A stretch of DNA of 64,000 nt from Bacteroidales bacterium (lineage in GTDB: Bacteria; Bacteroidota; Bacteroidia; Bacteroidales; UBA932), in the NCBI GenBank assembly GCA_015060335.1, contig SUYR01000004.1:60191-124190 (forward strand), written 5' to 3'. The notes below the pieces were generated by a model. It made no database searches, was not told the origin of the DNA, and worked only from the letters and a program-made list of their open reading frames with translations. Shown in pieces: positions 1-64,000 of the stretch (position 1 is the stretch's first letter; each line of letters opens with the position of its first letter). A program made the translations under genes and the position numbers.

Positions 1-978
1 ATATGTATATTCTGTTGCAGGTGTCAGACCTTTGACATCTGCCATCCATGTACCTTCCGAGTCATTCACACCGTCAGCATACTTCCAGTCCGATCCGTTT
101 GAAGAATATCCGAATCTGACTGTTGCTCCCGCATTTGATGAAGGGTCAACATCTGCATGGAGGGTTGCCTTGGTTGCCCATATTTCATAAACCGATGACG
201 GTGCCAGACCTGTTGATACCGGCTCGAATACAATTGTATTATCTACGATATCCGTAGTATAATCCACCATCAGAGTAAAGTCAATATCGCCATCCTTGAT
301 GGTATATCTGAGATTCATCCTATAGAGTTTCCCCGGAAGCACGTCGGCTATTGTACCTGTCTTGACAAAGGATGATCCGTCCTTGAGCAAGGTACCTTCA
401 AATGTCCAGGTAAACGAAGGCTCATCAAGTCCCGCTACGATGAAATATCCTTCCGCACCGGACTTCGAGGCATCATATACCAGCTGAGCTGATTCATCAA
501 GACCGATTGTAAATGAATATCCATCGGCAAAGTTTTCCACTACAGTCTGGTCGAAAGTTATGGCTGTCACAGCATTGTTAATACCAGCTTCGACTTCAAC
601 ATTTGTCACCTGACCTGCTACGATTGTAAACTCTTTTGAACCCTTGTAGCTTTTCTGTTCCCATGAAGCAGCTGCGGGATTCTCCTTTACAGACTCTCCC
701 GCTTCGACATCCACTCTGTATGTATCTGCAGCCAGATAGAAAGGAGACGGCATCTGATCAAATGTATAGGAACGTACCAGTCCCGAAAAATCTGCCTTGT
801 AGATCTTTACGGTTGCCGTATTCTTCAGCTGATCGGCATCGAGAGCAGCCTTTGTGAGTGATGAGATATTCATATCCACCTTAAGGACGCCCTCTCCCCC
901 ATTATTTTCGTTCATTCCGGCCTTGGAGCAGGACAGTATGGCAACGGCCACACATAATAAAGACAATATCTTTTTCAT
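1..978 (-). CDS. DUF4493-like lipoprotein, partial (runs off left edge)
   Basis: Reverse-strand reading from ATG at 978: MKKILSLLCVAVAILSCSKAG... lipobox, then LTKA motif and a beta-sandwich like the neighbours; open to position 1. Confidence 0.8.
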   Translation of the reverse strand, partial: MKKILSLLCVAVAILSCSKAGMNENNGGEGVLKVDMNISSLTKAALDADQLKNTATVKIYKADFSGLVRSYTFDQMPSPFYLAADTYRVDVEAGESVKENPAAASWEQKSYKGSKEFTIVAGQVTNVEVEAGINNAVTAITFDQTVVENFADGYSFTIGLDESAQLVYDASKSGAEGYFIVAGLDEPSFTWTFEGTLLKDGSSFVKTGTIADVLPGKLYRMNLRYTIKDGDIDFTLMVDYTTDIVDNTIVFEPVSTGLAPSSVYEIWATKATLHADVDPSSNAGATVRFGYSSNGSDWKYADGVNDSEGTWMADVKGLTPATEYTY

Positions 979-991
979 ATCTTCATCCTCC

Positions 992-2233
992 TTACTCTAC
1001 TACCATAGTTACAGGAATGACATTCTTGCAACCCTGAAGATCGACTACTGTCATCATGAACTTATGTGTACCCTTATGGCTGATGATCTCATCCTGAGCA
1101 TTACTGAGATCGAACTCCACCTCTGTCTGGCCAACGAGCTCAGGTCCGTGAGGGAACGGAACCACCTTGAAAATGATATCGTGTGCAGCTGCTGGATTGA
1201 TAAGGTCGATATGGAATGCGTCAACGGCTGCAAGTGCATTGTTGAATGTTGTACCGTCTGACTCTATATCCACTGTAAACTTCCTGATTCCTCCTGGAAT
1301 TGTTGCTTTCAGCTTGATTGACATATCCCTTTCTGAAACAGGCACAATCTTGATGTTCTGGAGATCTGTAAGCTCCGCATCACAACCGTTCTCATAATCA
1401 AATGCTATGGCAATTCCACCGTCGCCCTTAGGCGCCTCCGGATCCTCACCGATGATTTCCTCTTCTACATCGACTCCATTATTGAGAATCGCATCGGAAA
1501 TAAGGTCATTGATCTCAACGTCGAAAGTAGCATTTCCCTGCTCGTTCTTCTTAGGAACGAATCTTATCTGTCGCCACTGCTTTGGCTCGATACCGGCAAA
1601 TGTCTTGTTCATTGTCATGTTCTTGCCATCAATACTTCCCTTGAAGCTTACAGTCATGGTATTGCCATTGACAGCAAAATATCCTGCACTCTGATCGTAG
1701 GTACCATCTGCATCAAGTGCAAACTCAAGTGGATGGCCAGCCGTAAGCTCGACTTTTGTTGACCCTGGTCCTGTAACTGAAGCAAGGAATTCATCGCTGT
1801 ATGACACTGTCACCTTGCACTGGAGAAGGGTACATGTCAGTTCTCCGATTGATGTGGTCATACCTGCTACAATAGAGAACGACTTCGAGACCCCGTATAC
1901 AGGCTGTTCAAATGCAGCGATCTGCACCTCATCCTCCACTGAACGGGCAACAAGAGTATAGTCTCCTGCAGGAATTGACAGTTTGTTGCCATTATTCTTG
2001 ACCTCCGAATAAGACTTCTGCATGATGACATCCCCATCGATATTCTTGATGAATATAGTATAATTGCCACTTGCTGGCGAAGCCTTGGTTATCAGTTCCT
2101 CATCCAGGCCGAGAGTGAACTCGCCGAATGAAAGATAACCGTTCCCCTTCTGCTGATTTACAGGAGTTTTCTGGCATGAAGCCACGAGCATCAGTGCTGC
2201 TGAAATTGCTGTAAGTATAATATTTCTTTTCAT
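992..2233 (-). CDS. DUF4493-like domain lipoprotein
   Basis: 413 aa ORF, lipobox LMLVASC, ITKA motif, pattern matches the paralogs in the cluster. Confidence 0.85.
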   Translation of the reverse strand: MKRNIILTAISAALMLVASCQKTPVNQQKGNGYLSFGEFTLGLDEELITKASPASGNYTIFIKNIDGDVIMQKSYSEVKNNGNKLSIPAGDYTLVARSVEDEVQIAAFEQPVYGVSKSFSIVAGMTTSIGELTCTLLQCKVTVSYSDEFLASVTGPGSTKVELTAGHPLEFALDADGTYDQSAGYFAVNGNTMTVSFKGSIDGKNMTMNKTFAGIEPKQWRQIRFVPKKNEQGNATFDVEINDLISDAILNNGVDVEEEIIGEDPEAPKGDGGIAIAFDYENGCDAELTDLQNIKIVPVSERDMSIKLKATIPGGIRKFTVDIESDGTTFNNALAAVDAFHIDLINPAAAHDIIFKVVPFPHGPELVGQTEVEFDLSNAQDEIISHKGTHKFMMTVVDLQGCKNVIPVTMVVE

Positions 2234-2245
2234 ATGGTATCCTCC

Positions 2246-2971
2246 TTAATCGTTGAGTTCAAAATCGCCGAGGTCAATCGTCTCGACATTATCGTTGAAT
2301 TTGATTGTAATAGATGAGCCGCCCACATTGCTGACATCAAAGTGGAAAGTATATGCAGTAGCTTCATCGAGGTTTGTATATTCCTTCTGGAATGAATATG
2401 TCTTGGATTCTCCTGTAAGTGTGCCTTCGACAGAAATCTTATATCCATCCACGAATGCGGCTCTTGATTCATCCTTGACGAATTCTACAATCGCAGTTCC
2501 GTCTCGTGTCACCTTGAATGTGTAGTCTTTATAGTATCTTTTGAAATCATCAGAGCAGCTGACCTTAACTATGGTATTACCCAACGAAACCGGAATCGAG
2601 ACAGAAGATGCCTCGCCACCAGTTATGATAAAGTCCTCTGTACCCGTAAAATAAGGAGCATCAAATCCTTCGGTGTCAATAGATCCGCAAGAAGCCGTTA
2701 CTGTATATTCACCGGCAAGAAGGACCGTAGTCTCATCCCAATCTGAAATCTTGCCAGACCACTGATATCCTGAGCCAGAAACTGAGATTGAGAAATCCTC
2801 TGTTGAAGGCAGGGTCGTATATTCTGAAACCTTGCTTTTTGTCATATCCGCAACAATTTCGTTGCTGGACACTGTAAAGCATACCTGTCCGCCACCTTCA
2901 GTCTGATTCTTCTGGCAGGATATCACCGCAAGAAGAACCAGCACGCTAATGATTGTTTTCAAGTAATTCAT
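2246..2971 (-). CDS. DUF4493-like domain lipoprotein
   Basis: 241 aa ORF, lipobox LAVISC, MTKS motif, LAGEYTVTASCG...FDAPYFTG pattern. Confidence 0.85.
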   Translation of the reverse strand: MNYLKTIISVLVLLAVISCQKNQTEGGGQVCFTVSSNEIVADMTKSKVSEYTTLPSTEDFSISVSGSGYQWSGKISDWDETTVLLAGEYTVTASCGSIDTEGFDAPYFTGTEDFIITGGEASSVSIPVSLGNTIVKVSCSDDFKRYYKDYTFKVTRDGTAIVEFVKDESRAAFVDGYKISVEGTLTGESKTYSFQKEYTNLDEATAYTFHFDVSNVGGSSITIKFNDNVETIDLGDFELND

Positions 2972-2992
2972 TGTTAAATGGTTTGAATCTTA

Positions 2993-4879
2993 TTATTGTA
3001 CAATTTTCACTTTTATATCGTCGAGATAAAGCCAGAAATTGGCATTGCTGTTACCTTTGTTCTCATTGGTACTTACAATCCATGCGAGTCTCATGCTGTT
3101 ATCCAGGCCATTGACTGTAACTGTCTTGGTACCCTCAAAAGAAGTATATGATCCTCCGGAAGTAGAAAGCTGTTCTCCATTGATTATCATAGGCGACAAT
3201 GATGTAGGAGCCGAGCTGGCAAAGCCGGAGCCTCCTATCAGGCCTGCTGCACTGTCAATTATACTGTCTCCCTCAAGTACATCCGGATTAGTGACGACAT
3301 CCTGATAATTGACACCGAAATACAAGGTTGCCTTCTTTCCGCTGCCGGCATTCTTCTGGGCGCTGCCATATCTGAAAGACACAGAAACGTTTACATCCTT
3401 TCCGTCCTTTATATTCGACAGGAATGGCGTGTATAGACGTCCCTTATAGAAGGCACCTATCCATAAGACGTTTTCATATCTGCAGCACAGACGCACAGAA
3501 GTGCCCGCCTGAGCCCCTATTCTGGTAGCATACCAGCCTGAAAGGACTGAAGTCTTTGAAGACAGTTCGATGATGTCCTTATATGTGTCTGAGTTGATAC
3601 CTGTCGAAGGATTGTCATGTCCGTCACTGAATCCAGGTATTGCGCTGAAATCTTCATAGAAGAGGTAAGGAACAGAAAGATCCACGATGGTATTGTCAAT
3701 TGCAGAAAGATCTGAGATGCGGACAGTCTGATATGTGAGAGTGTTGTCACTATCATATGTGACAGATATGTCCTTGCTGCTGAATGCCCTATACTGAGTT
3801 TCATCTTCAAAACGCAATGAGAATGTCTCTCCTGCTGTAATCTTATGACCAGGAGTGTATCTGAACACATTAGAGCCACTGTTATCCCACCTACATCCCT
3901 GAGGAGCCGTAAGAACGATTGTATTCACTCCCTCACCAAGATTATTTGCTGTAACCTTGAACGTAATCTTATATGGATACTCCACCAATTCCCTTACGTT
4001 CAGTTTGACCGGTGTGGAATGCCCTGCCTCAAAAGTCCTACCGCAAAGGTCTATAGGATCGAAATATACAATTCTGTCACTTGTATAAGCCTTTACCTGC
4101 AACGACTCTCCTTGTGCAAACTTAGACGGGAGAAATGCAAGGCAGGCATACTGTATATCACTGTCTGAAATGCCCAGCGGGGTAGAAAGTTTAAGTTCGA
4201 CAGACGCATTCGAAGCAGAGAGATCTGCCGGAGCATCCGGATTTTCCAGATCGAAGGTGACATTTCCGGTCACACCAGAAGGAAAAGTAAGAAGAATCCT
4301 CTCCAGCTTTTCATTACCGATTACAGTATTGTCTCCAGGGATGAAGAACCTGAACTGATGCATCATACGGTTCATATTCATTTTCATCGGAGATTGTTCT
4401 TCAGGATCGGACACAGGTTTCAACGCTCCATGTTCCACAGGATCGGCAATCATGATATCTGCCCCCTGAGAGACTTTTCCGTCCTGTACCGAAGGCACAT
4501 TGAAAGACACCTTGCTGCCGCTCACAGAAATTGGAGCGGGATAGCAGCAATAATAAGTATAAGATGCCTCAGGCATTGCTGATGAAAGAACAGATGTAAA
4601 GAATCCATCCTTTCCGTCAATTCCGTATGTATAGAATTTCTGATTTGACAAGACATATGATCCGGACTGGTCCTTTGCCCAAAGAGCAAGTTCATCCCCC
4701 TCCGACCACGAGGCAGACAAGCCGTCTTGTCCGATGACTGTGCGGGTAAGTGCATTTCCTGCATACAGACCGACTTCGACGTTCTCGGGAGATCGAGTAC
4801 CTATATCATCAATACACCCGATAACGAGCCCGAGAGTTGCCAACACAAGGCTCAGTTTTAATTGCAAGTTACTAGTCAT
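2993..4879 (-). CDS. Fimbrillin (Mfa-like) family lipoprotein with extra C-terminal beta-sandwich region
   Basis: ORF 2993..4903; start placed at MTSNLQLK (4879) because a TATTTTTG promoter-like box overlaps the longer start. ALTRTVIGQDGLSASWSEGDELALW...MNRMMHQFRF is typical of Mfa-like fimbrillins. Confidence 0.75.
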   Translation of the reverse strand: MTSNLQLKLSLVLATLGLVIGCIDDIGTRSPENVEVGLYAGNALTRTVIGQDGLSASWSEGDELALWAKDQSGSYVLSNQKFYTYGIDGKDGFFTSVLSSAMPEASYTYYCCYPAPISVSGSKVSFNVPSVQDGKVSQGADIMIADPVEHGALKPVSDPEEQSPMKMNMNRMMHQFRFFIPGDNTVIGNEKLERILLTFPSGVTGNVTFDLENPDAPADLSASNASVELKLSTPLGISDSDIQYACLAFLPSKFAQGESLQVKAYTSDRIVYFDPIDLCGRTFEAGHSTPVKLNVRELVEYPYKITFKVTANNLGEGVNTIVLTAPQGCRWDNSGSNVFRYTPGHKITAGETFSLRFEDETQYRAFSSKDISVTYDSDNTLTYQTVRISDLSAIDNTIVDLSVPYLFYEDFSAIPGFSDGHDNPSTGINSDTYKDIIELSSKTSVLSGWYATRIGAQAGTSVRLCCRYENVLWIGAFYKGRLYTPFLSNIKDGKDVNVSVSFRYGSAQKNAGSGKKATLYFGVNYQDVVTNPDVLEGDSIIDSAAGLIGGSGFASSAPTSLSPMIINGEQLSTSGGSYTSFEGTKTVTVNGLDNSMRLAWIVSTNENKGNSNANFWLYLDDIKVKIVQ

Positions 4880-4900
4880 TTCGTTAAGAATCTTGAAACG

Positions 4901-4908
4901 CAAAAATA
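4901..4908 (-). promoter_or_regulatory. Bacteroidetes -7 box TATTTTTG upstream of the 2993..4879 gene
   Basis: Reverse complement of caaaaata, matches TAnnTTTG, about 22 nt from ATG at 4879. Confidence 0.45.
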
Positions 4909-5015
4909 TAAAAATTTATATAGCATTCAAAATTCGCGACGAAGATAGATAAAAAGGCGTCTAAACAGTCTCGGATTACTGTCATTTCAAGCAACCAACG
5001 GGAGTCGAAATTCTT

Positions 5016-5125
5016 GTCTGGCACTCAAAGTATTGACACACACCAATTTACAGAAAATCGATTCCCCTGCGGCGGGGAATCGATTATTCATAAAGCGTTC
5101 AGGGTCACGCGGTTAGGTGCCAGAG
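5016..5125. repeat. 110-bp palindromic element, copy A1
   Basis: CTGGCAC...CGATTCCCC-loop-GGGGAATCG...GTGCCAG; imperfect terminal inverted repeats and strong central hairpin. Confidence 0.85.
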
Positions 5126-5267
5126 AATTATGTCAAGAGGGTGCTTTCGAGATATAAGATATGCATTTCTTCGGAGGCTTACTTCGTGGCGAGGATGGAT
5201 AAAAAGGGCGACTAAACAGTCTCGGATTACTGTCATTTCAAGCAACCAACGGGAGACGCCACATCTT

Positions 5268-5377
5268 GTCTGGCACTCAAAGCATTGACACACACCAATT
5301 TACAGAAAATCGATTCCCCTGCAGCGGGGAATCGATTATTCATAAAGCATTCAGGATCACGCGGTTAAGTGCCAGAG
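5268..5377. repeat. 110-bp palindromic element, copy A2
   Basis: Same architecture and length as A1. Confidence 0.85.
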
Positions 5378-5519
5378 AATTATGTCAAGAGGGTGCTTTC
5401 GAGATATAAGATATGCATTTCTTCGGAGGCTTACTTCGTGGCGAGGATGGATAAAAAAGGCGACTAAACAGTCTCGGATTACTGTCATTTCAAGCAACCA
5501 ACGGGAGACGCCACATCTT

Positions 5520-5629
5520 GTCTGGCACTCAAAACATTGACACACACCAATTTACAGAAAATCGATTCCCCTGCAGCGGGGAATCGATTATTCATAAAGC
5601 GTTCAGGATCACGCGGTTAGGTGCCAGAG
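5520..5629. repeat. 110-bp palindromic element, copy A3
   Basis: Same architecture and length as A1. Confidence 0.85.
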
Positions 5630-5770
5630 AATTATGTCAAGAGGGTGCTTTCGAGATATAAGATATGCATTTCTTCGGAGGCTTACCTTCGTGGCGAGGA
5701 TAGATAAAAAAGGCGACTAAACAGTCTCGGATTATTGTCATTTCAAGCAACCAACGGGAGTCGAAATCTT

Positions 5771-5877
5771 GTCTGGCACTCAAAGCATTGACACACACCA
5801 ACTTACAGAAAATCGATTCCCCTGCGGCGGGGAATCGATTATTCATAAAGCGTTCAGGATCAGGCGGTTAGGCGCCT
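5771..5877. repeat. 110-bp palindromic element, copy A4 (right terminus incomplete: ggcgcc then unrelated sequence)
   Basis: Same left terminus and central hairpin; right end stops at ggttaggcgcc. Confidence 0.8.
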
Positions 5878-5897
5878 TCAATTTACTCTAAAATAAA

Positions 5898-7937
5898 TTA
5901 TTCGGAGTATAATATTTTTAATGTTTTAATCCATACATCACCCTCTCGTCCCGCAAAATATGTTCTTGTAAACTTAACAGTAGAGTTAGATGTTAACAAA
6001 CTACCCGAATATGCCTCAGTAAAATCAACTGTAATAGCAGTTCCGGATTGTCCTTCTTTTGAGCCTATATCTGTACCACCAGCACTTACTGTCAATTTTG
6101 GTTTGCCAAATCTTGATGGAGTATATATACTAAATGAGGTACTAATATTAATTTTAATTGCTGAAGGCACACTCAAATTTAGAGTAGCTGAGTTACTTGT
6201 TGAATGATTTAGGTGTATCGTTGTACCTTGCCATTCCGCAGTACCACCACTTAAAGACCATTTATCTGTATGTGGGCTATTCACCAAATCGTACGGCAGA
6301 CCTGTGATGTGGTGAGTCTGGGACTTTTCAACGGTCTTGTTATCAAATGTCAGAGATACTGACAGCTGATGAGATTCCCATGAGCATTCTGTAATGTTTT
6401 CGTAAAACTCGTTTGCTGCGAAAGAGTTTACTGAATACGTACGCGACTTGTCGCCATCATAATCAATGACCAGTTTCTTAGAGTAATTCTCGTTAGCCAT
6501 TATATTCTGAGAGAGTGTCCATCTTCCTCCAGCATTGTAGATAGTTTCAGGAGCGCAATTATTTGCTCCCGCATCACCATTAATATCTTTTGTAATGTTG
6601 TTGGTACCTGCATATTTATCATATGAAGTATATGAACTCAGTATCAAATCAAAAGATGGTGTAGCTGGCACGTCAAGAGCGATATCCTCAAAAGTGTGTG
6701 TCTTTCCGTCAATCGTTGCTGAAGCTTTGACGATATATTCCTCATCATTACCCACAGGCAGATAAGGCCAACCTTTTTTTGTGTCAGTGATTGAGGAGCC
6801 GTCGGAGTTGCCGAGCGACAGACCTTCACGGAGAGGTGTGCCGTCAGCTTTGCAGACGTTGATATTCCAGCTTTCTATGGCATTTCTGACCGCAGCAGAC
6901 TTGTTGAAAGATGAGGTGACATCAGTTCCATCCAACTCTCCGGATGTAGTGGTATGGCTTGCTGATGCAGACAGACCGTCAACTTCCGGAGTGATCTTCA
7001 CCAGATTGCTTACAAGAGCACCGACACGTGCACGTACCTGATACTCAGTACCTTCAGAGAGTCCTTTGAATACAAGGACATTATTCTCTGTAACAGCTGT
7101 CGCAGCATTCGTCCAGTCTGAGGAAGCAGAAGGAATCGCCTCATACACTACTGCCTCCTGATTCTTCTCCGAAATTTTTCCGCTGAAAGATGCCGGAGTA
7201 GTGACAAAGATACGAGAAGCCCATGCATCTTCCTTCTTGAGTGTCAGGGAGATTGAAGGCCAGTCATTATCAGTCTGACCGCAAGTGACATTATATGCAA
7301 CTTTTGCAGACGGAGCAGCAAGCTTATGTGTCAATTCAACTTTCTCACCTGCAGAGTTCTTTCCTGACATCAAGAGAGTCAGATCTGCCCTAGAGGGAAC
7401 AAATACCCATTCTCCATATCCTGCAGTATATGCACCCTGATTGAATGACACGGTTTCACCCGGCGTGAAATGCGTCGTGAATGATTCTTCAACATTCACT
7501 TTGACAAGAGCATTCGCAAGCGCAAGAGTCAATGCCGGAACTTCCTGATCAAGAGGACTGATCGAGCCTGAAGCCGAACCGGTAAAATACGGCACGCCAA
7601 AAGTATTGGTACCCGCAGAAGCTTCAACGGTATAATTTCCCACAGGAAGCACCAACGGTTCTGACCACAAGCCTTTGCGGTTATATATTTCATTTCCGTT
7701 CTTGTCCTTGACGACAAATGTTATGTCTGTCACAGCTGGCTCAGCAATATCAATGTCCAATGACTTGGTCGGTGTCAGGTCATCAACCGTGACATCAACG
7801 TCAAGCATCGGAGCAGAGAGATAACCCACCTCTCCTTCCTGCTGTATCTGCTCACCTATACAAGATGAGAACGCAAAGGCAGAAAGTGTCAGAATCGCCG
7901 CTGTTGTTATTTTATTTATATATGACATGTTTTTCAA
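5898..7937 (-). CDS. DUF4493-like lipoprotein with fn3-like and C-terminal beta-rich regions
   Basis: 679 aa ORF; lipobox AFAFSSC, PTKS motif, YEAIPSASSDW...LSEGTEYQVRARV fn3-like segment; TTG start in track, ATG at 7928 also possible. Confidence 0.8.
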   Translation of the reverse strand: MKNMSYINKITTAAILTLSAFAFSSCIGEQIQQEGEVGYLSAPMLDVDVTVDDLTPTKSLDIDIAEPAVTDITFVVKDKNGNEIYNRKGLWSEPLVLPVGNYTVEASAGTNTFGVPYFTGSASGSISPLDQEVPALTLALANALVKVNVEESFTTHFTPGETVSFNQGAYTAGYGEWVFVPSRADLTLLMSGKNSAGEKVELTHKLAAPSAKVAYNVTCGQTDNDWPSISLTLKKEDAWASRIFVTTPASFSGKISEKNQEAVVYEAIPSASSDWTNAATAVTENNVLVFKGLSEGTEYQVRARVGALVSNLVKITPEVDGLSASASHTTTSGELDGTDVTSSFNKSAAVRNAIESWNINVCKADGTPLREGLSLGNSDGSSITDTKKGWPYLPVGNDEEYIVKASATIDGKTHTFEDIALDVPATPSFDLILSSYTSYDKYAGTNNITKDINGDAGANNCAPETIYNAGGRWTLSQNIMANENYSKKLVIDYDGDKSRTYSVNSFAANEFYENITECSWESHQLSVSLTFDNKTVEKSQTHHITGLPYDLVNSPHTDKWSLSGGTAEWQGTTIHLNHSTSNSATLNLSVPSAIKINISTSFSIYTPSRFGKPKLTVSAGGTDIGSKEGQSGTAITVDFTEAYSGSLLTSNSTVKFTRTYFAGREGDVWIKTLKILYSE

Positions 7938-8732
7938 TTATTCTGTTATGAAAGAACCTCCTTGAGAAGGGTCCACTGTAATGGTCTCATAGAGATCCTC
8001 GCATGCAGTATCCACGATAATCTCAGGTTTGCCGACTGTTCCGTTCTGCTCGCTCATCCTGAATGTCAGGTGGAGGTGTGTTGCAGGCTGAAGAGTCTTG
8101 GATCCTGTGATAGTCATCGGTTCATTATCAATGATATAAGTACCGGAGAACACATAGTTGAGTGCTATGCCGCTGTTGAAATATCCCACAGCGGGAGTCT
8201 CTCCTACAGTATTCTCTGGCGTATATTCAAGCTTACGGGTATCCACCGTATAGGCTGTGATCTTGTAATCGGTGAAATGCTTGTCGATATTCTCTCCGAA
8301 TATTACTGACACAGCAGTATTGACCATCTTGCAAGTCACGCTATACACAGTAGGATTGAGTCCCGCAACAACCTCTTTGGCTTCAGAAGTACCGGCATAT
8401 CTTACCTGCCCCCATTTGTCCGGAGCAGTCAGAGACTCCACTTCTGTAACATTATCAGCGGATACGGTATAAAGGCCAACAGGCACGGTAATCACAGAAG
8501 GCATATCCTTATAGAGATATGTGAATGTCGCATCTTCAGAACTTACATATACATTGAAGTCATCAACGCTTACGTCTTCTCCACCAGCCCTTGTCAGGAC
8601 TTCCACAACAGGAGAATTCTCAAGGGAGAGGCTCAGACGACCTTCCACCTCTCTCTGGATAAGACTCTTCTGACAAGACAGAGCCATTGACGAGATCAAA
8701 ACTATAAATAAAAATTTCTTCATATCGATCAA
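7938..8732 (-). CDS. DUF4493-like domain lipoprotein
   Basis: 264 aa ORF, lipobox MALSC, LTRA motif. Confidence 0.85.
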   Translation of the reverse strand: MIDMKKFLFIVLISSMALSCQKSLIQREVEGRLSLSLENSPVVEVLTRAGGEDVSVDDFNVYVSSEDATFTYLYKDMPSVITVPVGLYTVSADNVTEVESLTAPDKWGQVRYAGTSEAKEVVAGLNPTVYSVTCKMVNTAVSVIFGENIDKHFTDYKITAYTVDTRKLEYTPENTVGETPAVGYFNSGIALNYVFSGTYIIDNEPMTITGSKTLQPATHLHLTFRMSEQNGTVGKPEIIVDTACEDLYETITVDPSQGGSFITE

Positions 8733-9604
8733 TATATATCTATTACGCAGTCAATTACTGTGGCATCTTCCACCTGTGTATCAACCAGTATAGAAGGGAG
8801 TTGTACAGTACCGTCAACGATAGTGTCGCCATCCTCCGGATTGATTACCTCTGTGAAAGAATCTTTTCCCATTTCACCGTCAACGGTTATTCCGGGACCT
8901 ATGACTCCGTTATGATTACTCTTAATTGTGATTTTTGCCCATTTTGCAGGAGAAAGAGTCATCGGAGAAGCTGAATTCGTATATGTCAGCTTCCTTTCCG
9001 ACTCTGTACCCTTGGCCACTGTACCATATATGGTATAGACAAGCTGAGAGCCTGACTCCGGCACATTGAAATATACTTCAGTCGGAGCATTTGCCTGAGC
9101 GCTGGTCAGAGTAACCTTTCTGGTAGCTGTAATGTCAACTGTGACATCGCTGAAATCCTCAAGGAAACTCTCGTCGAAAGTCATGGTAACCTTACCATTG
9201 ACCATCTTACAGGTAACCGTCACATTGGCAGGAGTCTGTGAAAGCACATCCACCTGATCTGACACACCCTGATATCTGACACAGCCATAGCCGTTCTCAG
9301 CAGTCGTTTCAAGACAGCTCTGGGCTTCTACCTGGTAGTATCCATATGGAATCTCCACTTCATCAGGCATCTGTGAGTACACATACTGCTCTGAAGCATA
9401 GGCCTGTCCGAGAAAAGTCTCGCCATAGATATCTACCAGAAAGCCGCTGCAGTCCACCGGATCCGCCTTAGTGCTCACAACAACCTCCCTGTCAGATGAC
9501 AACGAAAGCGAGATGGCTCCCATACGCTGAGGGCTCACCATTGCCTTGTTGCATGCTGAGGCAAGAAGTATTGCTGCGGATATGTATAAGGCTGATTTAC
9601 GCAT
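8729..9604 (-). CDS. DUF4493-like domain lipoprotein
   Basis: 291 aa ORF, lipobox LLASAC, STKA motif; 4-bp overlap with next gene. Confidence 0.85.
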   Translation of the reverse strand: MRKSALYISAAILLASACNKAMVSPQRMGAISLSLSSDREVVVSTKADPVDCSGFLVDIYGETFLGQAYASEQYVYSQMPDEVEIPYGYYQVEAQSCLETTAENGYGCVRYQGVSDQVDVLSQTPANVTVTCKMVNGKVTMTFDESFLEDFSDVTVDITATRKVTLTSAQANAPTEVYFNVPESGSQLVYTIYGTVAKGTESERKLTYTNSASPMTLSPAKWAKITIKSNHNGVIGPGITVDGEMGKDSFTEVINPEDGDTIVDGTVQLPSILVDTQVEDATVIDCVIDIY

Positions 9605-9616
9605 TGGAAAAAGAAA

Positions 9617-10405
9617 TTAAGCTTCTGGAGTCGGAACAACAGTACCTTCGAGAGGATCGATTGTCTCTGAAACTTCGATCGTTTCTGAGATTACGCCGTC
9701 AACAAGAATCTCAACTAAGATCTTACCATTGGTAGAAGAATTAGAGAAATTGATCTGAGTCCACTTCTTTGCTACGGTCACAGTAGCCTCAGGATCTGAA
9801 TATGTCTTCTTGGTACCATCGGAGAGAGTGACAGTAAGTGTCCAGGTTATACTCTTTCCTGCAGAATAATATGCACCATTCTCTTCAGTATGTCCCCATG
9901 CCATTGGCAAAGCTCGATTACCATCCGTAATTGTTATTTCAGCAGCTGAGAAGACACCTTCAGTAAATGAATTAGCAACAGTCACTCTTGAGTTGATTGC
10001 CTCACAAGTAACTTCTGCTGTATTCTCAATACCTGCCTTAACTGTAAAGTCAACAGATCCGGCAACTCTGACTGCACCGTTAGCACCAGCCGGCGCAGCC
10101 TCTTCCTCCGTAAGATTTTCAACATAGAGAGTATATGTTCCTGCAGGCTGCGTGAGATCATCTGTGGTCATTTTACTAAATTCGCGAGTCCACTTAACTG
10201 TCTCCCCCTGCTTAAGGGTAATATTATAGTTTGGAAGTTCCGCTCCATCGGGCTGCTCTGCTGCCTTTGTAACAACCATCTCAGTATCAGCGGTGATACC
10301 CAGATTGATGTAGCCGAATCCGTCAGAAGGAGCTACTTCGATAACGTTTTTGTTGCAAGCTGCCATTGCTACAAGGGCAGCTGCAAAAAGGATTGTCTTT
10401 TTCAT
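9617..10405 (-). CDS. DUF4493-like domain lipoprotein
   Basis: 262 aa ORF, lipobox AMAAC, VTKA motif. Confidence 0.85.
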   Translation of the reverse strand: MKKTILFAAALVAMAACNKNVIEVAPSDGFGYINLGITADTEMVVTKAAEQPDGAELPNYNITLKQGETVKWTREFSKMTTDDLTQPAGTYTLYVENLTEEEAAPAGANGAVRVAGSVDFTVKAGIENTAEVTCEAINSRVTVANSFTEGVFSAAEITITDGNRALPMAWGHTEENGAYYSAGKSITWTLTVTLSDGTKKTYSDPEATVTVAKKWTQINFSNSSTNGKILVEILVDGVISETIEVSETIDPLEGTVVPTPEA

Positions 10406-10432
10406 AATGGTTATAAATCTTATTTGTTTATG

Positions 10433-11200
10433 TTAAATATACGGATTGAATTCACTTGGTACTTCTACCTGATTGTCGATTGACGCGTCAACTGTCACGT
10501 TCGGCAGGAGCTGGCCGTTTTCAAGATTGACTTTCACGAGCAGCAGGACATTATTCTTTGCCTCTACAGTCACGCTCTTGTCAATATTGACTTCTTTGGT
10601 CACTCCACCTGCACTGAATGTACCTGTTATGGTATATTCCACAGTCGAAGGATTAAACCATGTCTCCGTCTCCACTCCAACTGCCGTCTGATCTATCTCG
10701 ATATTACGGCCATTTGGAGAAAGAACTACCTTCAGATCAGTGAAACGTCCCTGAGTGGATGCATCAAATGCTACTGCAACTCTTGCATTTGCCACTGTAC
10801 AGTTGACTGTAGCAGTCTGCGAAAGAGCTTCTGCTGAAAGTGTGATGTCCGCACTACGTCCATATAGACGCTTCATGCCTCTTCCTTCTTCGGCAGCTGC
10901 CGCTGTGCAGTTTTCCGCAGTCACATAATAGGTGCCGAGGGTAAGTCTCTGAGCCTCGAATTCGTTGAACGCCTTCTCATATACCGGGGCGTCTGACGAA
11001 TCGAAGATTCTCACTGTGTAATTCTTTGCCTGGTCTGAAGCAGGGTCAAGAGTCTCAGGAGCTTTGGTAACGACTTCCACAGAAGGCTCCCCTGTCAATG
11101 CAACAGAAAGTTCTCCATACTGAAGCGGAGTCTGTGTTTCCGTGTTACATGCAACAGCCATCAGTACCAAGGCTGCTGCTGTCAAGATCTTATTTGTCAT
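10433..11200 (-). CDS. DUF4493-like domain lipoprotein
   Basis: ORF 10433..11230; MTNKILTAAALVLMAVAC at 11200 is the likely start; VTKA motif. Confidence 0.83.
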   Translation of the reverse strand: MTNKILTAAALVLMAVACNTETQTPLQYGELSVALTGEPSVEVVTKAPETLDPASDQAKNYTVRIFDSSDAPVYEKAFNEFEAQRLTLGTYYVTAENCTAAAAEEGRGMKRLYGRSADITLSAEALSQTATVNCTVANARVAVAFDASTQGRFTDLKVVLSPNGRNIEIDQTAVGVETETWFNPSTVEYTITGTFSAGGVTKEVNIDKSVTVEAKNNVLLLVKVNLENGQLLPNVTVDASIDNQVEVPSEFNPYI

Positions 11201-11201
11201 G

Positions 11202-12836
11202 TTATAAAATATTTTTGAACACTTGTTCATATTCTTCTTCTGTCAGTTCTGTAGGATCATATACAAGTTCGAATTCATCAAGCTTCAGTACAGATCCCTT
11301 TCCTCCTGTAAAATAATCGCCATATCGGCTTGCGGCACCTACGATGACAATATATTTCGGTGTCCTGCTGTTTCTATAAACAAGAGGGATGGTAAATTTC
11401 ACATAGTCCGAATCTTCCTTGTCAGATACCAGCGAGCCATGTGCAATTATGTTCTTGTCGTTGTCAAAATCGACAAACTGCTTCTTGGATGTGTTGATAT
11501 GGAATCTGTCGTCCCAATCCGTCAGAAGTATCTGGATCTGACACTGGTCTGTCTGTCCCTGAAGGTCTTTATAAGGATCCTTTACCATATCTACTGTCTT
11601 TGGAGAATATTTGTAATACCCTCTCAAAGCCAACGGGCGTGCCGAAAAAAGATAGCCCCAGTCAAGTTCTGCTCCAAGTCCAGCAACCTTTGCAAACTGT
11701 CCCACGTAGATATTTCCTGCAGCAAGCAGTCCCATTGCCGTGGTGGTCTCCAGACGTGCGGCCTTACCTTTTACCACATCCGAATCTTCCGGAGTTGTAG
11801 GTACTGTACCAAGACCTGCTGTTCCAGGATTTGCTGAATCCCATACATAGTTGTCCGGACCAGAGTTCGGCATCCATGCAGTTCCATCCTGATACCACTC
11901 GTCGAAACTCAGATTGGCAATCTGCTGAGCTGTGCCTGTCTGAAAGACGGTCTCGTCTGATGTCTCCACACCATTGGTAAGACGGACTGCATATGCAGTA
12001 TTTTCCTCAAGACCAGTAAGTTCTGCCTTTACCACAGTACCGGTTACCTTGATATCGTCCCAGACTGTCCATTCGGTATCGGATTCCTTCCTATATTCCA
12101 AAGAAGGGGTTCCCTGACCGTTTGTCACACCGTTCACAAAAGCAGAGAATGTCCATGGATCGACAGAATCCACTGCAACTGCTACTGCTTTCTGAAGGAA
12201 CTTGACAGACCATTCGATATACTGTCCGTCATACTCTACTGTAAAATAGCGCATCAGGACACAGTCCAGCGTCATAGGGAACTTGCAGACTTCCATCAGA
12301 GGCTTGCTTTCACCGTTTACCGAGATAAAGCCTGTAGTGGATGAGATTACCGAGCCTTCCGGCTCCAGCTTCATATCATTGATAGTGACAGTCTGAAGGG
12401 ACTGGTTATCTGTGACATACACATAGGCGATCTTCTTGAGTGGATCGATATCCGCTTCTCCCACCTGATTGTCACATTTGATATATCTGTCAATCGGCTG
12501 CACTGCTGATATCGTCCATTCGACATCCTTATAGACGCGAAGGACAAATTTCACAGGAGAAGTCAGATCGAGGACCTTTGGCATGCCTCCAATAATCTCA
12601 GCATCATTTGCAGTAGAATAGGAAAGGACCTTTACTGCAGAAATATCTGCTGTCTCGCCAAGGACTATCTCAATTGTAGCAGCTGACGGATCTATAGTGA
12701 CAGACTCCTGTCCTTCTACTTCAAATGCTACAAAGTCCGGCGAGAGTCTCGGATACGAGAGGTCATTCTCTATACACGAACTGAAAGCAGCAAGACAGAG
12801 AATACTGAAAATATATGTAAATATCCTTTTCATCAT
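11202..12836 (-). CDS. PCMD-domain surface lipoprotein
   Basis: 544 aa; lipobox LAAFSSC; C-terminal NLSFDEWYQDGTAWMPN...YWDSANPGTAG-type module shared with the 13667 ORF. Confidence 0.8.
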   Translation of the reverse strand: MMKRIFTYIFSILCLAAFSSCIENDLSYPRLSPDFVAFEVEGQESVTIDPSAATIEIVLGETADISAVKVLSYSTANDAEIIGGMPKVLDLTSPVKFVLRVYKDVEWTISAVQPIDRYIKCDNQVGEADIDPLKKIAYVYVTDNQSLQTVTINDMKLEPEGSVISSTTGFISVNGESKPLMEVCKFPMTLDCVLMRYFTVEYDGQYIEWSVKFLQKAVAVAVDSVDPWTFSAFVNGVTNGQGTPSLEYRKESDTEWTVWDDIKVTGTVVKAELTGLEENTAYAVRLTNGVETSDETVFQTGTAQQIANLSFDEWYQDGTAWMPNSGPDNYVWDSANPGTAGLGTVPTTPEDSDVVKGKAARLETTTAMGLLAAGNIYVGQFAKVAGLGAELDWGYLFSARPLALRGYYKYSPKTVDMVKDPYKDLQGQTDQCQIQILLTDWDDRFHINTSKKQFVDFDNDKNIIAHGSLVSDKEDSDYVKFTIPLVYRNSRTPKYIVIVGAASRYGDYFTGGKGSVLKLDEFELVYDPTELTEEEYEQVFKNIL

Positions 12837-13657
12837 TTATTCTTCATTCTTGCCTTCCTGCTGTGAGGACCTGTATAGAAATAAAAACTTGTACCGATCT
12901 CGATTGCAAGAGGATTGATGCGGAAGTTTGCGCCACTGGTCTGCATCATACTGTGTTCCACCTGATTACGGGTCTGTTCAACTCTGGTCAGATTGATTCC
13001 GAGAATTCCCACAGCCACTTCTACTGCGACGTTGTCCTGCGCAAAGACACAGATACCTGGAACAAAGTTTATCGATCCGCTTACAGTGGTCTGATATGTT
13101 CCGAACTTATCCTCGCCATCGACTTTCCATGTCTTGGACTCACCGTAACCACCCGTAGCTCTGACTTCGGCAAAGATTGCAAAACGCTTGCTGTTGGCAA
13201 TGGACATGTAGTATCTCATCGTCAAGGAACCGCTGAATGTATGCTTGAGCATGTTGTAATCGGAGATTCCGAAACTCATGTCATCGCCCAACGAAAGAGC
13301 AGCATTACCGAGTCCAAGAGAAGATCTGTCATAATCGAAACGCGCACCGACACTCAGATTGTTGGCTACAAAATATGACACATGCGGTGCCAGACCGAAT
13401 GTGTACATACTGCCTTCAAGACCGTTGATGAGGTCGAAGAGCAATGAGTAGCCGTTGTCATCCGCAGCCCTTCCGAGATCGATTGTATTATAGGAGAAAT
13501 TGACTCCCGCATTAACCGTACCCTTAGGGACAAAGACCGAATTAGACATGCCGATACCTCTGTCGAACGGCTCGACAGGCTCCGTATTCTTACGGGAGCC
13601 TGCCCAGCTGCTCGCAGCTATGCATATCATTATCGATATTGAAAAAATTCTCTTCAT
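12833..13657 (-). CDS. Outer-membrane beta-barrel protein
   Basis: 274 aa, signal peptide, alternating hydrophobic strands (MRYYMSIANSKRFAIFAEVRATGGYG...), C-terminal aromatic strand. Confidence 0.75.
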   Translation of the reverse strand: MKRIFSISIMICIAASSWAGSRKNTEPVEPFDRGIGMSNSVFVPKGTVNAGVNFSYNTIDLGRAADDNGYSLLFDLINGLEGSMYTFGLAPHVSYFVANNLSVGARFDYDRSSLGLGNAALSLGDDMSFGISDYNMLKHTFSGSLTMRYYMSIANSKRFAIFAEVRATGGYGESKTWKVDGEDKFGTYQTTVSGSINFVPGICVFAQDNVAVEVAVGILGINLTRVEQTRNQVEHSMMQTSGANFRINPLAIEIGTSFYFYTGPHSRKARMKNK

Positions 13658-13666
13658 GTCTGAGGT

Positions 13667-15868
13667 TTAGAAAGGACTTACCTTGCTGAATACCTGCTGA
13701 TATTCTGCATCTGTAAGTTCTGCCGGATCGTAAACAAGATTGAATTCATCAACTCTGAGTACCGAACCTACACCACCTGTAAAATAGTCTCCGTAACGGC
13801 TGGCTGCTGCCACAATGACTATATATTTAGGCGTCCTGTTGTTTCTGTACACAAGAGGCAATGTGAATTTCACATATCCGTTGTCATTGTTACCTGAGGT
13901 CAATGAGCCATGTGCGATTATATGCTCGTCATTCTCAAAATCTACAAACTGTTTCTTTGAAGTATTGATACGGAACATTCCATCCCAGTCTGTCAGCAGA
14001 ATCTGGATCTGACACTGGTCTGACTGTCCTGCAAGTCCCTTATAAGGATCCTTGGTCATATCAATGGTCTTAGGAGTGTATTTGTAGTATCCTGTAAGCG
14101 CTATCGGACGAGATGAGAATGAATATCCCCAATCAAGCTCTGCACCGAGGCCGGCTACCTTTGCAAACTTACCGATATAGATATTACCTGCAGCAAGCAT
14201 ACCCATAGCCTTCGATGTCTGAAGTTTGGCTGCCTTGCCCTTCACTACATCAGACTCTTCTGGAGTCGTCGGAACAACACCCAGACCGGCAGTTCCCGGA
14301 TTCGCAGAGTCCCATACATAGGTGCTTGAGCTTGCATTAGGCATCCATGCATCACCATCCTTATACCAGTTGTCAAAGCTGAGGTTAGGAACCATCTGAG
14401 CTGCTGCTGTAGAGAATGTCATCTCCTTGGTCTCCTTGTCTTCTGCAGAAACTGCACGGAATACGTACTCTGTAGAAGGAGCCAGACTGTAAACGACAGT
14501 TGTATATCTGAGTGTTGCAGTATTTACTTCCATCTTTGAAGGATCGATCTCAGTCCACTCGGACTCTGATGCCTTTCTATACTGGAATGTAATGCCTTCC
14601 GGCACCTCCGGTGTAAAGAAACGTCCTTCGAGTTTAGCGAAACATGCCCAACCTGCTGTTGCAGATACAGCTTCTGCGTCAACATCGGAAATCACTTCAA
14701 GAATCAGTTCAAATACATCATAGTGTCCCTTTGCATCAATGACAGTAAACGTCATTTCATATGCTCCGACAGGAAGTCTGGAAATAAAAGATGTTATATC
14801 GACAGCCACTTCTGTCGAGCCCAGAGCCACAGCCTTGGTAATTGCCTGAGATACAACGATACCGGCATTAGTCAGATCGGTTGCAGATGTACCTATAAGT
14901 TCTGCTGACTTAGGAAGTCCAGACTGTTCAAGTACCTCATTGTCATGAGTTATACGCAGACTGCTTACTCCGACAGGTGTACTGAAGTTGAGAACTTTGC
15001 TGATGCTGTTTCCTACAGGTGTAGTCACAGGAACTCCTGACTCTACAGCGAACTCATCATTTGATGACACTTCAGGGAGAGAGCTGTTGTCAAAATCAAG
15101 GATAAGCTTATGCTCAGACTCATCCATAGAGTTGTCAAGAGTGACCTTGATGATGAACGCTCCGTCAGCCGTCTGATCCTCTCCGAGTTCGAAGGTAAGA
15201 TGATAATGCTGCTTAGCCTTCACATCCTCATAAGTCGCTGTATATCTGTACTCTCCTCCTTCTGAATTCTTCAGATAAAGATTCCATGTCAATGTACCTG
15301 TCACAGCAAAATATGCCTCTGCATCCAGTCCTGCCTCGAGTGAGTTTCCGGCCTGTGGTGCATTGCTGAGAACAAGTGCCGAGCCTGTACCGTTTGTTAC
15401 AGACACTTCGTACACATCAAAGTTATCTGAAAAATCCTCAGGAAATTCTACAGAGAATATTGTATTAGCCAAAGAACATGTAAGATCGACGGTATTGATT
15501 CTGTCCGGATAGATCTTCACATCCTTGCTTCCCTCATAATAAGGGTTGTTGAATGCTGCATTAAGGTCTTCGCCATTACTTGCAGTCACAGTATATGTTC
15601 CGATCTGAAGTTTGATCGGATTCTCAGTCGTCACTGTACGGTGGTCTTCTTCAGTTGCCACGGTCTGTCCTGACTGGTTGCTCACATTTACTGCAAACAC
15701 CAGTTCGTCAGCCGCATCAGCCTTGACAATGATATCCTCCGAGAGGTCACTGTCCATCCTGATGCCGAGATATCCGTAGCTGTTATCCTGGATCACTTCC
15801 TGATTACATGATGCCAGAACACCTGCAGAAAGGACGACTGTCATTATATATGAAAGTCTTCTTTTCAT
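13667..15868 (-). CDS. DUF4493-like N-terminus plus PCMD C-terminal module, lipoprotein
   Basis: 733 aa; lipobox VLASC; IVKADAADELVF; C-terminal NLSFDNWYKDGDAWMPNASSSTYVWDSANPG. Confidence 0.82.
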   Translation of the reverse strand: MKRRLSYIMTVVLSAGVLASCNQEVIQDNSYGYLGIRMDSDLSEDIIVKADAADELVFAVNVSNQSGQTVATEEDHRTVTTENPIKLQIGTYTVTASNGEDLNAAFNNPYYEGSKDVKIYPDRINTVDLTCSLANTIFSVEFPEDFSDNFDVYEVSVTNGTGSALVLSNAPQAGNSLEAGLDAEAYFAVTGTLTWNLYLKNSEGGEYRYTATYEDVKAKQHYHLTFELGEDQTADGAFIIKVTLDNSMDESEHKLILDFDNSSLPEVSSNDEFAVESGVPVTTPVGNSISKVLNFSTPVGVSSLRITHDNEVLEQSGLPKSAELIGTSATDLTNAGIVVSQAITKAVALGSTEVAVDITSFISRLPVGAYEMTFTVIDAKGHYDVFELILEVISDVDAEAVSATAGWACFAKLEGRFFTPEVPEGITFQYRKASESEWTEIDPSKMEVNTATLRYTTVVYSLAPSTEYVFRAVSAEDKETKEMTFSTAAAQMVPNLSFDNWYKDGDAWMPNASSSTYVWDSANPGTAGLGVVPTTPEESDVVKGKAAKLQTSKAMGMLAAGNIYIGKFAKVAGLGAELDWGYSFSSRPIALTGYYKYTPKTIDMTKDPYKGLAGQSDQCQIQILLTDWDGMFRINTSKKQFVDFENDEHIIAHGSLTSGNNDNGYVKFTLPLVYRNNRTPKYIVIVAAASRYGDYFTGGVGSVLRVDEFNLVYDPAELTDAEYQQVFSKVSPF

Positions 15869-15894
15869 TTTTTAATAGCTTAGGATAGCAGTGA

Positions 15895-17250
15895 TTAGAT
15901 AGATACGAAAACAACAAGCTGCTCAAGGATTCCGCCTTCCTCATCAGTTACCTTAAGAGTAAACTTATGCTGAGCACCTGGCTCTGGTCCATATATATTG
16001 ATCAGACCTATAAGACTGGTAAGATAGAACGGAACTGTTTCCTTGCCGAGAATCTCATCGCCGAGCGGGAGTCCGAGACCCATACCCGCAAGATTCTCAA
16101 GAAGAGTTGCATCTCCTATCATATCCATAACTGCAGGACCGCTTTCATATGAATCCGCGTATGAGCAAAGAGCTGCGACAGTAGGGCTAAGTGCCTCAGA
16201 ATCGACGATCACCTCAAATGTCTTTACCTTCTTAGGAGCATTGACAACAAGGTCTGCATTGAGATCGTCATCAATATTCATCGGAGCAAACGAAGGATTG
16301 GCTTCCCACACAAGATATGGAGCTGTTGAAGGAGTAGGATCTACAGGCTCGTTTCCTGTGTTGTCGTCATTTCCACCTTCTTCACCTGTATCGTCTCCGC
16401 TGCCGTCTGAAGGCTCGTCACCAGGTACATACTCCTCATCAAAGCCAGGAATCACGATATTCTGGTCAATCTCATTCACATCATGATTGATAGTGATGTT
16501 GATGCCACCGAGTGTACCGGTAACCTTTGCGTCGATATTGAGGACATGGTGGTCAGCCGCCTTTACATCTTCAATGATCATAGTAGCAGAAGCGGATGTA
16601 TTGTCGATCGCTCTATGTCCGTCGATTGTGATGGAAAGAGGAGCAGCAGTAAACCATCCTGCCTCGTTTCCGGTGTAATATGTCTGTCCCTCGATTGCTA
16701 CTGGCTTGAAGTCATCTTCACCTGCATTCTTGTTCCATGAAAGGTTGCCCTTTCCGTTGCTTACGGTTACTGTATAACCTGAAAGCTCCTGAACGAAATT
16801 GTCAGAAAGATTGACTGTGACCTTTACATTTGTTATTGCACAGATCACATCTACTGTTGTCACCTGACCTGTAAGGATCTTGAAGTCCTTTGAGCCTGAA
16901 TAAATAGGCTGGTCGAATGCAGCATGCTCCTTGGAAGCTGAAGATGCTGTGAGAATATAGTCGCCTGAGCCGAGCTCCACGACCTTTCCTCTGATCGAGC
17001 TGAACGGATCATAGGTCTTTGTCCAGTTGTCATATGGACGCTGTATATCGATTACAAGGTCATTTATGATCTCGTCATCTGTAGCTCTTGTCACCACTTC
17101 GTGGAGATTTGACTTGCAGGTAAGGTCAACTGCAAGCGATCCGGTGCCAGTCTGCTCGATGACCTCTCTGTTGCAGCCTGTGAATATTGCTGCTGCAGCT
17201 ATAATAGGGAAAAATATCTTTTTCATTTCAATTTTGATTTTTCTATTCAT
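15895..17250 (-). CDS. DUF4493-like lipoprotein with acidic/Gly-rich linker
   Basis: 451 aa; lipobox AIFTGC; VTRA motif; linker GDEPSDGSGDDTGEEGGNDDNTGNEP. Confidence 0.82.
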   Translation of the reverse strand: MNRKIKIEMKKIFFPIIAAAAIFTGCNREVIEQTGTGSLAVDLTCKSNLHEVVTRATDDEIINDLVIDIQRPYDNWTKTYDPFSSIRGKVVELGSGDYILTASSASKEHAAFDQPIYSGSKDFKILTGQVTTVDVICAITNVKVTVNLSDNFVQELSGYTVTVSNGKGNLSWNKNAGEDDFKPVAIEGQTYYTGNEAGWFTAAPLSITIDGHRAIDNTSASATMIIEDVKAADHHVLNIDAKVTGTLGGINITINHDVNEIDQNIVIPGFDEEYVPGDEPSDGSGDDTGEEGGNDDNTGNEPVDPTPSTAPYLVWEANPSFAPMNIDDDLNADLVVNAPKKVKTFEVIVDSEALSPTVAALCSYADSYESGPAVMDMIGDATLLENLAGMGLGLPLGDEILGKETVPFYLTSLIGLINIYGPEPGAQHKFTLKVTDEEGGILEQLVVFVSI

Positions 17251-19447
17251 AAATAAGTTCTATGTCATCAAGCTTTAAGAATGAGCCTGCATGTGCTTTA
17301 ACGGTCTCTTCTCCGAGTCTGAACTTCGAATCTGTATCGACATGACCGTCACCATAGCATGAGCTGAAGCGCACGTAAATGCTTGCGGCCTTCTTGTCAA
17401 ATACTTTATATGTAAAAGGAAGTGAATATAAAGTCCATGTATCTGCTGCCGGGCCGGCTGTCTCCTGTGCTGTAGCCAGGACTGTACCGTCAGCCGCCTT
17501 CACCCAGGCATCGACAAAGAACTTGTCTCCGTCTGTCGGAGCATATTTATAATAGAATGTGAGTCTCGAAGGACGGCTTGCAAATGCATGTCCTTCAGTA
17601 GCATGATTTCCGTCACTGTCAGATGTTCCAATCCAGATTTCACCCTCATATGTAGTTCCGCTGGCAACACCGATAGTATTGTTGTTGTAACCAGTGTTTG
17701 AGCTTCCTACATTTACAGTGAAAAGCATTGCAGCCTTGTTGCCGCTGTGACGGTCGTCAACATATCCGGATGAAGGGAAGTTCTTACACCATGTCGCAGT
17801 AAGCAGTGTATGTCCGTCAGGCATTGACTGAAGGCTGTTACATGCCCACCATGGGTCAGCCTCTCCTGAAGCATATGGCAGATACCAGTTTCTGTCATAG
17901 GCAGATCCAAGCGGTGAAACTCTCTTAGTCACAAGCTGGTAGCCCTCGAATCCGCTGTTGCCGAGCTGCAGAGCATCCTCTGTGGTAATCGTAACCACCG
18001 GACTCTTACAGTTCTCATTCTTGTTGTATATAGCCCTGACCTGATATGTTGTCGAAGGTGCTGTAGGGATAGTACCGTAATTGAGTGTATAGCCGCTTGT
18101 AGAAGGAGTGACTTCAATATCTGACCAGCTCACGCCGTCTGATGTAACCTGGAAATCCACAAGAGCAGGAACACCTTTGCTGATTGTGACTACAGGATCC
18201 ACGACCTTGGCTGCCCAGACATTGTAATCCTTGATATCAAGGCTTACCTTAACGCCTCCGGAAACTATGCTGAACTGCTCTGTAATCTCTTTTCCAACAG
18301 CATCCACTACCTTGAGTGAGAAATCAGCCATTGTCACATCATCGGCCTCTGCCTTCACAGACGAAAGCATATTTGCGATCACGTCCGAGAAGTCGATGAA
18401 TGAGAATGTTCTTGATGTAGCCATTCCTTCGTCCCAAGAGAAACCTGCAGACTTGAGAAGAGCCTTGGTATTTGAATCCAGATTTGCAAAATCAACTTCT
18501 GCAGGAACACCCTTTGCCGCGAGCCATTCTGAATCCGTTGTCAGATAGCAATGTGACAAAGAGCCTCTTGCAATGAAGCTTGCCATTCCGCTGTGACCGG
18601 CAGCAGTCTGTCCCTCGATGATTTCGTGAGTATTGTCTGCTCCATCAAAGCCTGCGAGCGTGATTGTAGGAGCCGCCTGCGGAACTGTAGTTGCTGGAAT
18701 CTCGATTGTCTCGTTCTTGTCTTCTGTAGCAGTATCAACAGTAATGTTTATGACAAGACTGCCTTCGCGGTTGTCTGTCGTAATTGTGAAGGTAACGAAA
18801 TCATTAGGAGAATAGGTCATAGGCTCTGTCTTGAAATACTTTACAGTACCTGCTTCATCAACTACTGCATAGACTTCGAGAACAACCTCACCACCAGGCA
18901 TATAGCCGCATCTTGTCTCATTCTTTGAGAACTTGATCTGCTTGCCCTCATGGTCATTATGTCTGACAATTGTGTAATAGTCAGAGTAATTCTCCTTGAT
19001 GGTCTCATGGTAGTTAACCGCCATCTTGACATTGGCAAGCTTTGCCTCAGCAGAAACGGTATTACTACCTTTCTTCACCTCAAACTCTTTTTCAGCAAGG
19101 TAATACGCCTTGTTGAATCCGCAGCCGAGTGTATCACCATGGTGTGCAACAAGGCGGTACATCGCTGCATTGAGCTTAATTTCCTGTCCCACTGTGTTGG
19201 CGTATGAGTCATTGTAAAGACGGATCATCTTGTCATCCTGAAGTTTGTAGATGGCAACTCTGAAATCGTCCAATACAGGCTCATCCGCGTCTGCCCTTGT
19301 ACCGATTATCTCATTCCGCATATCCGTTGAAAGAGCAATAGAGACCGTACCGACCTCTTCTGAGGGCAGCGGTCTCTGTTCTATCAACTGTTCAGAACAT
19401 GCAGACAAGATTACCAGCAGGGCTGGAATGAATCTTAAACGTCTCAT
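17243..19447 (-). CDS. DUF4493-like N-terminus plus PCMD-like C-terminal module, lipoprotein
   Basis: 734 aa; lipobox LVILSAC; GTRA motif; C-terminal LGNSGFEGYQ...LDDIELIYE. Confidence 0.8.
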   Translation of the reverse strand: MRRLRFIPALLVILSACSEQLIEQRPLPSEEVGTVSIALSTDMRNEIIGTRADADEPVLDDFRVAIYKLQDDKMIRLYNDSYANTVGQEIKLNAAMYRLVAHHGDTLGCGFNKAYYLAEKEFEVKKGSNTVSAEAKLANVKMAVNYHETIKENYSDYYTIVRHNDHEGKQIKFSKNETRCGYMPGGEVVLEVYAVVDEAGTVKYFKTEPMTYSPNDFVTFTITTDNREGSLVINITVDTATEDKNETIEIPATTVPQAAPTITLAGFDGADNTHEIIEGQTAAGHSGMASFIARGSLSHCYLTTDSEWLAAKGVPAEVDFANLDSNTKALLKSAGFSWDEGMATSRTFSFIDFSDVIANMLSSVKAEADDVTMADFSLKVVDAVGKEITEQFSIVSGGVKVSLDIKDYNVWAAKVVDPVVTISKGVPALVDFQVTSDGVSWSDIEVTPSTSGYTLNYGTIPTAPSTTYQVRAIYNKNENCKSPVVTITTEDALQLGNSGFEGYQLVTKRVSPLGSAYDRNWYLPYASGEADPWWACNSLQSMPDGHTLLTATWCKNFPSSGYVDDRHSGNKAAMLFTVNVGSSNTGYNNNTIGVASGTTYEGEIWIGTSDSDGNHATEGHAFASRPSRLTFYYKYAPTDGDKFFVDAWVKAADGTVLATAQETAGPAADTWTLYSLPFTYKVFDKKAASIYVRFSSCYGDGHVDTDSKFRLGEETVKAHAGSFLKLDDIELIYE

Positions 19448-19465
19448 GATTTTATTGGTTAAATA

Positions 19466-20968
19466 TTAATTGTTTTCATAGAATTCCGGTTTTACCCTAC
19501 GAAGGGAAAAACGGTACGTGAGATTTATACCTGCACGTGTAATTCCGAAATGATGTTTATCCTGATGTTCGACAAACTCCCACATTGTTCCGTTATATGC
19601 AGCGGTATTGTGAGCATAGTGAGCATATCCGACTCCCAGGAGGAACTCGATTCCCCAATTTGCCTTATGACCAAGTCCGAGCGAATAACCATATGTAAAG
19701 CCGGCGCTCCATGCAGGATTTGAGTTGCCTGCATCATGGAAATTACCTTCCCAGACATCCTTAGGACCGTTCTGATATAGAAGCCCGTCAGTCCATTGCA
19801 TTGTGTACCAGCCTAATCTGGCATGCACTCCGACAAAACTGCCCTTGCGCATTGTATTGCCCTTTATCCACCAGCGGAGCTCCGGTGTCAGACCATAGAA
19901 ATTGGTATTTGTGTCTTCCTTGCAGAAGATATTTGTATGAGTGAGCCAACCCTCGATATCAAGCGAAACACTCTTGCCGATCTGGAATTCTACTCCTACC
20001 ATAGGCACAGCCAGAGCGTCTGCTATGAGATTGGTCTTCAAGCCCATCATCCACGGGGTATCCCAATATTTCTTCGGTCTTTCATAAGCAGCTCTATACT
20101 GCTCGTATGCCTGATCAAGCATAGTTGCAGTCACCGGGTTCTGGACCGGAGTCTGCACCTGTGTCTGTACTTCAACAGGCTGAGCAACAGGAGCGTCCAC
20201 ATATACAGTATCTTTCACGACTACTACCGGAGCAGGCTGTCTTACAACAAACACCGTATCTCTCACATAAACCGTATCCTTGGCTGTTTCAACAACGGTT
20301 TCCTTCATGACCGGTTCCTCAACCGGAGCCGTAAGATAAGGTTTTGTAGGATCCCATTTGCAATAGATGGCAAATCTGACACATCTGAGTTTTGGGAAAA
20401 AGTCCTTCTGAAGAGTCTTCCACACCTTTCCACCATCAAGTTTCTGAAGCGCAGTCTTTCTTTCTCCCCACTTCTTTGTCCTTATAATATATAGTATCTC
20501 AGCCTTATATGGCAGATCAGAGGCTGCCACCAGTTCTGCAAGACGGTCCCAGTCCTCATTAAGGCTTTCCTTGTGTATCTTGTATTCCGGTATTCCTGTA
20601 ATCTCCGTCAGATATTCTGCTGCGGCATCGGTTCTTGCCTGACTGAGCGTAACATTCTCTCCCCAAAGTCCGTCAGGACAAGTACTGCCACAGATCCATA
20701 CCTGCAACAACTCCTTGGACGGGTCCTGAAGGACCTGACTCAATTCGTAAACGGCCGCATTGAATTTAGGATAATTGACCAGACGAGCTACACCACGAGG
20801 TAGCATGATTGATGTCAGAACGCTGTCTGCATAAAGAGTCTTTGTACCGATATCTTCCAGTTTGATATAACGTATATAGGACTGCGAATTCGCAATCTGA
20901 CCGGACAAAAGGCAGAACATGACTGCCAGAAGGGCAAATTTACCCCTGAAACAACTCATATTATTCAT
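19466..20968 (-). CDS. DUF3575-like / OmpA-like envelope protein
   Basis: 500 aa; signal peptide; OmpA-like QARTDAAAEYLTEITGIPEYKI; DTVYV-rich linker; C-terminal MMGLKTNLIADALAVPMVGVEFQIGKSVSLDIEG typical of DUF3575. Confidence 0.75.
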   Translation of the reverse strand: MNNMSCFRGKFALLAVMFCLLSGQIANSQSYIRYIKLEDIGTKTLYADSVLTSIMLPRGVARLVNYPKFNAAVYELSQVLQDPSKELLQVWICGSTCPDGLWGENVTLSQARTDAAAEYLTEITGIPEYKIHKESLNEDWDRLAELVAASDLPYKAEILYIIRTKKWGERKTALQKLDGGKVWKTLQKDFFPKLRCVRFAIYCKWDPTKPYLTAPVEEPVMKETVVETAKDTVYVRDTVFVVRQPAPVVVVKDTVYVDAPVAQPVEVQTQVQTPVQNPVTATMLDQAYEQYRAAYERPKKYWDTPWMMGLKTNLIADALAVPMVGVEFQIGKSVSLDIEGWLTHTNIFCKEDTNTNFYGLTPELRWWIKGNTMRKGSFVGVHARLGWYTMQWTDGLLYQNGPKDVWEGNFHDAGNSNPAWSAGFTYGYSLGLGHKANWGIEFLLGVGYAHYAHNTAAYNGTMWEFVEHQDKHHFGITRAGINLTYRFSLRRVKPEFYENN

Positions 20969-21102
20969 TAGTCAAGAATCTTTCAACCCGCGAAGGTAGT
21001 ATTTTTTTCTAAAATCACAAAATCGCGCAGAATGCAGCCATGACATCAGTCTATATTTATATATGTCAACCAGGCTGGTTTTCAGAAAACAAAAAAAATC
21101 AC

Positions 21103-21110
21103 TACCTTTG
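21103..21110 (+). promoter_or_regulatory. Bacteroidetes -7 box TACCTTTG upstream of parE
   Basis: TAnnTTTG match 21 bp upstream of ATG 21131. Confidence 0.6.
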
Positions 21111-21130
21111 CATGAATTTGTCCTTATACT

Positions 21131-23056
21131 ATGGCACAGGAAAACATACAGATCAACAATTACACAGACGACAACATCAAGACCCTTGAAGGTGTTGAAC
21201 ATATCCGTCTCAGACCGGGTATGTACATCGGTACGCTTGGAAACGGAGATGATGCGGCAGACGGAATATACGTACTCCTCAAGGAGGTAGTGGATAACTC
21301 TATCGACGAATTTTCAGCAGGTTTCGGAAAACAGATACAGATTACAGTCACTGAAAAGGAAGTGTCTGTAAGAGACTTCGGTAGAGGTATTCCTCTCAAT
21401 TCGGTCGTCAAGGCTGTAAGTATCCTGAATACCGGAGGTAAGTATGACAGCAAGGGATATAAGAAGTCTGTCGGACTTAACGGTGTCGGTCTCAAGGCAG
21501 TGAACGCATTGTCTTCCAATTTTTATGTTGAAGCTTACAGGGACGGAATGTGTTCATATGCAGAATTCAGTGCCGGCAAGCTTCTGAATGACGGAATGAA
21601 AGAGACGAAGGAGAAGAACGGAACGTATGTGAAGTTCACTCCTGACGAAAACCTGTTCGTAGGATATTCTTACCGTATGGATACCGTGGAGTCCATGATC
21701 AAGAACTATTCTTATCTGAAAAAGGGACTCACGCTCAATCTCAACGGTACAGCATATAAATCTGAGAACGGTCTTCTTGACCTTATAAACGAGAAACTTT
21801 CGGAAGAGCCACATTATGCTCCTATACATATTGCCGGCGAAGATATCGAGATAGTGATAACACACGGCAACAGCTATGGCGAGAACATCACGTCGTTCGT
21901 GAACGGACAGAACACACGCGACGGAGGTACTCATCTTGCAGCTATCAGGGAGGCAGTATCAAAGACACTCAAGGAGTTCTTCAAGGTGTGGTCTAAAAAG
22001 GATTTCGCACCGGAAGACATCCGTCAGGGCATAATAGGAGCCATCAGCATCCAGATACAGGAGCCTATATTCGCCAATCAGGCAAAGACCAAGCTCGGCT
22101 CTACATACATGTGGAATCAGGAGATTGAGAATGAGGACGGCACCCGCAGCTACGATATAGGTCCTACAATCAGATCTTTTGTAAACGATTTCGTCAAGAC
22201 CAATCTGGACAATTATCTCCATATGCACAAGGAGATAATCCCTGCCCTTCAGGACAAGATTGCATCTTCAGAGAAAGAGCGTCAGGAGATTTCATCTATC
22301 CAGAAGAAGGCAAAGGAGCGCAACAAGCGTACGAGCGTATATAACAAGAAGCTCAGAGACTGCAAATATCATTATAAGGACAAGCTTCCTGCAGCGAAGG
22401 AAGAACTCAGAGACCTCACAAGCATATTCATCACGGAGGGAGACTCTGCGAGCGGAACTATCACAAAAGCCCGCAACGCAGAGACTCAGGCAGTATTCTC
22501 GCTCCGAGGCAAGCCTCTGAACTGCTACAAGGAGGGGCCGAAGAAATTTGCGGAGAATGAAGAGCTCAATCTGCTCATCAACGCTCTCGGACTGGAAGAG
22601 GACATCGACGACCTCAGATACAGAAGAATCATTGTGGCAACCGATGCCGATGACGACGGAATGCACATACGAATGCTTGTCCTCACATTCTTCCTCAAGT
22701 ATTATCCGGATCTGGTCAGACGAGGACATGTATATATCCTTCAGACCCCTCTTTTCCGTGTAAAGAACAAGAAGGAAGTCATGTACTGCTACAATCAGGA
22801 AGAAAGGGATGCAGCCGTGAAAAAGCTTAAGACCGGCGTAGAGATAACACGATTCAAAGGTCTTGGAGAGATTTCATGGAATGAGTTCACTGAATTCATC
22901 GGAGACAAGATGAGGCTGGACAAGGTCAAGCTCAGTGACGAGGAATCCATTGCCGAGATCCTCGAATTCTATATGGGAGACAACACTTTTGAAAGACAGA
23001 ACTTCATCAGGCATAATCTTAGGTCTGAAGCAGAACTGGAAGATGTAAATATTTAA
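21131..23056 (+). CDS. parE: DNA topoisomerase IV subunit B (type IIA, GyrB/ParE family)
   Basis: [51 protein letters not shown]; a distinct full gyrB occurs at 49361. Confidence 0.9.
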   Translation: MAQENIQINNYTDDNIKTLEGVEHIRLRPGMYIGTLGNGDDAADGIYVLLKEVVDNSIDEFSAGFGKQIQITVTEKEVSVRDFGRGIPLNSVVKAVSILNTGGKYDSKGYKKSVGLNGVGLKAVNALSSNFYVEAYRDGMCSYAEFSAGKLLNDGMKETKEKNGTYVKFTPDENLFVGYSYRMDTVESMIKNYSYLKKGLTLNLNGTAYKSENGLLDLINEKLSEEPHYAPIHIAGEDIEIVITHGNSYGENITSFVNGQNTRDGGTHLAAIREAVSKTLKEFFKVWSKKDFAPEDIRQGIIGAISIQIQEPIFANQAKTKLGSTYMWNQEIENEDGTRSYDIGPTIRSFVNDFVKTNLDNYLHMHKEIIPALQDKIASSEKERQEISSIQKKAKERNKRTSVYNKKLRDCKYHYKDKLPAAKEELRDLTSIFITEGDSASGTITKARNAETQAVFSLRGKPLNCYKEGPKKFAENEELNLLINALGLEEDIDDLRYRRIIVATDADDDGMHIRMLVLTFFLKYYPDLVRRGHVYILQTPLFRVKNKKEVMYCYNQEERDAAVKKLKTGVEITRFKGLGEISWNEFTEFIGDKMRLDKVKLSDEESIAEILEFYMGDNTFERQNFIRHNLRSEAELEDVNI

Positions 23057-23058
23057 TT

Positions 23059-23610
23059 ATGTGGAGAAAATTCTGCGGATGGCTACTCCGCACATTGGGT
23101 TGGACTGCAGTTGACCCGGTAGCCCCTGAAGACAAATGTGTCATTCTTGGAGTACCCCACACTTCAATATGGGATTTTGTGATCTCATACCTTTATTATG
23201 TATCGGTTGGCGGCAAGCCATACTGCATGATCAAGGGTGAACTCTTCTGGGGACCTCTGGGATGGCTCCTGAGAAAGTTGGGAGGAATTCCTGTAAACCG
23301 CAAGAAAGGAAGCAAAGTGGCAATCAGCGTAATCAACGAAATGAAGAGAACACCCGTTGTGCACCTTGCACTTGCACCGGAGGGCACCCGCAAACCGGTA
23401 AAACGCTGGAAGACAGGATTTCACACTATAGCTCGTGAAGTGGGCTGTCCTGTATATATGGGATATTTCGACTGGGGTACAAAGCGCATCGGCCGCGGAC
23501 ACAAGGTGGAGCTTACTGATGATGCAAAAGCAGACATGGTACGCATCCAGGCTCTATACGAAGAAATGCATCTTACCGGAAAGCATCCGGACATGTACAT
23601 AACCAAATAA
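23059..23610 (+). CDS. 1-acyl-sn-glycerol-3-phosphate acyltransferase-like (PlsC family)
   Basis: VPHTSIWDF (HX4D-like) and APEGTRKPV motifs. Confidence 0.85.
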   Translation: MWRKFCGWLLRTLGWTAVDPVAPEDKCVILGVPHTSIWDFVISYLYYVSVGGKPYCMIKGELFWGPLGWLLRKLGGIPVNRKKGSKVAISVINEMKRTPVVHLALAPEGTRKPVKRWKTGFHTIAREVGCPVYMGYFDWGTKRIGRGHKVELTDDAKADMVRIQALYEEMHLTGKHPDMYITK

Positions 23611-23626
23611 CCTAATTTCATCAATT

Positions 23627-25309
23627 ATGATTCAATTGTACAAGCGTATGCAGAGAATGAGGGAGAAGTATGTTGATACTATCGCCAAACTCTATGAATA
23701 CGCAACTACTGTGTACGCAAAAAATCAGTACACACAATGGTATGACACCAAAGAAGGCGGATATACATATACCACATTCAAGGGTAAATGTGACAGTCTG
23801 TCAAAAAAACTTACACAATACGGTATCGGCTCAGGTGACAAGGTTGCGATTCTCTCGCAGAGCATGCCTAACTGGTCTGTCGCATTCTTCGCGACTGTTC
23901 CGTTCGGCAGAATTGCAATTCCTATCCTGCCAGACAGCTCGGAGAATGAAGTAACAAACATCATCAACCACTCTGAGACAAAAGTTCTGTTCGTATCCGA
24001 AAGATTGAGGGGAAAGATCAGCCAGGAGGTCATGGACAAGATGACATTGGTCATCAACATCGACAATTTCGAGACAATAAAGGCCGACGACGACCAGTTT
24101 ACCTGCGACGGCAAGACATCGATCCCGACACCTGATGATATAGCCACAATCATCTACACATCAGGAACTACAGGTAGTGCAAAAGGAGTAGTACTCAGCC
24201 ACCGCAACCTTGCATCCAATGTGATAACTTGCTATCACTCATGCAAGAGGAACGAAAGAGACAGATGGCTTTCAATCCTTCCGATGGCACATACACTCGA
24301 GATGACTCTCAGTATGCTGTACCCAATGTACTGCGGAGCCACCGTTTACTATCTCCAGAAACCGCCTGTACCTTCAATCCTGATGAAGGCCCTCAAGATA
24401 GTGAAGCCTACTACAATGCTCACAGTACCTATGATCATCGAGAAGGTATATAAGGGCAGCGTGCTTCCTACAATCAAGAAGAGCCGTACACTCACATGGA
24501 TGAACGAGCATATGAACGGACTTATGTGCAAGATCATCGGCATCAAGCTCAAGGCTACATTCGGCGGACATATTTCATTCTACGGTATCGGTGGAGCCAA
24601 GCTCGATCCTGAAGTGGAGGCATTCCTCCTCAAGGCAGGTTTCCCATACGCAATCGGTTACGGACTTACCGAGACCTCGCCACTTCTGGGTTATGCAATG
24701 AAAGGCTGGAGAGCTGTAGGCTCCTTCGGATATCCTGTATATAATGTAAAGCTCAAGCTGCATGATGTGAATCCGGAGACCGGAGAAGGTGAAATCGTTG
24801 CCAAAGGTCCGAATGTAATGCTCGGATACTACAAGGATCCTAAGAGAACCAAGAGCGTATTTACAGAAGACGGCTGGTTCCGCACAAGCGACATAGCTGT
24901 TATGGACGAAAAGGGCCGTTTCTTCATCAAGGGACGTAACAGCAACATGATTCTCGGACCTTCCGGCGAGAACATCTATCCTGAGGAAATCGAGAACGTG
25001 ATCAACAATGTAGAGGGTGTGAACGAGTCTATCGTCGTTGAAAGAGACGGAAAGCTTGTGGCTCTCGTTCAGCCGCTTGAGAACTACATCGAGTGGGACA
25101 AGGAAGGCGAAGACAAACTCTATGAAAAGCTTGACGCATGGAAGAGCAAAGTGCTCAAGATGGTCAACAAGAATGTCAGCAAGGCTTCTCAGGTAAGCTC
25201 AGTAGAGGTAATGAAAGAGCCTTTCGAAAAGACCGCCACACAGAAGATCCGCCGCTTCAAATACAAGGAATCGGCACCGACTGTAGAGGAAGAACAGAAA
25301 GAAAAATAG
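23627..25309 (+). CDS. AMP-binding long-chain fatty acid-CoA ligase
   Basis: YTSGTTGSAKGVVLSHRN, GYGLTETSP, GWFRTSDIA, KGRNSNMI motifs. Confidence 0.92.
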   Translation: MIQLYKRMQRMREKYVDTIAKLYEYATTVYAKNQYTQWYDTKEGGYTYTTFKGKCDSLSKKLTQYGIGSGDKVAILSQSMPNWSVAFFATVPFGRIAIPILPDSSENEVTNIINHSETKVLFVSERLRGKISQEVMDKMTLVINIDNFETIKADDDQFTCDGKTSIPTPDDIATIIYTSGTTGSAKGVVLSHRNLASNVITCYHSCKRNERDRWLSILPMAHTLEMTLSMLYPMYCGATVYYLQKPPVPSILMKALKIVKPTTMLTVPMIIEKVYKGSVLPTIKKSRTLTWMNEHMNGLMCKIIGIKLKATFGGHISFYGIGGAKLDPEVEAFLLKAGFPYAIGYGLTETSPLLGYAMKGWRAVGSFGYPVYNVKLKLHDVNPETGEGEIVAKGPNVMLGYYKDPKRTKSVFTEDGWFRTSDIAVMDEKGRFFIKGRNSNMILGPSGENIYPEEIENVINNVEGVNESIVVERDGKLVALVQPLENYIEWDKEGEDKLYEKLDAWKSKVLKMVNKNVSKASQVSSVEVMKEPFEKTATQKIRRFKYKESAPTVEEEQKEK

Positions 25310-25340
25310 ACTTTTTTCAGAAAAACGACTGTTTTTACAC

Positions 25341-25348
25341 TAAATTTG
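25341..25348 (+). promoter_or_regulatory. Bacteroidetes -7 box TAAATTTG upstream of ompA-like gene
   Basis: TAnnTTTG match immediately before the inverted repeat at 25351. Confidence 0.5.
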
Positions 25349-25350
25349 TA

Positions 25351-25402
25351 TTAAGACGTTTCATAACACAATTTAATTAGTAGTGGTTATGAAACGTCTT
25401 AA
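25351..25402 (+). promoter_or_regulatory. 17-bp perfect inverted repeat enclosing the start codon of the ompA-like gene
   Basis: TTAAGACGTTTCATAAC (25351-25367) and GTTATGAAACGTCTTAA (25386-25402), 18-nt loop; ATG at 25389-25391 inside the right arm. Confidence 0.85.
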
Positions 25403-26618
25403 CATTTTTTGGGGAGCTGCGGCTCTCATTGCTGTCACTTTGACAGCCTCTCCGGCATTGCATGCACAGGAGAACGGAAACAGGGATATGGACGGCAAGA
25501 TTGTCCGTGGTCCTTATGAAACTAACCGCTTCGGCGACAACTGGTTCATCGGTGCCGGCGGAGGTATAAACCTATTCCTGAATGAAGGATACAATGTGAA
25601 GATTGGTCCGAGCATTGATGCAAATTTCGGTAAATGGTTCACTCCGGCAGTCGGCATGAGAGTGGGCTATCAAGGTTTCAGCGCACAGGCATGGGCACCT
25701 GAAGCAGGGGTACTTGGAATGAGCCTTGACACCGACAAGAACAAATACCTCCAGAAATTCGGTTATATGTATATCCACGGAGACTTCCTTTGGAATGCAT
25801 CTGATGCTATCGGAGGATATAAGGAAACGCGATTCTGGGATCTTGTTCCTTATCTTCATGCAGGATTTTTCCGCTCATATGGAATGGACAATGTGGATTT
25901 TGCCGACAATGAATTTGCAGCGGGTGCGGGCTTGCTTCACATGCTGAGACTTACTGACAGGCTCGACCTTATCATTGATATGAGAGCGACTGTCGTGAAT
26001 GGCAGAGTTATCAACGACAGCGGTGTATCACTGCTCCCTACAGTGACAGCCGGTCTTGCAGTCGATCTGGGCTGGCCGAATTTCGTGAGGACATCTACCA
26101 TTCTCGGAGCTGTAGAGGTCGCAAACCTTGAGAAGACAGCAATACTTGAAGGTGCCATTGCAGCGCTTGAGGTTGCAAATGCATCACTTGAGGAACAGAA
26201 TGCGAAGCTTGGCAAGGCAAACCAGAAGCTTACCAAGGAGAACACCCAGCTCAAGAATCTCCCTCGCATGGAAGAGACAGATTTCTTCGAGGGCATGACT
26301 CCGGCAATGGTATATTTCAATATCGGAGAGACTACTCTCAACGACAAGGAGATGCAGCATCTTGATTTTCTTGCCAAGAATATCATAGCCAAGGCAGATG
26401 AGGACACCGACATTCTCATTACAGTCATGGGCTCCGCTGACGGCAACACCGGTACTATGAAGCGCAACCAGCATCTCAGCGAGGCACGAGGCAAGTATGT
26501 GTTCGACATCCTCACCACTAAGTACGGAATTTCTCCTGAAAGACTTACTATCAAGGCGGAAGTCGTAAAGAAAGCACCTAAACCTGAGCTCAGCAGGGCG
26601 GTAGTGATTTCATTCTAA
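25389..26618 (+). CDS. OmpA family outer-membrane protein
   Basis: Signal peptide ending LHAQ, N-terminal beta-barrel, coiled coil, C-terminal OmpA-like YFNIGETTLNDKEMQHLDFLAKNI; start taken as MKRLN at 25389. Confidence 0.88.
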   Translation: MKRLNIFWGAAALIAVTLTASPALHAQENGNRDMDGKIVRGPYETNRFGDNWFIGAGGGINLFLNEGYNVKIGPSIDANFGKWFTPAVGMRVGYQGFSAQAWAPEAGVLGMSLDTDKNKYLQKFGYMYIHGDFLWNASDAIGGYKETRFWDLVPYLHAGFFRSYGMDNVDFADNEFAAGAGLLHMLRLTDRLDLIIDMRATVVNGRVINDSGVSLLPTVTAGLAVDLGWPNFVRTSTILGAVEVANLEKTAILEGAIAALEVANASLEEQNAKLGKANQKLTKENTQLKNLPRMEETDFFEGMTPAMVYFNIGETTLNDKEMQHLDFLAKNIIAKADEDTDILITVMGSADGNTGTMKRNQHLSEARGKYVFDILTTKYGISPERLTIKAEVVKKAPKPELSRAVVISF

Positions 26619-26630
26619 TAAATAATTTAC

Positions 26631-26638
26631 TATATTTG
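26631..26638 (+). promoter_or_regulatory. Bacteroidetes -7 box TATATTTG upstream of purT
   Basis: TAnnTTTG match 21 bp upstream of ATG 26659. Confidence 0.55.
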
Positions 26639-26669
26639 CCATGATATAAGAGAACATCATGGCAAATAT
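26632..26669 (+). promoter_or_regulatory. 14-bp perfect inverted repeat spanning the promoter box and purT start codon
   Basis: ATATTTGCCATGAT (26632-26645) and ATCATGGCAAATAT (26656-26669), 10-nt loop; ATG at 26659. Confidence 0.8.
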
Positions 26670-27843
26670 TGGTACAACATTCACAAAATCAGGCAAGAAG
26701 GCCGTTCTTTGCGGCTCTGGTGAGCTTGGAAAGGAAGTCGCAATCGAACTTCAGAGATACGGAGTAGAAGTAGTCGCCCTCGACAAATATGCCAATGCAC
26801 CTGCAATGCATATAGCCCACGGCAGTCACGTGCTGTCCATGCTGGACGGAGAGGCACTCAAATCAGTGATCAAGGAAGAGAATCCGGATTACATCATTCC
26901 TGAGATAGAGGCTATCGCGACAGACAAGCTTGTAGAGCTTGAAAACGAGGGTTACAACGTAATTCCAACTGCAAAGGCTACTCTTCTTACCATGAACCGT
27001 GAAGGTATCAGGCGTCTCGCAGCTGAGACTCTCGGTCTGCCTACTTCACCATATCGTTTTGCACAGACTCGCGAAGAGTTTGACAAGGCGGTGGAGGAGA
27101 TAGGCATTCCTTGTGTCGTGAAGCCTGTAATGAGTTCGTCGGGACATGGTCAGAGTACAATCAAATGTGCTGAAGATATTGACAAGGCATGGAAGATCTC
27201 TCAGGAAGGTGGCCGTGCAGGAAGCGGCAAGGTGATTGTGGAAGGTTTCGTAAAGTTTGACTACGAGATCACTCTCCTTACTGTACGTCACTGTGCCGGT
27301 ACGACTTTCCTCAAGCCGGTCGGACATCATCAGGTGGACGGAGACTACCGTGAATCCTGGCAGCCTCAGGCTATGTCGGAAGATGCAATTGAAAAAGCAG
27401 AAGCTATAGCCAAAGCGATTACAGATGCTCTCGGCGGATATGGCATCTTCGGAGTGGAACTTTTTATCAAGGGAGACGATGTCATTTTCAGCGAAGTGTC
27501 TCCAAGGCCTCATGACACGGGTATGGTGACTATGATTTCTCAGGACATGTCTGAGTTCGCTCTTCACGCAAGAGCAATTCTCGGGCTGCCTATTCCGGAC
27601 GTGAAGTTCTACGGTCCGTCAGCATCCAAGGCAATCGTCGTCGAGGGCAACACAAAGGAATATGAGTTCTGCAATCTCGAAAAGGTACTTGAAGAACCAG
27701 GAGTACAGATCCGATTCTTCGGCAAGCCTGAAATTGCAGGTCACAGACGTGTAGGAGTCATTCTGGCAACAGATGACTCTGTGGCTGCTGCCCTGGCAAA
27801 GGCAGAGCGCGCATACAGCAAGCTTGAAGTGATAGTAAAATAA
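26659..27843 (+). CDS. purT: Phosphoribosylglycinamide formyltransferase 2 (ATP-grasp)
   Basis: [67 protein letters not shown]. Confidence 0.94.
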
Positions 27844-28689
27844 TTATTTCAGTTTAGCCAGATCGGCCAATTCAAAATCGATACGGATTTTATCTATGAT
27901 AGAGCAGACGATCTTCATCGTTCTGCTCTCTTTCGTATAGTCGGTCGGCGTAATGAAATTCACACGTTCCTGTCTTAGCAGTTTTCTTGCTACATTCACC
28001 TTCTTCTTGTTGGAAGGGTCATAGACTGCAATCGAATGTCCTCCGAACATCTTCACAATCTTCATACAAGGGACATCAGTTTCTCCGTCACCCATATATA
28101 TCATATTAGGGAACGGAACACGTTTGTTGTCTTCTGCCTGACTTTCATTTACCTTCTTATTGTCCCTTACACTCAGGATACCCTTGTTGATCTTGAAAAG
28201 GAACTGGGTCTTTGCAGTGTAATCCACCGCAACACCAGGCCAGACCGCATCTCCGTTTTCATCATACAGAAATGAGCATGCGAAAATCCTTTTGAACTCG
28301 TTGGCGATAGGAGTTCCTTCAATCATGGATGTAAGACCAGAGGAATTGATGTAATGTTCTACCTTCACACCCCTTTGCTTTCCATATTCGTTTACATTTG
28401 AAAACCACTCGAGAACTCCGTCGTATAATTCAACAGCCTCGCCGAATTTCTTGAAATCCTCTCTACGAAGTTTGATTCCGGCTTTCTGTGCTTCATCGAA
28501 CATCAGCTTCATATAACTGAGAATATTGCTGGCATCCTGACCTGATGCAATGTCATCACTCTCCTGCCAGAACTCCTGCGGTTTCTTCCCGATTGCCTGA
28601 ATGAATCCGAATTCCTGCATGTTCCCGGGAGATAAAGTGCCGTCAAAATCATAAACAAGGGCTACGATAGGATATTTCTTCTTGCTCAT
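27844..28689 (-). CDS. HAD-family hydrolase
   Basis: ALVYDFDGTLSPGNM motif and IYMGDGETDVPCM. Confidence 0.85.
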   Translation of the reverse strand: MSKKKYPIVALVYDFDGTLSPGNMQEFGFIQAIGKKPQEFWQESDDIASGQDASNILSYMKLMFDEAQKAGIKLRREDFKKFGEAVELYDGVLEWFSNVNEYGKQRGVKVEHYINSSGLTSMIEGTPIANEFKRIFACSFLYDENGDAVWPGVAVDYTAKTQFLFKINKGILSVRDNKKVNESQAEDNKRVPFPNMIYMGDGETDVPCMKIVKMFGGHSIAVYDPSNKKKVNVARKLLRQERVNFITPTDYTKESRTMKIVCSIIDKIRIDFELADLAKLK

Positions 28690-28777
28690 AAGCGTAATTT
28701 TTCATTAAAAATCACCACAAATCGCGGGGTTTCGCCACAAATATAGTAATTATCAGGAGCTAGGAAACATATTTTAT

Positions 28778-28785
28778 TACATTTG
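28778..28785 (+). promoter_or_regulatory. Bacteroidetes -7 box TACATTTG
   Basis: TAnnTTTG match about 30 bp upstream of ATG 28816. Confidence 0.5.
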
Positions 28786-28815
28786 CAGCCGAAAATTTCA
28801 AAACTGACTATTATT

Positions 28816-30447
28816 ATGCATTACCTATCACGACTTGAACAGGCCATCAGGACAAACTGGGATCGCCCAGCGCTTGCCAACTATCGCGGAGAATCATTCA
28901 CGTTCGGAGAATTTGCGACACAAATCGAGCGCATGCACATTTTTTTCGAAGAGATCGGTCTCAAGAAAGGAGACAAAGTCGCTCTCTGCGCAAAGAATTC
29001 TGCACGTTGGGGAATAACCTTTTTTGCAGCAAATACATATGAAGCTGTTCTTGTTCCAATACTTGCAGACTTTCATCCGGACAGTGTAAACTCACTCGTA
29101 GATCATTCTGAAAGTATAGTGCTTCTTACTGACACCGACATATGGACCAAGCTCGACATTACCAAGATGCCTACAGTCAAGGCTGTGATATCATCGAGTG
29201 ATTTCTCTATTCTATATGCAGCTAGCGAAAGCATTCAGGCAGCACATGACAAGGTTGACGAGATTTTCAACAGTAAATATCCTGACGGATTCAAACCTGA
29301 GCATATATCATATCCAATAGACAACGAGAAAGACCTTGCGATTATAAACTATACCTCTGGTACGACAAGCGCCCCTAAGGGTGTAATGCTCAGATACGAG
29401 TGTCTCAGCGAGAATGTAGCATTCGGACAAAAGCGTCTTCCTTCATATCCGGAAGATAAGATCGTGTCAATGCTTCCGATGGCACATATGTACGGAATGA
29501 TGTTTGAGCTGATATATCCGCTTTGCGGAGGCTCATCGATATACTACCTGGGCAAGACACCTACACCAGCACTCCTTCTGGGTGCGATGGCTGAGGTGAA
29601 GCCATACCTTGTAATTACAGTTCCACTTGTAATGGAGAAGATATTCAAGAGCAAGGTAGCACCGGTAGTGAACAAGCCTGCAATGAAGGTACTCTGTGCT
29701 CTTCCAGGCGTCAACCAGCTCATCTTCAAGAAGATCCGAAACACTCTTCTCAGTGCATTCGGAGGAAAGGTAAGAGAAATCGTGATGGGTGGTGCAGCTC
29801 TGAATCCTGATGTAGAAAAGTGGTTCAGAAGATTCAAGCTTCCTTTCACTGTAGGTTACGGTATGACTGAGGCCGCTCCTCTTCTTGCATATGAAGACTG
29901 GTGGGAATTCGCATCGAAGTCTTGCGGAAAGGCTGTTGACAGTGTAGAGGTCAGAATCGACTCAGAGGACCCTTACACCAAGGTTGGAGAAATCCAGGCT
30001 AAAGGTAACAGCATCATGAGCGGATACTACAAGAACGAAGAGGCTACCGCAGCTGCATTCACAGAAGATGGCTGGATGCGTACAGGAGACCTCGGACTTC
30101 TTGACAAGAAAGGCAATATCTATATCAAGGGACGCAGCAAGAACATGATTCTCTCTGCAAACGGTCAGAACATCTATCCAGAGGAAATCGAAGCCGTGGT
30201 GAACAATCAGCCATATGTAATCGAGTCTGTAGTGATTTCAAGAGGAACAAAGATCGTGGCACTGGTATTCATGGATGCTGACAAGCTCAAGGCTGAGGCT
30301 GTAGATGTTGAGCTTTACACCAAAACTCTCATGATTGAAGTCAACAAGTCTATGCCTGCATACAGCAAGATCAACCTTGTGGAAGTAATGGACAAACCTT
30401 TCGAGAAGACTCCAAAGATGAGTATCAAGAGATTCATGTACAAATAA
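28816..30447 (+). CDS. AMP-binding long-chain fatty acid-CoA ligase
   Basis: NYTSGTTSAPKGVMLRYE, GYGMTEAAP, GWMRTGDLG; start moved to MHYLSRLEQ because the longer start overlaps the promoter box. Confidence 0.9.
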   Translation: MHYLSRLEQAIRTNWDRPALANYRGESFTFGEFATQIERMHIFFEEIGLKKGDKVALCAKNSARWGITFFAANTYEAVLVPILADFHPDSVNSLVDHSESIVLLTDTDIWTKLDITKMPTVKAVISSSDFSILYAASESIQAAHDKVDEIFNSKYPDGFKPEHISYPIDNEKDLAIINYTSGTTSAPKGVMLRYECLSENVAFGQKRLPSYPEDKIVSMLPMAHMYGMMFELIYPLCGGSSIYYLGKTPTPALLLGAMAEVKPYLVITVPLVMEKIFKSKVAPVVNKPAMKVLCALPGVNQLIFKKIRNTLLSAFGGKVREIVMGGAALNPDVEKWFRRFKLPFTVGYGMTEAAPLLAYEDWWEFASKSCGKAVDSVEVRIDSEDPYTKVGEIQAKGNSIMSGYYKNEEATAAAFTEDGWMRTGDLGLLDKKGNIYIKGRSKNMILSANGQNIYPEEIEAVVNNQPYVIESVVISRGTKIVALVFMDADKLKAEAVDVELYTKTLMIEVNKSMPAYSKINLVEVMDKPFEKTPKMSIKRFMYK

Positions 30448-30610
30448 AAACCTGTTTAAGGTACTATTCCTAAACCTTGAGGCGGTCATGACGTAAGTCT
30501 GGCCGCTTCTTCTATTATTGTCAGTCCGTACTGACTATTTGTCATATTATACGGATTGGAATGGAGTTTGGTCTGTCACACATTGGAGAAGACATGGACT
30601 GTCATCCCGA

Positions 30611-30793
30611 CAGTTTGTTCAATGTCAGCACGACAATATGTTTAACGTCATCCCTGACAATATGTTTAACGTCAGAACGACAATATGTTTAACGTCAGAA
30701 CGACAATATGTTTAACGTCAGAACGACAATATGTTTAACGTCAGAACGACAATATGTTTAACGTCAGCACGACAATATGTTTAACGTCATCCC
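30611..30793. repeat. 23-bp tandem repeat (caatatgtttaacgtcagaacga), ~8 units
   Basis: caatatgttta recurs at 30634, 30658, 30681, 30704, 30727, 30750 and 30773, plus a degenerate unit at 30611. Confidence 0.93.
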
Positions 30794-30809
30794 CGACCTG
30801 ATCGGGGAT
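30789..30809. repeat. REP-like hairpin ATCCCCGA-CCTGA-TCGGGGAT
   Basis: 8-bp perfect stem directly following the 23-bp array, 15 bp upstream of htpG. Confidence 0.75.
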
Positions 30810-30823
30810 CTAAATACAAAACA

Positions 30824-32821
30824 ATGGCAACAACAGGAAAAATAGGAGTAACTACCGAGAACATATTCCCGGTAATCAAGAAGTTTCTTTACTCAGACCA
30901 TGAAATCTTTTTGAGAGAGCTCGTGGCAAATGCAGTGGATGCGACACAGAAGATGAAAGCTCTGGCTGCTTCCGGAGAATATAACGGAGAGCTTGGAGAA
31001 CTTGCTGTACGCATTGAGCTTGACGAATCAGCAAAGATTCTGAAAATCATTGACAACGGTATCGGTATGACTTCAGAGGAAGTCGATAGATATATCAACC
31101 AGATTGCATTTTCGTCAGCAGGAGAATTTCTTGAGAAATACAAGGACCAGCTTAGCAGCATAATCGGCCATTTCGGTCTCGGATTCTACTCGGCATTCAT
31201 GGTAGCTGAAAAGGTCACCATCGAGACATTGTCATGGAAAGAGGGTGCAAAAGCAGTAAAATGGACATGCGACGGCTCGCCGGAATATGACATGGAAGAG
31301 TGTGACAAAACTGACAGAGGTACTGTCATCACTCTTTATATAGCAGAGGACGAAAAGGAATATGCTGAAAAGAACCGTATCAGCGGCCTGCTCGGCAAGT
31401 ATTGCAAATTCATGCCGGTACCGGTAATCTTCGGAAAGGAGCAGGAGTGGAAAGACGGCAAATATGTTGATACAGACAAGGATAATGTAATCAACAAGGT
31501 TGAGCCGCTTTGGGCACGCAAGCCGGCAGACCTTACAGAAGAGGATTATAACAAGTTCTACAGAGCGCTCTACCCTATGGCTGATGAGCCGCTCTTCCAT
31601 ATCCACCTCAATGTGGACTACCCTTTCAACCTCACCGGTATCCTGTATTTTCCTAAGATCAAGAACAACGTAGAGATTTCAAGGAACAAGATACAGCTGT
31701 ACTGCAACCAGATGTTTGTAACCGACTCTGTTGACAATATCGTTCCGGATTTCCTTACACTCCTTCATGGAGTGATCGATTCCCCTGACATTCCTCTCAA
31801 CGTATCCAGAAGCTACCTTCAGAGCGATGCAAATGTAAAGAAGATATCTTCATACATCACAAAAAAGGTTGCAGACCGTCTGGATGAGATATTCAAGAAC
31901 GAACGTGAACAGCTCGAGCAGAAATGGGACAACCTCAAGCTCTTCATCGAGTACGGAATGCTTACTGACGAGAAATTCTGCGAAAGAGCCCTTAAATTCT
32001 GTCTGCTGAAGAATACCGAAAACAAGTATTTCAGCATTGAAGACTACAAAAAGGCAATAGAAAGCGAACAGACAGACAAGGACAAGAAGATTGTTTTCCT
32101 CTATGCTACCGATGCAGAGAGCCAGTACTCATTTATCGAGGCAGCAAAGAACAAGGGCTATGATGTGCTCCTGATGGACTGCCATCTTGACAGTCATTTT
32201 GTCAATCTGCTCGAAACAAAGATAGAAAATGCAAGATTTGCCCGCGTTGACTCTGACAGCATCGACAATCTCATTCCAAAGGAAGAGAAGATCCGTCCGG
32301 AACTTTCAGAGGCAGATCAGGAAGATCTCTCAGTAATATTCAAGTCTGTCCTTCCGAAGGAGAATGAATATTATGTCCAGGCTGATAATCTTGGTGAAAC
32401 TGCAGCACCTATACTTATCACCCAGAGCGAATTCATGAGACGTTACCGTGAGATGTCTGCAATGGGAGGCGGAATGAATTTCTATGGAGAGATGCCAGCC
32501 ATGTACAATATCACAGTCAACATGGAAAATCCTCTCGTAGCACGTATCATGCAGGCGAAGTCTGCTGACGTAGCTCCGGCACAGGTTATACCTGACGCTG
32601 CTTCAGACGCATCTGAGGAGGTCAAGAGGACTGTGACAGAAGCACAGGAGACAGCTGCTGCAGCTCACAGGTCAGACCTTGAGGCATTCGCTGCAGATAA
32701 CGAGATACTCAAGCAGATCACCGACCTTGCCCTTCTGGCAAACGGCATGCTGAAAGGAAAGGAGCTTAGCGAGTTCATTGCCCGCAGCGCCAAGGTAGTG
32801 GAAGATGCATATCTGAAATAG
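30824..32821 (+). CDS. htpG: Molecular chaperone HtpG (Hsp90)
   Basis: HEIFLRELVANAVDATQKMKAL, DNGIGMT, IGHFGLGFYSAFMVA. Confidence 0.95.
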   Translation: MATTGKIGVTTENIFPVIKKFLYSDHEIFLRELVANAVDATQKMKALAASGEYNGELGELAVRIELDESAKILKIIDNGIGMTSEEVDRYINQIAFSSAGEFLEKYKDQLSSIIGHFGLGFYSAFMVAEKVTIETLSWKEGAKAVKWTCDGSPEYDMEECDKTDRGTVITLYIAEDEKEYAEKNRISGLLGKYCKFMPVPVIFGKEQEWKDGKYVDTDKDNVINKVEPLWARKPADLTEEDYNKFYRALYPMADEPLFHIHLNVDYPFNLTGILYFPKIKNNVEISRNKIQLYCNQMFVTDSVDNIVPDFLTLLHGVIDSPDIPLNVSRSYLQSDANVKKISSYITKKVADRLDEIFKNEREQLEQKWDNLKLFIEYGMLTDEKFCERALKFCLLKNTENKYFSIEDYKKAIESEQTDKDKKIVFLYATDAESQYSFIEAAKNKGYDVLLMDCHLDSHFVNLLETKIENARFARVDSDSIDNLIPKEEKIRPELSEADQEDLSVIFKSVLPKENEYYVQADNLGETAAPILITQSEFMRRYREMSAMGGGMNFYGEMPAMYNITVNMENPLVARIMQAKSADVAPAQVIPDAASDASEEVKRTVTEAQETAAAAHRSDLEAFAADNEILKQITDLALLANGMLKGKELSEFIARSAKVVEDAYLK

Positions 32822-32930
32822 TCTGGCACCTAACGCGTTATCCTTCAACGCTTTGCAGAAAGGCGATTCCCCGAAAACGGGGAATCGCCTTTTCGTAACC
32901 GACTGGTTATCAGCGGATTAAGCGCCAGAC
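32821..32930. repeat. 110-bp palindromic element, copy B, between convergent htpG and folE
   Basis: GTCTGGCACCTAACGCG...GGCGATTCCCC-GAAAA-CGGGGAATCGCC...GCGGATTAAGCGCCAGAC; exactly fills the gap between both stop codons. Confidence 0.88.
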
Positions 32931-33541
32931 TATTTTATAAGATTAAGGAATTCGTTGCGGGTACGCTCGTCTTTAAGGAATATTCCGCTGAATGCTGACG
33001 TGGTAGTCACCGCATTAGCCTTTTGTACACCCCTGAGCGTCATACAGGTATGTGAAGCTTCGATTACAACCGCTACTCCAAGAGGGTTCAGAGTGTCCTG
33101 TATGCAGTCTCTGATCTGAGTAGTCAACCTCTCCTGGACCTGGAGGCGGCGTGCAAAGGTCTCCACTACGCGGGCGATCTTACTGAGTCCCGTAATCTGA
33201 CCGTTAGGGATATATGCCACGTGAGCCTTGCCGATAAACGGCATCACATGATGCTCACATGTGGAGTATAGTTCGATATCCTTTACCAATACCATCTGCT
33301 GATACTCCTCCTTGAACATAGCGCTACGCAGAATCTCGGCACCATCCTGTGCAGATCCATGGGTCAGAAACTGAAGAGCCTTTGCAACTCTTTCCGGAGT
33401 CTTAAGAAGGCCTTCTCTCTCAGGGTCCTCACCAAGAAGTCTCAAGATTTCTCTATAATGTTCCGCAATAGCTGACGTAGTTGCTTCGTCGTATATTTCT
33501 TCCTTTATATATGCCATTTTACAGTTTTTTACGTCATTCAT
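32930..33541 (-). CDS. folE: GTP cyclohydrolase I
   Basis: [69 protein letters not shown] at ~33517 is an alternative start. Confidence 0.94.
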
Positions 33542-33648
33542 CTAGTTCTACATCGGCTGGTACGGATATTGCATCCCCTGCCGCGTCACAAATACTAAAA
33601 ATTTTGTGCAAAATTAGCAAAAAGAACGGCAATATAGATTTTTTTATA

Positions 33649-33656
33649 TATCTTTG
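33649..33656 (+). promoter_or_regulatory. Bacteroidetes -7 box TATCTTTG
   Basis: TAnnTTTG match upstream of 33721 gene. Confidence 0.5.
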
Positions 33657-33720
33657 CCGCCCCTTAAGCAGAGCAATCTGTTAAAAACATTGATTACTAA
33701 TAAATTAAACAAATAATACT

Positions 33721-33942
33721 ATGTATTGGACACTTGAACTTGCATACCGTCTTGAGGATGCCCCATGGCCTGCAACAAAGGAAGAGCTGATTGACTACGC
33801 AACCCGCTCGGGAGCACCACTTGAAGTAGTAGAAAACCTTGAAGAACTTGAAGACGACGGCGAAATCTACGAAAGCATCGAAGACATCTGGCCGGACTAT
33901 CCGACTAAGGACGACTTTTTCTTCAACGAGGAGGAGTATTAA
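33721..33942 (+). CDS. DUF2795-like small acidic protein
   Basis: 73 aa; LEDAPWPATKEELIDYATRSGAPLEVVENLEEL. Confidence 0.75.
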   Translation: MYWTLELAYRLEDAPWPATKEELIDYATRSGAPLEVVENLEELEDDGEIYESIEDIWPDYPTKDDFFFNEEEY

Positions 33943-34139
33943 CAGATATTTACCATAATATCAAATAAACACACTTGCCAAGGGACGATTTTCACGAGTC
34001 GCCCCTTGATCTTTCTGCATCCCAGTGATTCTATCAAGAAGAAAAGATCACAAGACTTCTATTCCAGTACTCAAAGTCTGATGATTCGGTCTCATGGGAG
34101 GTGCAGACCCTGTAAGATGTATAAAGCAATAAGCCGGTC

Positions 34140-34925
34140 TTACTTACGCACAAACAGTACAAGCATCAAAGGCAGGGCGATTATAGCCATCGTAGCACTG
34201 ATAGGAAGATAGATTCCGAAGTTGACAAACCTTACCACAAGATAAGTCATCAAAAGAAGTGCAACACCCATAGAGGCCGATATCAGATAATGTTTTCTGA
34301 TATCGGCACTCTTGCATATGATGCGGCTCAGATTCGGGACTCCCAGGGATATGAATCCGATTGGACCGCAGATGGATACGGAGCTTGTTACAAGAAACAT
34401 GATGCATAGAAGCAGCAGCGCCTTGGTTCTGTTGGACAACTCAATCTCGCCCTCAAAATGCCTTGTAAGCGAACGGGAAGATATAAGTGCGGTGGCAAGT
34501 CCGGCTGCAAAGAGAGCAAGCGAAAACACGATATCACCAGTTGTCACCCCCTCAAGGTTGAAATTGGCCGCACCCCAAAGATAATATTGCTTGAGCAGGT
34601 CTCCATTAGGTGCATTGGTGACCACTATCGTACCCAACGATCCGATAAAGGTGCCGAAGAGTATTCCGAAGGTTATCAGATTCTGTGTATTCACTTTCAG
34701 GGTCACGAAGAAACACACCAAAGTACATATCAAGGTACACACAAAGCTTCCCATCGTAAGCGAACACCAACCGGTCATAGTGGCAGCTGCCGCACCCAGA
34801 CAAGCGGCACTGCCGAGGCCGAGGCTATATACATCCCCAAGCTGGTTTCTCCATAAATATTGCATCTGGATGCCTCCTATCGGAAGGGCGATACCGGATA
34901 TAAGTACATACAAAAGACTCAACAT
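34140..34925 (-). CDS. FecCD/BtuC-type ABC transporter permease, possibly N-terminally short
   Basis: ISGIALPIGGIQMQYLWRNQLGDVYSLGLGSAACLGAA; C-terminal VSICGPIGFISLGVPNLSRI. Confidence 0.8.
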   Translation of the reverse strand: MLSLLYVLISGIALPIGGIQMQYLWRNQLGDVYSLGLGSAACLGAAAATMTGWCSLTMGSFVCTLICTLVCFFVTLKVNTQNLITFGILFGTFIGSLGTIVVTNAPNGDLLKQYYLWGAANFNLEGVTTGDIVFSLALFAAGLATALISSRSLTRHFEGEIELSNRTKALLLLCIMFLVTSSVSICGPIGFISLGVPNLSRIICKSADIRKHYLISASMGVALLLMTYLVVRFVNFGIYLPISATMAIIALPLMLVLFVRK

Positions 34926-34927
34926 AT

Positions 34928-36739
34928 CTAAAATCTATATTCAATTCCACCGGTCAGGCTACGTCCCGGCATAGGATATCCGCTGGAAAGTTCATATCTG
35001 CAGTCCAGAATATTTCTGACAGTAATATTCAATCTCATTGCGCCGGCACGGTCAAATGCAAAACTTCGGCTCAGGGAGGCAGACAGAGTATTCCAATCCG
35101 GCATATTCCCATAACTGTCAGAACGCCCTGCACGCATCTGCCAGATGATGCTCATCATCCATTTTTTCCACGACGCATCTATATCAGCACAAAAGGTATG
35201 TTTTGCAATATAAGGAACGTAATCTCCAGTGATTTTATCAACTGCAGACTGAAAAGTATATTTAAGATCCGCACCTGCCTTCCAATCTCCCAGGAGGAAC
35301 ATCGCTCCGCATACAGCATCCGTTCCCACGGAGCGGACCTCACCAAGATTGTATGGTGCCCATATATTCGGATCAGCTTCAGTCGGAGCAGATATAATCT
35401 TATCTGTCAAATAGTTATAGAAGGCGTCAACCTTTGCTTTCAGCTGCATCGAGTAACTATTCTGCAACTGCCTGATGAATGTATATTCTACACCGACATC
35501 AGTAAGCCATGCATCTTCCGGTCTGAGCTGCAGATTACCATAACCCACATAATACAGCTCATTGAATGTAGGTACCCGATATGCTCTGCGTCCGAAAGCC
35601 AAAACATCAAGTCCCTTGATCAAAGATACCCTTACATCCAGAGAAGGAGACCACGCATGTCTCGACAATGCCCCTTTATCGAATGTGCCAAAATATTCTA
35701 AAGCCAGGTCTGCAGAAATCTTTTCCGAGCGATAGGACGATGACAGAGCTGCCAGCAATGATGTACGGGAAGCTGTATAGTTTGTTGATTTGAGGGCATC
35801 CCATTGCAGATCGGCAGCTGCGGAAAGATTCCAGTTATCTGAAACCCTGAAATAATGAGAAGTATTTAACTGAATATCTGTCTGACCATATCTGCTGTCA
35901 CCGTACGAACTCGTATAGAAGATATTGTCATACGCACCTTTTGCGCTGATATTCATTGAATAGACATCAGTAAAACGTTTCCTCAACACCCCTTGAAGAA
36001 AGGCGTTCATATCTTTCTGACGATCATCAGAGGGCCATGAGACAGATCCCGGAGTTCCTCTTGAAGCATCATTATAATACGCCTTTACATGCATATCTCC
36101 TCCAGAGATTATTCCCCACAGATCAAGGCCTGCCCTCACCTGAGAAATATCATTATTCGCTCTCCTGCTGCCGTCTGCACATTTGAAGTTGCCCTTGCTG
36201 AATATTCCGGACGAGCTTGCAGAAAGGCTGTAATTGTCTGAAAGCCGGAAATCAAGTCTTACAGACGGAAGATATGTGCTGAACGATCCTGCATGCATCC
36301 TGACATTGCCTGACACCGGAGACATTCTGAATTCTGGTCTTGCGGTCCTGAGCGAAAGACTGTTCTGAGCATAATCGACCACAATTGACTCCAAAACAGC
36401 AAAATCCAGCATACCAAGGTCATTCTGTCCGGACTGCAGATTACCCACCTTGACCCCATCAAGATAAATTGCAGTATGAGCACTACCTAAGCCCCTGAGG
36501 CTCACGGACTTCAGTCCGGCAATTCCACCATTGTCATTGACATACAGACCAGGGCATGACATAAGTGCATCCGAGAGATCTGATGAGTTGTTGAAACTGA
36601 TTGTATCTGTTCTTGATACTATCACTCCCCTGTCTGCCGTCACAGTTACAGCATCAAGAGAATCCACAAGAGGCTCTTGCGAGCCATCTGGCGAGGCAAA
36701 AGAAAGCATGCCTGCCGAAAAAAGAATAGAAAATAACAT
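34928..36739 (-). CDS. TonB-dependent receptor (BtuB-like, by riboswitch context)
   Basis: Plug VSRTDTISFNNSSDLSDALMSCPGLYVNDNGGIAGLKSVSLRGLGSAHTAIYLDGVKVGNLQSGQNDLGML; C-terminal FRF-type strand. Confidence 0.85.
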   Translation of the reverse strand: MLFSILFSAGMLSFASPDGSQEPLVDSLDAVTVTADRGVIVSRTDTISFNNSSDLSDALMSCPGLYVNDNGGIAGLKSVSLRGLGSAHTAIYLDGVKVGNLQSGQNDLGMLDFAVLESIVVDYAQNSLSLRTARPEFRMSPVSGNVRMHAGSFSTYLPSVRLDFRLSDNYSLSASSSGIFSKGNFKCADGSRRANNDISQVRAGLDLWGIISGGDMHVKAYYNDASRGTPGSVSWPSDDRQKDMNAFLQGVLRKRFTDVYSMNISAKGAYDNIFYTSSYGDSRYGQTDIQLNTSHYFRVSDNWNLSAAADLQWDALKSTNYTASRTSLLAALSSSYRSEKISADLALEYFGTFDKGALSRHAWSPSLDVRVSLIKGLDVLAFGRRAYRVPTFNELYYVGYGNLQLRPEDAWLTDVGVEYTFIRQLQNSYSMQLKAKVDAFYNYLTDKIISAPTEADPNIWAPYNLGEVRSVGTDAVCGAMFLLGDWKAGADLKYTFQSAVDKITGDYVPYIAKHTFCADIDASWKKWMMSIIWQMRAGRSDSYGNMPDWNTLSASLSRSFAFDRAGAMRLNITVRNILDCRYELSSGYPMPGRSLTGGIEYRF

Positions 36740-36793
36740 AATTTATCGCCGTTACAGAAACCTGCCCCCGGATTTCAGAAGTATGACTTGACT

Positions 36794-36957
36794 ATGGCAG
36801 GTCTTCGGACTCATCCCCTACCGGACTTGCATGCCGGATTTCTACGCCTTCTCACAGTACAGGGCTGCAATGGCTTGTGCAGAAATATTCAGAGAAATAC
36901 CGCTGCGGGCACAGCTCCGGATTCACACCGGATTCCCTTGCTCCATAATCCCGGCAC
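36794..36957 (-). ncRNA. Cobalamin riboswitch
   Basis: Reverse complement has GGGAATCCGGTGTGAATCCGGAGCTGTGCCCGCAGCGGTA...AAGTCCGGTAGGGGATGAGTCCGAAGACCTGCC, upstream of the TonB receptor. Confidence 0.9.
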
Positions 36958-36998
36958 AAAATTAATAAATTCCACAGACAGACAAATAAAGAATTTTA

Positions 36999-37006
36999 TA
37001 ACTTTG
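36999..37006 (+). promoter_or_regulatory. Bacteroidetes -7 box TAACTTTG
   Basis: TAnnTTTG match only 5 bp before ATG 37012. Confidence 0.5.
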
Positions 37007-37011
37007 CAGAC

Positions 37012-37653
37012 ATGAGGAAATTTGACACCTGCTTTTTTGAGAGATATGCGCAGATCACACTTGAGACTGTGCTGGGAGAAGAATATTCAGATCTCGTGAA
37101 TGAGGACAGGCCGGACCTTCAGAAGCCGGACAGAAGTCTGGGTATAGAAGTGACCAGAGCCATGGAGCCGAAGAAGGAAGAGGCACTGAACATGCTCAGG
37201 GAAATGGCTGGTCTGGATGTGTTGGAGAAAGACCGTGATGAAATCGGAAAGATCATAACAAGCGGTTACGGATACGGTCTCCAGGACGGAAAGTACGTAG
37301 GTCATCTTGAATATGAATACTGGTCACTGGCCTTGCCTCTCAGACGCATCATCGAAAGCAAGATCAGAAAGGTCGCATCCGGCTTCTATGGTGAATTCGA
37401 AGAGTTCGGGCTGTATATATTCTGCAAGGACAGCCTGACTGAAGAAGAAGTCACAATGACCATGGAATATGCCAGCGAACTCCAGAGGCATCTGGATGTC
37501 AAGTATTCCAAGATGTATCTTTCTCTGATCAACAGACTGTATGTGTGTGACCTGTCAGATGTGGACAGGACTGAACATAATACAAATTACACATCCTTCG
37601 ACATAAGCGAAAGGATGTGTAAAGAATTCTTTCTCAAAGCTTTGACTGACTGA
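37012..37653 (+). CDS. Hypothetical protein, possible PD-(D/E)XK-like fold
   Basis: 213 aa; EDRPDLQKPDRSLGIEVTRAM resembles a PD...(D/E)x(K/T) core. Confidence 0.6.
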   Translation: MRKFDTCFFERYAQITLETVLGEEYSDLVNEDRPDLQKPDRSLGIEVTRAMEPKKEEALNMLREMAGLDVLEKDRDEIGKIITSGYGYGLQDGKYVGHLEYEYWSLALPLRRIIESKIRKVASGFYGEFEEFGLYIFCKDSLTEEEVTMTMEYASELQRHLDVKYSKMYLSLINRLYVCDLSDVDRTEHNTNYTSFDISERMCKEFFLKALTD

Positions 37654-37654
37654 A

Positions 37655-38146
37655 TCATAAATCATACTTGGCAAAGGTGACTGTTCCGTCCGGACTCACG
37701 TCAACCTTGACATCAACTCCATCCACTCTCAGTTCAAAACGATAGAAATTTCCTGAAGGTGTCTGAATATATTCAGCATCGTTATCCGTATAGTTGCCGT
37801 GTCCATATTTCGGATCCGCCGTAAGATAATCCTTGATCTGCTTAGGAACATCGCTTATCAAGACTTCAGTAGAAGTTCTTATCCAGTTCCCCTCCTTGTC
37901 ATACCAAGCCTCATGCTCGATAGCGTTTGGCCTTGATCCTGTCTCATACGAAACTTCCCAATAGCGTCCTTCCCATTCCCACTCTACATCAAAGGCATCC
38001 GGATTAGCTTTTGTAAAACTGTCACGTACCTCTTTCTTTGGGCGTCCGTCCTCATACTTCTCGCACGAGAATATAGGCAATGCAGTTGTAAAAAGAACTG
38101 CCAATATAAATATCTTTTTCATAATCATCGGTTTTAAGAATAACAA
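37655..38146 (-). CDS. PepSY-like domain secreted protein
   Basis: Signal peptide; VRDSFTKANPDAFDVEWEWEGRYWEVSY...; start probably MKKIFILAV within the ORF. Confidence 0.78.
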   Translation of the reverse strand: MLFLKPMIMKKIFILAVLFTTALPIFSCEKYEDGRPKKEVRDSFTKANPDAFDVEWEWEGRYWEVSYETGSRPNAIEHEAWYDKEGNWIRTSTEVLISDVPKQIKDYLTADPKYGHGNYTDNDAEYIQTPSGNFYRFELRVDGVDVKVDVSPDGTVTFAKYDL

Positions 38147-38151
38147 AACAA

Positions 38152-38625
38152 TCAGTTGTCCACTTCAGTCACATTGAATCTGGAGTCGAACTGGATCTCG
38201 ACCTTGTTGGAAAGCTGTACCTCATAGGACTTTCTGCCAACTTCATATTCGACTATTTTCTCATCAGGATAATATTTCATGACAGTATCAATGATCTTTC
38301 CAGGTACGATTCCTTCAGGAATATTTCCATTTCTGTCCTGGATCTTTTCCAGTTTTCCGTTATTCTCAAACTCAATAATGACTCCGTCAGCAAGACTTAC
38401 CTGATATTCAGGCCTTACAAGATCATCATCCATAGTAGCCAACGTTACTTTCTGCGAAGAGAAATATGTATGGATGAATTTCTGTGCTGCATGAGGTAAT
38501 TTGTCGAAAGTAACAGGTCTGTCACCCGCCCTCATGACTGTTAGAGAGACCAGCACAAAGGTCAATGTAATCACAAATCTTTTCATACCTTCAAATTTTA
38601 ATAATTCTAAAATAGCACAATGCAA
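38152..38625 (-). CDS. PepSY-like domain secreted protein
   Basis: Signal peptide; DKLPHAAQKFIHTYFSSQKV...PEGIVPGKIIDTVMKYYPDEKIVEYEV. Confidence 0.8.
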   Translation of the reverse strand: MHCAILELLKFEGMKRFVITLTFVLVSLTVMRAGDRPVTFDKLPHAAQKFIHTYFSSQKVTLATMDDDLVRPEYQVSLADGVIIEFENNGKLEKIQDRNGNIPEGIVPGKIIDTVMKYYPDEKIVEYEVGRKSYEVQLSNKVEIQFDSRFNVTEVDN

Positions 38626-38716
38626 AAATAGAATACAAACTTGAAAAATGCAAGACTTTTATGCGATAATTTTTAATTTTTCTATTTTAATCCCAATTAA
38701 ATCGACTATATCTCAC

Positions 38717-39790
38717 CTAAAAGACATTTTCTTTCAGCTGTAAATGAACATGCTTTCCTTCTGAATCATCAACAGATTCTTCAATGAGTTCACACATGCC
38801 GACAAGAATAGCATAGCTCAAGTCTTCATCCAAGGAAGATTTATCGATATAAATCCGATTTGAATCGGGCAGCCATGCATCAACATTAAGATGAAGATTA
38901 TCGACTGACTTGGATACAAGAAGTCTGACTCCCTCATCCAAAGGTACGAGATTAAGGAATTCTTCCACTACAAGCTGAACGGAATGTACAGATTGAGGTC
39001 CGAGTTTATACCTGTTGCAGAAATTCTCTATTCTGGCATTCAGTTCCGGATAATCATACTTGGACGAATGGATTTCATAGACGAGATTCAGACAATGATC
39101 TATGTAATTTCTGGTGACACGATTCTGTGGTCTGTAGATTATCTGATCTGCAGTACCTGTCTCATAAATCTGCCCGTTATACATGAATGCGATCCTGTCA
39201 CTGACCTCGGCTGCCAGATCAAGACGATGGGTAACCATCACGATTGTCATCTTCTTTTTCTTCAGTTCCCTTATGACATCCATCACCTCGCTGGAAGACA
39301 CGGGATCCAGTGAAGAAGTCGGTTCATCAAGCAAGAGCACGTCTGGATTCATCATCAGACTTCTGGCTATAGCTACACGTTGACGCTGACCTAACGACAA
39401 GTGATCCGGATATTCTGAGCTCTTCTCCCATAGTCCAACAGTATCCAGCAGCTCCATTGCCTGTTTTTCTGCTTCCTCTTTGGAAATTCCCAGCACATTG
39501 ACGGGAGCGACAGTCATATTCTGAAGGACTGTAAGATGAGAAAACAGATTGTGCTCCTGAAAGACCATACCCATTCCATTATAGGTACCTTTTCGGGTAG
39601 AATTCACAGTTACAGAGCCTGAATCAATCGAAGTCAGACCTGCCATGCAGTTGAGAAGGGTACTTTTTCCCGACCCTGCATAACCGATTATCGACACAGT
39701 TTCGTTTCTGTATATATGCAACGAAACATCGTCCAGAATCCTTGAAGATCCAAAGGTCTTGGTAATATGGCTGACATCAATCATTTGCAA
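38717..39790 (-). CDS. ABC transporter ATP-binding protein (polar amino-acid type) with C-terminal GHKL/RsbW-like extension
   Basis: GYAGSGKSTLLNC, LSLGQRQRVAIARSLMMNPDVLLLDEPTSSLD; C-terminal ~120 aa with VQLVVEEFLNLV. Confidence 0.85.
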   Translation of the reverse strand: MQMIDVSHITKTFGSSRILDDVSLHIYRNETVSIIGYAGSGKSTLLNCMAGLTSIDSGSVTVNSTRKGTYNGMGMVFQEHNLFSHLTVLQNMTVAPVNVLGISKEEAEKQAMELLDTVGLWEKSSEYPDHLSLGQRQRVAIARSLMMNPDVLLLDEPTSSLDPVSSSEVMDVIRELKKKKMTIVMVTHRLDLAAEVSDRIAFMYNGQIYETGTADQIIYRPQNRVTRNYIDHCLNLVYEIHSSKYDYPELNARIENFCNRYKLGPQSVHSVQLVVEEFLNLVPLDEGVRLLVSKSVDNLHLNVDAWLPDSNRIYIDKSSLDEDLSYAILVGMCELIEESVDDSEGKHVHLQLKENVF

Positions 39791-40856
39791 ACACTATTGA
39801 ATACAACTTGAAGATACCCTCACGGATCGCCCATGAAAGCAGAAGGAATATTATCGACACAAGAAGTAAAGGGACAAGTACCTCGTAGGTCTGATTTCTT
39901 ATGATTTCCGTAACCTTTATCAAGTCGAGCTGAGCGATATATCCTGCATATGAAGTCGATCGGAGCAAAGATTTGGATGTTGCGGAAAGCAGGGGCAGCA
40001 TCGGTTTTACAGCTTGCGGGAGTATTATAAGACGATATTTCTTCCAACCTGTAAGACCAAGCATATGCGCAGCCTGATGTTGTCTTGGATCTATGAGACT
40101 CAGATGAACGGTAAATATATCGTAGAATGCCTTTGTAAAATATACTCCAAGCGATATTATGCACACAATGATACCACTTACCGGCACTGATGCAAAGACC
40201 ACATAGTAGAAGAAGAAGATCAGCACAATGGAAGGAAGATCCCGGATTGTCTTCACAATATAATGAAGGAGATCGAACACCTTTCTCATACGGGGCTGAT
40301 ATTCAAGATAAACCATGGATACCGCCAGAATCAGTGACAGGAGAAGACCAAAGACAAAAATTATTACTGTATTAAGGAGTCCTCTGCAGATAAGAAGCCA
40401 ATATGAGTCTGAAAGCAGACTTCTCTCTATACGGTACATTGTCTTCTCAAATAATCCCTGACCTGTGGAATCAGCTGAGCCACCCGGAAGTTTTCTCTTA
40501 TGGACAATTATATAGAAATCATCAGTCTCTGCCGTATCAGGATTAAGAAGTCTCAGCTCGTCACATACCGCAAGTAATATTTCCGCATCTTTTCTGTCAG
40601 CAATACCTGCATCGCATTTTCCTACATTAAGCGCGACTATGAACTCCGAGGCATTCTTGAATGTAACGAATTCCGCATCTGGCATACGCCTGGAGAGGCA
40701 GTCCTCGTCATGACCACCATCGATACGCGCGAGGCGGCCATCAGCGATATCTGATTCACTGACATATACATATCGTGGCTCGTCACCGGACTTGCCGGCG
40801 CACGAGCAGCACAATATGAGAATAAATGCTAAGAGAAATGTCCTGACCAGGCGCAT
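39777..40856 (-). CDS. Amino-acid ABC transporter permease with N-terminal lipoprotein/short substrate-binding-like region
   Basis: Lipobox LILCCSCAG; permease LLICRGLLNTVIIFVFGLLLSLILAV...AYFTKAFYDIF, EAA-like loop QHQAAHMLGLTGWKKYRLIILPQA. Confidence 0.82.
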   Translation of the reverse strand: MRLVRTFLLAFILILCCSCAGKSGDEPRYVYVSESDIADGRLARIDGGHDEDCLSRRMPDAEFVTFKNASEFIVALNVGKCDAGIADRKDAEILLAVCDELRLLNPDTAETDDFYIIVHKRKLPGGSADSTGQGLFEKTMYRIERSLLSDSYWLLICRGLLNTVIIFVFGLLLSLILAVSMVYLEYQPRMRKVFDLLHYIVKTIRDLPSIVLIFFFYYVVFASVPVSGIIVCIISLGVYFTKAFYDIFTVHLSLIDPRQHQAAHMLGLTGWKKYRLIILPQAVKPMLPLLSATSKSLLRSTSYAGYIAQLDLIKVTEIIRNQTYEVLVPLLLVSIIFLLLSWAIREGIFKLYSIVFAND

Positions 40857-40868
40857 GACCGCTTGGCT

Positions 40869-41711
40869 TTATAGATTAGCCGTCTTTGCAGCAACTTCTG
40901 CTGCAACCTTTGCGTAATTCTCGGTTGAATCAGCGAAAAGGATTCCGCGCGAAGAGTTGATAAGCAGGCCGCCATGGTCATTTGCACCATTTGCGATAAC
41001 TTCTTCTGCAGAACCACCCTGAGCACCTACACCTGGAACAAGGAAGAAATTGTCCGGGCAGAAGCTGCGGAGTTCCTGAAGTTTGTCAGCCTTGGTAGCT
41101 CCTACTACGAACATCATGTTGTCCGGAGTAGATATCTCCATCATCTCTTCCATCACTGCCTGATACAATGGTTTGCCATCCTTCTGGGCTGTCTGGAACT
41201 GATATGCAGAGGCATTTGAAGTAAGAGCCAATACAATAGCCCATTTATCCTTATATTCAAGGAACGGAGTCACACTGTCCGCACCCATGTATGGTGCAAT
41301 TGTAACTGCATCGAAATCCATCGCCTCGAAAAAAGCCTGTGCATACATCTTGGCCGTATTTCCTATATCACCTCTCTTTGCATCAGCTATAAGGAAAATT
41401 TCAGGATACTTGCTGCGGATATAGTCAACTGTAGCATCCAATGCACGCATACCGTCGATGCCATAGCACTCGTAGAATGCAAGGTTAGGCTTGTATGCTA
41501 CGCAATGTGGAGCCGTAGCATCGATTATCGCCTTGTTGAACTCTACAATCGAACGGGCCTTACCCTTGTACAGCTCGCCTTTGATAGCAAGTTCTCCACT
41601 GTTAGCCAATGCCTTGACATGATCCGGCATCTTGTTGAAATCGACATCAAGACCTACACAGAGCATGCTCTTCTTGGCCTGGATCTGTTCAAATAATTGT
41701 TTTCTGTTCAT
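40869..41711 (-). CDS. pyrF: Orotidine 5'-phosphate decarboxylase
   Basis: LCVGLDVDFNKMP, IADAKRGDIGNTAKMYA, VPGVGAQGG. Confidence 0.94.
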   Translation of the reverse strand: MNRKQLFEQIQAKKSMLCVGLDVDFNKMPDHVKALANSGELAIKGELYKGKARSIVEFNKAIIDATAPHCVAYKPNLAFYECYGIDGMRALDATVDYIRSKYPEIFLIADAKRGDIGNTAKMYAQAFFEAMDFDAVTIAPYMGADSVTPFLEYKDKWAIVLALTSNASAYQFQTAQKDGKPLYQAVMEEMMEISTPDNMMFVVGATKADKLQELRSFCPDNFFLVPGVGAQGGSAEEVIANGANDHGGLLINSSRGILFADSTENYAKVAAEVAAKTANL

Positions 41712-41761
41712 AATCAGATTTCTCCACTCGCTTCACTCTGTCGAAATGACAAAGTGAAATA

Positions 41762-43108
41762 TTAATAATACTTATAAAACAATGCAATAGCTTCCATCCC
41801 GGCAAAAAGCTGTTTGAGAAGATAGCTTTCATTTGGAGAATGGATGGTATCCCTTTCGAGACCGAATCCCATCAGAAGAGGATCGATTCCAAGAATACGC
41901 TGAAGATCAGCAAGAATAGGTATCGAACCGCCTCCACGGGACGGCACGGGCTCTATGCCATATACCTCTGTCATAGCCTTTTCCGCTGCCTTGTACGCTG
42001 GAGAGGATATAGGAATAAGGAAACCGTCTCCACCATGATGCGGCATGACTTCCACCTTCACATAATCAGGAGCAATCGATTTGAAATGTTCCTCAAAAAG
42101 CCTTGTTATTGTGGCGCTGTCCTGATTTGGTACCAGTCTCATAGAGATCTTGGCATGTGCCACTGACGGAAGGACAGTCTTGGCTCCTTCGCCTGTATAA
42201 CCGCCCCAAATGCCGTTTACATCCAGGCACGGACGGATACCTGTCCTTTCAAGTGTAGAATATCCTGCCTCACCTTTCACCTCGTTTATATCAAGGAACT
42301 CCTTATACTCATCAATGTCAAACGGAGCACGTGAGAGTTTTGCCCTGTCCTCTGCAGAAAGTTCCACTACATCATCATAGAAGCCCTTTACTGTAATATG
42401 ACCGTCGTTGTCGATAAGGGATGATATCATATCACAGAGAACATTGATAGGATTTGCGACAGCACCACCGTAATGACCTGAATGAAGATCCTTGTTTGGA
42501 CCAGTCACCTTTACTTCCACATACGAAAGTCCACGCATTCCACAGTTGATGGAAGGGACCGATTCCGAAATCATGGTTGTATCAGAAACCAGGATTATAT
42601 CTGCGGCAAGAAGTTCCTTGTTGGCAGATGCCCATGCTGCAAGAGAAGGGCTGCCGATCTCTTCCTCACCTTCGAGAATGAACTTTACATTATGCTTGAG
42701 TTTATCCTGACGGACCATGAACTCGAATGCCTTGATATGCATGAAAAGCTGGCCCTTATCATCGTTTGCACCCCTTGCATAGATAGCGCCATCACGGATC
42801 TCCGGCTCGAACGGGTCTGAATGCCACAGTTCTATCGGATCGACCGGCTGCACGTCATAATGTCCGTAAACAAGCACAGTAGGAAGCGACGGATCCACAA
42901 GTTTCTGTCCGAACACAACTGGATGTCCTGCTGTAGGATACACATCAGCCTGGTCTGCACCAGCCTCCTTCAAGAGTTCCACAAGGCGTTCTGCACATAA
43001 AAGCATGTCACCCTTGTGCTGCTCAAGAGAACTGACAGAAGGGATTCTCAATAACGAGAAAAGTTCCTCAATAAAACGCTCCTTATTAGTTTCAATGTAT
43101 TGTTTCAT
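41762..43108 (-). CDS. M20 family dipeptidase
   Basis: VLVYGHYDVQPVDPIELWHSDPFEP, YARGANDDKGQ, EGEEEIGSPSL; start at MKQYIETNKERF. Confidence 0.92.
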   Translation of the reverse strand: MKQYIETNKERFIEELFSLLRIPSVSSLEQHKGDMLLCAERLVELLKEAGADQADVYPTAGHPVVFGQKLVDPSLPTVLVYGHYDVQPVDPIELWHSDPFEPEIRDGAIYARGANDDKGQLFMHIKAFEFMVRQDKLKHNVKFILEGEEEIGSPSLAAWASANKELLAADIILVSDTTMISESVPSINCGMRGLSYVEVKVTGPNKDLHSGHYGGAVANPINVLCDMISSLIDNDGHITVKGFYDDVVELSAEDRAKLSRAPFDIDEYKEFLDINEVKGEAGYSTLERTGIRPCLDVNGIWGGYTGEGAKTVLPSVAHAKISMRLVPNQDSATITRLFEEHFKSIAPDYVKVEVMPHHGGDGFLIPISSPAYKAAEKAMTEVYGIEPVPSRGGGSIPILADLQRILGIDPLLMGFGLERDTIHSPNESYLLKQLFAGMEAIALFYKYY

Positions 43109-43124
43109 AATTATAGTGGTTTTC

Positions 43125-43955
43125 CTATTGTCTTGATTCAGCAAGCATTTCGCCAAGTTCCTCTATATCCCTGCATATCAGAGACGGCTGACGAGGGGCT
43201 TTGCGTGCGGTCTCCAATGTAGTCTCACCCGAGAGAACAAGTACTCCGAATGCACCGGCATTGTGAGCCATAGCTATATCTGTATATATCCTGTCTCCTA
43301 CCATTGCAATCTGAGAGGGCTCAAGATTCATCCTTGAACATATGCCGCTAAGCATATTCGGATCCGGCTTGCCTAATGTAACATCCGGCTTTCGGCCTGT
43401 AGCTCCTTCCAGACAACGACATATCGATCCACAGTCAACAAGAACAGTCCTCTGGTCGGTAGGGCAGACAAGGTCCGGATTGGTTGCAAGATAAGTGACA
43501 CCTTGAGATATCCACCATGCAGCACGACAAAGTCTGTTGTAATCCAAAGTCATGTCGAAAGATGCCACAATTATATCGGGCACATCATCAGGATCGTCCG
43601 ATGTCGGGATGAATCCGGCCTCTTCAAACTGAGAGATCATGGATGGAGTTCCAAGAAGGAAAAGCTTGCGGGCAGAGGGATAATTGTTCTTTATGTAATC
43701 AATTGTAGCAATTGTTGTGGTGTACATCTGCTCCGGCTCACAAGGAATACCCATAACATCAAGTTTATGAAGATAATCTGCAAGAGACTTCGACGGATTA
43801 TTCGTCAGGAAGGAATAGGTTATTCCCATATCGGTCAGTCTCTTGAGAAAAGAGATAGTATAAGGGAATATTGTATTGCTCAAGTAAATGGTACCATCCA
43901 TATCAAGAGCTACGTGCCTGATACCGGCAAGCTGGTTCTTCAATTCCTGTGTCAT
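43125..43955 (-). CDS. HAD-IIA family hydrolase (NagD-like)
   Basis: HVALDMDGTIYLSNTIFP, SFLTNNPSKS, MVGDRIYTDIAMAHNAGAFGVLVLSGET; start at MTQELKNQL. Confidence 0.88.
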   Translation of the reverse strand: MTQELKNQLAGIRHVALDMDGTIYLSNTIFPYTISFLKRLTDMGITYSFLTNNPSKSLADYLHKLDVMGIPCEPEQMYTTTIATIDYIKNNYPSARKLFLLGTPSMISQFEEAGFIPTSDDPDDVPDIIVASFDMTLDYNRLCRAAWWISQGVTYLATNPDLVCPTDQRTVLVDCGSICRCLEGATGRKPDVTLGKPDPNMLSGICSRMNLEPSQIAMVGDRIYTDIAMAHNAGAFGVLVLSGETTLETARKAPRQPSLICRDIEELGEMLAESRQ

Positions 43956-43956
43956 A

Positions 43957-45159
43957 TTACAATCTGTTCTTTGCATATTCCAATGTAAGGACAAACTCCT
44001 CTTTATTTTCTGACGGGGCATCATACATGGCATCTGTCATGATGCGTTCGCAGATGGAACGAAGTCCACGCGCACCGAGTCTGTTGGCAATCGATGTATC
44101 CACAATCAGATCCAGCACCTCAGGCTCGACGGTAAGCTTGATGCCATCAAGTTCAAACATCTTCTCATACTGTCTCATGAGAGCATTCTTTGGCTCTGTA
44201 AGAATTCTCTTCAAAGCCTCTCTGTCAAGATGCTCGAGATTCGTGATGACAGGAAGACGGCCTATTATCTCCGGAATAAGTCCATAAGCCCTGAGATCCT
44301 GAGCCTCTACATATTGAAGCAGATTATCCTTATCGACTTTCTGCTTTCCAGATGCTCCGAAACCGATCACCTGAGTATTGAGTCTCTGTGCGATCTTCCT
44401 TTCTATTCCTTCAAATGCACCACCGCAGATGAAAAGTATATTCTGGGTATTTACATGCAGGAACTCCTGCTCCGGATGCTTGCGTCCTCCCTTTGGCGGG
44501 ACATTGACCACTGCACCTTCCAGGAGCTTGAGCATAGCCTGCTGCACACCCTCACCGGAGACATCACGGGTAATGGACGGATTGTCACTCTTGCGGGCTA
44601 TCTTGTCTATCTCGTCAATGAATACGATTCCTCTTTCCGCCTTTGCCACATCAAAATCCGCCTCCTGAAGAAGACGTGTCAGAATGCTCTCCACGTCTTC
44701 ACCCACATATCCGGCTTCAGTAAGTACAGTGGCATCGACAATAGTGAAAGGCACATCCAGCAACTTTGCTATAGACTTGGCCATCAGCGTCTTACCTGTA
44801 CCGGTAGGACCGACCATCAGGATATTCGACTTTTCAAGTTCCAGATCACGGGTGTCATCCACATTGTGATTGATACGCTTATAATGGTTATAGACAGCGA
44901 CTGAAAGCAGCTTCTTCGCCCTGTCCTGACCAATGACATACTGATCAAGGAACTCATGTATTTCCTTTGGTTTCTTCAAAGAATCTATCTTTCCAAGCGG
45001 CCTTGAAACAGGCTCAGACACTTCTTCGATATAACCCTGGGCCAACTTCACGCAATCCGAACATATACATGCATCCATTCCCTGCAGAAGAAGAGGAACT
45101 TCCTTCTCACTCCTGCCACAGAACATGCAGTATCTGGTCTGTTTAGTAGATTTAGCCAT
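43957..45159 (-). CDS. clpX: ATP-dependent Clp protease ATP-binding subunit ClpX
   Basis: Zinc finger [51 protein letters not shown]. Confidence 0.96.
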
Positions 45160-45162
45160 CTG

Positions 45163-45828
45163 TTATCTCTTCTTTGTAAGTATCTCGTCTATCATTCCGT
45201 ACTCGAGTGCCTCCTGAGATGTCATCCAGAAGTCACGGTCTCCGTCAGCATATATCTTCTCTACAGGTTGACCAGAATGCTCTGAAATGATAGTATAAAG
45301 TTCGTTCCTTGTCTTTTCTATTTCCTGAGCTGCAATGAGAATATCAGACGCCTGCCCGCGAGCACCGCCAAGAGGCTGATGTATCATCACTCGAGAATGC
45401 TTGAGGGCCGACCTCTTTCCCTGAGCACCGGCACAGAGAAGTACAGAGCCCATAGATGCAGCCATTCCGGTACAGATAGTCGCGACATCAGGCTCGATGA
45501 TCTGCATTGTATCATAGATGCTCAATCCCGAATGTACCTGACCACCTGGAGTATTGATATACAGAGATATATCGCTCGTACTGTCGCTCGACGCAAGGAA
45601 AAGAAGCTGAGCTGTGATGATATTGGCAACATCGTCATCAATCGGAACACCAAGGAAAATGATCCTGTCCATCATCAGACGGCTGAACACATCCATCGAC
45701 GCTACATTCAGCTGTCGTTCCTCTATGATGGTAGGATTGATATAACCGTCAAGAACTGACTGATAACGATGCATGGTCATAGAGCTGATTCCATGCTCAA
45801 GACGTGCGTATTTATCAAATTCTTTCAT
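45163..45828 (-). CDS. clpP: ATP-dependent Clp protease proteolytic subunit
   Basis: INTPGGQVHSGLSIYDTMQ, CTGMAASMGSVLLCAG, HSRVMIHQPLGG; start at MKEFDKYARLEHG. Confidence 0.95.
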   Translation of the reverse strand: MKEFDKYARLEHGISSMTMHRYQSVLDGYINPTIIEERQLNVASMDVFSRLMMDRIIFLGVPIDDDVANIITAQLLFLASSDSTSDISLYINTPGGQVHSGLSIYDTMQIIEPDVATICTGMAASMGSVLLCAGAQGKRSALKHSRVMIHQPLGGARGQASDILIAAQEIEKTRNELYTIISEHSGQPVEKIYADGDRDFWMTSQEALEYGMIDEILTKKR

Positions 45829-45838
45829 ATGATCATAT

Positions 45839-45864
45839 AAAAAAGCCGGCTCATGCGAGCCGGC
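45839..45864 (-). terminator. Intrinsic terminator downstream of tig
   Basis: Minus strand GCCGGCTCGCATGAGCCGGC followed by T-run. Confidence 0.8.
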
Positions 45865-45873
45865 CTGCATAAA

Positions 45874-47181
45874 TTATTTCAACTCGCGGAATTTCTCAAC
45901 CGAGATCTTCTTCTTCTTGAGGGTAACCACCTCACGTACTGCAGCGAATGTCTTTTCATTCTCCACCTGGTCGAGGATTCTTCTACCCTGCTCTTCCTGT
46001 GAAAGGATATTCTTAGCGAATGACTCAAGCTGTTCGTCAGGAACATTGTTCATTCCGTACATTGCGAACTGATATGCAGCAAAACCCTTTGCACTTGCAA
46101 GAAGGTCAGCCTCCTCTATCTTCACCTCATACTTGTTCATGAGATAGCTGCGTACCATCTGCCACTTGTAGTCAGCGATGAAAAGATCCCAATCCTTCTC
46201 GATGTCCTCCATTGAGAACTTACCCTCATTCACAACATATACCCATCTCTTGAGGAACTTCTCGGCTACAGTGACATCTGCCTTCTCAAGAAGGAACGTC
46301 TTTGCATCCTTTGAGAAACGGAAATCAGCCTCCTGAGCATACTCGGCACGGATTCTCTCCTCAATCTTAGCATTGAACTCTGCCTCTGTCTTGACGCCGA
46401 ATATCTTTTCGAAAGTTTCCTCAACGAGAGGTGCGTTCACAAATGTCTTGACATTCTTCACAGTCATCTTGAACATAGGATCAAGGTTGGCAAGCTCTTC
46501 CTTGCTGACCTTAAGCATTGACGAACGGTCAGTCTCGTTCTCGAACGCCTCATTAACGTTAACGTCGAGCACATCACCGGCCTTCACACCTACGAATGAT
46601 GCTCTTGCTGCCTCTGCCACATTACGGAGAGCTACATATGTTCCTTCTACCTTCATGTCGCCCTGCTCGAAGTCCACGATGATGAAGTCCTCCTCCTTTG
46701 CAGCCTCACCGTCCTCAAGAGAACCGTACTGCTTGAGAAGATTGTTCTTCATCTCGTTCTTTGCAGCCTCAGTAACTGTTATTGTATAATAAGGAACCTC
46801 ATCAGCAGATGAAAGCTCGAAAGAGACCTCCGGATTAAGAGCAAGGTCAAACTTGAAGTTGAAGTCATTGCCGTCGTTCCACTCGTTCTGGATATGCTCC
46901 TCACTTGGAAGCGGCTCTCCGAGTACGCGGAAATTGTTCTCCTGAATGTAATTGTTAAGTCCCTCAGCAATCACATCGTTGACTGCATCAACAAGAGCAG
47001 TCTGTCCGTACATCTTCTCTACGAGAGACATAGGCACCATACCCTTTCTGAAACCTTTGATCTCAGCCTTCTTTCTATACTCGCTGAGTCTCTTCTTTCT
47101 GCTGTCTGAATAATCCTCCTTTGTAACTGTGAGCGCAAGCTCGAGATTCAGATCATCAATTCTGTTCTGTTCAATTTTCAT
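45874..47181 (-). CDS. tig: Trigger factor
   Basis: KRLSEYRKKAEIKGFRKGMVPMSLVEKMYG; upstream of clpPX; start at MKIEQNRIDDL. Confidence 0.93.
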   Translation of the reverse strand: MKIEQNRIDDLNLELALTVTKEDYSDSRKKRLSEYRKKAEIKGFRKGMVPMSLVEKMYGQTALVDAVNDVIAEGLNNYIQENNFRVLGEPLPSEEHIQNEWNDGNDFNFKFDLALNPEVSFELSSADEVPYYTITVTEAAKNEMKNNLLKQYGSLEDGEAAKEEDFIIVDFEQGDMKVEGTYVALRNVAEAARASFVGVKAGDVLDVNVNEAFENETDRSSMLKVSKEELANLDPMFKMTVKNVKTFVNAPLVEETFEKIFGVKTEAEFNAKIEERIRAEYAQEADFRFSKDAKTFLLEKADVTVAEKFLKRWVYVVNEGKFSMEDIEKDWDLFIADYKWQMVRSYLMNKYEVKIEEADLLASAKGFAAYQFAMYGMNNVPDEQLESFAKNILSQEEQGRRILDQVENEKTFAAVREVVTLKKKKISVEKFRELK

Positions 47182-47268
47182 ATTTATCTTATTTAATACT
47201 TTTCTGCCTGTGCGCAACGCGCGGAATTAGCCCGCAAATTTAATCATTCTGCAGGATATTTCAAAATA

Positions 47269-49302
47269 TCATTTCCTGCCCTTTCTCTTAGGATAAGCTA
47301 CCCTTGAATGATGCATCTGCATGAGGTATGACTTGATGACATCCTTCAGAATATTAAGTTCCCTGAGAGAGATATCTGCATTGGACAGCTGACAATCATC
47401 CACCTTTCCTTCAATTATGCGGTCAACCAGAGCAGATATATTTTCCTGAGAATAGTCCTTCAGGCTCCTTGATGCAGCCTCTATTGTATCGCAAAGCATG
47501 AGGATCACCTGTTCCTTTGTAGTCGGCTTGACACCATCATAGTAGAAGTCTGCCACATCCTCGGGATCTCCTCCCTCGTTAAGGTATTTATTGTAGAAAT
47601 ATGCAGTGTTGGTAGTCCCGTGATGTGTCTGTATGAAATCCTTCAACACCTGTGGCAATCCATATTTGTCGGCAAGAGCCAGACCGTCAGAGACGTGTCT
47701 GATTATTTCCTGCGCACTTTCCTTTGGAGAAAGGTCTGCATGAAAACGTACCCCCGGAGCCTCATTCTCAGTGAAGCACTGCGGATTTGCAATCTTTCCG
47801 ATGTCGTGATATAGGGCTCCGGCACGCACCAGAGGCACATAAGCATCTATAGAACGAGCTGCTGCATCAGCCAGATTCATCACCTGAAGAGAATGCTGGA
47901 ATGTACCCGGAGCCTTGTCTGCGAGCATTCTCAGAAGCTTGTTGCTGGTATCACTGAGTTCCACCAGCTTCGACGCCGACACAAGCATGAAGAGCTTTTC
48001 AAACAGATATATGAGAGGATATCCGGCCACAAGCAGAAGTGCACTTAGAGCCATATCAATCACTACAGAGTAATCATGAAGACTGTCAAGCCCCTCTATG
48101 AAGCGGAAGGCCGTCCAGACGAACACCATTACAAAGAATACGATGAATGCAGTGACAAACTGAAGCCAGCCCCTGTTGAACTTCTCGAATACGAATATGC
48201 CCACTGTACCTGCCACAAGATTTATCATGAACAGCTCCACACCGTCCGGAGCAAGAAGCAGCGCAGGTAGAAGCGAAATGAAATACATTATGAAGACCAT
48301 CCTCTTCTTGAAGAAGGCAAGGAGATATAGAGCCACCAGGGCAAACGGAAGCATATAGAACACTTCCGGATTGAACCTCGCAGCCAGAGATGCTCCTATT
48401 GCAGCAATGGAGAACACAAGCAAGAGATAAAGATATTTGTTGAATTCTCCGAAAATCTTCCAGTTGCAGTAATATATGGCGAGGAAAAGGAGGATAACAA
48501 GACATAGTGAGATAAGGATATTACCGACCCATAAGAAAATCGGATTACCATAATATCCCACGCTCGCCTCATATTCCGCCTTATACGAATCCAGAATCTG
48601 GACAGCTTCTGCAGTGACGAGGTCCCCATTGGAAATGATGGTCTGACCAGCCCTGAAGACACCTCTTGTCTTTGATATATTGTCCAGACTTTCCTTATGC
48701 ATTAGGTCAGTAGCCTTCTGGTCATATGTAAGATCCGGCTCGATCAGTCTCGACAGGTCCGTCCTGCTGAACAGAGAATCCATATCAGATCGTCTGACCA
48801 TGGAAGATAGAGATCCATAGAGCTGTTTTCCAGCCGACTCAATCGTATAGACCTCCACGACAGGCACTTTATCGATTCTACGGTCTCTCTGGACTATCAT
48901 CAGTCTGGAAGCAGCAGAATCCTTCTGACCGGGAGCAGCCGACACAACTCCCTTTGAATATATTTCCGTCAGTTCCGAAGCTATTCTCGGACGTATGAAC
49001 TCATACCTTCCGAGATCAGTATTCCCAAGAAGGTCCATCGACCTGCGGAATACCGAAGCATCGTGCCTGTAATATGGGATTACAGACACATTGCTGAGAT
49101 CCTCAGCAAGCTGAAGTTCAGTCTTCAAAATAGGAAAGTCAAACTGAGACACAAGTGTCTCATACATCCAGGTATCACCTTTCTTATAATCATAATTGAA
49201 CTTCGACGCCCTCGGCATCAGGACCACCAGCAAGGCAAGCAGCAACAGAAGCGGAAGGTAAACCCTGAATTTCTTCGGAAAGTATTTCTTCTCCATATGC
49301 AA
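47269..49302 (-). CDS. 7TM-HD family membrane phosphohydrolase (PgpH/YqfF-like)
   Basis: N-terminal extracytoplasmic region, multiple TMs, LRMLADKAPGTFQHSLQVMNLADAAARSI...GALYHDIGKI HD motif. Confidence 0.88.
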   Translation of the reverse strand: MHMEKKYFPKKFRVYLPLLLLLALLVVLMPRASKFNYDYKKGDTWMYETLVSQFDFPILKTELQLAEDLSNVSVIPYYRHDASVFRRSMDLLGNTDLGRYEFIRPRIASELTEIYSKGVVSAAPGQKDSAASRLMIVQRDRRIDKVPVVEVYTIESAGKQLYGSLSSMVRRSDMDSLFSRTDLSRLIEPDLTYDQKATDLMHKESLDNISKTRGVFRAGQTIISNGDLVTAEAVQILDSYKAEYEASVGYYGNPIFLWVGNILISLCLVILLFLAIYYCNWKIFGEFNKYLYLLLVFSIAAIGASLAARFNPEVFYMLPFALVALYLLAFFKKRMVFIMYFISLLPALLLAPDGVELFMINLVAGTVGIFVFEKFNRGWLQFVTAFIVFFVMVFVWTAFRFIEGLDSLHDYSVVIDMALSALLLVAGYPLIYLFEKLFMLVSASKLVELSDTSNKLLRMLADKAPGTFQHSLQVMNLADAAARSIDAYVPLVRAGALYHDIGKIANPQCFTENEAPGVRFHADLSPKESAQEIIRHVSDGLALADKYGLPQVLKDFIQTHHGTTNTAYFYNKYLNEGGDPEDVADFYYDGVKPTTKEQVILMLCDTIEAASRSLKDYSQENISALVDRIIEGKVDDCQLSNADISLRELNILKDVIKSYLMQMHHSRVAYPKRKGRK

Positions 49303-49360
49303 TCAGCAGTTAAATCAAAAACTAATAGTCCGTCCCCCAAGGGAACGGAACTATCAATAA

Positions 49361-51367
<2,007 letters not shown>

Positions 51368-51406
51368 TTATCATTAAATCAATCGGACAAAAATAGCAAT
51401 TTTTTC

Positions 51407-53029
51407 TTAAAAATTCAAGCATACTCCTGCCGTAAAATTGATGCCTTTTTCCGCAAAGAGAAGATTTCTCTGTATTTCCATATTCAGAAGATTTCCTCCA
51501 CGAAGCCAGAATGACAACATACCGTTCATAGCATACTCGGCATACACACCGAGGTCCGCAAATCCAGGCACCTTAAGTCCCTCTCCATTTGTTCTTGCCG
51601 AAGCAAATACACAATCGACACCTGCGAATATCCTCTTCCTCCAATTGTATGCAAGTTCCACGTCAGCAGTCAATGATGACGGTGCAAACACAGACGGCAA
51701 GGTGATGCCCCAATAGTGAGAATATTCAACCGTACCGTCAAATCTTACACTCTGGAAATTGAGATCCCAATCCAAGGCGGCATAAGCCCTCTGATACGGA
51801 GAATATCCCAAAGCTGGAAGATAGCGGTCATCAAACCACTTCACTGCTGCATCAAGGGGTGCATGTCCTAAATTTGAATATCCGCCTCTGAGATTATAGC
51901 TGAAAAAGCTGGATATCCTGCCTTCGAAACCAAGTTCTGCAGAGATTCTTTCAACAGACGGCTGCATAAGTGTCGTATAATCTCCAAGACTGTATTTAAG
52001 ATCCACATGATGGTTCCTTTCAATCAGGGAAGCGTAACTGTTGAGTTTCTCCCCGCCACCGATATTCATATACAGCCGCATCGCATCGGGTATCACCGCC
52101 ACATTCATGCTTATATCCGGATAGATCACCTGATTCTTGCCGAACTTTCCTGAAAGCATGGCAGCAGACAACCTGAATCCGAGATCAAGATCAATTCTCT
52201 CTCTATCAATCACATAATGCGGCGTAAGATAAAATCTTGCTTGCGTAGATGTCACCGTTCCTGCACAGGAATTCAACTCGATGCCGAGATCGAAGAACAT
52301 CTTGTTGCCGGAGTTGAAACTTGGTCCGAAGCATCCGTCCAGACTGATATCGTGGAGATTCAATGGAAGCTCCGATACGTCTGAGGCAAACCTGTAATCC
52401 AGATCAAGCTTATAGATGAAACTATTTGACCATGAAGATTTTGAAGCAATTGAAAAATACGCATCAAGGGCATTATAAGACCTTGTCTTCATGAAATCCT
52501 TGACAGCTACTCCATAATACGACGCACCAAAATCAAGTGCAGCCTTTTTCCAGTCATATCCGAAATCCGCTCCTGCCTTGGACAAGAGATCATATCCGTC
52601 ATATGCCTCATTACCCATCAGCGGTCTGTACCCACCGACATATGATCTGTGCTGACCATACACATCCACACTGAACGCTCCCTTGAGGTCAGGAGACCAC
52701 AGAAGATCAAATACAGGATGGAGAGTGTATCCTGCTCCTGCTCTGAGATAAAATCTGGACGGAGTCTGCAGATTCGATTCAGGGCGCATATCCATCATAT
52801 AGGGATTGAACTCGTATGAACCTCTGTATGGATTACTGAATACAGAATAGTCGAAATCCAGATCGAATCTGTATAGAGTATCCGGAACATTCATCTCCAT
52901 CACAGGCTTACGCACCTCTATCAGTTTACCCTCATACACACGGCTCACTTCGACTGTAGGGTCAAGATTCTGAGCCTGAAGAGCCGCCGAAATCAGCACG
53001 GCAGCCGACAATATAACAGTTCTCTTCAT
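51407..53029 (-). CDS. Outer-membrane beta-barrel / TonB-receptor-barrel-like protein
   Basis: 540 aa, signal peptide, repeated amphipathic strands, C-terminal FTAGVCLNF. Confidence 0.75.
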   Translation of the reverse strand: MKRTVILSAAVLISAALQAQNLDPTVEVSRVYEGKLIEVRKPVMEMNVPDTLYRFDLDFDYSVFSNPYRGSYEFNPYMMDMRPESNLQTPSRFYLRAGAGYTLHPVFDLLWSPDLKGAFSVDVYGQHRSYVGGYRPLMGNEAYDGYDLLSKAGADFGYDWKKAALDFGASYYGVAVKDFMKTRSYNALDAYFSIASKSSWSNSFIYKLDLDYRFASDVSELPLNLHDISLDGCFGPSFNSGNKMFFDLGIELNSCAGTVTSTQARFYLTPHYVIDRERIDLDLGFRLSAAMLSGKFGKNQVIYPDISMNVAVIPDAMRLYMNIGGGEKLNSYASLIERNHHVDLKYSLGDYTTLMQPSVERISAELGFEGRISSFFSYNLRGGYSNLGHAPLDAAVKWFDDRYLPALGYSPYQRAYAALDWDLNFQSVRFDGTVEYSHYWGITLPSVFAPSSLTADVELAYNWRKRIFAGVDCVFASARTNGEGLKVPGFADLGVYAEYAMNGMLSFWLRGGNLLNMEIQRNLLFAEKGINFTAGVCLNF

Positions 53030-53032
53030 ATT

Positions 53033-56005
53033 CTACTCCTGATTTGACATTTCTTCAATCTTGGCCAGACGAAGCTTTACATTATCCTGGACATCATCCT
53101 GATCTCCCGACGGAGTATAACCGTCACGCACGCTTTCAAATGTAGCCTTGGCCTGTTCGACATCATCTCTTTCCATGAACGAATCTCCGAGCACAATGAA
53201 ACTCTTGGCAAGCCAGTAAGTCTGTCCCGACCCGGCATCGGAGAAAGCATACACCCGCGTCTCGACATTATCAAACTCTCCCCTGTCATATGCATCCTGA
53301 ATCAGAATATATGCAGCCTCTGCACCGTAAACACCTGAAACATCAGCTGCAAGTTTCTCCAGCAGAGCAAGCGCTTCTTCCCTACGGCTTGTTGCAAGAT
53401 AAGACTTAGCCTTGACAAATTCAGCCTCGACACTGTCAGCTGCAGAACGTTCGTCAGCCAACAGAGCCTCAGCGCCGGCTATGGCTTTTTCCCACTGATG
53501 ACCTCTATATGCCGAACGCATCATACCGAGAAGTGCCAGATATGTATTGTTGCCTAATTTGGCAGACTCGCGCAGCGACTGATAACCGCCATATGCATCA
53601 TCCCACCTCTCAAGGCTAAATGAAAGATTGGCAAAATTGAGCATGGACAATTCAACAAAGGAGCCCACTCCGCCGTCGATCACCATCCTATAAGAATCAC
53701 ATGCCTGCTCATTCATTCCAAGCATACGATATGACTCAGCCATATAGAAATCCGCCTTGTAAAGGTTCTTGCCTTGAGGATAAGTATCAATATAGGACTC
53801 CAATGCAACAAGGGCCTTCTTATAGTTTTCCGACAGGAACACCTGCTCGGCAGCATTGAAGATCATGAGTTCCTTCTCATCCTCTGTCTTGAGTCCCTCC
53901 TTTCCAATGCTTGCGATATACGACAGATACTCCTGAGGCTCGTTTCTGGTCTGATATATCGATTCTATCGCCAGAAGGGCATCATCAGCATATTCCGACA
54001 GAGGCATTTCCTCCACCACTGTCTTGTAATAACCCAGTGCCTCATTGAACATGGACTGGTTCCTTGCCAATGTTCCCATTTCAATATATGCCATGGCCAC
54101 ATATGTGCTATCCTTTACGACCTTTGACACTTTGTCAAAGCACTTGAAGGCATTGTCATCATCTTCCTTCACGGCATAAGAGCGTCCAAGTTCAAACAAA
54201 GCTTCAGGATAGAATTCTGCCTCCGGTGAAGCCTCAAGAACATTGGACAGGAGGTTGATCTTCTTCTCATGATTGTTTATCAGTCCGTATGACAAGGCTG
54301 CCTGATAATACGGATATATGTCGTTCGCAGAGAAATAATCCCTCAAGACCACATCATAAGCAGTAGCGGCACCCTTGTAATTCTTCACGACAAACTCACA
54401 GTCTGCTTTTCTGACCAAGGCTTCTTTTCTGTACCTGACGGATTTCTCTCCGAGATAATCTCCGAACCATTTCTTCGCGAGAGAATAATTCCCTTCCTTG
54501 AAGTAACAATATGCTATGTTATATGGGAGAAGATATGCCTCCGGCTGTCCATAAAGAGCAGAAGCATTATACAGTTCGGTAAACACCTTTCTGGCATCAT
54601 CGAATTTTCCAGTACGGTAATATGCCTCAGCAAGCCAGAAACGGGACAACTGATTGAATCTGGTAGATTTAGGAGAATAATATGCAGCCGCTTTAAGACA
54701 AGGCACAGCCTTACGGTAAGACCCGCTCTTAATAAGCTGATTAGCACGAAGATAGTTGGCTTTCATATAGTTAAGCCTCATATCCTCATCAAGCTCATCG
54801 ATCTTGTCATATGCATCAACGGCACCTGCATAATCCCTGTTCTGAAGAGCAGCCAGAGCAATATAGCTATATATCCTGTCACCCTTCTTCGCATCAGAAT
54901 AACGGTAAAGATATTCATTGAAGACCGATATGTCACTGTTAAGGTCAAAAGCCAGCTTCGCATAATTGAAAAGGGCATCTTCTGCTATGGCATCATCGAA
55001 ATGCAGCTGCGAAGCCTCCTTGAAAGCATTCATTGCAGAGACCTTGTCCTTTGTCTGTATATAACTGAAACCGAGATTATAGCTTGCAATCTGCCCTATG
55101 GAGTCGCATCTTTCGCCCATTCTTGTAAAGTTGTCGATAGCGCCCCTGTAATCCTTGACTGCATACAGTACGGATCCGCCATAAAACCAGTCAGCCCTGC
55201 TGCCTTCCGTCTTTCCTCCGGCAATACTAAGTTCATAATATTTACGGGCATTCCCCACATCATCCCTGACAAGATATGACTCCGAAATTATACGGGCAAG
55301 ATGCGGCTTACGTTCTGCTGAGGCTGTCTTGAACATCTCATTTCCCTTGGTGATGACATATTCATAATCCTTCAACAGAAAACGACACTCCATGACATAA
55401 TAATCCGACATTTCCTTGAAGCGGATATCAGATGCTGCCTTTTCAAACCAGGATATCGCCTCCTTGAAATTCTTCAGATTATATTCGATATATCCTATCG
55501 CATATCTGGAAGGAGCTGTATAATCCGAGACTTTACGGCTTTCAACGTCCTTGAAACCGTCACGGGCAGAAAACGTATTGCCGTTTTCCAGATCACAGTA
55601 CGCAGCTTTGAACACATACTCGGTACGCTGATCCTTATACAACGAATTCTCTGCAATCATTGCCAACTGCTCGGATGCAGACTTATACTCTCCTGCATCG
55701 AACAGATTAAGAGCGTGATAATATCTTATCTGTGAAAGAAGGACAGAATAAGGATACTCTTCCAGAAATGCCTCTATCCTGTTTTCATAACCAGGTACAT
55801 TTGCACGGACATCACAAAGCAGAGAGTATCCTGCCGGATCTGCCTTTCTTTCCGTCTCAGACTCAAGTCTGTCAAACATCATTTTGGAACGGCTGAACAT
55901 CCCCTTGTCATACAGCCTCACAGCATCCCTGAATTCAGAGATCTGAGCCGAAGCATAATGTCCTGCCAACACCAGCGATATAATTATCAGAGCTATTCTT
56001 TTCAT
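53033..56005 (-). CDS. Large tetratricopeptide-repeat protein
   Basis: 990 aa with signal peptide and many TPR-like units (ALFNYAKLAFDL, ALLAIESIYQ, EAYYRTGKFDDARKVFTEL). Confidence 0.88.
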   Translation of the reverse strand: MKRIALIIISLVLAGHYASAQISEFRDAVRLYDKGMFSRSKMMFDRLESETERKADPAGYSLLCDVRANVPGYENRIEAFLEEYPYSVLLSQIRYYHALNLFDAGEYKSASEQLAMIAENSLYKDQRTEYVFKAAYCDLENGNTFSARDGFKDVESRKVSDYTAPSRYAIGYIEYNLKNFKEAISWFEKAASDIRFKEMSDYYVMECRFLLKDYEYVITKGNEMFKTASAERKPHLARIISESYLVRDDVGNARKYYELSIAGGKTEGSRADWFYGGSVLYAVKDYRGAIDNFTRMGERCDSIGQIASYNLGFSYIQTKDKVSAMNAFKEASQLHFDDAIAEDALFNYAKLAFDLNSDISVFNEYLYRYSDAKKGDRIYSYIALAALQNRDYAGAVDAYDKIDELDEDMRLNYMKANYLRANQLIKSGSYRKAVPCLKAAAYYSPKSTRFNQLSRFWLAEAYYRTGKFDDARKVFTELYNASALYGQPEAYLLPYNIAYCYFKEGNYSLAKKWFGDYLGEKSVRYRKEALVRKADCEFVVKNYKGAATAYDVVLRDYFSANDIYPYYQAALSYGLINNHEKKINLLSNVLEASPEAEFYPEALFELGRSYAVKEDDDNAFKCFDKVSKVVKDSTYVAMAYIEMGTLARNQSMFNEALGYYKTVVEEMPLSEYADDALLAIESIYQTRNEPQEYLSYIASIGKEGLKTEDEKELMIFNAAEQVFLSENYKKALVALESYIDTYPQGKNLYKADFYMAESYRMLGMNEQACDSYRMVIDGGVGSFVELSMLNFANLSFSLERWDDAYGGYQSLRESAKLGNNTYLALLGMMRSAYRGHQWEKAIAGAEALLADERSAADSVEAEFVKAKSYLATSRREEALALLEKLAADVSGVYGAEAAYILIQDAYDRGEFDNVETRVYAFSDAGSGQTYWLAKSFIVLGDSFMERDDVEQAKATFESVRDGYTPSGDQDDVQDNVKLRLAKIEEMSNQE

Positions 56006-56110
56006 CGCACAAAAATTTTACAAATTTAACCATTTTTCCCTTGATTTTACACCCTGACAGGCCCAAATATGCGATAATTTATGTATGTTTGTCAGATAAA
56101 CAGATTTTCT

Positions 56111-56824
56111 ATGGAAGGGAACACACCTATCATCTCATTCAAGGATGCAGACATTGTAAACGGAGAGGCCACAGTGATCTATGGACTGAATCTGGACATA
56201 TGTCCCGGAAACTTCGTATATATTGTGGGCAAGGTCGGCACCGGAAAGACATCGATCATAAGGACAATGATAGCGGAAAACCCTCTGACCAAAGGTCATG
56301 GCACCGTCTGCGGATACGATCTTGTCGGAATCAAGGACAAGGAGATTCCATTCCTGCGCAGGAAAATGGGAGTGGTATTCCAGGATTTCCAGCTCCTCAT
56401 GGATAGGACAGTTGAAGACAATCTGCGTTTTGTACTGAAAGCTACCGGATGGAAGTCTGAAGAGGATATGGACAAACGGATAAAATACGTCCTCGATGCC
56501 GTAGGAATGGACAGAAAAGCGCACAAGATGCCTCACCAGCTTTCGGGTGGCGAACAGCAACGTATTGCCATTGCACGCTCTCTGCTCAACGATCCGGCTG
56601 TAATCATTGCCGACGAGCCTACAGGAAATCTTGACAACGAGACGGCAGACGGCATCATGAAGCTACTGACGGGCATAAACAAGGAAAAGGGCACGGCTGT
56701 AGTCATGGTCACTCATAACCGACAGATCTTCGAGAAATATCCGGGCAGAGTCCTGGTATGCAAGGACGAGACCTGCACCGAACAGACAGGGACTGACAAC
56801 ATAGACCTCGAACTGACCATATAG
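56111..56824 (+). CDS. ftsE: Cell division ATP-binding protein FtsE-like
   Basis: [54 protein letters not shown]; start at [12 protein letters not shown]. Confidence 0.82.
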
Positions 56825-56825
56825 G

Positions 56826-57467
56826 ATGAATCAGGAACTGTTTCATAACGTAACACGTTGGTTCTCTGCCAACATGGAAAGAGCGGAAAGCGAGCTCCAT
56901 TACGACTCCCCTTTTCACCTGCTCATAGCCGTCATACTGTCAGCCCAATGCACTGACAAGAGGGTGAACATGTACACGCCTGTCATATTCAAACGGTTCC
57001 CTGAGCCGGAAGATCTTGCGGCGGCATCATTTGAAGAGGTCTATGAACTCATAAAGTCCATATCATTCCCGAACAACAAGGCGAAACATCTGATCGGCAT
57101 GGCATCAATGCTTGTCTCTGATTTTGACAGCAAGGTACCGTCAGAGCCCGCTGATCTTGAGAAATTACCCGGAGTCGGAAGAAAGACCGCCAACGTCATA
57201 GCATCAGTAATATACGGCAAGGCTGTAATAGCAGTGGACACTCATGTATTCAGGGTATCACGCAGGCTCGGACTCTCAGACGGCGCCACTGTAGAAGCGG
57301 TAGAGAAGGACCTCACAGCCGGCTTTGCCGAAGAACTCAGAGGTACAGCTCATCATTGGCTGATCCTGCACGGAAGATATGTCTGCACCGCACGCAAACC
57401 TAAATGCCAGGAATGCGGACTTCAGGAATTCTGCAGGGAGTACAAGTTAAACAATCTTGTGCTGTGA
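56826..57467 (+). CDS. nth: Endonuclease III
   Basis: LSAQCTDKRVNMYTP, LPGVGRKTANVIASV, VDTHVFRVSRRLGL, C-terminal CTARKPKCQECGLQEFC Fe-S motif. Confidence 0.94.
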   Translation: MNQELFHNVTRWFSANMERAESELHYDSPFHLLIAVILSAQCTDKRVNMYTPVIFKRFPEPEDLAAASFEEVYELIKSISFPNNKAKHLIGMASMLVSDFDSKVPSEPADLEKLPGVGRKTANVIASVIYGKAVIAVDTHVFRVSRRLGLSDGATVEAVEKDLTAGFAEELRGTAHHWLILHGRYVCTARKPKCQECGLQEFCREYKLNNLVL

Positions 57468-59092
57468 TACATCATTTTCCAGAAGACTTTTCGTTTGAAA
57501 TACCGTCAGGATTCACAGATCCTTTCAGGTACAGGCCACATCCGTCTGTAATAATGGCTGCAAGGCTGGTTGCCGGCAGGATCGAAGACAGTCATATCCC
57601 CGGATTTGAAGAAGGCAAGATGATCGGGGTATTGGTATGCAGGCAGGAAGGTGGTCAGTCACTCTGTTATATAGCAGCATTTTCCGGCAACGTGGGAGGA
57701 TTCAGCAGGATAGAAGGATTTGTTCCTCCGATCTATGACCTGTCAGATCCTGATGGAGAATTCAGAAGGCGGGAAGCAGAAATAACATCACTGAACAGGG
57801 ATATAGACAGCATACTGACTTGCGAAGAATACAAGGAAACTCTTGACCTGCTTGCAGAAACAGAATCGGACTACAAGTCAAGTCTCGAGAAGATGAAATC
57901 CTCCATATCACGCTCGAAGGCTGCCAGAAAGGAGATGAGAAAAAACTGCTGCGACGAAGATATTCTATCCGCCCTCGAACGGGAAAGCCAGCATGAAAAG
58001 GCAGAGCTTCATCGGTTGAAACTATCATTCAGGAACCGCATTTCCGAACTTCAGTCTAGTCTGAAGGCAATCTCTGACAAAATAGAGATATTGAAGAATC
58101 AGCGGGTGCTCATGTCCGAATCTCTCCAGGACTGGATATTCAGGCAATACATCGTGCATAATGCATCAGGAGACTGTGCATCTATTGCAGACATATTCTC
58201 AGAAGAGGGCTTGACCGCTCCCGGAGGCACAGGCGAATGTGCAGCACCGAAGCTATTGGAATATGCATACCGCAACAATCTACAGCCACTTGCCATGGGA
58301 GAATTCTGGTATGGAAAATCTCCTCAGACAGCCGTCAGGACTCATGGTCATTTCTATCCTTCATGTACCAGCAAATGCGGTCCGCTGCTTAAATTCATGA
58401 TGAAAGGATTGCCCTCAGAGATGAAACCTGCCCATGAATGCCATCAGGATCCTTTGATCATATATGAAGACGAATCACTGATAATTGTGGAGAAACCAAG
58501 CGGGATGCCCTCTGTCCCGGGTCTTGACGGTCGTACCTCGCTTCAGGAATGGCTTGCAGACCGGCATGGTGAAACACACGCAGTACACCGTCTGGACATG
58601 GACACTTCAGGAGTAATGATATTTGCAAAGACTCAGGAAGCGGCAGTCAATATCAGAAAACAATTTGAGGAGCATAGCATCCTGAAGACTTACAGAGCAA
58701 GAATATCCCCTCACGGGGCACTTGAAGGATCATCATCGGGCCTGATCGACCTGCCGCTATCACCGGACTATGACGAACGACCTCGTCAGAAAGTTGATAT
58801 AATGCAAGGCAAGGAAGCACACACGAAGTACCGGATAGCCGGCATAAATCCGGACGGTACTGCAGAAATATCGCTATATCCCCAGACCGGGCGCACCCAT
58901 CAGCTCCGCGTTCACTGCGCCCATGCCTCAGGGCTTTCCTCTCCGATTCTCGGAGACCTGCTTTACGGTTCATACTCATTGGAAACCGACACGACATCGG
59001 AACGTCTCTGTCTTCACGCACTCAGCATTACATTCACACATCCCGTAACAGGAGAGAGGGTCACATTCTGTTCTGACAGACTATGCTATTAA
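57464..59092 (+). CDS. RluA-family pseudouridine synthase with long coiled-coil N-terminus
   Basis: HAVHRLDMDTSGVMIFAKT, TGRTHQLRVHCAH; GTG start at 57464 overlaps the nth stop codon. Confidence 0.88.
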   Translation: MIHHFPEDFSFEIPSGFTDPFRYRPHPSVIMAARLVAGRIEDSHIPGFEEGKMIGVLVCRQEGGQSLCYIAAFSGNVGGFSRIEGFVPPIYDLSDPDGEFRRREAEITSLNRDIDSILTCEEYKETLDLLAETESDYKSSLEKMKSSISRSKAARKEMRKNCCDEDILSALERESQHEKAELHRLKLSFRNRISELQSSLKAISDKIEILKNQRVLMSESLQDWIFRQYIVHNASGDCASIADIFSEEGLTAPGGTGECAAPKLLEYAYRNNLQPLAMGEFWYGKSPQTAVRTHGHFYPSCTSKCGPLLKFMMKGLPSEMKPAHECHQDPLIIYEDESLIIVEKPSGMPSVPGLDGRTSLQEWLADRHGETHAVHRLDMDTSGVMIFAKTQEAAVNIRKQFEEHSILKTYRARISPHGALEGSSSGLIDLPLSPDYDERPRQKVDIMQGKEAHTKYRIAGINPDGTAEISLYPQTGRTHQLRVHCAHASGLSSPILGDLLYGSYSLETDTTSERLCLHALSITFTHPVTGERVTFCSDRLCY

Positions 59093-59128
59093 AAAAGACT
59101 GCGCCTCGATATCGAAGCGCAGTCTTTT
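59091..59128. terminator. Bidirectional intrinsic terminator between RluA gene and rpmE
   Basis: AAAAAAGACTGCGCCTCGATATCGAAGCGCAGTCTTTT. Confidence 0.85.
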
Positions 59129-59147
59129 ACCATATGTCTTGGAAGAA

Positions 59148-59396
59148 TTACTTCTTCTTTGCGTATCTCTGATAGAATTTATCAACACGACCAGCTGTGT
59201 CAACAAGCTTCATCTTACCTGTGTAGAATGGATGAGATGTGTTAGAGATCTCAAGCTTGACAACTGGGTACTCAACACCATCAATCTCGATGGTCTCCTT
59301 AGTGTTCGCGCATGAGCGTGTGATGAACACTACGTCGTTTGACATATCCTTGAAAGCTACAAGACGGTAGGTTTCGGGATGTATACCTTGTTTCAT
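59148..59396 (-). CDS. rpmE2: 50S ribosomal protein L31 type B
   Basis: MKQGIHPETYRLVAFKDMSNDVVFITRSCANT; no zinc-binding Cys set. Confidence 0.92.
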   Translation of the reverse strand: MKQGIHPETYRLVAFKDMSNDVVFITRSCANTKETIEIDGVEYPVVKLEISNTSHPFYTGKMKLVDTAGRVDKFYQRYAKKK

Positions 59397-59468
59397 AATG
59401 CGTAAAAGATTTAGTTAACTAATTTTTGCGGGCGCAAATATAGCGGATATTTTTCTAATCTGCAAATA

Positions 59469-60536
59469 TTATTTGATTCTATATGGCTGGTCTTCATATA
59501 GAAGGAACTTTTTGGCCTTCCTGATCCATTTCTGTTCTTCCACCTTTATATGCTCCTTCAGATCCTCATAAGGTACCGAACCATTGATAAAGTCTATGAT
59601 GACCTGGTCAGATACTTTTGCCTCAAAGCCATCTTCAAGCTTGAATTCCTCGTATCTGTCCTTGAAATAGCGCATCAGCTGAAGTGTATGGAGCAAGGAA
59701 TGATATTCCACACCAGGCTCCAGCAGGATCTGATATCCGTAACATTTCTTACCTTCATATTTTCCACATGAAGGAGTGAATGAGCATGGTCTGAGCAACA
59801 CGCCTTCAGCCACAGGTACCGGCTCATTGTCCGCAGTCTTGACAAAAGGCGCACCGATATACTCATAAGGTCTTGCCGTGCCTATACCTGGAGTAATATT
59901 GGTATTGTTCCACAGACCTCCTCCGCTGTACATGTCACAGGTAAAAAGGCCCGGAATATCGGATGCCGGAGCTATTGTCCACGGCATAAGCTGCTTGTTC
60001 GACTCTGTCGCCAATGCAGAAATGACATGAATTGCAAACTTTGCCCCTATTTCGTGATAATACAGATTGACGAGTTCTCCGAGAGTAAGACCATGCCTGT
60101 GTGCCACCTTTGCCACATATGGCTCGACTCTCATGGACGGCATCGTACCCTCTACCACACGCCCTGCCGGATTGATATGGTCAACTATATACAATGCAGG
60201 AGCATCATCTCCCATCTCCTTGAGGACCTCCATCAGACGGAGCACATCCTTAGTATAATTGAAATATCGGACTCCGACATCCTGAATCTCGACAACCACA
60301 GCATTCAGACCGGAGAGTTCGTCCAGCGAGAATTCTATATGATTGGTCTGAGGCGTAAGTTCCGTGTCACGAGGCGTAAATATTGTCTTGAGATTGCCCC
60401 TCTCACGGAAAATATCATACATATATCTGCCATGTTCCGTATCCCAGCAGTTCTGGGTACAGAAACAGCCGACAGAGCCTTGTCTCAAGGCCCTGTCCAT
60501 CTGCTCTTCAAGTGATGTAGTTCTAAATGAAAACAT
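59469..60536 (-). CDS. DUF1343-like protein
   Basis: VVVEIQDVGVRYFNYTKDVLRLMEVLKEMG, VDHINPAGRVVEGTMP, NTNITPGIGTARPYEYIGAPFV. Confidence 0.83.
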   Translation of the reverse strand: MFSFRTTSLEEQMDRALRQGSVGCFCTQNCWDTEHGRYMYDIFRERGNLKTIFTPRDTELTPQTNHIEFSLDELSGLNAVVVEIQDVGVRYFNYTKDVLRLMEVLKEMGDDAPALYIVDHINPAGRVVEGTMPSMRVEPYVAKVAHRHGLTLGELVNLYYHEIGAKFAIHVISALATESNKQLMPWTIAPASDIPGLFTCDMYSGGGLWNNTNITPGIGTARPYEYIGAPFVKTADNEPVPVAEGVLLRPCSFTPSCGKYEGKKCYGYQILLEPGVEYHSLLHTLQLMRYFKDRYEEFKLEDGFEAKVSDQVIIDFINGSVPYEDLKEHIKVEEQKWIRKAKKFLLYEDQPYRIK

Positions 60537-60546
60537 TCTATAGTTT

Positions 60547-62007
60547 TTATGCCTGAGCCGCCAGAATCGAATCAGCGATATCTATGATCCTCTGCGCCAA
60601 AGCATCAGCAGCCTCCTGAGATGCAGCCTCAGCATAGATTCTGATGATAGGCTCAGTATTTGACCTGCGCAAGTGCACCCACTCCTTACGTGATTCGAAC
60701 GAGATCTTCACTCCGTCAATGGTATTGATATCTTCAGCTGCAAACACATTCTTCACCTCTGTGAGAATCTTGTCAATCAAAGCCGAATCAGAAAGTTCTA
60801 TCTTGTTCTTTGCTATCACATATTCAGGATATGTGGCACGAAGCTCGGAAACCTTCATATTCTTATATGCAAGATTGGTAAGGAACAAAGCAACTCCCAC
60901 CATTGCATCACGTCCGTAATGAAGTGCAGGATAGATGACACCTCCGTTACCCTCACCACCGATAAGAGCACCGCACTCCTTCATCTTGGTAGTCACATTC
61001 ACCTCGCCCACGGCTGCCGCGCTATACTCGCCGCCATACTGCTCTGTCACATCCCTGAGAGCTCTTGATGAAGAAAGGTTGGAAGAAGTAGCAAGCTGAT
61101 ATGGCGCAGTCACTTCCTCGATGGACTTACCTGTATTGAGAGCCTCATTGTAAGCACGCGAAAGCAGGTAATCAGCAACACTTACAAGAGTATATTCCTC
61201 TCCGAATGCCTTTCCGTCCTCACAGATAAGTGCAAGACGGTCCACGTCCGGATCCACAGAAATACCAAAATCCGCCTTATTAGCCACTACGGCCTCGCTG
61301 AGTTCAACGAGATTCGACGGCAGAGGTTCAGGGTTATGTGCAAACTGACCTGTAGGCTCACAGTTCACCATGACACACTCTACACCCATACGCTCGAGAA
61401 GACGAGGCATAATGATACCACCGACAGAGTTTACAGCATCAAGAGCAACCTTGAAGCCGGATTTTCTCACAGCCTCGACATCAACTGCAGGAAGAGCAAG
61501 AACTGCATCCAGATGCGCATCAGTGAAATCCTTTTCCTCAATGACGCCAAGAGAATCCACGTCTGCGAAATTAAAGTCCTCAGCCTCTGCACACGCAAGA
61601 ATTGCAGCACCCTCCTGTGCATTGAGGAACTCACCTTTTTCATTCAGAAGCTTAAGAGCATTCCACTGCTTAGGATTATGAGATGCAGTAAGAATTATTC
61701 CACCGTCTGCCTGCTCAAAGACAACAGCCATTTCAGTTGTAGGAGTCGAAGCGAATCCAGCCTTCACGACATCCACACCACAAGCTATAAGTGTACCGCA
61801 GACAAGCTGCTCGACCATATCTCCTGAAAGACGGGCATCCTTACCCACCACTACTTTATATCGTTCATCTGCTGCCTTTGGAAGGCGCTCCTTCATCTTC
61901 TCACAGTAAGCATAAGTAAATTTCACAACATCAAGCGGAGAGAGACCCTCTCCTGGAGCACCGCCGATAGTTCCGCGAATTCCTGAAATTGATTTAATAA
62001 GTGTCAT
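60547..62007 (-). CDS. glmM: Phosphoglucosamine mutase-like (phosphohexomutase)
   Basis: SISGIRGTIGG, GGIILTASHNPKQWNALK, DPDVDRLALI, RRSNTEPIIRIY. Confidence 0.85.
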   Translation of the reverse strand: MTLIKSISGIRGTIGGAPGEGLSPLDVVKFTYAYCEKMKERLPKAADERYKVVVGKDARLSGDMVEQLVCGTLIACGVDVVKAGFASTPTTEMAVVFEQADGGIILTASHNPKQWNALKLLNEKGEFLNAQEGAAILACAEAEDFNFADVDSLGVIEEKDFTDAHLDAVLALPAVDVEAVRKSGFKVALDAVNSVGGIIMPRLLERMGVECVMVNCEPTGQFAHNPEPLPSNLVELSEAVVANKADFGISVDPDVDRLALICEDGKAFGEEYTLVSVADYLLSRAYNEALNTGKSIEEVTAPYQLATSSNLSSSRALRDVTEQYGGEYSAAAVGEVNVTTKMKECGALIGGEGNGGVIYPALHYGRDAMVGVALFLTNLAYKNMKVSELRATYPEYVIAKNKIELSDSALIDKILTEVKNVFAAEDINTIDGVKISFESRKEWVHLRRSNTEPIIRIYAEAASQEAADALAQRIIDIADSILAAQA

Positions 62008-62110
62008 ATCATGTAGTATTTAATAATAGTAGCAATAAAATGATGCATCCTTGTGCACATCGACATCATGCAAAAATAGAATTTAATGCCAGCATTTACA
62101 AATTAAATGT

Positions 62111-62118
62111 TACTTTTG
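62111..62118 (+). promoter_or_regulatory. Bacteroidetes -7 box TACTTTTG
   Basis: TAnnTTTG match upstream of ATG 62137. Confidence 0.45.
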
Positions 62119-62136
62119 CAGACTAATTTCAACGAA

Positions 62137-62505
62137 ATGAAAGCGATCTGGACAATACTTCTTCTTATAGCATCAAATGTATTCATGACATTTGCCTGGT
62201 ACGGTCATCTCAAGCTTCAGGAGATGAAGATTTCCACAAGCTGGCCGCTCATCCTTGTGATACTTTTCTCCTGGGGAGTTGCATTCCTTGAGTATTGCGC
62301 ACAGGTGCCTGCCAACAGGATCGGATTTGACGGAAACGGCGGACCGTTCAACCTCATGCAGCTCAAGGTCATACAGGAAGTCATCTCCCTCACTGTGTTT
62401 ACAGTCATTGTGACTGTGATGTTCAAAGGACAAGGACTGCAATGGAACCATTTTGCCGCTTTCTTCTGCCTGATCATGGCGGTTTTCTTCGTATTCTTGA
62501 AATAA
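62137..62505 (+). CDS. DMT/DUF486-like small membrane protein
   Basis: MKAIWTILLLIASNVFMTFAWYGHLKLQEMK...FLEYCAQVPANRIG; start at 62137. Confidence 0.82.
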   Translation: MKAIWTILLLIASNVFMTFAWYGHLKLQEMKISTSWPLILVILFSWGVAFLEYCAQVPANRIGFDGNGGPFNLMQLKVIQEVISLTVFTVIVTVMFKGQGLQWNHFAAFFCLIMAVFFVFLK

Positions 62506-62550
62506 TTTGAAAATTTTTACGAAAAAATTTGGATATTCCGCAAAAAGTCG

Positions 62551-62558
62551 TACCTTTG
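62551..62558 (+). promoter_or_regulatory. Bacteroidetes -7 box TACCTTTG upstream of tRNA-Glu
   Basis: TAnnTTTG match 19 bp before the tRNA. Confidence 0.55.
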
Positions 62559-62576
62559 CAATCCCATTTGACAAAT

Positions 62577-62651
62577 GGTCGGTTCGTATAACGGTTAGTA
62601 CTCAAGATTCTCAATCTTGCAATAGGGGTTCGATTCCCCTACCGACTACCA
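62577..62651 (+). tRNA. tRNA-Glu (anticodon CTC), CCA encoded
   Basis: Acceptor GGTCGGT/ACCGACT, anticodon stem CAAGA-TTCTCAA-TCTTG, T-arm AGGGGTTCGATTCCCCT, ACCA end. Confidence 0.88.
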
Positions 62652-62679
62652 AAAAAGCAACTCGGATGAGTTGCTTTTT
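62651..62679 (+). terminator. Intrinsic terminator after tRNA-Glu
   Basis: GCAACTC-GGAT-GAGTTGC followed by TTTTT. Confidence 0.85.
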
Positions 62680-63255
62680 CTGTTTAATATCCTCAATAAC
62701 CCACTGGAATTTTAACATTTTTTCCGTCATCATTTTCATCAAAAAAACTTTCTGCCGGCATGCTATAGCAAACCAGCAGAAAGTTAAGAACTATAAGAAT
62801 CTTGTATTTATTCATATTTCTTAGCATAGTGTCTCAAATGCTGACATAGGCAGTTATAGAATGCTGTCAAAAGACAGATTAAGATTAAAAACTACCTCAT
62901 ACTCATTTTTTGCAATATTAAGCAAAAATATTATTTAAGCTGTCTGATCTATGAGAAATTCGTAGTTTTATTCTTACTGATTTTCATTTCAAATATCGAC
63001 GTTCACGCTCAAAGAAAGAAAGGATCATGTCATACTATATTAAGCAGGGTTCCAGTAATTGGCTTGATCTGAGCTGATAAGAGAACAGATATCATTATGC
63101 CTATGACACACGATAGAATTCTTTTCATCATCTTATAGAGTTTGCTGGACTGTTGATAGACAAGGATATAAAATCCCGGTTGATTTTGAATCTTGTCCTC
63201 TATAAGCGTGATTTGGGTGGACTGAAATGAAAACTTAACAGAACACCCGCATCGC

Positions 63256-63365
63256 ACCTGGCATCTAATTCGCTGATCCTCAGACGATTGCCAATATACG
63301 ATTCCCCTGCAGCGGGGAATCGATTTTGCATAACTCACTCTATATCAGAAGCTTAAGCGCCAGGA
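63256..63365. repeat. 110-bp palindromic element, copy C
   Basis: CTGGCATCTAATTCGCTGAT...CGATTCCCCTGCAGCGGGGAATCG...AAGCTTAAGCGCCAGG; same architecture as copies A and B. Confidence 0.82.
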
Positions 63366-63546
63366 GTTTGGGCGTCCTACCGATGTCCTGACCGAGAATC
63401 ACGTCCGTTGACGTCTTCCTGTCCCAGAATACTCAATCCTCCTTGTTTTATGACACCTAGTCGTGCTCTGGGGTGCAGAAATCGACACCTCTGGGCACAC
63501 CGATTTTTCATAACAAACACAATACCAATTACTTACAAGAAAACAG

Positions 63547-63586
63547 CGTACCTTGGGGTACTTATAATTGCACCCCAAGGCACGCT
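63547..63586. repeat. Imperfect 16-bp inverted repeat (second palindrome type)
   Basis: GCGTACCTTGGGGTAC-TTATAATT-GCACCCCAAGGCACGC, 2 mismatches/wobbles. Confidence 0.75.
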
Positions 63587-63665
63587 TTCATAGATCACGA
63601 CCGGAATATCGAAAACAACCGGGATTTTACGTCAAGCCCGAACTTGCCATACTTGGGCGTACAAT

Positions 63666-63700
63666 AAAAAAGCCCTCCAGAGAATTTCTGAAAGGCTTTT
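63666..63700 (-). terminator. Intrinsic terminator after tRNA-Val
   Basis: Minus strand AAAAAGCCTTTCAGAAATTCTCTGGAGGGCTTTTTT. Confidence 0.75.
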
Positions 63701-63778
63701 TGGTGGGAGCAGAGGGAGTCGAACCCCCGACCCTCTGCTTGTAAGGCAGATGCTCTAAACCAACTGAGCTATGCTCCC
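63701..63778 (-). tRNA. tRNA-Val (anticodon TAC), CCA encoded
   Basis: Reverse complement GGGAGCATAGCTCAGTTGGTTTAGAGCATCTGCCTTACAAGCAGAGGGTCGGGGGTTCGACTCCCTCTGCTCCCACCA. Confidence 0.95.
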
Positions 63779-63875
63779 GATTTGTTTCTTCAACTATTAA
63801 AAGAACTTACCGTTTCTTTTGGGATTGCAAAGGTAAGCAAATTTTATGAATCTGCAAATCTTTTTTCCATTTTGT

Positions 63876-63919
63876 GGAGATGGGCGGACTCGAACCGCCG
63901 TTTTTTACCGTTCATCTCC
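63876..63919 (-). other. tRNA acceptor/T-arm minihelix-like sequence (tRNA remnant or att-type site)
   Basis: Minus strand GGAGATG-AACGGTAAAAAAC-GGCGG-TTCGAGT-CCGCC-CATCTCC; perfect 7-bp and 5-bp stems, canonical T-loop, no D or anticodon arm. Confidence 0.6.
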
Positions 63920-64000
63920 GTTTAATAAAGTGTTCATTTTTAACACTTTAAGTCTGTTTGAGTACAATGCAATTTACTTGTATATTTCAAAAAGTGTTTG

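Follow-up and report, generated by a model that had tools for sequence, protein, structure and literature searches.

The minus-strand genes at the start of the window, the whole 64,000-nucleotide stretch of Bacteroidales DNA analyzed here, comprise two tandem operons, and on balance each probably encodes a variant form of the type V (FimA/Mfa) pilus or adhesin found in Bacteroidales. Operon I (g01-g11) occupies positions 5898-20968, while operon II (g12-g18) begins at position 4879 and extends approx. 4.1 kb beyond the window start. Judged by sequence, both belong to a conserved, previously undescribed operon with the gene order [DUF3575]-[DUF4493(-PCMD) or Mfa]-DUF4493-DUF4493-PCMD-small outer-membrane barrel(s)-PCMD lipoprotein-[0-6 extra DUF4493].

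The original prediction described a single co-directional array of about 21 kb. The co-directional run and the overlaps at 8729/8732, 12833/12836 and 17243/17250 are present. However, the run is not one array, because g11 and g12 are separated by 994 nt compared with intergenic spacings of -29 to +27 nt across g01-g11 and -4 to +21 nt across g12-g18. The gap harbors 3.8 copies of a 252-bp repeat with four terminator-like hairpins, one in each copy, and ends in a promoter-like site. Position 1 is not the limit of the array either, as operon II runs on beyond the window with three further genes, a pair encoding barrels and one encoding a PCMD lipoprotein, after which comes an ABC-F gene on the opposite strand. 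The TTG start called for g12 at 4903 is located 5 nt past the -7 box of the promoter-like site, so that the true start is probably ATG 4879. Sigma-70-type promoters displayed no excess over shuffled sequence (37 vs 35.7). The 252-bp repeat was rejected as a system-specific element because 58 matches to its palindrome are dispersed over the genome. A phase-variable promoter for operon I was unsupported, no inverted repeats flanking its promoter region. The features are as follows.

19466..20968, minus strand: g01 (P), OmpA-like and DUF3575 outer-membrane protein, optional first gene (PF12099, 89 bits)
17243..19447, minus strand: g02 (A), lipoprotein with DUF4493 and a weak PCMD (PF14900 114, PF13201 38 bits), lipobox and TRA site
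15895..17250, minus strand: g03 (B), core gene, lipoprotein with DUF4493 and a conserved C-terminal domain (PF14900 134 bits; AF2; Foldseek; Cys26, Arg55)
13667..15868, minus strand: g04 (C), core gene, DUF4493-FN3-PCMD fusion lipoprotein (PF14900 145, PF13201 150 bits)
12833..13657, minus strand: g05 (D), core gene, predicted small outer-membrane beta-barrel (10 predicted strands; AF2 pLDDT 74.5; Foldseek OmpA/OmpW-like)
11202..12836, minus strand: g06 (E), core gene, PCMD lipoprotein without DUF4493 or T(K/R)A, candidate anchor (PF13201 146 bits; relatives 4jrl, 3hbz)
10433..11230, minus strand: g07, stand-alone DUF4493 lipoprotein (PF14900 73.9 bits)
9617..10405, minus strand: g08, stand-alone DUF4493 lipoprotein (PF14900 94 bits)
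8729..9604, minus strand: g09, stand-alone DUF4493 lipoprotein (PF14900 119 bits)
7938..8732, minus strand: g10, stand-alone DUF4493 lipoprotein (PF14900 112 bits)
5898..7937, minus strand: g11, DUF4493 plus an unassigned C-terminal part of ~440 aa, last gene of operon I (PF14900 51 bits)
4930..5880, no strand: operon boundary, 252-bp repeat x3.8, with a terminator-like palindrome AATCGATTCCCC..GGGGAATCGATT per copy
4880..4935, minus strand: Bacteroidota-type promoter-like site TTG-N19-TATTTTTG, just upstream of g12
2993..4879, minus strand: g12 (M), Mfa-like fimbrillin, first gene of operon II (PF13149 Mfa_like_1)
2246..2971, minus strand: g13, stand-alone DUF4493 lipoprotein (PF14900 113 bits)
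992..2233, minus strand: g14 (B), DUF4493 lipoprotein, counterpart of g03 (PF14900 108 bits)
1..978, minus strand: g15 (C), DUF4493-FN3-PCMD, cut by the window edge and running on outside
L009:14581-15318 and L009:13793-14584: two operon II barrels outside the window, following g15
L009:12115-13791: operon II PCMD lipoprotein outside the window

The DUF4493, PCMD, Mfa-like and DUF3575 identities proposed earlier were borne out by Pfam scores well over the gathering cut-offs. PF14900 scores of the DUF4493 genes in the window ranged from 51 to 145 bits (cut-off 27), and PF13201 was found in g02, g04 and g06 of operon I. The expectation of at least 11 genes combining a lipobox with DUF4493 holds: PF14900 is present in 11 genes that lie in the window or extend across its edge, and a lipobox is found in every one of the genome's 12 DUF4493 proteins. 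An Mfa-like fimbrillin had likewise been expected, and g12, which matches PF13149 at 32.7 bits (cut-off 27), is the only scanned gene of both operons that matches a Pfam fimbrillin family over the cut-off. Its place at the head of operon II, shared by relatives of this operon, counts for the pilus reading. The OmpA domain of g01 (PF00691) scored 25.5 bits, just under the cut-off of 27.2, and the g05 barrel gave no Pfam or PDB sequence match over the cut-off.

Prediction on g03 matches DUF4493 to a two-domain fimbrillin fold. An AF2 model built from an alignment with 46 orthologues reached a pLDDT of 83.8 overall and ~95 over DUF4493. When this model was compared with the PDB using Foldseek, the top 20 matches were Bacteroidales fimbrillin-superfamily proteins, except the Gram-positive 6fwv. 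At the level of prediction, the earlier inference of a multi-subunit surface structure with a fimbrillin-like fold and possible glycan binding thereby withstands the main structural check proposed for it. The matches include 5cag (E 5.7e-8), 3up6, 4qdg, 4gpv, 3pay and 4rdb (probability 1.00), the last being PG_0181/Mfa4 of P. gingivalis (PMC4789730). Since TM-scores to whole targets were only 0.33-0.44, the match is carried by Foldseek E-values and topology. Homology at the sequence level is weak: hhalign of DUF4493 against fimbrillins gave probabilities of 14-35% (controls 0.2-1.3%), the DUF4493 profile found no significant relatives among PDB sequences, and no DUF4493 protein matched a Pfam fimbrillin family over the cut-off, the best being PF08842 at E=0.02. 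A functional proposal for DUF4493 (PF14900) was not found in the literature searched.

Besides the predicted fold, the DUF4493 proteins share a lipobox (357 of 378 surveyed) and a putative processing site. Of the 357 lipobox proteins, 293 have the motif [TSV][KR][AS] no more than 65 residues from the lipid Cys, with 77 expected after shuffling. Its K/R lies near Cys+29 (10-90% range ~+25 to +35), compared with a Cys-to-R/K spacing of 24-35 residues in known type V proteins (PMC4789730 Table 2). Structure prediction places T(K/R)A in the beta1-beta2 loop; Arg55 of g03 is modelled in a low-confidence loop (52-56) between strands 36-45 and 66-71. By analogy, this position corresponds to the cleavage site of type V fimbrillins. 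The motif was found in 56 of 82 C proteins (7.5 expected) and in 166 of 209 other DUF4493 proteins (17.6 expected). It is absent from all 72 E proteins, which carry PCMD without DUF4493 (4.8 expected). The known anchor Mfa2 is likewise devoid of a cleavage site (PMC5789003).

These features suggest a model in which the DUF4493 proteins, encoded by A, B, C and the additional 's' genes, would be synthesized as outer-membrane lipoproteins and serve as subunits with the fimbrillin fold. Cleavage at T(K/R)A, between beta1 and beta2, by a trypsin-type protease at the surface would remove the lipid-bearing first strand. The groove so opened could then be filled by a strand of the neighboring subunit, which would allow filament formation. 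E and the small barrel D may constitute a membrane anchor or assembly platform, and PCMD jelly-rolls, carried by C, E and, in operon I, also A, may bind glycan or each other. C11 clostripain-family (Arg/Lys-type) proteases are encoded in 12 of 13 genus genomes, none of them linked to the operon. No PF08842 match over the cut-off, indicative of a canonical Mfa2/FimB anchor gene, was obtained in the array; canonical PF08842 genes exist elsewhere in the genome (C42, C39).

The PCMD domains open a second reading, which we consider rather unlikely: a non-polymeric surface lectin complex, in which fimbrillin-fold lipoproteins, single or as small heteromers, are clamped to the barrel, use PCMD for glycan capture and are only released or trimmed at the R/K site. 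It is favored by two or three PCMD-bearing subunits per operon, by the lack of an obvious single shaft subunit gene, and by two genomes (L136, L138) in which the barrel and the PCMD lipoprotein persist alone beside parE. Moreover, C and E of one operon have PCMDs that resemble each other beyond expectation (51 vs 44.5%, 0/5000 permutations, group I). That these two PCMDs are each other's closest relatives was rejected as a general rule, being true in 2 of 90 operons. What speaks against a lectin complex is that polymerising fimbrillins have the same site position and three-residue beta1 pattern, and that both also occur in stand-alone DUF4493 proteins without a binding domain.

PCMD has been labelled 'putative carbohydrate metabolism' since 2010. 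A role in carbohydrate metabolism was proposed for PCMD/BT2081, some paralogues of which reside in polysaccharide-utilisation loci (PMC2954218), and on this basis the array could be an accessory locus of that kind with the barrel as a sugar porin. This is improbable, as SusC, SusD, glycoside hydrolase and regulator families were unmatched among the genes scanned in either operon and the barrel, predicted to have 10 strands of the OmpA/OmpW class, is narrower than a SusC transporter. A chaperone-usher pilus finds no usher barrel or PapD-like chaperone match among the scanned genes. In a phylum-wide barrel search other classes dominated, with only weak matches outside the own genome.

Conservation of the operon supports a joint function. 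We found 86 distinct operons with the C-barrel-E core, 82 of them with B upstream, across many Bacteroidales families. Among the type strains, sBCDE operons are carried by Rikenella microfusus DSM 15922 (L096) and Millionella massiliensis Marseille-P3215 (L094). Two operon versions use the same chromosomal slot adjoining parE in Cryptobacteroides, and among 61 genus genomes surveyed only the present one was seen to have both types together. Instead of the single system with many alternative subunits of the original prediction, there are two distinct operons, each belonging to a conserved type of its own, and the extra genes g07-g11 are an ordered set of five, with their order retained in L046, L047 and L072, rather than an alternative pool. 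DUF3575 does belong to g01; as a core member it fails, being present in only 11 of 86 operons. A redundant lipoprotein family arisen by tandem duplication without joint function, suggested by the many consecutive paralogues of one domain, is very improbable and largely contradicted by gene order and domain grammar kept over many families, with barrel and PCMD partners at the same positions in all 86 runs and paralogues just ~19-33% identical (sample of five). A solo DUF4493 gene beside a FimA-like gene (L010) was given little weight because this neighbor was not repeated in the other genomes examined.

Within the type V reading, we tentatively propose that the operons might represent a distinct pilus class, whose dedicated anchor or assembly platform would consist of its own barrel and a PCMD lipoprotein that escapes cleavage. 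Matched C/E PCMDs, kept in step by gene conversion, would set ligand or docking specificity, and the two operon types would be swapped at one slot. According to PMC5789003, no helper proteins had been identified for P. gingivalis fimbriae; if the barrel is an anchor or assembly factor, it would fill a missing component type in the type V pilus field. DUF4493 and PCMD both gain a testable role, and an operon common to many gut Bacteroidales families is now defined, with cultured type strains carrying it.

Compared with the P. gingivalis type V pili (FimA, Mfa1), the operons share lipoprotein precursors, the predicted two-domain beta-sandwich fimbrillin fold, an R/K in the beta1-beta2 loop at a spacing of 24-35 residues from the lipid Cys, and several unlike subunits with one site-less lipoprotein as candidate anchor. 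They differ in that DUF4493 is a separate sequence family, dedicated small outer-membrane barrel(s) are present, PCMD is fused to subunits, an Mfa2/FimB gene is lacking, and gingipain-family C25 proteases were found in none of 13 genus genomes. With the Bacteroides Mfa_like_1/DUF3575 fimbrial loci (for example the BT4227-BT4236 region, PMC10434189) they have in common the Mfa_like_1 protein g12 and the DUF3575/OmpA-like g01; here, however, both are optional heads of a core formed by DUF4493, barrel and PCMD. The BT2081/PCMD family (PF13201; PDB 3hbz, 4jrl, 4het) shares the C-terminal PCMD jelly-roll of g02, g04, g06, g15 and g18, which in the present operons stands outside a polysaccharide-utilisation locus and is fused to, or partners, fimbrillin-fold subunits.

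The co-directional run of minus-strand genes was confirmed and comprises 18 genes (g01-g18) once three beyond the window start are added. The window covers bases 60191-124190 of contig 46 in a genome of 2.46 Mb and 54 contigs, whose close relatives are 'Candidatus Cryptobacteroides' and Bacteroidales MAGs from the guts of herbivores and birds. Twelve of the proteins carry a fimbrillin-type domain (11 DUF4493, one Mfa_like_1). The others are two PCMD-only lipoproteins, three small barrels and one DUF3575/OmpA protein, and PCMD also forms the end of three DUF4493 proteins (g02, g04 and g15). The original prediction of a single array had to be revised to two operons, split by 994 nt between g11 and g12. 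Intergenic gaps range from -29 to +27 nt in g01-g11 (operon I) and from -4 to +21 nt in g12-g18 (operon II). The long gap contains a tandem repeat:

window 4930-5880, g11/g12 gap: 252-bp unit, 3.8 copies, every copy carrying a hairpin with a T-rich stretch after it

The hairpin is a palindrome (AATCGATTCCCC..GGGGAATCGATT) with 58 matches dispersed across the genome and may be a REP-like element or a common terminator. The gap closes with TTG-N19-TATTTTTG directly ahead of g12, and a near match, TTG-N19-TACCTTCG, was read by eye ahead of g01. A 23-bp unit (CGACAATATGTTTAACGTCAGAA) occurs in 7.9 copies at window 30608-30789.

DUF4493 is present in 57/61 genus genomes. Its operons come in two recurring types: [P] A B C D E (type I) and M s B C D D E (type II). 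Here, P denotes DUF3575, A DUF4493 with a weak PCMD, B DUF4493 with a conserved C-domain, C the DUF4493-PCMD fusion, D the barrel, E the PCMD lipoprotein, M the Mfa-like fimbrillin and s stand-alone DUF4493. Of the 61 genomes surveyed, both types were seen together only in the window genome, which has PABCDEsssss followed by MsBCDDE. PABCDEsssss (PCBCDEsssss in the operon-run listing, which scores A as C) was found again in loci L046, L047 and L072 with identical g07-g11 order. Among the fetched loci, 86 distinct C-D(1-2)-E runs were detected, with B directly upstream in 82, two barrels in 19, additional DUF4493 genes 3' of E in 22 and P in 11. Across the order, DUF4493 was present in 31 of 247 sampled genomes; about 14 of 20 loci drawn from these 31, in many families, had the complete B-C-D-E core. 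Rikenella microfusus DSM 15922 (L096), Millionella massiliensis (L094) and Prevotellaceae MAGs carry this core too. A solo DUF4493-DUF6359 lipoprotein is encoded once per genome across much of the genus; at L010:7740-9865 it adjoins a P_gingi_FimA-family gene.

A parE-acyltransferase-AMP-ligase block directly adjoins operons of type I (L022-L024, L054, L067, L087) and type II (L032, L033, L037), and an operon lies beside the same block in another genus of the family (L131). Among 14 genus genomes checked, all without a full operon, 11 had no array gene at parE, two (L136, L138) retained barrel(s) and a PCMD lipoprotein without any DUF4493 gene, and one (L147) a rearranged operon remnant. Because two types, empty sites and remnants occur there, the parE locus is a polymorphic slot. 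Not every type I operon occupies it (exceptions include L057 and L063).

By sequence, the DUF4493 profile found no relative in the PDB. The AlphaFold2 model of g03, the B protein of operon I (46 orthologues), displayed an all-beta domain pair with pLDDT ~95 over DUF4493. Its best Foldseek PDB matches were Bacteroidales adhesins of the fimbrillin superfamily, at whole-target TM-scores of 0.33-0.44, which limits the match; they include 4rdb, which is PG_0181, the protein corresponding to Mfa4 in P. gingivalis W83 (PMC4789730). The postulated fimbrillin-type fold is thus supported by the predicted model for g03 DUF4493. Profile-profile comparison of DUF4493 with Mfa2-type anchors gave 14-35% (controls, 0.2-1.3%), which is only suggestive of kinship.

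Type V fimbrillins are lipoproteins whose beta1-beta2 loop is cleaved after an Arg or Lys (Mfa4, Cys19/Arg53; FimA, Cys19/Arg45; distance of 24-35 residues in structural relatives; PMC4789730). A putative processing site, [TSV][KR][AS] at about Cys+29, was present in 293/357 DUF4493 proteins compared with 77 in shuffled segments. In g03 it is Arg55 (Cys26 + 29), which the model places in a low-confidence loop (52-56) downstream of strand 36-45 and ten residues from the next strand at 66. The site occurred in 56/82 C proteins, 166/209 remaining DUF4493 proteins and 0/72 PCMD-only E proteins (4.8 expected). Since Mfa2, the anchor of the Mfa1 fimbria, also has no site (PMC5789003), E is the best anchor candidate. 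In 13 genus genomes, several of them incomplete, C25 gingipain-family proteases were found in none and the C11 clostripain family in 12; C11 is a candidate for the processing protease.

The D proteins had no Pfam match above cut-off. The g05 model, of moderate confidence, has ten strands and resembles OmpA/OmpW-class barrels (Foldseek). PCMD matches by sequence the BT2081 family, an Ig-like plus jelly-roll architecture with a deep conserved pocket, for which carbohydrate binding was proposed (PMC2954218). The C/E pairs compared were:

operon I: window 13667-15868 (C) and 11202-12836 (E), minus strand
operon II: L009:15325-17169 (C) and 12115-13791 (E); L009 covers the out-of-window part

In the window genome, C and E PCMD domains share ~79% (operon I) and ~64% (operon II) amino acid identity, compared with ~37-40% (C-C) and ~45% (E-E) between operons. 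They are far more similar than the remainder of their genes, which suggests gene conversion within an operon. In operon I, amino acid identity exceeds nucleotide identity (~73%), which fits an old conversion followed by constraint. Across 54 non-redundant operons, with relatedness only partly controlled, C-E identity was higher within operons than in pairings made by permutation (group I, 51.2 vs 44.5, 0/5000; group II, 4/5000; rest, 1/5000); the C-E pair beat the best orthologue in only 2/90 pairs. The simplest interpretation is that C and E need to recognise a common target, or one another.

These data can be combined into a model. Subunits would be exported as lipoproteins, as their lipobox sequences indicate, and the position and conservation of T(K/R)A suggest that a trypsin-type protease cleaves there. 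By type V precedent, strand beta1 would be lost and a neighbour's strand inserted. Uncut E and barrel D would hold the base, PCMD domains may bind glycan or one another, and g07-g11 would be further ordered subunits. The large C-terminal part of g11, which has no assigned family, hints that g11 might be the tip.

Canonical Mfa2-type anchor genes lie elsewhere in the window genome (G000 C42:4534-5424 and C39:21644-22444), so the bacterium probably has ordinary type V pili as well. In features testable from sequence and prediction, the system described here behaves like a type V pilus. However, type V subunits match Pfam fimbrillin families and their clusters contain an Mfa2-type anchor, whereas the DUF4493 subunits do not match these families and the cluster contains no such anchor. 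We therefore class it as a variant of the type V pilus rather than a plain member.
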